Of a stretch of DNA of 64,000 nt, positions 1 to 64,000 are shown piece by piece. Each line of letters begins with the position of its first letter. Within the stretch, counting starts at the first letter, position 1. Under the pieces are notes generated by a model. The model saw only the letters and a list, made by a program, of their open reading frames with translations, made no database searches and was not told where the DNA came from. A program made the position numbers and the translations under genes. The DNA is taken from assembly GCA_963082975.1 (NCBI GenBank), contig OY720344.1:17161580-17225579 (forward strand), read 5' to 3'. The DNA is from Labia minor. Taxonomy: Eukaryota > Arthropoda > Insecta > Dermaptera > Spongiphoridae.

Positions 1-2
1 AC

Positions 3-116
3 TATACAAAAACAAATTCAATTCTCGAAAAAAAAATATCTAAAGAACAAGCAATAGAATTAGCTAATATGTCTGCAAAAATTAATCCGCCAGCACTTGA
101 AGAACTTTTAGAAGAG
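3..116 (+). CDS. Internal exon of an unrecognised multi-exon gene (first exon visible)
   Basis: An open frame runs from the window edge to a GT donor (GAAGAG|GTAAAT). It reads about 38 residues, including KEQAIELANMSAKINPPALE, and is helical and charged. It ends in phase 0. The next exon at 1857 continues in phase 0 with VREQSEKRFNSNKF, giving an uninterrupted glutamate-rich stretch across the junction. The upstream boundary is outside the window. I do not recognise the family from this exon; the docking motifs that hint at function lie in the two later exons. Confidence 0.6.
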
Positions 117-344
117 GTAAATTAAATATTGAATTAATCATTAGTTTATTAATTCTAAATTAATCAATCTTTTGACTTAAACCAATTAATAATTATAATT
201 GTCTTAATTGATAAATAAATAAAACACCAAAATGATTTCCTAATTTTTTATACACAGATCATTTATTAATAAATTAAGTTTAATTTTTTTTTCCAATAAA
301 ATGAAAATTGCATTATATTTATGTAGGGTTGGTGGCTTCGATAG

Positions 345-829
345 TGAAGCAGATGTATTAAAAAATATCGTTTTTGAAGAAAAAGGTGGCAAAATAATAT
401 CGGTTTTGATGAAAAGTATTAGCAAAAAATATATCGTTTTTATTGAAAAGTGTAGCAAAAAATATATGGTTTTTGATTAGAAATATTAGCAAAAAATATA
501 TACACAGATAAAAATAAACGTCTTGGAAATCTTCGGTTCTTCGTTCTTCGTTCTTCGGATATGTTCTTCTTAACGTCTTGAATCACAACTGCTACTGCTG
601 CTACTGGCAAGCTAGCCTGCTTCACGGCTTTTTATACCCGGCTGGCGACATCTAAGTGGGGTGGTGAGGACTCTCGACAACCAATAGCGTGCTAGGCGCT
701 GAACGAAGAGCCAATAGATGGCCAGCTTATTATAGCCAATCGTAAGCTTCTAAGAGGGGGTAGCGAGGTTTTAAATATATGTCCCGGCGCAACACGAATT
801 TGCTTAGTCGCTCCGAGAACATCTTCATG
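345..829 (-). mobile_element. LTR fossil, BEL/Pao-like solo LTR or LTR fragment, in intron 1
   Basis: Read on the minus strand, this GC-richer block starts TGTTCTCGGAGCGAC, has a clear promoter box (GGGTATAAAAAGCC, about 626-640) and then a run of short tandem units (TTCTTCG repeats near 536-556, and units of about 37 bp around 410-500). A TG start, a TATA box and a repeated R/U5 region fit an LTR of the BEL/Pao type, but the family is inferred from layout only. No internal coding region adjoins it. It is an old, non-functional relic. Confidence 0.45.
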
Positions 830-899
830 GGAAAATAATAAAATAAAATAAATTTCATTTTTTCAGATCCTATATTTATTATATAGTGATTTTAAACTT

Positions 900-1740
900 T
901 ATTTAATTCACTTTGTAGAGGTGGTGGGTATTTGGAGGGGAGGGGTGGATGACTAGGGGTTGGATATGGTTGGGGTGTGGATAAGGAGGGAGATGAATTT
1001 CGGTCGTCCCCTCTTTAACCACACGCGGGAAAGGAAGGGAGATAAGGGGTGGGAGTTGTTCGGTACCAAAGGAGCGAGGAGAGGGGGTAATTAGAGATAA
1101 TAGAGAGGTGAAAACACGATTGGGCGCCAACAGATATTATCTGTAAAGAAATAGATAATAAAGAGATAGATACAGAAGGGATAGGGATGAAAGGAGAAGG
1201 GGAAGAAATGAAATAACTCGGCTTTTCCAAGTAACAAGTGTATTTCAAAAAAAACAATCCAACTGTCCAGTGAGGAGTCCAGTGGGGCAAGGAATTATAA
1301 TTGATCCGGTCCCCCGTATAATCAATGTACAATTTAAAGGTTAGTGGATTACTGGATAGTAATCCACGGAAAGAGAAAGGATAAATAAATGGAAAAGATT
1401 AAAGATTTCAGTAGGGGTGTCGATGGTAAGCTTATCTGGGTGGACAGTCACACCAAGAACCCGAGGTAAGGATAAGATGGGGAGTACGACACGCGCGGAC
1501 CGCTAGTGAGGAGCGCCGGGTGTAGACTGACTTGTTTGGGCACGCGTTATTTCGAGGTTGAATATACTTGGTTGTAGACAAAAACATAGCGACGAGACTC
1601 AAACTTTGTTTCAAGTCTGTTTTTATATTAGCCGCTTGCCGACAAAGTACAGCGGAAGAGATTAAAAGTGTTATTGAAGTCGGCCGTACTGGCGGCTTTC
1701 CTTTAAAAGGGAATCCCTCTTACAACTTTAATAAATAAAA
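900..1740 (-). mobile_element. LTR fossil, Ty3/gypsy-like LTR with primer-binding site
   Basis: On the minus strand a moderately GC-rich LTR-like block (about 1735 down to 1130) is followed directly by TGGCGCCCAATCG (about 1117-1129). That resembles the tRNA primer-binding sites of Ty3/gypsy elements, and some leader sequence (to about 900) follows it. No gag or pol is recognisable, so this is a remnant of one end of an element. It lies in the intron between the first two exons of the 5' gene and is on the opposite strand to it. Confidence 0.45.
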
Positions 1741-1856
1741 TTTGAAATAATCTCTTGATATGAATTTATTCTTTACTTTTAATTCTGTCTTATAATTAAG
1801 AGTAAATCAATATTTGTAATCTATTGCCAAAATGAAAAATTCTTATTTATTTTTAG

Positions 1857-2092
1857 GTCCGAGAACAATCTGAAAAACGTTTTAATAGCAATAAATTTCT
1901 AAAAAATGTAAAAACAATTGCTGAAAATGAACAATCACAGTTGATAAACTCTACTTCAATTACAACTCAAGATTCAATTATTTTTCCACAAAAACCCGTT
2001 CTTGCCAGATCTTCTCTTTTTCGTACACCCTCTCTTTTGAAAGTAAATCATGTTCTTAGAACTTGGACAAATATTGCTGGAAAACAGATCAA
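1857..2092 (+). CDS. Internal exon of the same unrecognised gene
   Basis: The acceptor is TTATTTATTTTTAG|GTCC. The exon encodes about 78 residues, including VREQSEKRFNSNKF and PVLARSSLFRTPSLLKVNHV, rich in Ser, Asn and basic residues and probably disordered. I place the donor at AA|GTTTGT (2093) because it is the site whose phase (2) keeps the next exon open. A better-looking donor, AAA|GTAAAT at 2042, is phase 0 and would put the next exon out of frame. The splice choice is therefore an inference; the coding frame itself is visible. Confidence 0.6.
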
Positions 2093-2158
2093 GTTTGTGT
2101 TTCGAAAAAGCTTTTAAAAATTTTATTCAAAATTTAATTAATTTATTTTATCTAATAG

Positions 2159-2412
2159 AAAAAGATGGAATCTAACACCATCAAATAATTCCTTACCTTT
2201 AAATTTGGAAAATATGAACAAAAACTATTTATCGGATTCTACTGATTCGATTAATTCATGCAGTATTATTAAAGCTAACGAAGCAAGAGGTGACAATCAA
2301 ATTCTTAAAAAAACAACATCCAAGAAATCTATTCTTAAAAAGTGCACATATAAAAATTCTTTGGATACCGATTTGAGCAATAATTTGAACTCTAATAACA
2401 ATTCTATCATAG
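2159..2412 (+). CDS. Internal exon with SILK-type PP1 docking motif
   Basis: The acceptor is ATCTAATAG|AA. The frame reads KRWNLTPSNNSLPLNLENMN and continues to TSKKSILKKCTYKN, ending in the donor ATAG|GTAATA in phase 1. The core SILK (about 2326-2337) matches the consensus [GS]IL[RK] of the protein phosphatase 1 SILK docking motif; a second ILKK lies about 10 residues upstream. The composition is low-complexity, rich in Asn, Ser and Lys, as expected of a disordered scaffold. In known PP1 regulators (KNL1, inhibitor-2, Rif1) a SILK motif works with an RVxF motif, and the next exon provides one. The role is inferred from motifs alone. Confidence 0.6.
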
Positions 2413-2823
2413 GTAATACATCAATATTTCATCAATCTATATAATAACCCCTACATAACCTCTATATAACCTATATAATAAAATATATATATCCAATATA
2501 TTTATTATATTATATCATATAATTTTGAATATAAGTATTTATAGTAATAAGGCACCACACAGGGTAGGAGGCAACATAAGGTACATAGGGGGAAAGAAGA
2601 AAACACCAGTCTAGCTAGCGCAGCGTCTATTAAATTAAAGATATTAATTTTTAATACGAAATTAATTTTAAATGATTACTAGTTTTTATGATATTAAAAG
2701 TTAATTTCTTAAATTTTGATTTAAATATTAATACTGTTGAGAAAGATGCTTCTAGATTGGCGTTCTCTTTTTTCCGTCACTATACATGTCTGTGCAAGTT
2801 TTGCAATGCATTTACCTTTACAG

Positions 2824-3106
2824 AAGGAGCCACAGGGTGAGAGGTTAGCGAAGCTGCCTCACATTCTCGTGGTCCCGGGTTCAAGTCTCGGGCCTGGCAA
2901 GGGAATTTCTCTAGCTGGGGTCTATTGGGCGCAGTCAACCCAGTCTCCTGGGTTCAAAATTGGGAGGCTACTTGATAAAAAGTAGCGCCTATGATCAAGA
3001 AAAAGGTAAAGGTTAATAGGACTCGTTCTACTGATCATAAGAAACCTAATTAATATACCTGTCTTGATAGACGTTGTTCTTTCATAGGATGAACAAAAGT
3101 CAGAGG
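2824..3106 (+). mobile_element. tRNA-derived SINE, copy 1
   Basis: The head resembles a tRNA: an A-box-like stretch GGTGAGAGGTTAGCGAAG (about 2836-2853) and a B box GGTTCAAGTCT at 2878-2888 inside a CCCGGG/CTCGGG stem. These are the split RNA polymerase III promoter of tRNA-derived SINEs. The tRNA-unrelated body (TGGGAGGCTACTTGATA, AAAGGTAAAGGTTAATAGGA) is shared with the copies at 16944-17221 and 56235-56485. All three end in GTCAGAGG or a close variant. The extended variable region suggests a Leu/Ser-type tRNA ancestor, but this is tentative. Confidence 0.85.
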
Positions 3107-3950
3107 TATTTATAGTAAGTTCTTGAAAATAAAATGATCAACTCAAATGTTTTAAGTTTTTTAATCAAAGTCTTTTTTCAAAATTTAATTTTGATATTTT
3201 GCAAATGTATTTGTGAATAGTAATAAACTAGAAAAAAGTAAATCTATATATATGCTATTTAAATTTTAGTATTTCTATATAAATTAAATATTCTTTTTAG
3301 ATGTAATAGCTTCATTTAATTTTTATTGAACTTCTCATTATTTGTCAATTATTATTGAATTTTATATTATATTTTTTTTATAAAAAAATCTTTTTAATCT
3401 ATATATTTATTTGCATGCATTACTTTTATCTTTTTATGTAATTTTATCAAGTATAGTAGAAAGTTAAAATTTCGTGATACCGAATAGCTTATTTTATAAT
3501 AAGTAGTATGTTTACCAAAAAGATAAATCAATGAAATGAATGAATGAGACTACCGGAGCCATTAAATATTTAAGTTAAGGAAATGGTACCACAATTTGTC
3601 CTTGAATAGATAATTAATTATTTAGCAATATACTTGAGATGTTAATAAACATACATACTTGTTAACCATTTTTGTGTAAGAAAGTATATCAAAAATAAAT
3701 AGATAACATAAGTTGTATAGTTTTTAATGTTGTATTTTTATAATAGATAATAAATGATTTATTAAATATTCTCATTTTAATTAAAAACAAAAATTAATTG
3801 TGTTTAGTTTCAATTTTCTAATTTTATTAGTTCAATTTCGCAAATCACATGTATAAAAGAAAAATAGGTGAAAATAAAATAAAACTAAATAAATACATAA
3901 ATATTCCAACTGCACGGTAGTTACATTTCACAAAAATAGTCTGATATTTT

Positions 3951-4586
3951 TACCGACCGACGATAGTAAGGGAGGTATTGTTTTCACACCAAATTTCACA
4001 TGTGAAGATTTTTACATATCTCCACGAATCATGCATTTTCTAAACAGAAAAAAGTATTTTTAGAATGATGTCTGTCTGTCCGTCCGTCCGTCCGTCTGAC
4101 CGTCCGTATAGATGTGTACAGCCTGAACGGCTCAACCGATTTTGATGAGATTTGGTATATTTACTTAATGCATCAGAGGGATGAATTGATCAACTTTTGG
4201 TGCAAATCCGAAAACCGAAAGTGGTAGTATTAGCGATCGACGAAAGGAAGGGAAGGGTTTATTTCACACCAAATTTCTTACATACATTTTTTACATATCA
4301 CCACGAATCATGCACTTTGTATTGGTTTTATACTTGAGAAAAATCATCTTTATTAGTTTGTTCTTAATTTAAAATTATATGACGTCATCCAGCCATTCAT
4401 GACGTCACAGCCTGGTCTTACATATATATTATAAATAAAATAAAATTAAAAATATCTATGTTATATCCATATCAGTTTTTTATTACATTAATAGATATAG
4501 TAAAATTATTTGAAATTGTTTCTGTAGCTGGAAATTAATTTAGTTCAAACCGCCGGTCGGTTCAGACCTGGCCACAGGTCAACTTA
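3951..4586 (+). mobile_element. Family C non-autonomous Helentron-like element, copy C1
   Basis: It starts ACCGACCGACG; near the 3' end lies the inverted partner CCGCCGGTCGGTT, followed by a perfect hairpin GACCTG-GCCA-CAGGTC (4565-4580) and the end AACTTA. Inside, from about 4069, is a GTCT/GTCC microsatellite, then a core (CGATTTTGATGAGATTTGGT), then two TGACGTCA-like boxes near 4381 and 4407. The layout (inverted repeat terminal at 5' but subterminal at 3', terminal hairpin, no coding) is that described for Helentron-associated elements. The family call is inference; the structure is visible. Confidence 0.65.
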
Positions 4587-5049
4587 TTTGGTTAGGTTTC
4601 AAATAATTGAAAAATTGCAAATAAATAAAAAAAAAATTTTATTCAACAATTCTTTTTGAACATTAAAATAATTTTAATTCAACAATTTAATTATTAAATT
4701 TATACATTAAAAACATTAATATTTTATAAAGGAAATGTTTTGTAAATAGGATTTTTTTGTATAATTTAATTTTAATCACTTCTGCAATTTAATGAACTTA
4801 ACCAAGCTCTATATCAGAATCCATATTGTTTTTTTTGGTCAATTTGTTTACCAAATTTTAAAAAATTTATTAGTTTTTTAAGCAATATTTTTTGAAAATG
4901 AAAAAATCCCGTAATAACAAAACCGCGGACTCCTAGGAATTACTGTCTCAATTTTATAATTACTCTAATTAAATTTTTCCCATTAAAAAGTATATTTCTT
5001 TAACTATATGAATATTATTAATGATAAATGATCAAATTTGCTATTTAAG

Positions 5050-5291
5050 GTAGTGGTGATGTGGAACCTGGACAAGAATATATCTTCGAACAGAAATTAG
5101 GCAACTCTAGAAGATTTCCAAGAGGGAAAAAAGTTCAATGGAATCCGAATGCAGAAGTGTTTTATTATGCAGACTCAAAACTTCCATTATTGCGACGTTC
5201 TTCCATTCCATTGCGTGAAGTGACCATTCCAAGCTCAGAAAGATACAAGAACAGCATCTGTCTTGATCTACACGTGCCTATATCACTTTGA
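5050..5291 (+). CDS. Terminal exon with RVxF-type (KVQW) motif
   Basis: The acceptor TATTTAAG|GTAG completes a Gly codon from the previous exon (phase 1). The frame encodes about 80 residues (SGDVEPGQEYIFEQKLGNSR, then RGKKVQWNPNAEVFYYADSK) and stops at 5289-5291. KKVQW fits the PP1 docking consensus [RK]-x(0,1)-V-x-[FW]. With SILKK in the previous exon this gives the paired SILK and RVxF signature of PP1 regulatory subunits. A C-terminal SILK plus RVxF pair is known in Rif1 proteins, so Rif1 is one candidate, but I cannot confirm homology. A poly(A) signal follows 89 bp downstream. Confidence 0.65.
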
Positions 5292-5379
5292 GCTGTATGA
5301 ACAACTAAAAAAAAAACGATTTCATTAAGTTGATTATTTTTGAAAATATTTTCTTCATTTCTTAAGCTTCTTAAGCTTC

Positions 5380-5385
5380 AATAAA
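5380..5385 (+). terminator. Poly(A) signal AATAAA of the 5' gene
   Basis: AATAAA lies 89 bp after the stop codon at 5289-5291, a normal 3'-UTR distance. In such AT-rich sequence the hexamer is common by chance; its position is what supports it. Confidence 0.5.
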
Positions 5386-5818
5386 TAATGAACGTATATA
5401 AATTTATAAAAAAAAAATAATAATATAAATTTTATATGCGATTATCCCATTTGTTTGCATAAAAAATTGTGATTTCCATTCCACTATATTCCATTATAAT
5501 TATAAATCCTTTTTTATTTTAATTAAATTTTTAAAACTTATAACAATTTGGTTACTTATTATTTAATAAAATCTTTTAAAATTGTTCAGGTTAAATCTAA
5601 TCTTAAATGTGTTAGCATTTTTTTTAAAATAAAGGTTAATATGAAAATCATTTTTCATTTTAGCTTTCTTGGATTTTACACTAATTTTATAATCAAATTG
5701 TTTTCAAATAATTGGGTGTAAATTATTAATTTTTATATTTTTTTTTTATTAATTTTTGAAAATTATATATCTATAGTTGAGTTGTGATATTTTTTAGTGT
5801 TTGAAGTTTCTAATATTT

Positions 5819-6581
5819 ACTATCTCGCCAGGGCCGTTCTAAGATTTTCGGCGCCCGTGGGCTCCTAAAATTTTGCGCCCCTTTTCATAAGAAATTACAC
5901 AGAATGTTAGTAAAAATATATAAACTAATAAAAAATGCCGCCCCCAGAAGGCTTGCGCCCTAGGGCTATAGCCCAATTAGCCCTGTGGTTAGGGCGGCCC
6001 TGTATCTCGCCAGAGATAGTATTGCGATCAGGAAAATTTTCGATGTCAAGATTTTGATGTTTTTATACGTTTTGAAGGTCCCTGGGTCATTTTCACTAAG
6101 GTTGAGAAAAATGTCTGTGTGTGTGTGTGTGTATGTAGACAAGATTACGCAAAAACGGTTTGAGATAGAATAATTAAATTTGGTACACGGGCATTTTTCA
6201 AAATTTGTAGGTTTCTATCAACTTTTGAGAAATGTAGCTCAACCTACCTACCACGTTTTGATTTTTTTTTCCTATAAAGTGACAGTAAAAATAAAGATAT
6301 ATGTTTGATAGTTTTTCACATGATTAAAAATTGTATAAAACTGCTATATATAGAATTTAAACTTAATTGAATCGCTGAAAGTACCGGAATTATTTTTTAA
6401 CATGTTGACTGGCAATCACACTTTAGCACGTGACGTGGTGCCATCAACAATGAGCCAAACATTATAAATATTATTTATTAATTTTAATTTATAATTTTTA
6501 ATTAATTAAATTTAATTTAAATATAATATATATTATTTAATCCAATTCAAATTGCGAGATAGTCGAGTTGAGACACTCCAT
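5819..6581 (+). mobile_element. Family B non-autonomous Helentron-like element, copy B1, interrupted
   Basis: The 5' end is ACTATCTCGC, interrupted at once by a hAT MITE (5829-6002). The body resumes at 6003 with a GT microsatellite at about 6117-6131 and the core GGTTTGAGATAGAATAAT/AAATTTGGTACACGG. It ends in GCGAGATAGT (6554-6563), the inverse of the 5' end, then a hairpin GAGTT-GAGA-CACTC (6565-6578). Five other copies lie at 30224, 47632, 51490, 54544 and 60720. No coding capacity is present. Confidence 0.65.
5829..6002. mobile_element. hAT-type MITE with exact 8-bp target duplication
   Basis: The 174-bp element has terminal inverted repeats CAGGGCCGTTCTAAG / CAGGGCCGCCCTAACC and is flanked by the identical 8-mer TATCTCGC (5821-5828 and 6003-6010), which is the host B element's 5' end. 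An 8-bp duplication and CAGGG termini are diagnostic of hAT elements. It is non-coding and inserted after the B copy. Confidence 0.88.
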
Positions 6582-6949
6582 CTTATTTTCTTTTTGAGTA
6601 AATTTTAAATTTAATTTTTTTCCATAAATTTCACAAATTTTTTTTTAGTAAATTTCATTTTAATCAAATCTATAAATTTTTATAAGTCACAGACACATTT
6701 CCAATTATATTTATTAAATATTTGTTATTTATTTTAAGTTATAATTTATTATCAAATGGATATGATTTTATAACATTATATATAAATCTTTTTATTGAAC
6801 ATTGTTTAATTATATTACTTTATCTTATGGTATATAAATCATGATATTTATTTATTCAAATAAAAAATGATCTAGTGGAGTTATCAAGAAATTGATATGT
6901 CATTTTTCATTATTTGAGAATATTTTTTTAAGATCTAAATAAAAAATTC

Positions 6950-7532
6950 GAGAGTGTCCTCCCCTAGGCTTTCCCGCATATAAATAGGTAATTAGGTTAT
7001 TATTATTATGTTTTAACAACAATAAAAATAAACAAACTAATTAATTTAAATTATAAAGTAAAATGGTTTAACACTATTATATATATTTATAATTTACACC
7101 TAACGCTACTTGTATAGGTAAAATGTCATTTCCGGTAGTCAGATCATGATGAAATTTGGTATCTGAATTTTTTTCATATTTTTAAATCTATATACAAAAT
7201 ATGAAGTAAATATCTCAAAGAAAACTGGTACTTTACTTGAAAGGTAAACACAACCAGTGTAGGTAAAGTACCACTTCCGGTTAACCAATTTTGACGAAAT
7301 TTTGATAGAAATTTCGAAGTCCTAGCTTAATTAGTTTTTGAGTAAATTTGCTCACAGACATTACATACATCCATACATCCATACATCCATACATACACAC
7401 ACACAGACATAATTCGAAAAATGGTATTTTCCGACTCAGGGAGGTCTAAAACGTCAAGATCTATCAAAATCTCGAAGTCGAAATTTTTGACGATTCCAAT
7501 ACTTCCCTTATACGAAGTATGCGGGAAAGTAA
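6950..7532 (-). mobile_element. Family A non-autonomous Helentron-like element, copy A1
   Basis: In element orientation (minus) it begins ACTTTCCCGCATAC (about 7519-7532) and near its 3' end repeats the inverse TATGCGGGAAAG (about 6970-6981). Beyond that is a hairpin-like GAG-TGTC-CTC (6952-6961). A CATA/CATC microsatellite (7363-7404) sits next to a core containing the CGAAATTT and CACTTCCGGTTAACC segments. The second copy at 33062-34160 has a longer stem. No coding is seen. Confidence 0.6.
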
Positions 7533-7647
7533 AAAGATGAATATATTTTATATTATGGATAATAATATATTTCAGGTATAGAAAAATAATCATTAATTAA
7601 TTTTATTATTCAATAGAAGGATAGTAGAGATTATATATGTATACATA

Positions 7648-8525
7648 CACGGTGTGGTCAATAACCAAGGTGACTGAAACCATAAAAACAAAACGGGTAC
7701 AAATTTATAAATTTTATTTCAGATTATTCAAAATACATCCTCATTGATACATCTTTCAAATCTTTTGTAAAATGAATTGAAGCATAAATAGAAGTCATTC
7801 TTTTGGTGCTCCTTTAGAGCCGCGGTTACGTAATTCTGGATTTCTTCCACCGATGAAAAAGGCTCTTGCTTCATGGCCATTTTTAGTTTAATGAATAGCC
7901 AAAAGTCAACTGGGGCTAGATCAGGGGAATAGGGAGGATGGGCGATAAGAACAACGCCTTTTTTCGCCAAAAACTCGGTCACAATTAGGCAGGAGCGTTG
8001 TCAATAGCCTCCATGAGCTTTGCTCGCGATACTCAGGGCGAATTCGAGCGATTCTCTTCAGCAAACGATCCAAGATCTTCAAATAGTATTCTCAATTGAC
8101 CGTCTGCCCTTGGGGAGTGAATTCTTGATGAATGATGCCTTTACCATAAAAAAAAAACTGTCAAAAGGGTCTTGACTCGACTCTTTTGAAACCGGCCTTT
8201 TTTGGGTCGCTTCTCTTCATGCAAACCATTTGAAAATGTTCTTACGACTCATGGCTTCCTCTCCGTATGCTTTTTGAATAATATCAAATGTTTCTGTGGC
8301 TGTTTTTCCAAGCTTGAAACATAATTTGATGGTTTCTTTGTTACAAGGTAGAAAAAGTTGCTCTGAAAAAATTTGATTTTTGAAAAAGTATCAACACTAG
8401 AAAACTGAATTTTTTTTTGGTTATCGAGGGTTCGTATACCTATTTAATTATGTTTTGATATCTTAGGTGTAGCGCCGTGAAAAGGAGTTACAGCATCAGT
8501 CACCTTGGTTATTGTCCACACCGTG
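7648..8525 (-). mobile_element. Internally deleted mariner with intact terminal repeats
   Basis: Terminal inverted repeats CACGGTGTGGTCAATAACCA / CACGGTGTGGACAATAACCA match at 19 of 20 and continue into AGGTGACTGA. On the minus strand the transposase N-terminus is readable (KLGKTATETFDIIQKAYGEE, near 8250-8310). A deletion removes the region with the first catalytic Asp, and then the C-terminal half follows (HPPYSPDLAPVDFWLF, near 7900-7950), holding a later Asp of the DDD triad. At 878 bp it is about two thirds of the usual 1.3 kb. It could only have been moved by a related source. Confidence 0.9.
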
Positions 8526-8756
8526 TTTTAGAGCAAAATTTTACCGAGTGGCCGCACAGTGTGCCTATATTTTAGGGGCATACAAAAACTATATTTTAAA
8601 ATTAATATTAGTATTTATGTAATATAATACTGTATTATTATTATTATATTTTGTGTAAAGCATATACTATGTGTTATATAGAAATATATAGATAATATAT
8701 ATATTTATTTTTTTTTAAATAGTTTGATAATATCGTCCTTTTCGAATTCATTTTAG

Positions 8757-8797
8757 AATATTCCACATTGATGCATCTTGGGATGAACGAACGCTTG
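8757..8797 (+). other. Possible micro-exon, unassigned
   Basis: CATTTTAG|AATATTCC ... CGCTTG|GTAAGC pairs a fair acceptor with a strong donor around 41 bp. One frame reads IFHIDASWDERTL and is protein-like; a second frame is also open. There is no neighbouring exon to which it can be joined with confidence. It lies between the end of the first gene and the exchanger exon. Confidence 0.25.
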
Positions 8798-9919
8798 GTA
8801 AGCACTTATTTTAAGATTGCATTTTAATTCAATACAATGTTAAAAGTACTTGATCAAAAAAAATGATTTAAAAATGAGGTAAACAGGCTATTTTTATTAA
8901 GAAATTATTTATAAAAAATTATTTATTGATTTTCAATTTCAATACTTTTCCTTTATTTTCTCAACTTAATATTCAAAATTTTTAAAATTTTTCACTTCCT
9001 TATTAGAACATCTTCTTAATTGAAACACATAATCAATATAAAATTTCATATTTTAAATACAAATTGAATTTTTATATAACAAGTTATATTTTATTTTTAT
9101 AAAATACCTTGAATTAATTATTGTACAAAACTATGTTATGTTTTCTCTTTGAGTATCTCCTTCATTCTATCACTTTCAATATCTGAAATGGAGGGTAAAC
9201 AAATGAAAAAAATCATTATTGGAAGGGTTTCTGTGGGGTGCTTCCCCTATTTCAATAGATTCATATTAAAAGTTCTCATACAAAAAATAAACTTTAATAA
9301 AAAATAACTTTCATTAGAAAAACTTTATGAAATTTTAATTAGATTTAATCATACATTAAAAATAATATAATTTATATTATAAGAAAAGTATGTATATACA
9401 AGAAAGAGGATTCAATCTACTTAAAACCATTAAGAATTGTTAGAAAATTTCATCAACACACTGTCTAGTTGTATTTTATATTAGAATTAAAATTATTTAT
9501 TCAAATTTAAATGTTTTTTTGTAGTTGTTATAATGATTTGTTGTATTTTCTTTTTTTATGATAAATAAACAAAAGAGATGTATGTCAAATTTAATAAATT
9601 TATAATTAAAGTTATTTTGTTAATTTTGGAGTATTGGTCATTCACAACCATTAGAAAATATTCTTCAATCACTTTTTATATAATGTTCCTTTAAGGCACG
9701 TTTAACATAATATACTCTCTCCTAGATTATATTGATTGATAAAATTATTTTTATACATTGAATGATTTCTTTATTGATTATGATTGAAGAAAAAGGAAAT
9801 TTTTAAAACAAGCAAATAAATATAATGTAATTTCAAAATGATTTGTAATTGTAATTGGTAAATTTTGAAATGTTTTCTTTCCATTTATACTTGAGTAATA
9901 ATAAATAAAATCGTATAGG

Positions 9920-10220
9920 GAGTAGGGAGTTGGCGTCGAGTCACCTGCACGAGGTCGGCTGCCCTTCGCTGTCGATCTCTGGGTTTGTTGGAGGGTGCTC
10001 ACGATCAATCAGCGCCGGCTACCATATCGACGTTGTGGATGCGCATGCGTGAGCTTGGAGGGTCGACAACAACACTGTAGGCGGACGTGAAGCACAGTGG
10101 TGCGCGTGTTGCCGCGAGATATCCTTGTTATTGTGCCATGCGAGAAACCGCTGACATCGTGGTCGTCTACGTTTTCGGCGACTTGTCGCAAACGTTCATT
10201 CGGTGCCCGTCCAGGCAGTG
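9920..10220 (+). promoter_or_regulatory. GC-rich leader/promoter region of the exchanger gene
   Basis: Base composition changes sharply here from AT-rich to CpG-containing GC-rich sequence and stays so through the coding exon. That is typical of a 5' UTR or CpG-rich promoter. I see no convincing TATA box and cannot place the transcription start. Confidence 0.35.
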
Positions 10221-10536
10221 ATGGCGCGGTCCCTCTTGCTTCATTTGTTGTTGGTGCTGACGGTCACTGCAGTGATTGCACGGGCACAAGCAGCCGCTTG
10301 GTCCGTACGATCCGGCGATTCGGTAAACGATGCCTCCTCACAAGCGCCCACTGATCTACCGCCGCCGGCAATCAGCACCCAAGACGCCTTCCAACCCCTC
10401 ACCGAGGCTGCCAATCAAAAGGCACCAGTCGACAGTCAACATGCCGGAAGAGCTGTCATCTCGGTGGAGTTTAACCGGGTTGAAACACCCTTTATTATTG
10501 GCCTCTGGATCTTCTTTGCTAGCATTGCTAAAATCG
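10221..10536 (+). CDS. Sodium/proton exchanger (NHE, SLC9 family), first coding exon
   Basis: The ATG at 10221 opens a signal peptide (MARSLLLHLLLVLTVTAVIA, with RAQA probably near the cleavage site). Then comes about 50 residues of Ala/Pro/Ser-rich extracellular linker, and then VEFNRVETPFIIGLWIFFAS, which matches the beginning of the exchanger domain of insect and vertebrate plasma-membrane or epithelial NHEs (compare the RTPFEISLWILLACLMKIG region of human NHE1). The exon ends at the donor ATCG|GTAAAT in phase 1, splitting the Gly of the conserved KIGFH segment. These electroneutral antiporters swap Na+ for H+ across the plasma or endosomal membrane. Other frames here are open only as shadows. 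No second exon is recognisable nearby, so the first intron is long. Confidence 0.85.
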
Positions 10537-11690
10537 GTAAATCAACCAAACAGAATCATTTCCTCCTTTATATACTTATAATTTAATATTATAGAAATAA
10601 ATAAATAATATTTGTTTTTTTTGTTTGTTTTTAATATTATTATTTTTATTATTATTATTAATATCAATTTTAATTTACGAATCTATTTATATTATTATTA
10701 TAATTATTTTTTACAAAGATTAATACATTTCTTAAGAAATAAATTAATAAATATAAGTCATCACCCTTTTTTTATTTATTTATTTGTCCCGCCGACTTAA
10801 ATTCTTTCCTCTTTCTACCCCTCTACCCTATCATTGGTATACATATACATACATACTACCTTTAAAAATTATTGTATATATTTATTAACCAATTTTTCTG
10901 ATATTATATATTCTTTTATATAACTTTGATCAATAAAATAAGTTAAAGTTTTTAAAATCAAAATTATTTTCAGAGTATAATTGAGTTTTCTATTAAAAAA
11001 CCATGTATGGAAGAAAAAAGAAAAAAATACTTTAGGGATAACAGTGTTATCTATTTGGTTACATGTAACAAAATTAAAATGATCTGTTATTTAATTTTTT
11101 CTTTATATATATACAAATTAACTTTTTATATTTATTTATTTATTCAACTGTTAGATAATATTATAATCATAATTTTAAACAGGAATATAATAATAAAAAA
11201 AATATATAGTACCTATTTTTTAATATATAAAAGAATAGATAAATTTGTTAACAACTTCACTTCCTTCTTTACAGAATCAAAACAATTCATTTTTTATGAT
11301 ACGCGAATTCAACATCCAAGTTTCGTAATTTTATTTTTAATTTACAACAATTTTAAGTTTTGCAATATAAGTATTCAAAATTAAATGTAATGTTAATTTG
11401 TTAAAAAATAATCGTAGAATTTTTTTAAAAAATGAATCCTTTAAATTTTCGTTTGTCAATTCCATATAAATAAAATCGAAATTTTACATCTTATATATAT
11501 GTAAGTGTGTATGCAAATAAAACAACTTATTTTATGCTAAATCAATTTTAGGTTTTATTAATAAGGTAGCTTATACATTAATAATTTTATAAGATTATAA
11601 AACATACCTAAAACAATATTAGAATATAAGTACTTTTATTTGGGGTGACTAATAATAATAATTACAATAACAATAATGTTTTAATCTCTA
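10537..11690 (+). other. Start of the exchanger's first intron, AT-rich
   Basis: AT-rich intronic sequence follows the strong donor at 10537. ORFs here are low-complexity Ile/Phe/Asn/Tyr runs with no family resemblance. I see no exon or element. Confidence 0.5.
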
Positions 11691-12270
11691 AATTAAGCAC
11701 ATCTATCATCACCTTAACACAGAGTCAGATGAGGCATTAGGTGATATAATATTATACTTATCTCAATATAACTTCAAGATAGTTTATAATAAAGGTAAAG
11801 ATAATGTAGAGACTGACGCCTTATAGAGACATCCGGGTTTGGAAAGCTTTGAAAATGAGGAAGATAGTTGAAAGATACTGAACATGAAACAATTAGAAGA
11901 TATTATAGAAGATCAATAAAAAATAAAGAATCAAATTAAAGGAAGAGAGAAAGAAGGTAACATTAACTTCAATTATTTTAAAAAACAGGAAGAGAATGTA
12001 TATATCAAAAGAGTTAGGTTTACAGTCAATAGATAAGATCCACAAATATTATGGTCATATGGGAAATAAGCAGAAAAATTAAGACCCTGTTATTTTTTTA
12101 AGAACATGGACAAAATGATAGAGTTTATTACAATAAATGTGAAATTTGTTTGAGGAACAAGACAAGGAGAATAAGACTTATAGGCCGACTATCGAAACTG
12201 GGTCCAGCGAAAACATCTTTTGAAATAATGTCTATGGATACGATAGGTGGTTATATTATAGTAGTACAAT
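11690..12270 (+). mobile_element. Ty3/gypsy retrotransposon fossil, RNase H to integrase zinc-finger segment
   Basis: Short conserved segments in element order are recognisable: the end of RNase H (YNFKIVYNKGKDNVETDA), then the linker, then the integrase zinc-binding region with an IHKYYGHMG-type stretch, and the start of the integrase core. It is clearly broken in several places and old. No LTRs are found next to it, so it is an internal fragment. Confidence 0.75.
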
Positions 12271-12719
12271 AGGTAAAACTTTCAACTACAATCTAAGAAG
12301 CAATTTTTATTGGCTATTAATTAAAAATCGTAGCCATTTTAATATATTTTCTTTCTTATCTCTATTAAAGAATTTTAAATATATTTATATTTAAAAAAAA
12401 TAATGAAAATAATTGTATTATTAAAAACCAATTAATTTTATAATATTCAAAATTATTTTATTAAAGGGATCATACAAGGATTTGTAGATATTATAAATAT
12501 GGGGTAATTTTATTATATTATTATTTACTTTATTATTTATTACGATACCATCGGGAGTATATGAAAAAATATTCCTAATGCATGTATAATATGTAATATT
12601 ATAAAATCATAAAATAATAGAAGAATAATTTAATAAATTTGTAATAATATGTCCCCTTGAAGAACCTATATATCTTTGTGACTCTACGGAACTTAAAAGA
12701 TCTTGGCCACAGCAACCAT

Positions 12720-13510
12720 TCTTCAAATGCCTCTTTCTTGAGCTACTCCCATTAAATTCCTATTTTCTCCCATCTCCCTTACGTTCCTTCCTACATTGCT
12801 CACCGTGTCTTTGGTCTTCCAACCGGTCCCTAAATTCTTCTTTGGTCCATAATTACTGCGAAGAGCCCTATTTTCAAATATTTTAAATCTATTCTCGTCT
12901 CCCAAGATCATAGACCACGCCTCATACTCATATAATAAAACCAGCAAAAAAATTGTTTTATATATTTTAATTTTGATTCCCTTTGATAATAATTTTGATG
13001 AGTTAAGCCATTTTACTATATAATAAAAGGGTCAACCCGATTGTAACCTTAATTTAAATTCTTCTCGGATATTCTTACACTTCGTGATTAGAATACCTAA
13101 ATATTTAAATTTTTCTACATTTTCAAATTTTATATTTTTATGTTGAGATTTTGAGTAATAGTTCTATACTCTCTCTGATACTAAATATTGTGTCTTATCA
13201 CTATTAATTTCAATCCCAACCTCTTTGTTTGTGTTTATTATTTTTTCTACCGTATCTCCTATTTTCCTATTATTTTTTTCAATCGTCCACGTAACCTAAT
13301 ACTTGAATTAGTTTGAACAATGGGATTTAATTCAATTTCTCCTTAATTTTTCTACTCATGTATTCCAATGCTAAATTAAATAAAATTGATGATAGAGCGA
13401 CTCCTTTTTTTAACCCATTTTGAATTTCAACAGTTTCTGATAATTGATTCTTGCATCTTACCTTTCCTTTACTAACTTTGAGACAAATCTTAATCATACG
13501 AACTATTTTT
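12720..13510 (-). mobile_element. LINE reverse-transcriptase fragment, minus strand
   Basis: The minus strand gives LINE-type reverse transcriptase pieces in the right order. SSILFNLALEYMSRKI lies near 13340-13390 (the 'P-L-L-F-N' box region). A GIEINSDKTQYL-like strand lies near 13190-13230. KFKYLGILITKCKNIREEFK lies near 13050-13110. The C-terminal YEYEAWSMILGDENRFKIFE lies near 12870-12930, followed by NRALRSNYGPKK. Stops and frame changes interrupt it. The clade is not certain; the YLG..I and FENR.LR..GP blocks are shared by several LINE groups. No 5' end or tail was found. Confidence 0.75.
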
Positions 13511-15448
13511 TTGCAATTCTCACTATATATTTATAATTTTAGATTATGTGAATTGCGCTATATTATTTAATTTACCTACAAATACTTTTTAAATAGATTT
13601 GGGATATTTCCAAAACATATTTTAAAAAAATGTATTTTAAAACTCAATATTTTAAATTTTAATTTATTAAATTTAAAGAAAAAAAAGAGTATTATAATAA
13701 ATAATTTAAGAAACTACTATATATTATAGATTTATTATTATTATTTATTTTTTCCATTTATAGTTGCTTATCTTATATAATAAATAAATAATTAAATGGA
13801 TATATTTTATTTAAAATAAAGAACTGAATTATTAATTTAGAATAACGAATGATTAATATTCTAATTTTAAATTTATAAAATTTTTTTTTGGAAATTTCAT
13901 TAATTAAATATACAATACCTTTATTTAAATTAATTTTTCAATTTTGTCCCATATTTATTTCCAGAAAATCAAATAAATATTATATATACATTACATACTG
14001 AAATTTTAAATAAACTTATTACTAATTCAAAATACACTTTCAGTTATTTAACGTTGAACCTATTAATGTTATACTTTTAAGGGCATAATCATTACTAAAC
14101 TAGTTAACATAGTTTTTCTCTTTTTTATAATTATATAATGATTTGATTGATTTCTTCTTTTAGATATTTAAAAGTAATTATTTTTTTACAAACTATAAAA
14201 TTAAAAACATGATTAATAGTTCTTCGATTCATTATTATTATACAAATTTTGAAATATCCTAACCAAACTTAACAACGTCGTTTTGTTTTCTTATAATCAT
14301 CAGACTCTTTCCATATTCTTCCTTTCTCTTTTCCTATTATTAGTTATATAGTAAAACTTACATCTTATACAATATCAAATCTAATTCAAGGACTAGTAGA
14401 GAATTTTAATAGTACAATAATTAAAATTAAATACAACTCTCTTTATAACCTTATATGTTTGTAGTACAAAAAAGGTGTTCAATAATATTTGATCGATTCA
14501 AATAAATTTACGATTATGTTTTTTTATTCAAATATCTTTGAAAATTATAATTTCAAATCTTTTATAAAAATAACACATCTTTGATATATATATATATAAT
14601 ATTATCTTGGGAAATATTACATTTATTTATTTAATAATTAAGGGATATTTTGCTTTGAATAGATGTTTAATGATAAATTATAGATGAATGAGTTGTGATT
14701 TTAAGATATTTGTGGTAATTTCAATATATCTAATTTGTATTTTATTTAATAAGATGTATGTTTCTTTTCAAAAAGAGTTACTGACTTTCAGATGAGATCC
14801 GAAAAAAGAACATATTTATAGCATTTGGTCTTTATTTGATATTTTTCTGGATGCTTTTAGCCTATTTCAAACATATTTATAATGAAGACCTTTTTAAACC
14901 TCTTGAGTTACAAGTTCTTGAAATATTCCTTCAATCTTTGCAACATTTCAAGTATAGATTATGTTCATCTCAATTTTTAAGTAACTATAAGTATAATATT
15001 TTTTTTTCAAATTTTTACTTTATTACTCATAATAATTTATAAATTGTAAAACATATCTGAAGTTAAAATAAATAGTTTTTTTTAATTACTCTTATTTTAA
15101 AGTGATATTATATATAACAGGTATTTCTAGGATATGTTTGCACATTCATTAAAATTTTATAATTATTACATCTTTCTACGTTTCACCTATATTTTTTTCA
15201 AGTAACAAATGAGAGGGGAGTGAGAGTTAGAAAGTCCTTATATATACCATATAAGTCAGTCCAGAATCTTATATTATATATATTTAGTTAAAATAAGAAG
15301 TTAAATATATATATAGATTTCTATTTAAAAAAGTTGAAAAATTATAATGGACATTTATAACATTCAAACATTTGAGTTTAATCAAATTGCAATAACTTCG
15401 AGGTAACAACACCTTAATGAGAAAATTAATATCTGTCATTTACTTACC

Positions 15449-15486
<38 letters not shown>

Positions 15487-16185
15487 TATTTTTTATAATT
15501 AGATAATTAATTTTTAGAATAGAAAAGATATTCTTCAGTAATATAAATTTTTAATAATAGTGTATATAATTAATAAAGTATCTTATAAAGTTAATTTATT
15601 ATTGTTTTCAATTTAAAAAGCTTCATTACTTTCATTTAATAATATGTTTATGTTATATATATGGCTAGTAGCATGAATTTAACTTTACATAATAAAGAAA
15701 AAACCTATAAAATAAGAAAAAAAAATTCATTCATATGAGATAATAGTCTTAGAACTTGTGTATTACCTTCTACAGAGGATGATGTCTATGGCCTCTTCTT
15801 ATTATTCCGTTCCAGCCTTTTATATAACAAAGAACTTAATATTCCTAAGCCTATTAATATATTTTAGTATTTTGTTTTAATTAATTGATTAACTTCTCAT
15901 ACTTTAAAATCATATTAGCAAATGAAATAAGAAAATAAAAGGAAGGATCTTTAAATAAAAATATGCCTTGTTTTATTATGAATTATTCATCGTAATTAAA
16001 ATTTGCATAATTGTTTAACTTTTTTTTAATTTACACAATTATTATTATTATAGACAATTTTTTTTAATTTTCAGGCATTGAGTGTTTTCATCTTAAAAGT
16101 GAATTAATTATTAATAGATGAATTCTCATTAATAAGAATTTATTTTATTTTTTAAATATATAAAGAAAGATTTATATAGCTTGAA
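13510..16185. other. AT-rich sequence without recognisable features
   Basis: Nothing beyond homopolymer runs and simple repeats was found, notably (AT)n at about 15451-15480. ORFs such as 14836-15042 are low-complexity and unconvincing. Confidence 0.5.
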
Positions 16186-16189
16186 AATT

Positions 16190-16260
16190 TAGATGCCTAG
16201 GAGAGGGGACACTCGCTTGATTCTGGGTCAATCCGATATCCCGCATAAATCAGTAACTGT
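16190..16260 (-). repeat. Terminal fragment F (hairpin-type 3' end)
   Basis: GATTCTGGGTCAATCCGATA plus TCCCGCATAAATCAGTA recurs at about 21690-21730 in the opposite orientation. The outer side holds GAGAGGGGACACTC, similar in style to the terminal hairpins of families A and B. It is probably the 3' end of another hairpin-ended family, possibly the terminus of D elements, since the other copy follows a D repeat. Confidence 0.45.
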
Positions 16261-16943
16261 TGAAAGTATTTGTGCAGGCAACAAGCTAACGATAACGTTC
16301 CCATAGTTTAGTGTGAATTAGTTCAGTTGATGATAATAATAATAATAATGATGATATGTATGGATAAAGAATTTATTCAGTTACATTTATTGATGCTGGT
16401 AGTTTAGTTTGTTCTGTTTTTGTTTTGTTCGGTATATATTCGAGATGTCATTACCATAGAAAGGTGACAGGTAGAAAAATAAAGCAGAATGGAAAACAAA
16501 TAACTGCTTTTTATCTGAATCTCATTGAATAAAATATATACATTATGTAATTAATATTTTATTTAAAAATATTTCTTTCATGCCTCATTTACACTTCTTT
16601 TGACTACAGATAAAATTTTTAATATAAAAATTATGACAGTTCTCTCTTTGAAATTTATTTTCTTATATTTATATTTAACTAAATAAGATATGTGCATAGA
16701 TATACTTCATTAAATTACACATTTGTTTTGTGTGAAATATATAACCATAGTAATTTAAATTTGAATGCGACTATCATTGAATTCATCCTTGCCCTTTCTT
16801 GTTATCGAAATTTTAATAAATAATAAATAAATTATTTATTTCATAAAAAATATTAAACTTTTTTAAAATTTTCTTAATGGACTTACTTAATATAATCGGA
16901 TTAAAACTTATTTATAGATATTTCCAATTTTTGTTTACATATA

Positions 16944-17221
16944 AAAAGGCGCCACAGGGTGAGTGGTTAACGAAGTTGCTTAACATTTTCTTGGTCCCGG
17001 GTTCAAGTCCCGGGCCTGGCAAGGGAATTTTTCTAGCTGGGGCCTATGCGTCAACCTAGTCTCCGGGATCAAAATTGGGAAAGTTACTTGATAGCACCTC
17101 CGAGAGAAAAAGAAAATCAAGGTAAAGGTTGATAGGACCCGTTCTACTGATCATAGGACATCTAATTGACATAACCGACATGATCGGCGTTGTCCTTGCG
17201 TAGGACCTACAAAGTCAGAGG
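16944..17221 (+). mobile_element. tRNA-derived SINE, copy 2, with 10-bp target duplication
   Basis: It is flanked by identical TTTACATATA at 16934-16943 and 17222-17231, which fixes both ends. The A-box-like GGTGAGTGGTTAACGAAG and B box GGTTCAAGTCC (17000-17010) are better preserved than in copy 1. It ends GTCAGAGG without a long poly(A), so the 3' end is probably defined by its LINE partner's sequence rather than by an A tail. Confidence 0.9.
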
Positions 17222-17231
17222 TTTACATATA

Positions 17232-17983
17232 CAATTGTAAGAATGTAGTAATAGCAAGGGTCAAATGAATCAAAATAATCATAGATGATCCTATTTATCA
17301 AAATGCACATAATAAAAAATATAATAATAATAATATTATACATTATACATTTATATGTAATATTGTATTTATAAAGTTGTGTGTACATTTAATGTGTGTT
17401 TGTTGCAGTATTTTTATGCAATTTTCCGTTGTAAAATTTAAAGCTAGTTATATTATAATTCTTCAAGATATCCACATAAATTTTAAACCAAAACTGTGAA
17501 ACTATAATACATAAGTAATAGTATCATTTCTAATTTAATAAAAGTTAAAAAGTTTTCTATGATTGACCTTTCCATTTGGCAGGAATTTTATTATTTATAA
17601 ATTCAATGGAAAACTGGTTCATATTCAAATAAATAAATAAATACCTAATAAATATATCCTTTATTCCAAATACTACAATTGGAAAATAATGTTTTAGTAA
17701 TTCCACTACCAAACATATCAGGTCCAACTACGCCAGTCAGCATTGAGATCTTAAATCTTGAAATATTAATAATTTTTTCTCTTGTCATATTTTAATGTAT
17801 TACATATATATATATATGTATAATTGAAAATTCTCTTTATCAATTTTAATCATTTGGTATTGTAATCTCCGGATGGAATGAATCATTTCCATTTACTAAA
17901 TTAAATAAAGATATTCTAAAATTATTCTCTGACTGTTTGAAAATTTAATTTAATTCATTTGGAATTTTTTTAAAGAAATTATC

Positions 17984-18019
<36 letters not shown>

Positions 18020-18875
18020 TTCGGTTCTTTTATTTGAACTATTTCTGATATATTTTTCTCGAATTTTAGGTTAATATTTTACCTATATGAATATTTTTTT
18101 TAATTTAGACCTTTTCCTATTGGTTTCTTGAATTTATGACTTTTATTTTAATATGAGTGGCCTTCCTTGTCTTATATATAATATCTTATCAATCCTAAAT
18201 ATACTTTATTTTTAATATATATTTATCCAGGTATAGATTATTATTAAATCATTTGCAAAGCAGGAATCTAACTGGTGAAAATCTACGGTGATCTTCCTAT
18301 TAAATTAAAATTCACTCTTATCTTATCTTTGTATGTTTGTTTGCTGAAGAACTACGTGCTTTCATTTCATTTTCTATCTGAGAGCTGGATTATTTATCCA
18401 GGGAAATTAATATTTTTTTATCATTCAGACAGGAAGCATATTGAAATTTATTTTTTGTCAAGATTTTTAATCAATAAAAATGTTAATCCAATAAGTTTGA
18501 AGATATCAAACGTTTGGATCTCATTTCGTGTATAAATTTATGTAATTACTTTGATATTCTTGTTAACGAGAACCTTGGGGGACCATGTAAGATTGGGATT
18601 CTGTAACTAATATAAGATAGAGTAGATTAAGTTAATTTGGTTTGGGCATCGGATAAAAGAAAGGAGAATGGCAAAAGGGTGAGTATATGAAGTTAGATCT
18701 TTAAAGTAGATCAATTCATATTGTTTTAAAGAAAAACATAACATTTTTTTTTTAAACATTTCAATAGTGAAAAACAAATTTTAATTTTAATTTAGTCTCC
18801 ATAAATAAACATACTTGTTTAATCATTAGAGATCAACACCTAAGAAATTAATATATACGTGTATATATATAAATA
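17232..18875. other. AT-rich stretch, possible old LINE scraps
   Basis: It is mostly AT-rich with an (ATT)n tract near 17985-18014. The minus strand at about 17690-17760 reads MLTGVVGPDMFGSGITKT and could be a fragment of an old element, but no family is recognised. The plus-strand ORF at 18275-18535 has no recognisable domain. Confidence 0.35.
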
Positions 18876-19345
18876 TGTTATCTTATTATGCTAGCAAAAT
18901 TTGTATATATATTTGTATTTTTGATATATTAAACCGCTCTCTTGAAATTCATACTATAGATAATTTTTATAAAGAAAAATCGATCAGAATTGGTTTCAGC
19001 ATGAAGAAAAATTATCTTTATTAATTTTTTCTTAATTTAAAATAGGAAATTTAAATGACGTCAGCAACTACGCAAGACAGCGCTTCCTTAAATACAAAAT
19101 ATTTATGTTATATCCCTATCTGTCTTTTAAATTATTTGTAATTGTTTCAGAACGTTTATTAGTTTTTTCTTAATTTAAAATATGAAATTTAAATGACGTC
19201 AGCAACCATGTCAGACAGAGCTTTCTTAAATACAAAATATTATAAATATAAATAAAATCAAATTACGAAATATATATTATGTTATATCCACAGGCCATAC
19301 TTTTCTGTCTTTCAGTGCATTAATACGTTCGTTTAAGGGGTGTAT
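18876..19345 (+). repeat. Family D dispersed repeat, copy D1 with partial tandem second copy
   Basis: It starts ATCTTATTATGCTAGCAAAA and continues with TTTGATATATTAAACC, ATTGGTTTCAGC and AAATGACGTCAGCAACTACG. The 3' half (TTTAAATGACGTCAGCAACC) is repeated from about 19145. The same ordered blocks occur at 21225, 28745 (inverted), 36640, 48775 and 50975. The TGACGTCA box and the TTAATTTAAAAT segment are also in family C, so D and C are relatives. Confidence 0.6.
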
Positions 19346-21040
19346 TTTTTAAGACTATTTTTTTTAATTTATTTTTTTTTGAATTATTTGAACTGCGGCT
19401 CAGTGACCAGCTACTATATCAATATAATGCAAAAGTATTACTCACTATACTTTCATTAACGTCATAGTTAGTCTATCTTATATATACATATAAATAAATC
19501 AATTATAACTGAGTGATATATTAATTTTGATGTAATTCATTTTAATATTAAAAGAAATATAAAATTAAAGTCTATAATCATTATAATTAAACCTGTATTG
19601 CCGGATATACATATACATTCAATAAAATAATTTGGAATTTTTGTCTTTACTTTTCATTTTTATACTAAATCTATTTTAACATATTCAATTAATATTCATT
19701 TATATTAATTTTATTTTTAATATTAAAATAATTATTATTAATAGATATGTGTAATATTATTGTATAAAATGATGATGAGAATAGTAGTCACGTCAGTTAG
19801 ATGTAAATAAGAAGTGATTGGGTCTGACCAGACGATAAGCCATTCGGCCAATTTGCTTGAAATAGATTAAAAAAAATCAATTAAATGAAATAAAAAATAA
19901 TTTTGAAGTGAATAAACCATAAAGCTAGATAATTTAATGATAATTAATATATATTCTAATAATTATTTTTAATTATTAAAATTATAATTACTTATTTGTT
20001 TTTTATATAGTTTAAAATATTTATTTTTTTATGTTTCGTTTTTTTTTTGTTAAATTATTTGATTTTCAATGATACGTATAGGAGTATATTTCCTTTTACT
20101 AATTCAATGCTCTCATCCTCATCATCATTTATGATTATATAATATTATTAATATTAAAAGAAAAATTATAAATAGATAAAATATATATTATAAGAGCTAA
20201 AATTAATAAATATACATAATTATTTGACTGGATAAAAATCAATGGAAGGGAAGAAAAACAAATTGCTTACAACATTATTATTATTACTTATTAAAGTCAT
20301 TTGAATTATTATAATGTTTTGATTATATAGACAGAGATAGGTATTTAAACAAAACTTTTTAAAAAGTTTACATAAAGATATGTGTACTTGAATTCTAAGG
20401 ACCCGAGTTGTGTCAACCAGGTTCCTTCCCACTAACAAAAGCTGCTTCATGTGCAAGCACCCTTAAAATGTTTGTGCAAAAGATTAATATGATAAAATGA
20501 ATAGTTTAATGACATCATTTAATAATTCACATAATTCGAAATAAATTCATCTAATATTGTATATTGGTTATTTTATAAAAAAAACAAATAAAATTTCTAC
20601 TACCACTGAATAATTTATTTTTTAGATTAGTTGTTAATTTATATATATTTATCTTTATGTAATAAATATTAAATTAATAATGAAATAGAATAATTTAACG
20701 GGATTATTGTTTCGACTATAAATTTCTTATCTCTTAGTTAGACACCACAAATTTCTCTCATTAAATAAATTATGTGCTTCAAAAACGTAATAGATAATAA
20801 ATTTAAATTAAAAAAAAAAACGAAACCACCCTATAAAACAATATTTTGTTTAATATATATTCATATACAAAAATAAATGTCTTCATTTATTTATAAAGTA
20901 TTAGGATAATAATAGAATGATAGATTGATAACATTTCATTATGAATAGCCAAGAGGCAAAGAAAAAGAAACATTTATTTGATAAATTTAACATATAGTAC
21001 TGGAATATGTAATTACTAATTAGACAAATTGGGGAAAAAT
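19346..21040. other. AT-rich stretch, nothing recognised
   Basis: No exon or element is recognisable. A short non-AT island near 20395-20460 (minus-strand ORF MHMKQLLLVGRNLVDTTRVL) has no family I know. Confidence 0.4.
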
Positions 21041-21165
21041 CAAACGGAATCCAGTTAAACAAAAAAATTCAGTATTAGGTTACGCAGACAACTTAAATAT
21101 AATAGGAAATTTGGCAATAATTAAAGATAGCGTAGAAAAATTATACAAAATTCATTTTCTTGATA
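21040..21165 (+). mobile_element. LINE reverse-transcriptase scrap with YAD[D/N] box
   Basis: The plus strand reads NPVKQKNSVLGYADNLNIIG followed by a helix-like NLAIIKDSVEKLYK. This is the LGYADD catalytic box and next helix of a LINE reverse transcriptase, with Asn in place of the second Asp. Only about 125 bp is readable; it is an old fragment, possibly of the same kind as the LINE at 12720-13510. Confidence 0.65.
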
Positions 21166-21224
21166 TTCTTAATATGTTTATCACTATTAAAATATATATG
21201 AAGTTTCATTATCTATCTATCTAT

Positions 21225-21745
21225 CTAATCTTATGTGCTAGCTAAAATTGTATATTTGAAAATGGGTTCTCAGAAACCTCTAGATCAATGTTTTTGAAAT
21301 TCACATCAGAGATAGTATTTATAAAGAAAAATCGAGTTTTATTCATCAGATCTTATATCTTATATATTATAAATAAAAATTATAAATAATTATGTTATAT
21401 CTAAATCTGTTTTTTATTGCATTAATATATACATTTAAATTATTTTAAATTGTTTCACAGCATTTAGAAGATTCAATTTCGTCATTCAGCACCTCCATAA
21501 ATAATCTGTACAATTTTAAGTAGATATCGTCAAAATTTCCCGACAGAAAGATTTAATTTCTGCGGTTATTGAATAGATATCGAAAAAATAGAGGTATGTA
21601 ATTTCATAGAAATCGGTTCAACCAATTTTGACACTATAACGTCAAAATTTCCAGACAGACAGTCATGAAAAATTCTAGTCACTCTTACTGATTTATGCGG
21701 GGTATCGGATTGACCCAGAATCAAGCATATGATGCCGGATACCGC
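21225..21745 (+). repeat. Family D repeat, copy D2, ending in the F terminus
   Basis: It begins ATCTTATGTGCTAGCTAAAA, shares the AATTGTATAT, TTTATAAAGAAAAATCGA and TTATATCTAAATCTG blocks, and continues through CGTCAAAATTTCC segments. It ends at ACTGATTTATGCGGGGTATC followed by GGATTGACCCAGAATCAAGC. This links D bodies to the F terminus seen alone at 16190-16260. Confidence 0.55.
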
Positions 21746-22941
21746 TAATATTGTAATAATTATATTGAAATTTTTTATATTTATAAAATTATTTTAAAAT
21801 AAATAATATCTATTAATTATTATCTATATATTGAAATTATAATTAATACAATAAATAAGAATATGAATATTTATATTTTTTTTGAGAATTTTTTGACAAC
21901 AAAATAATTTTAACGAGAATATTACATTACTAGAACTAAAATTCTTTCATCATTTGTATTTGTATTTATTTCTAATTATATTAAGTAACATTATGGGAAT
22001 ATTTGTTTTAAACGATTATAATTTGATAATATTTCGATTCAATTTAACCTTTCAATTTTTAAAGAAATTTTCAAACAAATGATGAATATTAAAGCTATAA
22101 ATATCGTATATTACCCAATCAAAATCAAGAAAATCTATTTAATTAGAAACAAAAGATTAAATAATTAATATTTGATTTATATTTGAATAGAAATTATTGA
22201 AATACATTTTGGTATATATATACTTTTCGAAACATAAGAAAATTTACAGAGAAGAGGAGAAAAGGGATAGAGATAGAGAGAGAGGAGAGTGAATTAAAAT
22301 TATACAGTTATATTATTAATTATAACACATTTTCTTCAGTGAATGTTAAGTCTTCTTTTCTGATTCATACAGTTAGAAATTAATAACTTCCTGATTTCAA
22401 CGAATGAATCTTTTTCTTATGGAAATCAATAAAATATTCAAATACTAATTTTTTTTTTTCAAGAAAAAATATTAATCACTTAGATTATATGAATATAATT
22501 TCAACTTCCTTTTTTCCTATTCAAGTCGATGCACATGATATTTTTGAAGGCCATAGTGACGATTTCTAAAAGCATCATCGACCTTAGAATGTCGAGATCA
22601 GAATACATATATATATTCTTTCTATTAATTGATTATTTTATTCATTACTCATCCAAATGATACTTAAAAACGCATGCTAACAGTCAAGGTCAAGGAATAA
22701 TAAGAGGCTCCGCCCCCTGTTTGCTTCACTAACTAATTATTATTATTATAAGTCGACACACAATTATATACAATATGTATACAATATATATATATATATA
22801 GGGTGTCTTAAAATTAACGCAAGATTTGAATTTGCGGTTATTTTTGCTAAAAGTTGCTGGTAACCCTGAAAAAAGAACAGTTGTATAGTTGAGAGTTTTT
22901 TTTTGTACAGGAGTGTGTGTGTAGTGTTGAAAAACCTTCAT

Positions 22942-23282
22942 AAGGTACCAGTGGGGAATGCTTAGTCTAAAGCAGTGATGCGCCCCTCTTGGTTATGTGG
23001 GATTTTTACCTCACTAAAAACACTCTCCTGTGGGCCACTGAGAATCCCAGACCGAAACCCTTTCGGATGACATCAGTCTGGGCCGAGCTTTGGGCATTTT
23101 AGCTTCTTCTTAATCTAAGCACCCTTCATGTCTCTTTGTTCGTAGCACCTCCTCCACAAATTCAGCTACAGCTTTCCATTTATCCTTGCTCTGTAGCATT
23201 ACGGATATAATAGAATCCGGTGCTACAGGTCCGACGCTGGTTGTAAGAGTCCTCTGTTTTGTAATGAATCGCGAGCATTCAA
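22942..23282 (-). mobile_element. 5'-truncated R1/Jockey-like LINE, 3' end only
   Basis: The minus strand reads TAHHTFFECSRFITKQRTLT, followed by PVAPDSIISVMLQSKDKWKA and VAEFVEEVLRTKRHEG. This is the CCHC-type C-terminus (the HT.FEC segment) and last helices typical of R1/Jockey-group ORF2, followed by a short GC-richer 3' UTR. It is inserted inside the Tc1-like element. Typical 5' truncation leaves about 340 bp. Confidence 0.75.
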
Positions 23283-23549
23283 AAAAGGTGTGATGAGCGG
23301 TATAATTGAGAGTTTAGAGTTAGTGGAAAATGAACCATTATTCAACGTGTTTTCATTATCGAAAAATATGTTGAAAATAATGAAAGTTTGGCCGCAGTAG
23401 TTAGTAGTAAAATAATCTTTAGCGATGATGCACATTTTCACCTCGATGCCTTTGTGAATCCCCAAAAATGACGTATTTGGGATTCGGAGAACCCACGTGT
23501 GATTGGTGTCACTGTTTTGGGCAGGAAGCATCATTTACTATCTTTTTTT

Positions 23550-24874
23550 GAAAAACTTGTAATACTCGTGAATTAATTTCATTACATTATTTTTGTTTTT
23601 TGGTAAATGATATTGTCTATCAGACAGCGCTTGACGAATAAATTCGCTTTTGCAAATTCTATGAATTGAAAATCCATCCAGCTGCAAGTCTTGCTACTAT
23701 TTCAGACAAAGCAACTATTTGCTTTTTAATAAAAGTTGATATTACCGGTTGATTTGTTGATTTTGTGGAAAAATTTCCTTTATTGCCTGGACCAGCGGCT
23801 TGATCATCTTTTGCATTTCATTTTAATATATTTATTTTATGGACATGTTTCAAATGTCTTATCAGACCACTAGTTGACGATCCCTTACAACTTAAATATT
23901 TATTTGCACACTTTAGGCATTTTGCTATTTCGCAGTCTTATTCTTTTGTGAAATATGTCCACAAAGAATCTGCCATGGCCTTGTTACTTTTATTCTCTTC
24001 AAGAAAAATTAATAATATTAAAAATTACAAATACAGCTGATGTCATAAGTTATAGTTAATTTTTTTGTCAATTATAGTTATCATAATAATAATAATCAAT
24101 TAAAAACTATTTACTTGATTAAAAGTCCTCAATCATGGATCATTCATAGGTGGCAATCTCGCAATAGACTAATAATATTGGGTTTATTTTAACTGAAATA
24201 ATACTACAATGTAATAATAATAATAATATTTATTTATTTAGCAAAAAATATAATTATATCTTTACCTTACTCGCTCTCAACGACAGCTTATTTATATTAA
24301 TTTAAGTTAAGGGGTAGGTGATGGAGAGGGGTTAGTTTCAAGGGTGTGAGGAGAATTAATTCTTTCCAAATGGTCAAGTGCAATAGTGTATTTTATTATT
24401 GTTACCTCTTCAAAAGCCATTTCCAAGGTGTCATTAAAACAGACCCAAACTTGTGAAATAGAATTTTAAGTATAAAGGGTTGATTGACAGTTATACGTAA
24501 TTTCTAATACACGTGCAGACATATAACTATATATATATACAAAAAAAAAAGTTAAAAACAAAATAATTTGGCAATGGCAACTGCCGTCTGCCAGTGTGCA
24601 CTGTAAAAAAACACAAAAAAAAGGAAAAATTATAAAGAAAAAAATTTAAAGGCTGAAAAAGAAAGAAAAGAAAAAAAATATAACAAAAGACAAATGTATG
24701 TATGTACACTTGTATTTTATATTTTTATTACGACTATTTCAGTTAACAAACAAAAATTTCGGCATCGTAATCAGCATAAAAAATAATGTTTTTTTTTCCC
24801 TGGAAATGTTTTGTTTTTTCCAATGAAATAAAAACTAAAGAATTTTCCCGAAAATTCCCGGGAATAACTCTCTA
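23550..24874 (-). mobile_element. hAT transposon fragment with BED zinc finger
   Basis: On the minus strand an ATG at 23976 starts MADSLWTYFTKE, then CLKCANKYLSCKGSSTSGLI and RHLKHVHK. This is a BED zinc finger (WxYF, CxxC, H-x4-H) as at the N-terminus of hAT transposases. Below it are the LDGFSIHRICKSEFIRQAL-like pieces that follow in such proteins. The 5' terminal repeat TAGAGAGTTATTCCCGGG is at 24857-24874. The catalytic C-terminal part is missing. It sits inside the Tc1-like element and itself contains an H repeat. Confidence 0.75.
24250..24525. repeat. Dispersed repeat H, copy 1
   Basis: It shares TCTTTACCTTACTCGCT, ACTTAAATT-type blocks, TTAAGTTAAGGGGTAG and GGTTAGTTTCAAGGGTGTGA with the copy at 35863-36300, but lacks about 120 bp found there. 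It sits in the leader of the nested hAT. It has no coding and no recognised termini. Confidence 0.55.
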
Positions 24875-25115
24875 ATTACAAGAGGAAATAAAACGCTGCA
24901 TCAACGAAATTCAGCCACAATTATGCAGAAATATAATGAAAAATTTCCTCGAAAGGATCCCTATGTGCCAGCAAAGCCGTGAAGGCCATTTGCCCGATAT
25001 CATAAAACATAAATAACCGTATCGTTTTTATTTTATGATTCAATAAAAAATAAAAATCTAAAGGCTAAAACGTCTCTTATATTTAATTTAAATCTTGCAT
25101 TAATTTTGAGACAAT

Positions 25116-28100
25116 ATTGAGACAATTTATAAATATTTATTTAATTTTGAGATGTTTTTCTCACTTCAATCACTAATTTGTTTCTGAATAGAAAGATAAT
25201 ATTATAAATAATATAATCCTTCTACTATACTTCTAAAGAAATCATAAATATTACTATGTTTAGGATCAATGATATTCGTTCATATAATATTTGAGTTCCA
25301 CTAGATAACAAATGTAGTTATTAATATGTACTTACTAAACTAAAGGATGTTTATCAGGTTAAAACAACATTCTAACAATGGAAAATAGATTAAAAGATAC
25401 AGTTCTTGTCACACTGGGGGAGATGTGATGTGAATTCAGTGGTTTTAAATGTGGTCGAAATGTTGCTTACACTGTGTGACTTTATCTAGTCAATATGCTT
25501 AAGGTGGTAATAACTATTTTTATCTTTTTATTTCTGGAGCATGTATATGTTCCAAATTAATAAATCTCCTTGTTGATTCTGAAAGTAGATCCTTTCGTGA
25601 TGATATTCATTGGGAGTAATTGGATTAGATGCAATTCTAACGCCTGATATTATACTAAATGAATGGTCAATTTCGATTAAGGGTGGCAACAACTGTAATC
25701 TATTACCCTATGTTTCATATTAATGAAACTAGTTTTATTGAAAAAATAATTTTGTGTTTGATTTCGATCATTCAGTCACTGCATCAAGCAGGCAGATGGC
25801 CTAATCTGGATGTCCAGTATTTTTCACAATTTTCACATCAATCACGCTTGAATTGTGTCCCATTCAATCGTCTCTGGTTTATTGACATAAACAAGTGATT
25901 TGACATATCCACAAAGAAAATAAATAGATAGTTAAATTACACAAGCTTGGTAACTAATTACACGACAATTACTAGAAATTATTTGTTCACTAAAAGTTTA
26001 TTTGAGGCAATTAATGGTTTTACGCGTTGTGGCTCTCTCTTACCTGCTAGAACCATATGCCGGCAAGCTAATTGCTAATAAATTGATACATGTAAAAAAC
26101 CGTTTTACTTTCTCTTGATATAATTTTTTTTCGCTCCAAATGCGATAATTGTGAACTTCATCGCTGAACAAAATCTTATATTATATGATACAATTTTATA
26201 ATAAATTTTATAATAAAACTTGTGACGGAGGCGGTGGTGGAAATCACATTCAAACAATAATAACATAAAATTATCTTTCCAATAAAGTCAGTTTTATTGA
26301 AATTAAAAATATTTATTTTTGTTTTATTTTAATTAAAGTTGTGAACCTGCAAAAAATACCCTTTATTACGTTGTTCTCTACTTTATTATCGTTAAGATGT
26401 CAACATGGAATTTTGGATGAAAATGTTTTATTATGATCACAATCTTTTCTATCTTTTTATCTTCAGTAAACATGGAAATATTTAATAAAAAAACATAAGA
26501 TTCTTCTCTGATTTGAATAGAGTGTCTCATGTTTCTATTGGATTTATCTTTCGTTTTTTTTAAATATTAGTAAAACATTATCATAAATATCTGTTCAGTA
26601 AGATTTCATCATTGCATTTTCAATTCAAACAACTATTAATTCTCTTTTATTATATTTTGAAGAGATTTATGTAAGTTGGTATACCTGTTTAAATAAAATC
26701 GTGTTTTGGTCCATATCATCTAACTTTACTGTCTCATTTTTCTCTCCCACGTCGCATAATCAATAGTCAGACGGGGTCATGGAGGATTTATAAAAAAAGA
26801 AGAATGCGCTAGACATTGCTTCTACGAATATAATTTATAAATGACTAAATAAAATGTATATTTAATTATATATATATATATTGAATAACCAATTGGTTGG
26901 TTGGATGATGAGAAAAAGAAAAATCTCAAAAAAATTACCGAATTTCAAAATTAAATATTGTAATTAATATTATAGGTTTATAATATTAATATTTATTGAT
27001 AAATAAGATATTAATGTAACCATTTTTAATTATAATTTAATAATAATAAAAAATACTTGAAATATCTATTTATTTTTTTTTTAAAAATAAATTCATAATA
27101 AAAATATTTTTCTTTTCACTAGTATATATTCTTATAATTCAAATTATTTAAATATTAGGTATAATATGAATATAATAGCTTGTGATTAATTCTTATTTTC
27201 AATGGAAATTTCTATTGTATTGATGAAATAATAATTGGATTATTTATGAACTTTACAATTTTTCGTAAAAAAATAAATAAATATATAAATTGTCAAGACT
27301 CGTAAAATTCATTGAAGTTACCTGACATCTTTATGCTTCATATCTATTCTATTCACTGTTCCCAGATAATTGTAATAATTATGTACATATTATTGTAGTA
27401 TACAAAAAAAACTGTTTATTTGTTTGTTCAATCTCTCTTTTTATTCAATCTTCTTTTATTTATTTTTTTATTTATAACTAATGATAATAATGATATAATG
27501 TTATGATTTTTACTTTCTAAACACATCAGGTAATTTTTATTATGTTCTGAATAATAATAATAATAATATTAACTCTTGATAATAAAGTTTTCTTCGATAT
27601 TAAGAGTGAGTATGATATTAATCATGTTTTTACATTATATTGTATATTATATACATATAATATGTTCCTTCCTTTTTAAATGATTTTTATTATTTATAGA
27701 ATATACAGAAAATGTCTGTATTCAATTCTTCATTAATCTTCCTTTTAAAATGTTATAATGGTAAAATGTTTCTTAACTCACACCTGAAAATGATCAAATA
27801 AAAAAATATTATAACACTTTCCTTATTATTAAACACTTCATTTATTTTCTCTTTGATCTCATCTAAAATATGAAAGAATTTTAAAATGTTATTTAAGATG
27901 TGCCTATATATGCTTAATTGACTCTACAAAGAAATATATAAATATATAGATATATATTTATAAGCTTCCAGTGGTTTAATTATATAACCCATAAGAATTA
28001 GTGTGAACAGCCCTAAACTGGTTAAAATGTTAATTTTAATTAATTAATTTATTAATCATGTACGAAGTACATTTTTTTCTTATGACAAACAAATATTGTA

Positions 28101-28575
28101 CCGTTTATTATGACTAATGACATAGGTTTTCTGTTTTGCATATAAATTTTCAATTTGAATTAATTTATGCAGCAATTTCGGTTCAGTTATTGGTTATGGT
28201 CAATAATATCACATTACCAATAGCCTCTATGAATTTCTCCAATCAACGAAAGCATCCTAGTCAGTTAATCATTAAACCATAAGAATTGACCTTTATATAT
28301 TTAAATTATCAGACGAAAATGTTTAGGACAATTTGCTTTTACTATTTTTTTTTCATATTTTATTATAAGTATTTATATAATATCTATTTTAATAATATAA
28401 ATCAATAAATATTTTTTTATTTATATTTAAATATAAAGTATGCAAAAGAGTCACACTTTATTAACCATTCCAAATTTTATGACTAAAAATAAATATTTAA
28501 TAAGATGCATTTTTTCTTTGTAATAAAATTTTATTAATATAATAATAAAAGCTTAAATTTTTGTTTTTTTTATTA
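25116..28575. other. AT-rich stretch, no gene recognised
   Basis: About 25380-25900 is slightly less AT-biased and has a plus ORF (25659-25898) with HINETSFIEKIILCLISIIQ. I cannot relate it to any family, and it may be an old transposon scrap. The remainder is low-complexity AT-rich sequence. Confidence 0.4.
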
Positions 28576-28582
28576 ATTTCAG

Positions 28583-28660
28583 CTTTCAAAATTTAAGATC
28601 TTCCCTTGTAAGTCAAATCCCAGAACTGCGGTTGAATGAAATTCTCCGTTTCTTATCCAG
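28583..28660 (+). CDS. Possible 78-bp internal exon, unassigned
   Basis: A pyrimidine-rich tract and TTTATTAATTTCAG precede it and CCAG|GTTAAC follows. In the phase-2 frame it reads FQNLRSSLVSQIPELRLNEI then LRFLS, an amphipathic-helix-like sequence with ordinary codon use, unlike the surrounding AT-rich noise. The 78-bp length keeps phase. I do not recognise the protein. It might belong to a gene that spans this region or to a long-intron gene on the plus strand. Confidence 0.4.
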
Positions 28661-28739
28661 GTTAACAATGTTAACACTTGTTTAAATAATATCAATCATC
28701 CATAAATAAATTTTATAATAATAAATAATAATTGGAAAG

Positions 28740-28980
28740 GATTGGCGGGAGGCAAATTTCATTAAGGATGACGTAGTTGCTGACGTCATTTAAATTTACT
28801 ATTTTAAATTAAGAAAATACTAATATAGTTGATTTTTCTCGAGGCTGAAACCAATACAGATTGATTTTTCTTTATAAATATTATTATCTATAATGTGAAT
28901 TTCAAAAAAAATCCTTAAATATCTCAAAAATATACAAATATATATACAATTTTTGCTACTATAATAAGATATATCATTTT
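28740..28980 (-). repeat. Family D repeat, copy D3
   Basis: Inverted relative to D1: GTAGTTGCTGACGTCATTTA, AAACCAATACAGATTGATTT and TTGCTACTATAATAAGAT match the D blocks in reverse order. Confidence 0.6.
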
Positions 28981-29269
28981 TTGTATCGTACCCACTGAGT
29001 TTTCAAGAAATTTATAATATCCTCCCTTAAATCTAACTTTTTTTCTATTATTTATGAGCAAATTTTCTCCTTTTTTTATTTAGTAAAAAAAAATTTAAAA
29101 TATCTTTTTTGTAATGTAATATAACTATTTTCTTTTTAATGTTAATTTTTGAGACGAATTTTGGTTAACGAGAGAAGTTACTTTTTTAATTACCTGTATA
29201 GTATAATAACTTTAAATATAACATTTCATCTATCAACGAGCATCAAATTTTAAGCAAACTGTATCATTT

Positions 29270-29580
29270 TGTTTGTGTTGGAAGACATGGAAAGCAGTGA
29301 ACCTCGTGAATTTCGTATGTCATTATCGAACCATTACCAAAATTTAGAATGGTTTGATAAATGCACCATCCACACACATTCTGAATGATTAAAGAAGTGG
29401 TTTCCTGAATACCGTTGTGAGTATAACTGACGCCAAACATTCAGGTCGTCCAAAAGAGGCCGTCACGCTATCTTTGGAAGGATATTGAACGATCGGAGAA
29501 TGAAAGCAAGGTGAGGTAGCTGTAATCCTCACAACTCTCTGAGTTCATTACAATTTTGATGAATATTTGCACATAAAATA
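29270..29580 (+). mobile_element. Mariner N-terminal transposase fragment
   Basis: Plus-strand frames read EDMESSEPREFRMSLSNHYQ then, further on, SITDAKHSGRPKEAVT. The SGRP linker is the signature between the two helix-turn-helix motifs of mariner transposases. Stops and frame changes interrupt it, the catalytic half is absent and no terminal repeats were found. Confidence 0.6.
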
Positions 29581-30223
29581 GGCTATCTATTATTGCAACA
29601 CTCTACTATTAGCGTAACCGCCTGACCACTGTTCTCATTATTTCTATTTTTACTTATTATTTTTTATTAAAATCAATCTAATTTTTACATACCAGATTCA
29701 ATCATTATTATGAAATTAATAATAAAAGAAAAAGTAGTACCATTTTAAAGACAAGAAAATTAAAACAGGAGATTTCTTTAAATAAAACAAAGATCGATGA
29801 ATTTTATTAAAACTTTTATCATTCTATTCAAGGATGATATTTAATTAAAGATTTGAAATTTATTTGACCAAGAGAATAAATACATTTACTTTCAATTAGA
29901 AAGATTCACTACATTAATAACAAAAAATAAATAAATAAAAAAGTTTTTTCAAAGTTTCATAAAAGAATCCAACATTTATTGGGATATTTACATAAATAAT
30001 GTTTTAAAATCATTCTAAATATTTTTGTACATTCTTTCTTTAATTAAAAATTAAATTTAAAATTAAATATTAAAAATAAATTTAATGGATTGTATATACT
30101 TATAAATATAAATAAATTATATTATAGTTTTTTTTTATTACATTTATTATAAAATGTTTTTCGGTTTTGGCTAGACCCCCTACAACCTGAAATTGATTTT
30201 TTGTAAAAAATTTTACCTTTTTT

Positions 30224-30801
30224 ACTATCTCGCCAGAGATAGTATTGCGATCACGAAAATTTTCGATGTTGAGATTTTGATGTTTTTATACGTTTTGAAG
30301 GTTCTTGAATCATTTTCACTAAGTTTGAGAAAAATGTCTGTGTATATATGTGTATGTATGTAGACAAGATTACTCAAAAACGTTTTGAGCTAGAATAATG
30401 AAATTTGGTACACGGAAATTATTCAAAATTCGTAGTTTTCTATCAACTTTTGAGAAATGTAGCTCCACAACGTTTTGATTTTTTTTCTTCTAAAGTGACC
30501 ATAAAAATAAAGATATATGTTTGATAATTTTTCACATGATTAATAATTGTATAAAACTGCTATATATAGAATTTCAGCTTGATTGATTCACTGAAAGTAC
30601 CAGAATTAATTTTTTAACACTGCAAATCTCACGCGCCAACACGTGACGTGGTGCCACCAACAAAGAGCCAAACATGCGCTGGTTCAATAAATATTATTTA
30701 TTCATTTTAATTTATAATTTAATTAATTTAATTTAATTTAAATTAATTTATGTTATTTAATCCAATTCAAATTTGCGAGATAGTCGAGTGGAGACACTCC
30801 A
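30224..30801 (+). mobile_element. Family B element, copy B2 (most complete)
   Basis: The 5' ACTATCTCGC (30224-30233) is answered by GCGAGATAGT at 30775-30784, followed directly by the hairpin GAGTG-GAGA-CACTC (30786-30799). The microsatellite (GTATATATGTGTATGTATG, from about 30339) precedes the core GTTTTGAGCTAGAATAATGA / AATTTGGTACACGG. This uninterrupted 578-bp copy is the best reference for family B. Confidence 0.7.
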
Positions 30802-30939
30802 GATTTTTTTTGTTTAGAGCCTTATTGAAAAATCGAAAATCGGAATATCGGAAAAAAAATTTACTTTTTTTTTTAGAGTCATATTGAATTGAATAAGATT
30901 TATTAATGCAAGTAAATAGGCTTGAGATCCACTATCGCA

Positions 30940-31049
30940 GACCCTCATTTTCATTTCTTGGACCTCACATTTTTTATTCGCTGGAGTAGACCCCTTGCAG
31001 GCCGCCAGAGAGCCCTGGGAGTCGATATAGACCACTTTGAGAACCACTG
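30940..31049 (-). mobile_element. hAT-like element end, truncated
   Basis: On the minus strand the sequence begins CAGTGGTTCTCAAAGTGGTC, a terminus type common in hAT elements, and continues GC-rich for about 90 bp. The partner terminus is not found. Confidence 0.4.
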
Positions 31050-31439
31050 TTATAAAATATTATTTTAAATGTACTTAGAATTGAGACATTGAGAGGTATT
31101 CATAGGTACCTATAAATTTCCTTTCAAATTCACTTTTTCAAAAAAGTTTTATTATTAGGTAAAAAAACAATAATATTTTTTTTTTAGATCATCTAAAGGT
31201 AATAGATAATTAGAATAATAGAAAAATTAGGTACGTTGAGATAATTGTATGAGTTTTTTTTTTTTTTAATTTTACTTCATTTTTATTTTCTATTTCAAAT
31301 GCTTGTGCTTAGAAATGCATTCTTTAGTCATCAGCTGACTCATGGAGTTTGTTTTTATTTTAATTCCAAATCGTCCATATCTCGTATTGATTGTTAATTA
31401 AATAACATGCATAAGCTCGTTTGTGCATTCGCCCTCATT

Positions 31440-31740
31440 TCAGAAATGAAGGGATAAAGAAAGGATGTCGGTGGAACGGCGTCAAAGGGCGAGTTTTGTA
31501 TCGACTAAAGCTACCCTCTTGGTCTGTCGTGTGTGCAATGCTTTAAACAGGGTGCAGTGAAGACCGACCTTGTTTTTCTCCAACCCTGAAATCAGACGAC
31601 CTTCTCCGGCCACCCTTGCTGACTGGCATTGAGCCCGACGCATTCCCTCCTTTACTCCTCGTAACCCCTGCTCTCTCCATCCCTTTCCATCCACACCCCC
31701 ATCCAACCGCTTATCAAACGACCATCAAAATACATGTTGC
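31440..31740. other. GC-rich island, unassigned
   Basis: About 300 bp with a composition unlike its surroundings and open frames on both strands, none matching a family I know. It could be a 5' exon/promoter or part of an old repeat. Confidence 0.3.
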
Positions 31741-31984
31741 AGCAAATGCTTTTTTTAGGTCAAATTTCTTGAATTATAAAATAATTACTTTGACTTTGAA
31801 TTAAAAATACCTAATAAAATTGCTATTCCAGTTTTTTTTTAATTCTAAAATAAATCATTAAAAATAAAAAGTAATATTATACAGATTGGATTTCACTTAA
31901 AATATAATAAATAAATTAATATAATAACAAATATACATTAATCTATCTATTGTATAATAATAAATCTATCTGTGGCTCTACAAA

Positions 31985-32740
31985 TTTCGAAAGTTCTTAG
32001 CCTCAACAACCATATTTCTCCAAATGTTGATTGGTGTCACGAAATAGTGAAAAAATCGACCGAGGGCGTTCAAAATCTGTATACAACATTGTTACAAGAG
32101 ACGAAACTTGGATATATTCGTAAGAACCTGAAAGCAATCAACAATCTACTGTTTGGATGTTGGACAATTAACCTAATCCCACTAAAGTTGTTCGGTCACG
32201 GAGCACTTCCAAGAAAATAATTGCTTGTTTCTTCGGTTGTACTGGACATATCGAGATCATTCCTTTAGAAGATCCACGAACTGTTACTTCTGAATGGTAT
32301 ACAACAATTTGTTTGCCAACGGACTTTGAAGAAATAAGGAAAAACAACAAAAAACTTCGCATTATTCTTCATCACGCCAATGTCAGATCCCATAAAGCAC
32401 GTCAAACAAATGAATATTTGAAAGATAAAAAAATCGAATTAATGTCTCATTGCCGGCATTCATCCGATTTTTTCCCTAATGGCTTTTTCTTGTTCCCCAC
32501 TGTCAAACAAAAGATGCGTGGACAGCGATTTTCATCACCTCAAGAAGCTGTTGAAGACTTTCAAAACCATGTTTCAGCGATATCAACTTCAGAATGTAAA
32601 AATGTTCCCAGAATTGGTTTGAACAAATGCAAAATGTATAGCCCTTAAAGGCGAAAATATTTTGTTAACCAATAAAACACTTATTTCCAACTTATTCGTT
32701 TCTGTTTCACTTTTTGTAAAATCTTAAAAGGCAACCCTCG
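31985..32740 (+). mobile_element. Mariner, 5'-truncated, inactive catalytic residues
   Basis: The plus strand carries VYNIVTRDETWIYS (first catalytic Asp present, about 32075-32115), then KKIIACFFGCTGHIEIIPLE and EWYTTICLPTDFEEIRKNNK, then IILHHANVRSHKA, where HHDN has become HHAN so the second Asp is lost. The SSDFFPNGFFLFP segment lacks the third Asp. The tail RGQRFSSPQEAVEDFQNHV is conserved. At least two stops interrupt the first part. The right terminal repeat (TACGAGGGTTGCCTTTTAAG inverse) ends near 32740. The left end is missing. Confidence 0.9.
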
Positions 32741-33061
32741 TATTAAGCCTACAATAATAAAACCCATTTAACTTATACTTATAGATATTCTATCCACAAC
32801 GAATAACAAAATATATTAATATATAAAGTTATTGAGTTTAATTAAATATCAATTATAATAATCACTTATAATAATCAATTATTTAAAAAAAATCATATTA
32901 TTTTTTTCTTAATCAGATTATCATGAAAATACAAACATTAAACCTATCGTATATATACGTTTATAATAGAGAGTTGATATTATAACTTTCACCCTTGCAA
33001 GAGTGAGCATGGCACCCTCTCTCAGCCAGTTTAAATTTGTTTAAATCGAAGAGTAAATAAG

Positions 33062-33988
33062 CGGGAGTGTCCTCCCCTAGACTTTCCCGCATATAAATAG
33101 GTATAAAGAGTTGTGAATGAATATTTAGAATGTAATAAAGTGCTACTTCCTGTTAACTGATATTTTAAATGTAAAAAAAACAGATATGGATATAATATAA
33201 ATATTTTTAATTTTATTTTATTTATAATATATAAGGGCTGGATGTGACGTCATGAAGTGCTGGGTGACGTCATATAATTTTAAATTAAGAAATAACTAAT
33301 GAAGATGATTTTTCTCGAGGATAAAACCAATACAAAGTGCATAACACGTGGAGATATGCCTTCACGTGAAATTTGATATGAAAATAACCCTTCACTTCCT
33401 CTCCTCAATCGGCAATACTAGCACTTCCGGTTTCCGGATTTGCACCAAAAGTTGATCCATTCATCATAATGATGCATTAAGTAAATATACCAAATTTCAT
33501 CAAAATCCGTTGAGCCGTTCAAGCTGTACACATCTCTACGGACACACAGCGGACGGACGGACAGACATCATGCTAAAAATACTTTTTTCTGTTAAGAAAA
33601 TGCATGATTCGTGGAGATATGTACCTAAAAATATCCACAGGTGAAATTTGGTGTGAAAACAATACCTCCCTTACTATCGTCGGTCGGTAAAAAGGAAACG
33701 CTTCTTGTATAGGTAAAATGACACTTCCGGTAGTCAGATCATGATGAAAATTGGTATCTGAATTTTTTTCATATTTGTAAATCTATATACAAAATATGAA
33801 GCAAATATCTCGAAGCAAACTGGTACTTTACTTGAAAGGTAAACGCAACCATTGTAGGTAAAGTACCACTTCCGGTTAACCGATTTTGACGAAATTTTGA
33901 TAGAAATCTACAAACTGTGAATAATATCGGTGTACCAAATTTCGAAGTCCTAGCTTGATTAGTTTTTGAGTAAATTTGCTTACAGACA

Positions 33989-34019
<31 letters not shown>

Positions 34020-34160
34020 CATACATACATACATACATAATTCGAAAAATGGTATTTTCCGACTCAGGGAGGTCTAAAACGTCAAGATCTATCAAAATCT
34101 CGAAGTCGAAATTTTTGACGATTTCAATACTTCCCTTATACGAAGTATGCGGGAAAGTAA
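33062..34160 (-). mobile_element. Family A element, copy A2, interrupted by C2
   Basis: The hairpin GGGAG-TGTC-CTCCC is at 33063-33076, ACTTTCCCGCATA at 33081-33093, and the far end is TATGCGGGAAAGT at about 34146-34158. Microsatellite (CATA)n spans about 33991-34037. The interior matches A1 except for a family C element at about 33177-33693. Without that insert the copy is about 580 bp, like A1. Confidence 0.65.
33177..33693 (-). mobile_element. Family C element, copy C2, nested in A2, 3'-shortened
   Basis: It matches C3 from AACAGATATGGATATAA through GTGACGTCATGAAG to CGTCGGTCGGTAAAA. The terminal hairpin end is lacking, so either it inserted incomplete or that end was lost. Confidence 0.65.
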
Positions 34161-34791
34161 TAAGTTGACCTGTGGCCAGGTCCGAACCGACCGACGGTTT
34201 GAAATAAATTAATTTCCAGCTACAGAAACAATTTCAAATAATTTTAATATATCTATTAATGTAATAAAAAACAGATATGGATATAACATAAATATTTTTA
34301 ATTTTATTTTATTTATAATATATAGCTGAAGTAGCCGGCGTTGCCCGAGGCTGTGACGTCATGAAGGGCTGGGTGACGTCATATAATTTTAAATTAAGAA
34401 AAACATAATGAAGATGATTTTTCCCGAGGATAAAACCAATACATTCGTGGTGATATGTAAAAAAATCTCCTTATGTGAAATTTGGTGCGAAAATAACCCT
34501 TCTCTTCTTATCGTCGATCGCTAATACTACCACTTCCGGTTTCCGGATTTGCACCAAAAGTTGATCAATTCATCCCACTGATGCATTAAGTAAATATACC
34601 AAATTTCATCAAAATCCGTTAAGCCGTTCAGGCTGTACACATCTATACGGACGGACAGACGGACGGACAGACATCATGCTAAAAATACTTTTTTCTGTTA
34701 AGAAAATGCATGATTCGTGGAGATATGTAAAAATCTCCACATGTGAAATTTGGTGTGAAAACAATACCTCCTTTACTATCGTCGGTCGGTA
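34161..34791 (-). mobile_element. Family C element, copy C3, abutting A2
   Basis: On this strand: TAA, GT, then hairpin GACCTG-TGGC-CAGGTC (34167-34182), then ACCGACCGACG (34186-34196), and at the far end CGTCGGTCGGT (34780-34790). The 11-bp inverted repeats are identical. It starts at the very base after A2's end, giving an end-to-end array. The core and a GGAC-rich microsatellite lie at about 34646-34672. Confidence 0.7.
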
Positions 34792-35862
34792 AAAATGGGT
34801 GTCCAAAGGATGTTAGAAATAACACCGTAGAGAGACGGATTGAACATCTTATTTATAAATATAATTCTACTACCCCCTCCAAATAAACATTCTTATATCA
34901 TTTTAGTTAAATGATTAATATTAACTGTTGAAGAAATGATCTTAATTGAATGTTTTTTTAAGATGAATTCAATAACATGAAAAATGAACTCGAAATGACA
35001 TATTATATTAAAAATTAGAGAGAATGAAGATAAAAGGATTTATAAGCAATTCAATTCATTAGATTAAATGAAAAATGTGATTGAAAAAACAAACAAACAA
35101 TTCTTTTATAAAATTTCTTCCAATTGAATATTTAATAACAATCTTAAGCATGCTGGTTGTTTTGTCTAAGTATTCATTAAACTAACTTGAAATTCATTGT
35201 ATTTTTTTAGGTTAAATTTTATAAACATTTTTAAACACTCCTGTTATAATTAAATACATTTGAATTACTCAAAACAATATGGATATGGCATATGACATTA
35301 AAAATTAATGTTAAAATATTAATAAATTTTATTTTATTTATTTTTATTTTTTTTATTTTTCACAAATCTTTAAATCTTTATGAATTGTTAAAATGTATAT
35401 AGTAGTTATATATTATATTTACAGCAAGAATAAATAAATTAAATCATTTTTTTTAATTTGACATTTATTATTATTTACTATTACTTAAACAATCTCTTAT
35501 TTATTGAAAATAATTTGGTTTATTTTATTTTGAAATTAGATATTTATTTAATAAAATAGCTACATTCTTTTGTATTTTATTTATAATTAAATGAATGAGA
35601 ATAATAATATTGTCTTAATGAAAGTACTTGAAAAAAAAAACAGGCTATTTGAATAAGTAGTTGGATAGATGGGGGAGAGGCTGGAAAAAGCAGCATCTGC
35701 ACCTATAAAGAAAAATATGATGAATGAGAATATTGATAATAATAATAATAATAATAAACGATTGATTGCTGTCAAATAAAGAAGATATCTGGATCTGTAC
35801 TTGAAAGATTTGAAAAAATCAATCATTCTGTGCCATTATTTAGAAATATAAGAATAAGTTAT

Positions 35863-36300
35863 GTCTTTACCTTACTCGCTGGGATAATGAGTAATTAAAA
35901 GGTAGAATAATAGGAAATATTTGATCATAGGAAAAAAGGTACCTCAGTCTATTACTATACTATATCATGTCTGATCTGAAGTCCGTCTCAACGACAACTT
36001 ATTTATATTAATTTAAGTTAAGGGGTAGATGATGGGGAGGGGTCAGTTTCAAGGGTGTGAACTCTTGTGAGGAAAATTACCTTCTTTCCAAAAGGTCAAG
36101 TATAATAGTCTATTATATTATATATGTGAATTTTGAATTCTTTCAATACATTGTCAATCTTACCTTTCCAAGAACAATTTTGTATAGAGAGGACCCTTGG
36201 GTCGCCTTGACAATTAAAATAGACCCAGGTTTGTGTGAAATCAAATTTTTAGACTAAAGGTTGATGGACAGTATGAGTTATGTCAATTTATAATACACTT
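35863..36300. repeat. Dispersed repeat H, copy 2 (longer)
   Basis: It matches the copy at 24250-24525 and has an extra segment of about 120 bp after TTACTCGCT. Termini are not recognised. Confidence 0.55.
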
Positions 36301-36639
36301 ATTCTAATTGTTAAGCACGTTCGAGATAATATGTAAATGTAAATTTTCTGATATCTTTAAGAGAAAAAGTAAGAGATTAATTTATTTACTAAATAAATTT
36401 TGACTCTCTTTTATGAGGATATTTATAATACCTATATGGTACATATTAGATCTACTTATTTTTCTTTTTATTGATTGATTTTGTTTTTATATAAAAAAAT
36501 AAGTGTTTGTCATATAATAACATTTAATTGATTTTTAAATGTTCAAATAAAAAATCAGTACACTTTGAATATTTTAAGATTAAGAAATAAACAAACAAAG
36601 TAAATTTAAATTATTTATCTTATTTTATTATACTAGCAA

Positions 36640-36860
36640 ATGTATGTATTGTATATCTTATATATATTTGTATATTTTTGAGATATTAAACCCCTCTAAG
36701 GATTTTTTTGAATTTCACACCATAGATATATTTATAAAGAAAAATCGATCTGTATTGGTTTCAGCCTCAGAAAAAAATCAACTTTATTAATATTTTCTTA
36801 ATTCAAAATAGTAAATTTAAATGGCGTCACAAATTACGTAACAATATTGAAATTTTCCTC
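36640..36860 (+). repeat. Family D repeat, copy D4
   Basis: TATCTTATTTTATTATACTAGCAAA opens it (cited in part), then AAGGATTTTTTTGAATTTCAC, TGTATTGGTTTCAGCCTCAG and AATGGCGTCACAAATTACGT follow in the usual D order. Confidence 0.6.
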
Positions 36861-38314
36861 CCGCCATTCTTTTTTAATTGATATTGTATTAATTTTTATT
36901 TAATTTCGAAATAATTTAAAATTAATTATATTTATTTTAATAATATTAAAAAAAACAAACAAAATAAACTTAAATGATTTATTCTTATAATGAAATATCA
37001 ATTTTTTTTTTTAAATATTGTAAAACAATCTTTTCTTCACTTATTTATAAAAGAATAATATAAATATCAGCTTCATTAGCACATATCAATTAATTTTAAA
37101 TTTAAAATAATTTCCTCTTTGAAAAATATAAATATGAATGTATAAAGGGGCCTCCCACAATCGGGAAACCGTAAATAAATGCAAGCCACTTGAAATGAAA
37201 ATAGCTAAAAAGATGAATCTAAATTAAATAACAGATATACATATCTGTACTAAAAAAAATAATAAATCAATCAATAATGAATAATCATAAATGTTTAGAA
37301 TTCAAAATAAAAGTGATTTGACTTTTAAAATTTAATTGCTTTAATATCTTTAAATATGTAGTTATTTTCGAAATATTACCAATTTGATTAATATTAATGG
37401 ATCTGATCAATTTTTATTCTTCGGATCTGTCAATCTATAAATAAAATCTTTAAATAAAAATTGATCATGACATTGAACATTTATTGTTCATTTTTTCATT
37501 TAGTAACATTTTAAGAATAAAATAATTCCCGATACTTTCCTGTACTTTCGAAATCCCATTGATACAAAATTTAAGGCGAAAATAGATTAATTCATTCAAT
37601 TTGTTTTGTATCAATATATTTCTGATTAGAGATCAAAGCCCATCAAGTGTCCTATTTTAATGTTCTCAATTCGGAGAAAATACAAAATTAGACTTTTTGA
37701 TGTCTAATTAAAACAAAAACAAAAAACAAAAAAAAACAAAACAAAAACAAACTCAGATACATATTTATATTTCTTAATGAAAAGCAAACTAAATATAAAT
37801 TCAGCTAAAAATACATGTAACATGGAATCGGTAGATCTATTGGATATTTATAGCAAAATTTATTTTGTGTCTTTATTGAATATACAATATTATATAATTG
37901 TTGACGTTGCAAAATTAATTATATAAATAAAATTAATATTACATTTTGCACTTGGTAACATTTATAATTTTATTTTTGATATTTTTATTTTTAATTGAAA
38001 TATATATAGGTATATTCTCTATTTTTACTAAGATTTAATATAAATATATTAGATTTAATATTTATAAGTTTATATTATTATATGATGATGATGATCAAAT
38101 GGATAGTGATTAATTCAAACTTTAAATAATTTTACAAAATAAAATGCAAGTCAACTATTATTATACGTCTAGTAATAGGCAAATGACCTGCTTAGACAAG
38201 CAAAAATTATACTTTACATATAATTTCATATTTATTTGATTTTATAAAATATAGATAAACTTAATATGTAGGTAACTATAAATAAAAACTTACAAATTCA
38301 CTCATCAATTTTTT

Positions 38315-38350
38315 TACCGACCGACGATAGTAAGGGAGGTATTGTTTTAG
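38315..38350 (+). repeat. Solo 5' end of family C
   Basis: ACCGACCGACGATAGTAAGG then GAGGTATTGTTTT, identical to the 5' end of C1, stops abruptly in unrelated sequence. It is a truncated copy of about 35 bp. Confidence 0.6.
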
Positions 38351-38660
38351 ATTCATCTAATACTGGAAAACAGTTGAAAAATAAATTTCTATAATTATTA
38401 TTATTTTTTTTTATTCTTATATATCAAGTATATGTATATATTTTTTTATTTTATTATGTTATTTTTACTTGGATTTTTATTTTTATTTTGTAACCACATT
38501 CAAATAAATCATTTTCTAAAACTCATTTAAAATGACGTTATTTGTTCCAGATAAAATTTTAAAAACATTTTTATTTAATGTTAAACAAAAACGGATTTAA
38601 CTTAAGAATAATATATTATATTATAAGTCTTACTTATGTAAAATATATCTATCGAAAATA

Positions 38661-39409
38661 CGAGTTTTGTTCAAAAGAAATGGTAAATTTTGAATTATTT
38701 CGAAAAGTATTTATTTATTCATCAATATCCATTTCGTCCCCTTCAAAGTAATTCACCTCAGATATAATGCACCTATGCCAGAGCTTCTTCCAATTGTCGA
38801 AGCACTTCTGAAATGCGCTTTTCGGTATGAGTATCAGCTCGTTCTTCGATTCGGACTTTATCTCATCAATTGTGGCAATTGTGCTATCCTTTCATTGGTC
38901 TCTTGAGTTTTGGAAATAGGTTAAAGTTGCAGGGATCTGCTGAATACGGTGGTTGAGGCATGATTACAGTGTTGTTTTTGGCCAAAAATGATGTGTGAGC
39001 TGGTGCATTATTGTGATGCAGAATTCATTATTTATTTTTCCACAATTCCGATCGTTTGAGCCGTATTGCTTCACGTAAACGTTGCATAACTTCATTGTAG
39101 TAATCCTTATTATCAGTACGACCTTCAACAAACCTTCACATTTGATCGAACCTAGCGTGCTCCTGTAAAGCGTTTGTAGACTCGCCGAATGTCAAAATTT
39201 TACGTGCGCTGGAGCACTTTATTCTATTTTTAACGCAAAATTTAATACAGATACTTTTTCAGTTGTCAAAAACAAACTACTAATCTAAAATGGCTGATAA
39301 TGTCAATATATGAGAAACATATGTGTACCAACATAACAAAAAAATTTCGATAATTAAATATACACAGCCCGCGAAAATTCAAATCACCTTTTCATTTGAA
39401 CAGGCCTCG
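38661..39409 (-). mobile_element. Mariner relic with both terminal repeats and TA target
   Basis: It is flanked by TA on both sides. The ends CGAGTTTTGTTCAAAAGAAA and CGAGGCCTGTTCAAATGAAA are inverted repeats. The minus strand shows MQRLREAIRLKRSELWKN (near 39060), LHHNNAPAHTSFLAKNNTVI with HHDN changed to HHNN (near 38975-39030), PQPPYSADPCNFNLFPKLK (near 38900-38960) and the C-terminus KSAFQKCFDNWKKLWHRCII. The N-terminal half is missing, so it is internally deleted as well as mutated. Confidence 0.85.
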
Positions 39410-41584
39410 TATATACGAGTATATTATAATAATATATAATTAATAATATGTAATTAAGTAATATATATATTGAAATGGTTTTTTTATAGTTGGGTAAAAT
39501 TTTTATTTTTATAAAAAAGAAAGGGTTGTGAATAAATTTGAGTTTAAAAAAAGGGAAAAACCAGTATTTAAATTAATTAGGTTTTATTAATTTAAATATT
39601 TTTAATTAGTTGTGAAAATAATTTGATATTAAAATTTTAATTAAGTAATTTATTTAATTTATTTTAGTAATTTATTTAATATTATTTTAATTAATTGCAA
39701 ATATTTTTGTTCCTTTATGAAATTAATTATCATTTATAATATTACAACTTTAAATAAATTAAATTCTTATTAGGACAACAATTTTTATATTTATAGAATT
39801 AAAGAAAAGAAAGTTTATTTTATTCGTGTTGTCTTGATGAGATTTCGGCGGGTACCAGTTGTCGTGAAGATGGTCCACCGGTTGTAAAATACGTAAGAGA
39901 TTCCAAAGTTGTTTAATATAAAATATAAAAAGATTTTGTTACAGGGTAATTAAAAATTATTATATCTTTTTATAAATTAATTAATAAAGTCTTTGTTGAC
40001 TATTTAGTTTCTTATTCTTAATAATAAAAAAAATTAATATAATAGAAAATAAAATTAAAAGTGATAGAGATATAAAAATATTAACATGAGAATACTTAAA
40101 ATTAATTAAATAAGTACTAAAATTAGTGACTGATAGGAAATATCATATATATATATATATATAAATATGTTAAAACGGGAGTTAAATTTTAATTTATTAA
40201 TATTTACTCTATTAATATTATTAATAGTATCTTCTGTTAAGTTTCTCTATATATTCTAAATATAAATCATTTTTAAGAGGTAGTAGTTGAAAATAAAGTT
40301 CTATTTGGAAAAAAAAAGTTCAAACAGCATATAATTTAAAAATAGCATCACACTTAAGATTTAAGACGTACACGGAGAGAGAATAAAGCTTATATATACA
40401 TTATATACCTATTATTTATGTATATTGAGATAGAAGTTGAATTTTCTATCATAATCATAATTATAATTAAATTAGGACATGAATTGATGGGATATTAATC
40501 AAATAGTATAAGCAGAGAAAGAATTAATTTATAATCTATTTCTAGACACAATAAAAAAAAGATTATTTACATGTGAGCATGTTATCTCTCGACTACCAAA
40601 TATTCGCCGATTATATTTACTTTACAGATAAAATTATATTTGTATATTTCCAAACAAATAAAAATAAACTTAAATTTATATTATAGGATTCTTATTACTC
40701 TCGATAACTAGAATAACTCACAAAAAAATAATATGAAATGAGTGTTATGACACACGAAATCTCAAATCCAAGACATTCTATCTCTACTATACTACCAATA
40801 AGTAATATAAAGTGCTCTCTATTTTATTTAAATAGAACTATTATTCGTACCAAAGACAAACCTTATATCAATATCAATTCTTTATTTTTATTTTTAATTG
40901 TATTTTTTTAAGCAAGACTTCAAAAATTAAAAAAAAGTCTCTTAAAAGAGCTTATACATCCCTATTTATATCATTTATACATTTTTTTTTATTAAAATTT
41001 GATTACATTCAAGATTCGCTTATATTATTTGTATTAAAATTTGAATTAGTTGGAGACTTTTTCAATCTTACTTGTTTTAAAAATTATTTTTTATGCTAAA
41101 AAAAATTTCTCTATTAATAATAATGAATTCAGTTCTATTTTAGTATATACTTCATTTATTAAATTTAGTAAAATTATAGAATTTTATTTTTGTTTTTGTT
41201 TTTACATTATGTTTAATTTTTTTTTTTTTTGTTTTTTTTTGTTTTTTGTATACATATTTCTAAAAAGATGGAAATAATACTAATTTCTAGATGGTTATGT
41301 ATGTGTATGCCCTCAATAAGGGCATTTATGGCCGTCGATTACAGAGTGTTATGTATTATGTACCTAAATATGTAAATATGTTGATTTTGTTGCTTTTTTT
41401 TTGTCATCACCCGAAAAGGTGAAATAACATACAAATGAATGTACATTTATTTCTTAAACAAATAAATAAATAAATAAAAATATAATTTTATTTCTATTCA
41501 CTCTATAAAAATTATAATAATAATTTTTTTTAGAAAAGGTTTTTTCAGATTTGGAATAAAATATTTTTTAAATATAGTATAGAG
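39410..41584. other. AT-rich stretch with one possible exon
   Basis: Apart from the possible exon near 39817-39891 nothing was recognised. ORF 41050-41277 is a Phe/Ile/Tyr low-complexity frame in AT-rich DNA. Confidence 0.45.
39817..39891 (+). other. Possible exon ending in a strong donor, unassigned
   Basis: An isolated GC-richer stretch reads CCLDEISAGTSCREDGPPVV then KY, ending at the strong donor ATAC|GTAAGA. The upstream acceptor is unclear, and the minus strand is also open across it. No family is recognised. Confidence 0.25.
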
Positions 41585-41976
41585 CAGAGGTGGCCAACCC
41601 AAATGATCTTGCGGGCCACTTTGGAAATGAATCATAACTTCGCGGGCCGCATATAAAATTATACATACCCATTATAGATATTGTTTGGTGTGACAAATTG
41701 AAAAATAATGAATTTTTATTATGTTTACTATTATTTTTACATATAAACATATATAATATAATAATAATGATACTGAATGCACATTGTAAAAAAAATATAA
41801 TACTAAAAATAAAAAAAGAATCAACGAAATAAAAAAAATGAAATCATATTTATTTCACTAGTGCGATATTTGTTTCATGAGGGCGCAGAATATTAAAGTG
41901 TGATGAATCTCGCGGGCCGCAAAAAAGTTTACGGCGGGCCACATGCGGCCCGCGGGCCGCGGGTTGGCCACCCCTG
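41585..41976. mobile_element. hAT-type MITE, 8-bp target duplication GTATAGAG
   Basis: The terminal repeats are CAGAGGTGGCCAACCC / CAGGGGTGGCCAACCC, with exact GTATAGAG at 41577-41584 and 41977-41984. The ends contain repeated GCGGGCC(G/A)C units. It is non-coding and 392 bp long. It resembles the MITE at 54903-55242 in its GCGGCCCGC-rich ends. Confidence 0.9.
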
Positions 41977-41984
41977 GTATAGAG

Positions 41985-44324
41985 TATTCAATCAAAGATA
42001 TTTGTATAGCCAATTTTTATTTTCTCACTATTCAAATCAATATATTATGATTAGGAATATTAAAGTTGATTATATTAAACTAAGTTTAATTTTTAAATTA
42101 TTTTACAAATTTTATATATATATATATATATAAAATATTTAAGACAATATCATTTTGATAAGATTTTATCAAAGTCAAAGGAAGAAGATTGTACTAAAGT
42201 ATTACACGATAAAATATGGAAAATCAACTTTCTCCAACATCTATTTGAACTTTGTTAATAAAGTTGTAAACGGCAAGACTAGCTTAGAAACTATTGACAC
42301 AAAATCAAACTATAATCTTTCATGACACTGTAAATCTCTTAAAATATCAATTCAGTTAATTTCTGTTTGGAACCTTTTATTTCCTTCAAAAATTTAAATA
42401 TATATAATTAACTAAAAATATATTTTAATACCGAAACATGCTTAATTTACTAATTAAATATGTTAAACATATTCATTGAATTAAAATAATTCAAAGTCTC
42501 AATAAATAAATAAAATTCTTATAAAAAAAGAATGAAAACTGAGTTTAAATTTTTCAATTCTTCTTCTTGTTAGTTTTAAAATTTCATTCATAATCAGAGG
42601 AAGGAGAATGTCAGGTAGTCTACACCTCAGGCGATCAAATCCAAAACAATTGTTTTGTTTTAGAATGGTCGGATTAGAGAAAAAACATTAAATGGATTGT
42701 TTTTCATTAATAAGATGTTTCGATTTATTCTTCAAATTTAAAAATCACTTTTAATAACTTCTCTAAAAATTATGATTAAATTATATGAAAATTCTCTTTA
42801 TACATTTCAACTGCATTCCTAAATTTTTATCTAAATTGACCCACTCAAAGGGAGCGATATTTTAGAAATGATTTCCTATTTTAAAAATTCCTATTCACAA
42901 AGTTTATAAAGTTAGTATCAAATTGATATTACTTATAAATCATAAATAATAATTTTATTCCTTCCAAATATAAATAAATCAGTATGTTTATCCCAACCTT
43001 TTTTCTTGGTCGATTTCTTTTAAACTTTCCTCTCGATTTTTTGATGCAGTATAAGTATAATAAAGGTTCATTAAGTTTAACATAGAACTATGACTATGAG
43101 CATTTAATCTGGTATATTTATTTTTTGATAATGTTTTTGATATTAGATTCAAATTTTGATTAATAATAAAATTCACTTACGATAATATAGCTAAAAAATA
43201 TTATCAAATATTTTAATTATTATATAAAAATTATTTGGAAAATATAAATTTACAAAAACAATTAAAGTTTAAAATTAAGTTAAATAGGATTTAATTAGAT
43301 TGAAAATTTAAAATAAAAATTCCAATAAAAATTGTTAAAAAGTACCCTAAAACATGGATGATTATTTAAATACATATATAAAAATGTAATAAATATAACT
43401 TTAATAAATACTACTACTATGGGTACTAGCAGGATCCATTGTTAATTGTAGATTTAAAATAATTATAATATCATTTGAGTTTAATGTTCAATTATTTAAT
43501 GTACAAAATTAATCGATTACCAATGTAATGGTTACATTTAATAAATAAATAAATAAATTAATCAATTAATTAATGTAATATCCAATTCATTATAACTACC
43601 TTATCTAATTATTATTGTCTTTCATTGTTTAATTATCCAAAGAAATCTTCAATAGAATAAATAAATAGAATAGAATAAATAAATAAGTACCAAAAATTGA
43701 ACATTATAGGCAAGAATCATAATTGTTTATATGATAAACGAATCATCAATTAAATCAAAACTTTTTATTGAATTAAATAATATAGATTTCTAAAATAAAA
43801 TATTATTAAAAGTATTACGAAATAAATATATTAATTTAAATTTTTTTACTTTAAAATTATTATTTTTATAAAAAATATTAACATATTTAATTAAAGTTGT
43901 CAAATTATTTATAAATTCAATATTCACATATTATATCATAAATATAACAATGAATTGAAGAAATCAATCGAGAATGGAATTGCCAATGACGATCGACCAT
44001 ATCACATACACATTTGAGAAATACTTCATATATAAAACTTATTTTCTAAAAATATTTATCATCTACATATATTTTTATTTATAATATTATCAATTGATTG
44101 ATATATATTAGCATCATATGACTAATTAAATGGATTTAAAAATGTTTATTTAATTCTATTTATTTATTCACTAAACATTGAATTATTTTTTTTTTCATTA
44201 TCTTTGTTATTTCTTTTTATGATTTGTTTATAAACAAATAATGGAATTCAAATAAAATAAATAAATAATAACTACTAATCTATTCAAAAGTAACGCAGTA
44301 AGGTCAGAAAAATTTAAATAATGA

Positions 44325-44355
<31 letters not shown>

Positions 44356-44430
44356 TTTTTATTGATATTTATTAATATATATTAACCCTTCTATTAGATG
44401 AAAAGACCATAGAACAGTAAGTAATTTATA
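41985..44430. other. AT-rich stretch, nothing recognised
   Basis: Short low-complexity ORFs only; (ATT)n follows at about 44325-44352. No exon or element is recognisable. Confidence 0.45.
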
Positions 44431-44431
44431 T

Positions 44432-44910
44432 ATATACTAGCCGTTCCCGACATCATATGCTGAAGAAAAGGCTGCATAAAACTCTTAGAGGGCCAGGCGG
44501 CTTCTAGCCGCACGAGATTGATTAATAGTAATAATTTATAGGAAATTTTGTTTCAAATACTTACAAAACAACAAAATGTTTAAATATGAAATTAATAACT
44601 TTATTCAAATTGTCGTAATATTTGTTTTATTTTTTTTTCAATTATTTAATAATGAGAAAACAAAATTTTAAAAAAATGAAGTTAGTAACAAATTAATAAT
44701 TTTTTTCTTTTTAAGTTTATGTTTAATAAATTCTCTTTTATAAGATAATATTAATATAAAAAATTAGAATATTTCAATTTGTATTTCAAAATTTATTTTA
44801 AATTCTATAAAAATTGTAAATTGTAAAATTCTAAATTTGTAGCTAACTTCATAATGTTACAGACATTTCATACTGTTTCATACATACATAAATATATAGT
44901 AAATGATATA
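44432..44910 (+). repeat. Dispersed repeat I, copy 1
   Basis: ATACTAGCCGTTCCCGACAT, CATAAAACTCTTAGAGGG, TAACTTTATTCAAATTGTCG and TAACTTCATAATGTTACAGA are shared in order with 59665-59935. The ACTAGCCGTTCCCG head resembles the ...TAGCCGGCGTTGCCCG segment inside C3. Confidence 0.55.
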
Positions 44911-45642
44911 TATTTATATATAATAATTCATATTTCTTCAGATATTATTATTAATATGCATTTCGGCTGTATTTCATTTTCATTTCTTAAATCAATCATT
45001 AGCAATATCATTAAATTGATATGGAAGTAAAAATAAATTGAAAGCAGAAGGGATTTTCCTATTAAATTCATTTCAATGACTCACCCACATGTAACGATAT
45101 AACTAACTATATGTATTCACCCTGGAGTTAGATGAGGTCACTCACCCAAATAAAAAAAATGAAGCGAGCTAAAAAAGGACGATAAGAGGTCAATTACCTC
45201 CGTTTATTTTTTCACAGCAAAAATTCTATTTACATATTTTCTTTGTAAATTTAAATAAACATAAAAAATTAATAAAATAAATAAATGTTAAAAAAATAAC
45301 TGAACTAGTTATATATTTATATAATGGCTACACTGACTTACTTGAAAGGGCAATAATATAATTGTAACTCTTTAATGATATTTATCGAAAAGAAGAAGAA
45401 GAAGGACAACGAATTCAAATCTCTCCTCAATAATTTCCCGATTCAAGGTAAATAGAAAAAAAAAATAGAATTTGTGTTTCTGAATAATTTGTTTTTATAG
45501 AATTTTACAGTACCTTGACATACCAGGAACACAATAATATTATAATAAATAAAATAAAAATGAAATAATTAAAAAAAATAATTATTATATTATATTGTAT
45601 AATATAGATTGATAGATTATTCAACAAACATACTATTGTATA

Positions 45643-46646
45643 TTCGAGGATCATTCAATTCAATATAATAACTCCGCACAGTTATGCCCTTGTCTTCTTT
45701 CTTGCAATTTCCTAAGCTGACCAGTATTAAATTTCAAAAATTAGTTTGGGAAGTTCTATCTCATCCTGCTTACAGTCCCGACCTCTCCCCATCTGATTTT
45801 AACCTGTTTGGTCCACTCAAAGACGCTCTATGTGGAAAGGGATTTGCTAACGAGAGAATGAGGAGATTAAGGAACTAGTGCAAAAGCTGCTTCAGGGTAA
45901 ATCGAGAGAATTTTTTGACAAGGGAATTAGTAAACTGCAAGAAAGATGAGACAAGTGCATATCTGTGAGGAGTGATTATGTTGAAAATAGTCTGAATTTT
46001 GTAACAATCAAATAAACCATTTTTACCGACCGAGGATAGTAAGGGAGGTATTGTTTATTATTGTATTATCTCCACGAATCATGCATTTTATTAACAGAAA
46101 AAATAATTTTTAGCATGATGCCTGTCCGCCCGTCTGTCCGTCTGTCCATCAGTCCGTCCGTCCGTCCGTATAGATGTGTACAGCTTGAACGGCTCAACGG
46201 ATTTTGATAAAATTTGGCATCAGTATGATCAATTGATCAACTTTTGGTGTATATCCGGAAACCGAAAGTGGTAGTATTAGAGTAGTATAGAAGGGTTATT
46301 TTCACATCAAATTTCACAAGAGGAGATTTTTTTAATATCTACACGAATCTCTTGCACTTTGCATTGGTTTTATGGGAAAAATCATCTTCATTAGTTTTTT
46401 CTTAATTTAAAATTATATGACGTCACCCAGCCCTTCATGACATGATAGCCAGGGCCTCCTTATAATTATAAATAAAATAAAATTAAAAATATTTATGTTA
46501 TATCCATATCTGTTTTTTATTGCATTAATAGATATATTAAAATTATTTGAAATTGTTTCTGTAGCTGGAAATTAATTAATTTCAAACCGTCGGTTCTGTG
46601 CCTGGCCACAGATCAACTTATTCTTATTAATTATTGAATGACTCTC
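45643..46646 (+). mobile_element. Internally deleted mariner interrupted by family C
   Basis: The left end CGAGGATCATTCAATT and the right end (inverse CGAGAGTCATTCAAT) form the terminal repeats, next to TA. Inside, only the transposase C-terminus remains on the plus strand: WEVLSHPAYSPDLSPSDFNL, FGPLKDALCGKGF, and in a neighbouring frame KELVQKLLQGKSREFFDKG. The late catalytic Asp of the SPD segment is present. The C4 element (46024-46620) splits the 3' UTR from the right terminal repeat. Confidence 0.85.
46024..46620 (+). mobile_element. Family C element, copy C4, inside a mariner
   Basis: It starts ACCGACCGAGG and ends ...CCACAGATCAACTTA. Flanking mariner sequence is ...AATAAACCATTTT on the left and TTCTTATTAATTATTG on the right, so insertion within a run of T is likely. 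That agrees with T-T insertion by Helentron-type elements. The microsatellite GTCC/GTCT is at about 46122-46168. Confidence 0.7.
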
Positions 46647-46649
46647 GTA

Positions 46650-47630
46650 CATATCTCTATTCTATGTTGAAGAATTAGGAATTACTACTTAAAGTATTAG
46701 ATTCATAATTGTCATTTATCTTTTTATTATTTTATTAAGATTATATTATTTTTATAAATTTATATGAACGTAAATAATATTAATAATAACTCAATAAATT
46801 CGAAAAAAGTTATTTTATTAAATATTCTAAATTTTTTAAGTGATGAAAAAAATAAGATATAATAATATACAATTATTAATATTAATATTAATATTTATTA
46901 ATATTAGATTCAATAAATAAATCTGCCATACACATATTCAGGGGTTTTGAAAATCTCAATTTTTGACAAAAACCTCAAAATTTATTTATTAAAACTTTAC
47001 ATTCAAATAAATTTGATTGAATAAATGTGGAATCTTAGATTATATTTATTAAACGTTTTTAATTGATTTAAGAGATTTTTATTAAATAATCTTTATTTAC
47101 TATAATCTCATTTCTTAACCCATGGCGTCCATCTCCTTTCCATCTAATAAGATTTTCTCGCTTTTGTCAATTCCGTCATATTTTCTTATCCTTATCCTAA
47201 TTGATTTGTGCTTTTCATTGAGATAAATAACCATGGGAAAGAAATATTTGTTTTATTTAGAAATTGATTTATCTTACTGGCTTATTAGTTAATTTTTCTT
47301 TCTATTTTAAAAGCGGAAATTCATTTAAGTAAATTCAGGAAATATCTTTTAAATCTGGATCGGAGCGGATTTTTTTACTTATTTATAGTGGTTTGGGCTG
47401 AAAATCTTTTTTCTAACAATCAGTAACCTCTTTAAACATATTTTAATTGGATTGTATTATTAGAAAAGAAAATTGAAGTATAATATTAAATTAAAATTAG
47501 AATATATCAATAATATTTTTTTTTAATAAAATACAAATTAGAATAATAGGTATATATAAATATAATAAAAATTTGTAAAATATAAATTTTTTTTAATATA
47601 TAATTTTATAGACAAATTTATAGTAACAAA
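46650..47630. other. AT-rich stretch, nothing recognised
   Basis: No exon, repeat or element beyond AT-rich background was recognised. Confidence 0.45.
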
Positions 47631-47631
47631 T

Positions 47632-47811
47632 CTGGGTGTCTCCACTCAACTAACTCTCAAATTTGAATTGGTCAGTTTAGAAATGAAATGAAAACGTGGT
47701 AGGTAATGACCCTCTTCCGGATGAGCTACATTTTTCAAAAGTTGATAGAAAACTACGAATTTTGAATGCCCGTGCACCGAATTTCAAACACACACACAGA
47801 CAAGATAGTAA
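47632..47811 (-). mobile_element. Family B element, copy B3, internally deleted
   Basis: It has the terminal hairpin end (GGGTGTCTCCACTC) and the segment GTGGTAGGTAATGACCCTCT to ACTACGAATTTTGAATG, then a short (CA)n, then AAGATAGTAAA, the far end. The middle parts on both sides are deleted, leaving 180 bp. Confidence 0.6.
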
Positions 47812-48236
47812 AAAATACAATTATTTTATAAAGTAATATTGTTTTTATAATAGTAAAATGTTCTATTTAAAACGTATCTCTTTTTTTTAATTTTAAGAAA
47901 ATAAAAGTTATTTTCATCTCCAATAAAATCTAATCGTTATAAGTTTTAGTTATTTACAGTTATTATCAAATTCGAATCGTTTAAACCATATTATAATCTT
48001 CTTAATCAATTATCTCATTTGAATTAATCTGCAAAAAATAAAGAGATAAACTACTTATTTAATACATATAAAAAAAATACTATATTCTTTAATCGTTTTA
48101 ATTTTTTTCTAAAATATGTCAATAAATTTAACGAATATACTCATTTTCATAATATAATGTTTATATTTATTGAGAGTAATTCATTTTTCAATCTATTTAC
48201 TAAATTACATATTAGTTGATAATTTCACTGTTTTTA

Positions 48237-48425
48237 TCACGTTTTTCTTAGCTTGCTTTCTTGTTTATCTGTTCGGATCAAATCTTGCAATCGAAATTTC
48301 GACCACTTCCAGTCATCCAATCGCTCTGAAACTTTTCAGAGTTATGTATTCTGGATGACAATACAATAAAATAACACATTCGTAGCTTGCAAGTGATTAA
48401 TTAGAGCATAATTAATGAATATTTG
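48237..48425 (+). repeat. Repeat J, copy 1
   Basis: About 190 bp nearly identical to 49541-49743, from CACGTTTTTCTTAGCTTGCT through GACCACTTCCAGTCATCCAA to AGAGCATAATTAATGAATAT. Here the TTTG microsatellite is reduced to about one unit. Confidence 0.75.
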
Positions 48426-49540
48426 TATTTTGTTAACTTAAAAAGGAGAAACAATAATAATACAACAAAAGGCCCTTTCCAAAACTTACCTTTCTCAATA
48501 CATAATACAAAAGAAGAAAACAACAAAAGGGACTTTGTCAAAACATTAAAAATAAATAATACAGATGTCCATAGTCCGCTTGTTTAAAAAAATATTCAAG
48601 AGTTGATTCTAGTATGTATTAAATATATTCAATATATTAAATATTAAATATATTATTTTTGATCTAAACGAATAGAGAATGGATTTTACATAAAATTTGT
48701 AATCATTTCACAAATTAATAATATAATAAATGACACATTGTGAATTGACGATAAAAATAAATATATTTCATTAGATCTTATTTTATTATACTAGCAAAAA
48801 TTGTATAAATATATTTTTAATTTTCTTTCGAAATTAATTAAAAAATTTTAAAATATTTTAAATATAAAAAATATTGATACAATATCTAATACAAAAACGA
48901 GGCGGGATGCAAATATAATACATTAATTAATAATAATAATCAAAATATTAAAATCCGTTTAAATAAGAAGTTTGAAAAAATGTTCAGGTCGCTCCCCTCC
49001 AACTAAATGACAGTCCTGATCGTATGTTCCATGCTGCGAATTAAATTTGGATTAAGCATCATAAATTCTAAAATAATAATTAAATAAATTTCAAATAACG
49101 ATTAGATATTTATTAAATGAATTACTAATAAATAATATTCAATCTAATGAAATAAAGAATCTCTATATATTATATACACGGTAAATGTATTAGAAAAAAT
49201 AAAAAGCCATTTTTTTTTTATGAAGAATTTTGATTTTTTTAAATTATAATTTCTGACTTTTGATTGATTACATTTAAAATCATTTTAAAGTTATAATTTC
49301 GTCTTTACAAAGAGAGATAAAAAATTAATAAAATCAAAATATTGAAAAAATATAATAGGGAGGTAGAAAAAAGGTTCAAACTCCCCTCTTCTTATTTTTA
49401 CTTAACGGGTCTTCTGATTGGTTGCCTGTTTCGACACACCTTTTTTCGACTTAAACGCCACCCTCAATTTCCTTCAGCTATCATTTGCTCTCTGCATCTC
49501 ACCAAGTCATCATTAGCACTCTTGCTAACTGAGTGTATTT

Positions 49541-49743
49541 TACCACGTTTTTCTTAGCTTGCTTTCTTGTTTGTTTGTTTGTTTATTTATCTGTTCGGGT
49601 CAAATCTTGCAATCGAAATTTCGACCACTTCCAGTCATCCAATCGCTCTGAAACTTTTCAGAGTTATGTATTCTGGATGACAATACAATAAAATAACACA
49701 TTCGTAGCTTGCAAGTGTTTAATTAGAGCATAATTAATGAATA
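49541..49743 (+). repeat. Repeat J, copy 2, with TTTG microsatellite
   Basis: Same as copy 1 but with an expanded (GTTT)n tract at about 49567-49590. The segment GACCACTTCCAGTCATCCAA aligns in style with GACACTTCCGGTAGTCAGAT of family A, so J shares the microsatellite-plus-core design. Confidence 0.75.
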
Positions 49744-50087
49744 TAATTTTGTATGGGAAAATCAAAACAAAAAGTGTAAATATTTAAATTTGAAAAAACC
49801 GTTAAAAACCCGTTAAAAGAATAATATAATATGTATAATATTTAAAATGTAAATAAATTTGAAAGAAGGTATATTAATGTTTTGTACTGTAATTTAGAAA
49901 ACAAAATTTAAATTTATGAGTTTTAGGCAATAAAGAATTAAAATATGACAAATTTAAAAATTTCTCTTTATAATTCAATTTAAATTTATTACTTTCAGGA
50001 TAATAGTATTTCATGACTATTAAAGTCAATCAAAAAACTTAAAAGTAGTATAGGTCAAGTGAAATCGATTGCAATATATGAAGACTA

Positions 50088-50970
50088 AAAAGTAGAAAAT
50101 AATACTTTATATAAAAAAAAAACTTTTTTAAAAAACCACGTTTTTAACGCACTAAAAAGAAGAAAATAATTTTTCTGAAACCCCATAGGTACTGACATTA
50201 CAAACAAGAGATATGATTTGAAGAAAATTTTCTATAACGTAAAACGTGGGGCGCAACTATGGCTAAAATATTCTGTATCGTATAAAAATTTATAAATAAA
50301 TGTTATTAGGTACAAATTAATAGGATAAATGAATTCATATTTTAATTAGCTTCAAAAAGTAAAGCTTATAACTTATCGAAATTTTTAAAAGAGGTAAATT
50401 TAATTTATGAAAAGATTACCTTTAGATTACTAATAATATTCACTTTTAAAAAATTCTGATAAAAAATGACATCCTAACAATATTCTGGTAAATAATATAA
50501 GAAATTTAACTTGAAGAAATCTAAAACTAAATTTTGCTACTGCAAAACTTCTAGCAAATATTTAATATTTATGTTAATAAAATTTCTAAAGTGTAAATTG
50601 AAGATGTTTATTTAATATTAAGGAATTAATTTTCCAAAAAAAATTTACATTAATAAAAGTATTCTGTTGGATTACTAATAATATTCCCTTTTACAAAAAG
50701 TCTGGTAAAAAATATAAAACTTAAAATATAAATCCATGGATATTGAAATAAATTAATCAAAGAAATTATATTGCATTTAAAAAATTTATTATTATTTGCG
50801 CCCCACGTTTTACGTTATAGAAAATTTTCTTCAAATCATATCTCTTGTTTGTAATGTCAGTACCTATGGGGTTTCAGAAAAATTATTTTCTTCTTTTTAG
50901 TGCGTTAAAAACGTGGTTTTTTAAAAAAGTTTTTTTTTTATATAAAGTATTTTATTGTTTACTTTTTCTA
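50088..50970. repeat. Large inverted repeat (about 160-bp arms, 540-bp spacer)
   Basis: The left arm (about 50090-50256) and right arm (about 50796-50970) are near-perfect reverse complements, for example ACGTAAAACGTGGGGCGCAA against TTGCGCCCCACGTTTTACGT. The spacer has two related segments (GATTACTAATAATATTC at about 50425 and 50671). This fits a long-TIR non-autonomous DNA transposon. No clear target duplication was seen and no coding. Confidence 0.75.
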
Positions 50971-50974
50971 AATC

Positions 50975-51130
50975 TTATCTTATTATACTAGCAAATTTGT
51001 ATATTTATTTGTATTTTTGAGATATTAGACCATTCTAAGGATTTTTTTGAATCAATCTGTATTGGTTTCAGTTTTTTTCTTAATTAAAAATAGGAATTTT
51101 AATAATAAAAAAAATTAATAATTAAAAATA
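50975..51130 (+). repeat. Family D repeat, copy D6, truncated
   Basis: It opens ATCTTATCTTATTATACTAG, then TTTGTATTTTTGAGATATTA and CTGTATTGGTTTCAG, directly after the right arm of the inverted repeat. A still shorter D copy is at about 48778-48835. Confidence 0.55.
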
Positions 51131-51199
51131 GAATTAATTTTTCGATTTTAGTTAATATATAGTATTTTATTATTAAATTATTTAACAAAAAGGGTAGTT

Positions 51200-51487
51200 G
51201 TTTACCAAAACGGAGTCTTCAGGGATTTGAATACAACTTTATCAGTGGATTCCTTTTTTAATTCCAAACTTCCAAATTCCAAACTCCTTATGCAATATTT
51301 CTTGAAAAATAATTAAAGTTAGATAGATAAACTAGTTATGAACGTCCAAATGAGCAACCATTTAGTAATGTTTTATTGACTAAACTTATTCACTAATTTT
51401 CTTTTTTTTCGATTCGGTGTGGATATACGAAAATTATTTAATTAATTAATTTTTTAATTTTCAGATATCCAAACTGAACTAAAAATT
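51200..51487 (+). repeat. Dispersed repeat K, copy 1
   Basis: It shares AGTGGATTCCTTTTTTAATT, GTTATGAACGTC, TAGTAATGTTTTATTGACTA and a TTCGGT...GATATCCAAACTGAACT end with 52750-53035. A B element starts directly after it. Confidence 0.6.
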
Positions 51488-51489
51488 AG

Positions 51490-52014
51490 CTGGAGTGTCT
51501 CCACTCGACTATCTCGCAATTTGAATTGTATTAAATAACATAATATATTATATTGAAATTAAATTTAATTAATTATAAATTAAAATTAATAAATAAAATT
51601 TATTTAACCAGCGCATGTTTGGTTCTTTGTTGATGGCACCCCGTCACGTGTTGGCGCGTGAGATTTGGAGTGTTAAAAAAGTAATTCTGGTACTTTCAGC
51701 GTTTCATTCAAGCTGAAATTCTATATATAGCAGTTTTATACAATTTTTAATCATGTAAAAAATTATCAAAGATATATCTTTATTTTTACGATCACTTTAG
51801 AGGAAAAAAATCAAAACGTTGTAGGTAATGACCCTCTTCCCGATGAGTTACATTTCTCAAAAGTTGATAGAAAACAACGAATTTTGAATAATGCCCATGT
51901 ACCAAATTTTATCATTCTTGCTCAAACCGTTTTTGCGTAATCTTGGTTACATACATACACACACACACACATACACACACACACACATACACACACACAT
52001 ACACATACACATAC
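51490..52014 (-). mobile_element. Family B element, copy B4, truncated at the microsatellite
   Basis: The hairpin GAGTG-TCTC-CACTC is at 51493-51506, followed by ACTATCTCGC (51508-51517). The core is intact up to TTTTTGCGTAATCTTGG and an (AC)n/(ATAC)n tract (about 51950-52014). The 5' third beyond the microsatellite is absent. Confidence 0.65.
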
Positions 52015-52229
52015 ATATTTATATAACTTATAAATAAATAATTTTTATATTATAATATTATATAATTAGGTTTCATTCAATTCAAGTAGTATTAGTTGTA
52101 TATAGATTTGAGTCTATTAATTAGATTTTATGTTGTTAAAAATAAATGACTGAATTGATAATTAGCCTAGTTTATCAAGATGGTGAAGAAAAATAATCTA
52201 GCCTAAGAGACTTGTTAAATAATCGCCGA

Positions 52230-52430
52230 ATTGGGAACAAGAGAGGAGAATTGAGAGCCCCGGGACTCCGGTCGATTCCGGGGCCGAGGCTCGACCTCTC
52301 GAGCAGCAGCCCTGAATTTACCCCTCACCGTCGTTCCGATGCCAAACAACGTAAAAAACAACCACCAATACTCAAACCAACGTTTCTATATGTTCTTCTA
52401 TCGCATACCAAAAGGGAATTTCAACTATCT
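52230..52430 (+). other. GC-rich island, possible exon
   Basis: The frame RGELRAPGLRSIPGPRLDLS then SSSPEFTPHRRSDAKQRKK is open in a 200-bp GC-rich patch. A candidate donor AAC|GTAAAA occurs at about 52350. There is no convincing acceptor and no known family. It could be a 5' exon or an old repeat. Confidence 0.3.
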
Positions 52431-52749
52431 TAGTATCCTTAATAAATATATTAATTTATTGACCAGTTAATAGAACTGAAAATATAAAAGCTAAATCTTT
52501 AAAAGCAATTCAAAATAAAAACAACTTGAAATGCTTGAGTGGGTGATTGTCTGGAAAGGTTGCTTTTATGATTATTGGCTGTTGTTCAAATTCCATGCAG
52601 ATTCCATCTACTCCAAATGATTTCTGAAAATATAAAAACACCATATTACAATTAAATTATAATAATATAACAATCAACATACATAATTTATCAAAATTAA
52701 TTATGGTAATTGTTCAGATTAGTTATCATGTCATGGAAATCTATAAATC

Positions 52750-53035
52750 TTTACCAGTGGATTCCTTTTTTAATTCCAAAGACACTTTCCTTAATCAATA
52801 TTTTACGATCTCTAGTATCTTAGATAATTAAAGATTTTTTAATTTTGACAGATTAGCTGGTTATGAACGTCGAAATGTGCAGTCATTAAGTAATGTTTTA
52901 TTGACTAATTCACTAATTATTCACTAATTTTCGAGTTTTTTTGGTTCGGTTTGAATATAAGGAAATTATTTAACTAATTATTTTTTTAGTTTTTATATAT
53001 CCAATCCGAACTGAAAAAAATCCCGAAAATTAGTG
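52750..53035 (+). repeat. Dispersed repeat K, copy 2
   Basis: Diverged copy of the 51200-51487 repeat in the same orientation, 1.5 kb away, matching in ordered blocks over about 280 bp. Confidence 0.6.
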
Positions 53036-54540
53036 GAACCCTTTGTTGGTCAAATGGATAAAACATGGTAGCTAAATAGAATATCAATGGATTTATATGA
53101 AAATTTTAATAATTTTTATTCTGTAAACTAGAAGCAACCCTGAAAAATTGAATAAGGAAAGTTTCTTTGGAATTAACAACTATTCTGAACAATTACCATA
53201 AATATTAGATTATACTTAAATTTTGATTAACTAATGTAAAGTTATGTGTTTGAAAAAGATTTTCATTGACTGTCCCCAATTCCTATCGAAGGTGACTTCA
53301 CAGAATAATCACCAGGGTTGATACTTTGGAAAATTATGTGGAGAACAATGTTATTAAAACTAAAACTATAATATTAAGAAAGAATTACAAATTCTTATAG
53401 ATAAAAAACTTAATAGATTATATTTTTATTTTAAAATTTAAATTCTATTCCATTGAATATTCCATCGTTGCAATAAGAAAGAACACAATTGTTTCCTATA
53501 CAAGTAACCATATATAATAGAAAAATTTTAAAAAAATCCTATATGTTATAAAAGAAATTAGGTCACTAGAAAATAACAATAGCAGTTATAACTGGTTTAC
53601 TTGGATAAGAAAAAAAATATATTTTTGTTAGAGTGGGAAAATAAACGTCTGGAACGATGAGAATCTTAAAACAATTAAGAGTTACTATAAGAAGTCAAAG
53701 GGTTAAACAAACATTTAGTATTATTTAATTTATTTGTTGAATGTACATAGTAAAGGTGGGATTACAATTTTAAAATTTATTTATTTAGTACAAATATTTA
53801 CAAATCAAATAAATAAACTCATTAAAAAATTTTTTATGAGTTTTACACATTTTTTATTAATAAATTTTAGTTAAATGTAGGATATAATATTTCAATCATA
53901 CACTTATATTCTCATTTAAGCATAATAAAATTCTATTTAAGTCAAACATATATAACCAATAATTCAATATTATACTTACTAGTATACCTATACGATAATA
54001 TGTTTATGGTAATACAAAATTATTGATTATGTTAAAATTTAATAATCATTTATAATATAATAATAGAATATATCCAGCACGAATGCACGAATATAAACAT
54101 TAAATAAATGAATATCTATATCTATGTAAATTTGTGAAATATATTAATATATTAATAATAAAATTAATTATTATTAAGAAAGAAGAAAGAAAAAAGTAAC
54201 ATACGGATAAGACATTTCATTGAAAATAGAGAGGGCACAAGTATATATGTTCATAATATAACTCATACTTATAAAACAAGGTAGAAGATCTTTTAAAAAG
54301 AGGAAAAGTCACAAAATTGTTTTGATGATCCCTTGGGGCACTAAACGAGAAAACAGATGAAAAGAATAAACAACCATCCAGTTTAAGAAAGAAAGAACTC
54401 TTTCATATTGTGGAATTTCGCCAGTCGCGTCATTACAAAAAAGATTGTTAAATTACAAGAGAAAATTATTTCTATATAGCTACATGTGAGATGTGTAATA
54501 AAAAAAATTGTAAATAGTTATAATAAAAATTGATTAAAAA
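53036..54540. other. AT-rich stretch, nothing recognised
   Basis: No exon, repeat or element was recognised. Confidence 0.45.
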
Positions 54541-54543
54541 AAT

Positions 54544-55514
54544 CTGGAGAGACTCCACTCATCTATCTCGCAAATTTGAATTGGATTATATTTAATTAAA
54601 TTATAAATTAAGTATAATTAAATTGGATTAATTAATTAATAATTAAAAAATTTAAATTTACAGTATAGTATTGTTATTAAATTAAATTAATTAATTAACA
54701 TATATTAAATTAAATTTAAAACCTTTACCTTCATTTTTAAGTCAAAATTTAAAAATTTTAAAATTGTTTTTCGCATGTTTATCTCTTTTATTATCTCTAA
54801 AATTCAATCAAGCTGAAATTTCATATATAACAGTTTTATACAATTTTTAATCATGTGAAAAACTATCAAACATATATCTTTATTTATATAGTCAGTTTAG
54901 AGCAGGGGTGGGCAACCCGCGGCCCGCGGGCCAACTGTGGCCCGAGTGCACATAAAGTGCGGCCCGCGAACATATTTAAAATTTATATGGTGGCCGGCCC
55001 TTATTCAAATGTTTTAATGATCTTCATCATAATATTGAGTTATTTCTAATGACATTCATTACTAAAGTAAATAACATACCAAAAACATAATTTTTGTCAA
55101 TTGAGGTTATTTTATAATACATTTTCTTTACCGTTTTCTGAAAACATAATTTTCATTTACTTACAAAACCAATGTTAATGGCCCGCTTAAGTTTGGTTGT
55201 TTTCAATTTTGGCCCGCATTATAAAAATGTTGCCCATCCCTGGTTTAGAGGAAAAAAAAATGAAAACGTGGTAGGTAATGACCCTCTTCCGAATGATTTA
55301 CATTTCTCAAAAGTTGATAGATAACTACGAATTTTGAATAATGCCCGTGTACCAAATTCTAGCTCAAACCGTTTTTGCGTAATCTTGTCTACATACATAT
55401 ATATATAGTCAACCTTAGTGAAAATGACTCAGGAGCCCTTTAAAACGTATAAAAGCATCAAAATCTCGACATCGAAAATTTTCGTGATCGTAATACAATC
55501 TCTAGCGAGATATT
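54544..55514 (-). mobile_element. Family B element, copy B5, with nested hAT MITE
   Basis: It starts with the hairpin end GGAGAGACTCCACTC and ends GCGAGATATT, opposite the usual ACTATCTCGC. The core matches B2 and is split by the MITE at 54903-55242. Without the MITE it is about 620 bp. The microsatellite is reduced to ATAC/AT repeats near 55391-55408. Confidence 0.65.
54903..55242. mobile_element. hAT-type MITE, 8-bp target duplication GTTTAGAG
   Basis: The ends are CAGGGGTGGGCAACCCGCGG / CAGGGATGGGCAACAT, flanked by exact GTTTAGAG at 54895-54902 and 55243-55250. The ends are rich in GCGGCCCGC. It is 340 bp, non-coding and inserted into B5. Confidence 0.9.
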
Positions 55515-55954
55515 AAAAAGGTCAAATTTTTAGATCGGTCACCCATAAATAATATTGAATTATATTTTATTATACTTTTCATTTTAATTAAATGTATAAT
55601 GAATAATAAATGATACATATTCAGGGATTATCTATAATAAAATATACATCAATGCAAATATTGAAATTGTGCTTTATAAATTTTTAAATTCTACCTAAAT
55701 AATTATTTCGATGTTTATATTTATTTTTAAGTTAAAATTTATATTAAATTGTATATTTATATGTTAATTTTCATTTTAAACAAACATTAAATATATTCAC
55801 AGTTTATTCACAAATAAATATTATAGAAAAACAAAATTTTAATTTACCAAATTTACTTATAATATATATTGATAGAAAAATATATGTAATAAAAAAAATG
55901 TTTTAAGTAAAAAAATAAAACATAATATTTGAAAAAAAATACTTTTTTCTAAAC

Positions 55955-56213
55955 CAGAGGTGTCCAACTTTATGCCCTGGGGCCGTTTGCTGAGGGTCAC
56001 ATGTATTTGCAAATTGTAAAATTTCATTATGATATTTAGAATTAAAATTTATTTAAAAAACATGTTAAATTAAAGATAATTCTAGAATGATATACATTCT
56101 TGGATAAAAATTACTTTTAAAAATCCTATTTTTATTATAATTGATGATATACTCGTACATAAAACAATATTTTACAAAACTCTGTCCGGGCGGGAGTAGT
56201 TTGGACACCTCTA
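55955..56213. mobile_element. hAT-like MITE, worn ends
   Basis: The left end CAGAGGTGTCCAACTT and the right inverse AGAGGTGTCCAAACTACT form terminal repeats. I cannot see a matching 8-bp duplication, so the right flank is probably altered, and a SINE follows directly. Confidence 0.65.
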
Positions 56214-56234
56214 ATTTAATCAATAAAAAAAAAA

Positions 56235-56485
56235 CCTCAGACACAAGGACAACGTCTATCAAGTCGGTTATATCAATTAGGTGTCCTATGATCAGCAGAA
56301 AGGGTTCTATCAACCTTTACCTTGATTTTCTTGATCGGAGGCGCTATCAAGTAGCTTTCCCAATTTTGATCCCGGAGGCTGGGTTGACTCCGTCCCATGC
56401 ACCTAAACTAGAAAAATTCCCTTACCGGAACCACCAGATGGTGAGGCAGCTACGCTAACATCTCACTCTATGGCACCTTTTTTTT
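56235..56485 (-). mobile_element. tRNA-derived SINE, copy 3
   Basis: Minus orientation: it ends GTCTGAGG on the element strand and matches copies 1 and 2 through TACCTTGATTTTCTTGATCG and CCCGGAGGCTGGGTTGACTC. The B-box region has diverged (TTCCGGTAAGG in place of the Pol III box), so it is probably dead. TSD not identified. Confidence 0.8.
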
Positions 56486-56744
56486 AACAATAACTCGCAA
56501 ACAAATGAAATATTTCTTGCAACAAAATTAAATTAGTGTAAAAAAAAATATTTAAAGGAAAATAAGACCCTTGATAACAGTCGACAGAATAAAAAAAACT
56601 TGTTTAAATATAAAAATAAAATAAATTTTCAAAAATAAAATTTAATTTTCAAAATCTTGAAAGAAATTGTTTTATAGGATTATCAACAACTTTTGCATCA
56701 ATTACTTCTCGTATAATAGTCGATATAAGAAGATTACTAGATTA

Positions 56745-56886
56745 CTTTGTGGTACATGTACCACTGGTGGTACCTTATAACCTCACGGTGGCACATACAC
56801 TTCAGTTGCTTTTAGTAACGAAATCATTTTAGTGACACCTGAACTTTTTTATTAAAGATTTTTATTAAAAAATTTGAGAACCTCTG
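56745..56886. mobile_element. hAT-like MITE fragment
   Basis: GGTACATGTACCACTGGTGG is a palindromic segment typical of one class of hAT MITEs. The right end AATTTGAGAACCTCTG reads CAGAGGTTCTCAAATT in reverse. The left terminus is not identifiable. Confidence 0.4.
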
Positions 56887-57052
56887 CATTTTGTTATGCA
56901 AATGTGCTTGATCAAGCAGCCATGAAAATAGTCACAAATCATCGAATAATAATCGTTTATCTTAGTTTTTTTTTTATCTTAAATTGTAAAATTTATATAT
57001 TTTTTTCTACCACCTCTATCAGAGTACCACTCGGGGCAAATGTCCCCTCTAA

Positions 57053-57400
57053 GGCCCGATTCACACACAAGTGGCGTATCGCACTGGCGTGGTTCTGGCG
57101 TGGAACAGGTTTGTTAATGTAATTGCATTAGCTTATGACTCAATACCCACAGATATGGCGTATGGCGTGTTGGAGGCCTGGAAAATGGCACGAAGACCAC
57201 TCCAAATGGTCTAGAAGTGGCGTGCCAGTCCCTACGAGCCACCGGTGGAGTCGGAGCGGAGTGGTCTTCGTGCCATTTTCCACGCCTCCAACACGCCATA
57301 TCTGTGGGTATTGAGTCATAAGCTAATGCAATTACATTACAAACCTGTTCCACGCCAGAACCACGCCAGTGCTATACGCCACTTGTGTGTGAATCGGGCC
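57053..57400. mobile_element. Foldback MITE with long arms and TAA target
   Basis: The two arms of about 150 bp are almost perfect inverses of each other, starting GGCCCGATTCACACACAAGT on both strands, with a loop of about 45 bp around 57212-57255. The flanks are TAA on both sides (57050-57052, 57401-57403). A 3-bp TWA duplication and GGCCCG ends point to the PIF/Harbinger group. Arm identity this high suggests recent arrival. ORFs inside are only the arms read through. Confidence 0.8.
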
Positions 57401-58072
57401 TAACCCTCCCCCTCTCGCCACGCTCCTGGTACTATGCCAGAAATGTAGGAACCTTCAAGCTTCTAAATGTAAACTGTCTATCAACTTATTCCTAGAAGGT
57501 GTTAAAAATTTTAAAATATGCTAGAATTTTGGAACTCCAAAAGAGGGTCACTTCAAATGATATTTAAGAAAATAATCATTCAAGAAAAAAATATATACCT
57601 AGATGCCTAATTTAAATAAATATATTATCTATTAAAAACATACTTTTTGCAATTTTCATACATTCTTGTAATTTTTCAATTTTTTCTATTCTTATCTTTG
57701 CTCTTGACCTTGAAACTAAATATAAATAATGTAACTTATCATTAAATATAATAAATAATAATTATTTAAGTACTATCAAATATTTCGAAATATTAGTTGT
57801 CATATGACATAAATTTTTTAATTTGATTAGGCGAATTATTATATAAACTTTGAATTATTTCATTTGCAAATTAATAAAAAAAATATTTTAAATAAATTCC
57901 AATTAATTTAATTGATTTATTGTAAATGTGTGCAATTTTTTATTTTTGTACATTTTTTCTAAATTAATTAGTGAACATAACTAATTTAAAACTGATAATT
58001 ATAATTCAATTTTTTTAGCATAGATATTTATTATTTATGAAATAATTACAAACTTCCATACATTCCTTTTAA

Positions 58073-58335
58073 CAGGGCCATACTAACTTCTGTTTGGGCT
58101 ACCACCTAAGGGCGCCGTAACTTAAGGGGCGCCACTAACGTAAAATTGAGGAATTTTTAAATATGCTTAAATTATAAAAATGAAGTGTAAGTTCATGGGA
58201 ATTTCATTTAACAATATAATTTTATTTATACAATGAAATATTTAGAAATCATATTTAAGAAGTTTTATTGCTTAGGCCCTAGGGCGCTAATTGGTTATAT
58301 AACACAGGGCGCCAAAATTGATAAGAACTGCCCTT
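58073..58335. mobile_element. hAT-type MITE with near-perfect 8-bp duplication
   Basis: It begins CAGGGCCATACTAACTT and ends (inverse) AAGGGCAGTTCTTAT. The flanks CCTTTTAA (58065-58072) and CCATTTAA (58336-58343) match at 7 of 8. CCCTAGGGCG-type segments are shared with the MITE at 5829-6002. Non-coding. Confidence 0.75.
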
Positions 58336-59664
58336 CCATTTAATCTATTAGTGACAAAAATCACAAAAAAAAAATATTCAAATACCATAAGTTAAAGTTT
58401 TTCTTAGGATATTTTGAATATTTATGTTTAATCGATTCGTCGTTGTTTTTTGAACAATAGACTATATTATATTTTCAGGAATATCAGAATATCTATAATA
58501 ATTATTTTATTGTAGGTTAATATATGTAATCTAAATCGAAATCAAATCAAAATTTTCTCTTTTAACGAGGGTATAGATATTTATTTTTCAAGCTCTATAT
58601 ACATATATATATATATTCAAATAGATTATGACGAAAATGTAAAGTATATACACAACAAAAGACAAAATATTAAACTTAAGTTAATTTATATTTTCTAGAG
58701 AAACAAAAATTATTTGTAAATGAATGACATTTAAGATACTTCCGAATATAAAATCTTTAAGACATATCTTACCATCTCTTTAAATCTTTATCAAGTTTAA
58801 TATTAATGATGTTATTTTGTTCGTATATCTTGTTTCTTTCTTGAATCAAATTGTTTTAGGGAAAAAGAAATTCAAGGCCTCACCATTTGACAGGTTCAGA
58901 AATAAATTTTGAATTTTTGGCTGACAATCATTTACTTGGCTAAAATGTCGAAATGTCTATCATTATAAATTACTATTATACTTACTGTTTTTCTTAAACC
59001 AATTCATTTCATCATCTATTTTTTCTTTATTCCTCCTATCGGTTATTATATTTTATCTTTTAATATAGTAATATAGAAATACATTTTTTCCCCTGGTTTT
59101 ATTTAAATTTTATTTAAAATATTATACATTTATATTTATATATTATTATATATATAAATCGAAAGTTAAAAATAAATGAGCGACAGTTCCGCTGACGCGT
59201 TCAAATATGGAATTCATTCAAAAAGGAACTTTCTGTCACAAAATAATCTTCCTCACCTCACTAACCTATTTATAATAACAAGATTCATCAGCCTCTCTCT
59301 TCCTTTTGTCTTGCCAATTCAATTTACATTGGAAATTGAAAATTAAATATCATAACATTTTACAGTTGAAGTTTTTTTTATAGACTTAATGTTGAAATTA
59401 TTCATGGATATTAATTAAATTTAAATTTAAATTATCACTTCGCATTTCATAAATTATTAAAAGAAAGATTACTTGGTAAAAAAGATTTTCAATATACCTA
59501 TATAATTTTTATACTTGACTCGTTAAGTCATTACATTATAGTTGAGCTTATTTATTAAATTAAATTATTTATTTGTTATAATATTTACAATGAATTAAAT
59601 TATAGATAAAGATAAAGAACTAAAAAAAAAATAAATGAAAAAGCAAGTTCTTATTATCATTATC
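58336..59664. other. AT-rich stretch, nothing recognised
   Basis: AT-rich background; no exon or element was recognised. Confidence 0.45.
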
Positions 59665-59935
59665 ACTATACTAGTCGTTCCGGCATAAAACTCTTTTTAT
59701 TGTTAGAGGGACATTTTAAAACACAAAACAACACAGATTAAATATAAAATTATTAACTTTATTCAAATCGTCGTAATAATTTTTTTATTTTTTTTATTTG
59801 ACACTTATTTAATTTAACAAATAATTTAGTTAGTTACAAATTAATAATTTTGACAATTTGTAACTAACTTCATAATGTTACAGATATTACATACATATGA
59901 CGGAAATTATATATATTGATATATAGTAAATAAAT
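59665..59935 (+). repeat. Dispersed repeat I, copy 2
   Basis: ATACTAGTCGTTCCGGCATA, AACTCTTTTTATTGTTAGAG, TTTATTCAAATCGTCGTAAT and CTTCATAATGTTACAGATAT follow the same order as in 44432-44910. Confidence 0.55.
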
Positions 59936-60719
59936 ATACTAATAGAAATAGAAGATCAGTAAATAACATAAAGAGAGGTGTAGAAAAAAATTATACAAAA
60001 TTAATTAAATAAAACGTTTAAGTTAAAGCAATTAATTGTTTTTACAAGAATTTTATATAAAATATATAAATTCTATATATATCTTTTAATGGATTTGTTA
60101 TCAATTTCTTCATTTAAAGCAAATTAATTTTATTTTTCAAATTGAGAATTGATTATATTCCGTTAATCATTAATTACATTAGATATTTTTTAACTTTTTC
60201 TTTATTTTATCAATAATTTTTCCTATAATAATCTGATTATAGAAAATTTCAATTTATTATCGAGATTATTATAAAATCATAGCGTAAATAAAGGAGGGGG
60301 TGGTAAATTGTTGTAAAGATGATTTCTATTTCAGGATAAGATTTTCTGTTCATCGCTTACATTAAAAACAAAAGATCATGTATTTTCCTCTTGCTTTTCT
60401 CATCCTAATCGTAGTTTTCTATTTCCTGTTAATTCAATGATTAGATAAATGGGTAAACCTTCGATTCTAAAAATAAATAACTGAGAGAGAGAGAGAAATA
60501 TATACCCATAGGAATAAGCCAAATTTCCCAAAGATAAACAAACAATCTATCATGTTATAATGAGCTTTTTGTAAAACTTTGACTCACAATTAGTTAATTT
60601 CAATCAAAAATATTTTAGTCATAATGTCAAGGTTGTATGTTTATTGTATGGTGAGAAAAAATTACCAGTTTCAAAAAAATGTTAATTTTTTTTTTTATTT
60701 ACTCTGTAAGACTAAATTA

Positions 60720-61169
60720 GCTGGAGTGTCTCCACTCGACTATCTCTCAATTTGAATTGGATTAAATAACATAATATATTATATTTAAATTAAATTTAAT
60801 TAATTATAAATTATAAATAATAAATATTGAACCAGCGCATGTTTGGCTCTTTGTTGATGGCATCAGGTCAAGTATTGGCGCGTGAGATTTGCAGTGTTAA
60901 AAAATTAATTCTGGTACTTTCAGCGATTCAATCAAGCTGAAATTCTATATATAGCAGTTTTATACAATTATTAATCATGTGAAAAATTATCAAACATATA
61001 TCTATTTTTACGGTCACTTTAGAGGAAAAAAAATCAAAACGTTGTAGGTAATGACCCTCTTCCGGTTGAGCTACATTTCTCAAAAGTTGATAGAAAACTA
61101 TGAATTTTGAATAATGCTCATGTACCAAATTGCATCATTCTAGCTCAAACCGTTTTTGCGTAATCTTGC

Positions 61170-61261
<92 letters not shown>

Positions 61262-61371
61262 TTTTCTCAACCTTAGTGAAAATGATTCAGGAACCTTCAA
61301 AACGTATAAAAACATCAAAATCTCAACATCGAAAATTTTCGTGATCGCAATACTATCTCTTTCGAGATAGT
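60720..61371 (-). mobile_element. Family B element, copy B6, with 90-bp CA tract
   Basis: The hairpin GAGTG-TCTC-CACTC (60724-60737) is followed by CGACTATCTC; the far end is CGAGATAGT at 61363-61371. The core is well conserved. At the family's microsatellite position lies an uninterrupted (CA)n of about 90 bp (61171-61260), against a dozen bases in B1. ORFs with His-Thr or Cys-Val runs here are the microsatellite read through. Confidence 0.7.
61171..61260. repeat. (CA)n microsatellite, about 45 units
   Basis: A perfect dinucleotide tract inside B6, the longest simple repeat in the window. Confidence 0.95.
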
Positions 61372-61990
61372 AATAAACACAAACAATTGTCAACGTTACC
61401 TGCTAGTCCCCATAGTTTTAGTATTTATTAAAAAATAATATTTATTACATTTATATACTCGTATATTTATATAATCGTCCATGTTTTAAGGTATTTTTTA
61501 AGGAATTTTTGTTTTAAAATTTCAATCTAAATAAAATATCATTTAACTTAAATAGTTTTTTTTTTGATTGAGTTAATTTTTTGTAATTTAATATTTTCCA
61601 ATAATTTTTATATAAATAATTAAAATATTTGATAATATTTCTTATTAATCGAAATTTGAACTTAATATAAAAAAACAGTATCAAAAAATTATCAGTTTCA
61701 ATCGCGAAAAGTAAAAAAACATCAATTTATCCATGTCATTAAATTAATATTTAACAAAAAAAAAATACAAACAAATTAATTTTAATATAAAATTTATGCA
61801 TATAAATATGTACAAGTTTTAGATTCATTTATTTGTGAATATACTCAAAATATCACTATAAATAAATATGCAAAAAAAATGTTAATTTATTTTTAATTAT
61901 TTAATTTATAATGTTAAATATTGATTTGTTTTGCAAATCAATTCATTAGAAGTGTATATAAAAAAATCTTCATATTGTAAGGTGAAATGA
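61372..61990. other. AT-rich stretch, nothing recognised
   Basis: AT-rich background; no exon, repeat or element was recognised. Confidence 0.45.
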
Positions 61991-61995
61991 CCTCA

Positions 61996-62466
61996 CGTTG
62001 GGTGCCAGTGTAAGGAGCCGAGATGACACCAACGAGTTCCTCGATGCACCAATTTGAAGGGGGGGAGATGTTGTCTAGTCCATATAAGGGAAAAGAGGAA
62101 AGGGAAAATAGAAAGAAATTCTGTTAAGCGCCAGCTCATTTTTCTAAATTAGCAAGAGGAACGAAATAAGGAAAGAATAGATGAAAAGGAGACGAATGAT
62201 GATTAATAATAAATTTATAGAAGAAGGGGAAGAATGTGATACAATGTCTTCTTAATAATGAAATTGTATTTACAAAAGAAAAATATACACTAGGAATATA
62301 ATTACATTAATTATACAATTAAGGGAAATTATCGTAAGATAATTTGAGGAACTGAGGGGAAATATAATGGAAAAGTAGCCCCTATTCCTTAAAATAGAAA
62401 ATAGTTTAAATTCCTATTTCCAGTTATAAGAAGGGAGTGTATTTGGATTAGAAAGAATTGTTAACA
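61996..62466 (-). mobile_element. LTR fossil, Ty3/gypsy-like LTR with primer-binding site
   Basis: Read on the minus strand, an LTR-like block of about 460 bp begins TGTTAACAATTC near 62466. It ends just before TGGCACCCAACG (61996-62007), a primer-binding-site-like sequence. No coding remnants adjoin it, so only one end of the element is left. It differs from the LTR near 1130-1740 and is a separate family or a much older copy. Confidence 0.5.
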
Positions 62467-62669
62467 CTTCGAGAAGACTTAAGTCTGCTTATGAGAAAGA
62501 CTCGGGTTTTCGGACTTTCCGGATCCGTCTTTTTAGGACGTCCCTTTTTCCTTTTGTCACTTGTTTTTAAAAATCAGTAAATAATATAATTGTTTTCATT
62601 TGGTTTTACCCCAGTTTGAGTAACCGTTAATATTGGTGTAGAGAAATTATTAATAATATTATTAACAAA

Positions 62670-63295
62670 TAAGTTGACCTGTAGCCAAGTGCAGAACCGA
62701 CCAACGGTTTGAAATAAATTAATTTTCAGCTACAAAAACAATTTCAAATAATTTAAATGTATCCATTAATGCAATCAAAAACAGTTATGGATATAACATA
62801 AATATTTTTAATTTTATTTTATTCATAATATATAAGTAGGAGCTCGCTGTGACGCCATGAAGGGCTGAGTGACGTCATATAATTTTAAATTAAGAAAAAA
62901 ATAATGAAGATGATTTTCCCGAGGATAAAACCAATACAAAGTGCATGAGAGATTTGTGGAGATATATAAAAAATCTCCTCATGTGAAATTTGGTGTGAAA
63001 ATAACCCTTCCCTTCCTATCGTCGATCGGTAATACTACCTCTTCCAGTTTTCGGATATACACCAAAAGTTGATCAATTCATCATACTGATGCATTAAGTA
63101 AATATGCCAAATTTTATCAAAATATGTTTAGCCGTTCAAGCTGTACACATCTATACGGAGGGACGGACAGACAGACATCATGCTAAAAATACTTTTTTCT
63201 GTTAACAAAATGGATGATTCGTGGAGATATGTAAAAATCTCCACATGTGAAATTTGGTGTGAAAACAATACCTCCCTTACTATCGTCGGTCGGTA
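62670..63295 (-). mobile_element. Family C element, copy C5
   Basis: From TAAGTTGACCTGTAGCCAAG (worn hairpin) and ACCGACCAACGG to CGTCGGTCGGTAAAA at the other end. The GACGGACAGACAGACATCAT microsatellite/core junction is at about 63160. It matches C3 throughout. Confidence 0.7.
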
Positions 63296-63599
63296 AAAAA
63301 ACAATGTTTAATTTACTAAATTCCACTTACAATATAAAATACAATTCATGAATTGATTATTTTTTAAAATAGTTCGATATTATTTCAATGTGATGTTTTT
63401 CCTACTTTCGATAATTCAACTCTGAGAAGATAGAGGAAAAAAAAACAATTTATAAATTGAATTTCGAGTAGTAGAGGGTGGCTTGAGGTGATAATAAACA
63501 ACCCAAAGTTAATCTTTTAACATCTCACTTCTCATTCTTTTCCCGTAGCCCTTTCTATATTATTATTCGTAATAAAATAATGTAGTATTAATATTCCTT

Positions 63600-63735
63600 T
63601 ATGTAATTAAATCACCAATACCCCACTTGGCGTCGGGGTTACGTTCCAAAATACACGACGCAAATTGAAACGGCAAAAAGTGAATTAAGATTTTCAATAT
63701 CGATCGACCAAAAATCGGTCCAATGTTTGCTGAAC
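63600..63735. repeat. Possible old repeat fragment
   Basis: CCCCACTTGGCGTCGGGGTT then ACGTTCCAAAATACACGACG is a GC-richer patch in AT-rich DNA, with the look of a transposon end. No second copy lies in the window. Confidence 0.25.
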
Positions 63736-63948
63736 ATTTTATTATTGAATTTACACATCTAGATGAAACGAGCAATTCAATTTATAATTAATATATAATC
63801 AAAAATAAATTATAATAAATAAATAAAATAAACAAATTAATTAAAATTACAAAATACTATTTACAAAATTTATGATGATCTCACTAGTAAACATAATTTT
63901 TTTAAATATTGTTTTGTTATACATTGTATTTAATTATTTAATTTTTCA

Positions 63949-64000
63949 GTTAACATTCCACTTTATTTTCCACAAAACATCACCTTGATGTACATTCTGG
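63949..64000 (+). CDS. Possible exon running off the window, unassigned
   Basis: TTTAATTATTTAATTTTTCAG is a strong acceptor at 63948. In the phase-1 frame the following 52 bp read xNIPLYFPQNITLMYIL with no stop; the other two frames stop. It does not match the segment expected next in the sodium/proton exchanger (FH...PES), and the split codon would not restore the expected Gly. Confidence 0.3.

Follow-up and report, generated by a model that had tools for sequence, protein, structure and literature searches.

The three families of short interspersed elements described here, A, B and C, are very probably Helentron-associated interspersed elements (HINEs), that is, DINE-1-like, non-coding passengers moved by the RepHel proteins of Helentrons. 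Family B is a Helentron-associated non-autonomous family of this HINE or DINE-1-like type, since a Helentron with an open RepHel frame carries both of B's ends and a second copy carries B's 3′ end. Families A and C fit by their anatomy, and C also by its insertion sites. The existence, for one family, of a parent element with the same ends makes the Helentron reading sound, and places these elements within a kind that is already known. The families were read from a 64,000-nucleotide stretch of the Labia minor genome (hereafter, the window) and followed through a genome of 604 Mb in 71 contigs.

Shared anatomy of the families

The order of parts is the same in every family: a 5′ subTIR, a microsatellite-bearing body (of GTCC/GTCT type in C), the inverse of the subTIR, a hairpin and the end. 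The subTIR, which all three families have at the 5′ end and, inverted, a short way in from the 3′ end, measures 10 bp in B, 11 bp in C and 13 bp in A. The inverse lies 22–25 bp from the 3′ end, and the hairpin falls between the two, with mismatches in some copies (the C copies at 46025 and 62670, and one mismatch in the A copy at 6948). In folds made without a shuffle control, B has a perfect 8-bp stem, A an imperfect one and C a weak one.

The first-pass annotation had quoted terminal motifs for each family and described an asymmetric inverted repeat followed by a terminal hairpin; these motifs occur in the window where it placed them, and the design is borne out for A, B and C. The hairpin given for C, GACCTG-N4-CAGGTC, is exact at 4565 and 34167 and mismatched in the other two C copies; that for B, GAGTG-N4-CACTC, is present at 30786, with further exact examples at 51493 and 60724, and that for A, GGGAG-N4-CTCCC, at 33063. 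A structural scan for subTIR, inverse and hairpin in this order, covering the window and twenty 10-kb stretches at round positions, returned 30 hits (register duplicates and some pairings of neighbouring copies' ends included), against 1 in total from ten dinucleotide-shuffled sets. All except one of the 30 (L045) have A, B or C termini, and no fourth family emerged at these settings. Two of the sampled stretches, L029 and L048, resemble satellite arrays.

Alignment places in the window four full-length C copies and a C fragment inside an A copy, two A copies, and five B copies, of which two are split by other DNA and one lacks its 5′ part (Table 1). The window thereby holds more A and B copies than the first-pass annotation gave. 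The longer A copy matches C copies over A 468–1001, and because it holds a C fragment, its length is not typical of the family.

Table 1. Copies of families A, B and C in the window, with their recognized parts
Feature	Position	Strand	Details
C copy, full length	3952..4586	+	5′ ACCGACCGACG, 3′ subTIR, hairpin 4565-4580, end AACTTA|TT
Second 5′-like domain inside that C copy	about 4231-4321
C copy, full length	34161..34790	-	directly adjoins family A 5′ end
C copy, older	46025..46620	+	9.6% from C consensus
C copy, full length	62670..63294	-	7.4% from consensus
C copy without 3′ end, inside A copy	33153..33689	-	C 1-554
A copy with C fragment inside	33058..34158	-	hairpin 33063-33076; 3′ subTIR 33082; 5′ subTIR 34146
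A copy, 583 bp, no C interruption	6948..7530	-	hairpin with one mismatch
B copy	30224..30806	+	5′ hairpin ACTATCTC-GCCA-GAGATAGT; 3′ subTIR 30775; hairpin 30786-30799
B copy, 5′ terminus split by 174-bp insert	5819..6584	+	insert at 5829-6002
B copy, 5′ part missing	51488..51975	-	B 113-580
B copy, full length, long (AC)n	60718..61371	-
B copy split by other DNA	54541..55515	-	pieces 54541-54901, 55299-55515

No ORF of at least 150 aa starting from ATG, GTG or TTG is found in the window, and the families are therefore without coding capacity; a stop-to-stop frame of 154 aa (33769–34233) overlaps a family A copy. There is no tRNA match in the window, an Rfam search returned 0 matches, and pattern scans of viral_contigs with the C body pattern, the A 5′ end and the B 5′ end returned 0 matches each. 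A motif scan of the window and a set of further loci gave no match to Rep motif-2 or Pif1 motif-I, and the listed matches, which are to looser Rep3 and DEIS patterns, look like low-complexity chance. When the terminal motifs were sought in the literature, only the 10-mer ACTATCTCGC appeared among the matches listed, in papers unrelated by title.

Termini, insertion sites and relations among the families

The ends were compared over 32 C copies (4 from the window, 20 picked genome matches and 8 from the sample) and 14 B copies (3 from the window and 11 from the sample). A T|AC start is common to A, B and C. Every C copy has five or more Ts as its 5′ flank, and 30 of the 32 end in AACTTATT (the exceptions being L031 and L035); four or more Ts precede 11 of the 14 B copies, whose 3′ end is variable, reading GCTTATT in four, GCTAATT in two, AGATTTT in six and otherwise in two. 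One of the two A copies ends in GCTTA|TT. C, one A copy and four B copies point to a shared 3′ terminus CTTA|TT; it is not the usual one in B, and with this variability the data do not establish a single terminus for A, B and C alike.

Joining the flanks of 47 two-ended insertions (1 A, 14 B and 32 C) in a strict search recovered an empty counterpart for four, three of C and one of B, all in T-runs; a looser search, dominated by AT-rich alignments, was left out of the count. One C copy is inserted in another C, where six Ts have become five plus three (L028), and two are inserted in B bodies, where about eight Ts have become six plus four (L022, L023). The B copy is inserted in an unrelated repeat, at a T-run of about seven (L030). 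The four empty sites have no duplication beyond the ambiguous Ts. Relative to their empty sites the C insertions show a net gain of about two Ts, which could be Ts borne by the element or a TT duplication, since both fit; published accounts of HINEs and DINE-1 describe a like ambiguity of Ts at insertions (PMC4067079, PMC2374699). The proposal of T|T insertion without target duplication thus holds for three C and one B insertion, within that ambiguity of the Ts, and does not extend to A, for which the one insertion tried yielded no empty site.

The first-pass annotation regarded the three families as unrelated in their terminal sequences. Their terminal motifs do differ, but the bodies of A and B are homologous and the families are therefore not wholly unrelated. 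When the 5′ bodies are aligned, the pair A and B scores 62.5; its 200 shuffles average 18.0 (s.d. 2.9) and reach at most 27.5, and a score so far above them indicates that A and B are one lineage with different termini. For A and C the score is 31.5 (shuffle mean 13.6, s.d. 2.0, maximum 21.5), and for B and C it is 21.0, not above the shuffles (maximum 30.0); from these alignments, C may be more distant from the A/B lineage. About 280 bp into family C its 5′ region recurs in decayed form, and in one locus (L041) a separate unit, about 358 bp long, starts at this internal point with ACCGACCGAC and runs to the C hairpin. We infer that long C combines a 5′ part with a short C.

First-pass searches of the genome returned 6,687 C candidates and 7,015 B candidates, numbers that are not copy counts. 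With 40 matches scored per family, the 39 main matches besides the window's own copy are 92–94% identical for C and 85–93% for B. B makes up 6.2% and C 4.8% of a 200-kb sample, together about 11%, and by that measure these families shape the genome; A accounts for 1.7%, a figure that includes cross-matches to B copies. Only two A copies with termini occur in the window and the loci examined, both of them in the window. Divergence from the consensus is 1.4–9.6% (mean 3.3) over the 32 C copies, 20 of which were chosen for similarity, and 2.5–9.3% (mean 5.5) over the 14 B copies.

The B-linked Helentron and the weighing of alternatives

Of 126 candidates in the genome, 104 match the Pfam family PF14214, the Rep of Helitrons; 14 control genomes gave no match. 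One of the proteins concerned occupies an open frame of 2,181 aa on the minus strand (L051:2395–8937) between the two ends of B, within a contiguous element of 12,170 bp at contig C1:47,862,608–47,874,777 (examined as the 16 kb of L051 and L053). The B 5′ end, with its preceding T-run, lies 4.3 kb upstream of the frame, and the 5′ end of the element matches B consensus 1–486 at 92.0% and then 277–513 at 94.9%. About 1.3 kb downstream of the frame follow the B 3′ subTIR, the hairpin and CAGCTAA|TTTT, with subTIR and hairpin those of B letter for letter; on the same strand, no other exact B hairpin occurs in the 16 kb. Inside the element are a C copy (1–530) and a 715-bp repeat, to which all 39 other main matches of a DNA search with the element's 3′ stretch belong. 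The protein occurs again at C1:44,694,181–44,700,650, in pieces 90–97% identical and with stops; B's 3′ end lies after this copy too, and the flanking DNA beyond that end differs. A third locus (C10:37,189,978–37,193,101) has protein pieces at 77–90%, and no B end in the 601 bp starting 118 bp past the frame's last match.

The 2,181-aa protein contains DUF6570, Helitron_like_N (1.3e-23) and PIF1 (1.9e-31) domains. A match to Exo_endo_phos_2 is weak and falls below the Pfam cut-off (0.0013 for the full-length protein, 0.00024 when its C-terminal 402 residues are taken alone); GDFN, IDIVL and YHKPV occur in that order in the protein, and we take these to be AP-type endonuclease motifs. The endonuclease-like segment is followed by a match to Peptidase_C48 (Ulp1-like), likewise weak and below the cut-off (0.0036), and the Ulp1-like segment aligns with SENP8 in the PDB (E 0.011). 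The Rep motif, at 763, reads VEFQMRGSPHEH, which fits the Helentron 'S' signature as given by Thomas et al. (2014; PMC4067079). A longer copy with the same termini and a Rep/helicase ORF between them, which the first-pass annotation had proposed to seek, therefore exists for B, in the 2,181-aa frame with its flanking ends and in the second 3′ end.

For A and C the attribution to Helentron machinery has no such anchor, no autonomous partner having been found among the three loci considered (L052, L054 and L058). The proteins of L052 (1,785 aa) and L054 (1,754 aa) have RGSPH, PIF1 and DUF6570 and no endonuclease match; that of L054 has a marginal match (0.098) to the herpes tegument protease family, a domain already known in print from Helentrons (PMC9741609). 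Both were rejected as partners for want of matching ends, there being no A or C end in either stretch, whose own termini were not located. Nor is there an A or C end in L058, the 351 bp past a relative of 51% identity.

This asymmetry leaves room for a reading, in our view unlikely, in which B alone is a HINE and the helper of C and A is either another type of Rep, of the class of L052 and L054 without a C-terminal endonuclease, or extinct. The missing A/C partner would be explained in this way, and the RGSPH signature without an endonuclease match shows that such proteins exist in the genome; but those same stretches lack A and C ends, C targets T-runs just as B does, and the youngest C copies, mostly ones selected for similarity, are 1.4–3% from the consensus, which indicates a recent helper. 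A derivation from canonical Helitrons, with 5′ TC, 3′ CTRR and insertion between A and T, is extremely improbable even though proteins with the canonical form RGLPH also occur in the genome (L049, L050), since the families start with T|AC, CTRR is usual in none of them, they insert in T-runs, and the Rep linked to B bears the Helentron signature.

Two readings outside the rolling-circle class share the observation that the families are short, non-coding and abundant. An origin as MITEs, left behind by a cut-and-paste DNA transposon that duplicates a 2-bp TT target, would in addition suit the inverted repeats and the net gain of about two Ts at C's empty sites. We nevertheless hold this origin to be quite improbable, as each of the three families has the inverse of its 5′ motif set back from the 3′ end, with a hairpin after it, the four empty sites show no duplication beyond ambiguous Ts, and what lies between the B ends is a RepHel ORF and not a DDE transposase. 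Retrotransposed SINEs have virtually no chance of being the answer: the window has no tRNA match, variable-length target duplications are absent at the four empty sites, and the 5′ ends are defined and carry inverted repeats.

Under the preferred Helentron reading, RepHel would nick the 5′ end at T|AC, one strand would be copied and displaced by rolling circle, and copying would stop after the 3′ hairpin; transfer of the strand into a nicked T-run would follow, perhaps by RepHel's endonuclease. Rolling-circle movement and a possible role of the endonuclease in the choice of T-runs are described in PMC4067079. A and C would depend on enzymes of this class too, with a matched pair of terminal motifs peculiar to each family.

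Comparison with known systems

The HINEs of Metaseiulus, Culex and Drosophila are described as deletion derivatives of Rep/helicase/endonuclease Helentrons with the same ends (Thomas et al., 2014; PMC4067079). HINEs, like their Helentrons, are a known kind, of which A, B and C are new members. As in that account, the families have subTIRs, a 3′ palindrome, a T-rich target without modification and variable Ts at the ends; they differ from the mite HINEs reported there in the length of the subTIRs (10–13 bp here, 12–15 bp there) and in the distance to the 3′ end (22–25 versus 38–60 bp). The B-linked ORF departs from the HINE Helentrons as that paper presents them: beyond the endonuclease-like segment it ends in one that resembles Ulp1, on a weak match. 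No Helentron with a Ulp1-like protease was found among the open-licence literature matches listed; some Helitrons are reported to have OTU domains, and Ginger1 and Mutator to have Ulp1 (PMC2836005). Because only open-licence literature was covered and both protease matches are weak, the Helentron Ulp1-like protease is a lead and not a claim. It is tentatively possible that the B-linked Helentron represents a new architecture (RepHel, endonuclease and Ulp1-like protease in one open frame) and that the passengers of Helentrons in this genome keep a single ancestral body while 5′ subTIR, 3′ subTIR and hairpin are swapped as a matched set, as between A and B, each set presumably reporting a different Rep specificity.

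A design read from raw sequence led here to the right helper enzyme. Families A and B form a natural set, with a common body and different matched ends, and an open-frame helper exists for one of them; end recognition by a Helentron Rep therefore becomes directly testable.

The families also resemble DINE-1/INE-1 of Drosophila, as characterized by Yang & Barbash (2008; PMC2374699), in having a 5′ inverted repeat beside the subTIR and TT insertion. DINE-1 is described as bearing a (CCGT)n(CTGT)n microsatellite in its 5′ block, with a 3′ stem-loop whose sequence differs between species (PMC2374699), and the microsatellite of C is of the same type. Unlike DINE-1 as reported there, the present families have other terminal sequences, with three terminal types in one genome, and family C has an internal second 5′-like domain. 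The Hel-2 Helitrons of Lepidoptera (Coates et al., 2015; PMC4344730) offer a further likeness in their 5′ inverted repeat, subterminal repeats and 3′ hairpin, to which we add their (CTGT)n microsatellite; in that description, however, Hel-2 has TC/CTAG ends and an A/T target, whereas the families described here start with T|AC and target T-runs.

Repeats within family B and Helentron sequence

The 5' end of one family B copy, a short non-coding Helentron-type repeat at 5819-6584 (+), is interrupted within 5821-6010 by a 174-bp insert (5829-6002), which has the termini CAGGGCCG/CGGCCCTG and carries TATCTCGC at either flank. The insert resembles a MITE, presumably of hAT type, that has duplicated 8 bp at its target. 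A 715-bp repeat lies in the 3' region of the B-linked Helentron of L051, another stretch of this genome (about 1476-2191 in L051 coordinates); it has a GC-rich start and an (AAG)n-(TTA)n tail, and a DNA search of the genome gave at least 39 further main scored matches, at 87-94% identity.

Tandem and array-like arrangements

At L031:6655-7537, elsewhere in the genome, a second family C 3' part (C 412-639 in family coordinates) directly abuts the end of a full C copy, forming a tandem pair of 3' ends. L041:2727-5581 holds three C-related units in one orientation, spaced 1.2-1.3 kb apart, one of them a complete short C (~358 bp). Satellite-like arrays occur in two further stretches, with spacings of about 160 bp (L029) and about 1,657 bp (L048).

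Coding-like frames

Coding-like frames in the window
Feature	Position	Strand
Mariner transposase-like fragment frame	7728-8000	-
Mariner transposase-like fragment frame	32172-32648	+
Stop-to-stop frame, 143 aa	10155-10586	+

In L054, a 1,184-aa frame adjoins the element after its RepHel frame, and we take it to be a retroelement-like pol. Within the window, two frames look, on our assumption, like mariner transposase fragments; the stop-to-stop frame may, we presume, belong to an insect sodium/hydrogen exchanger gene as one of its exons.
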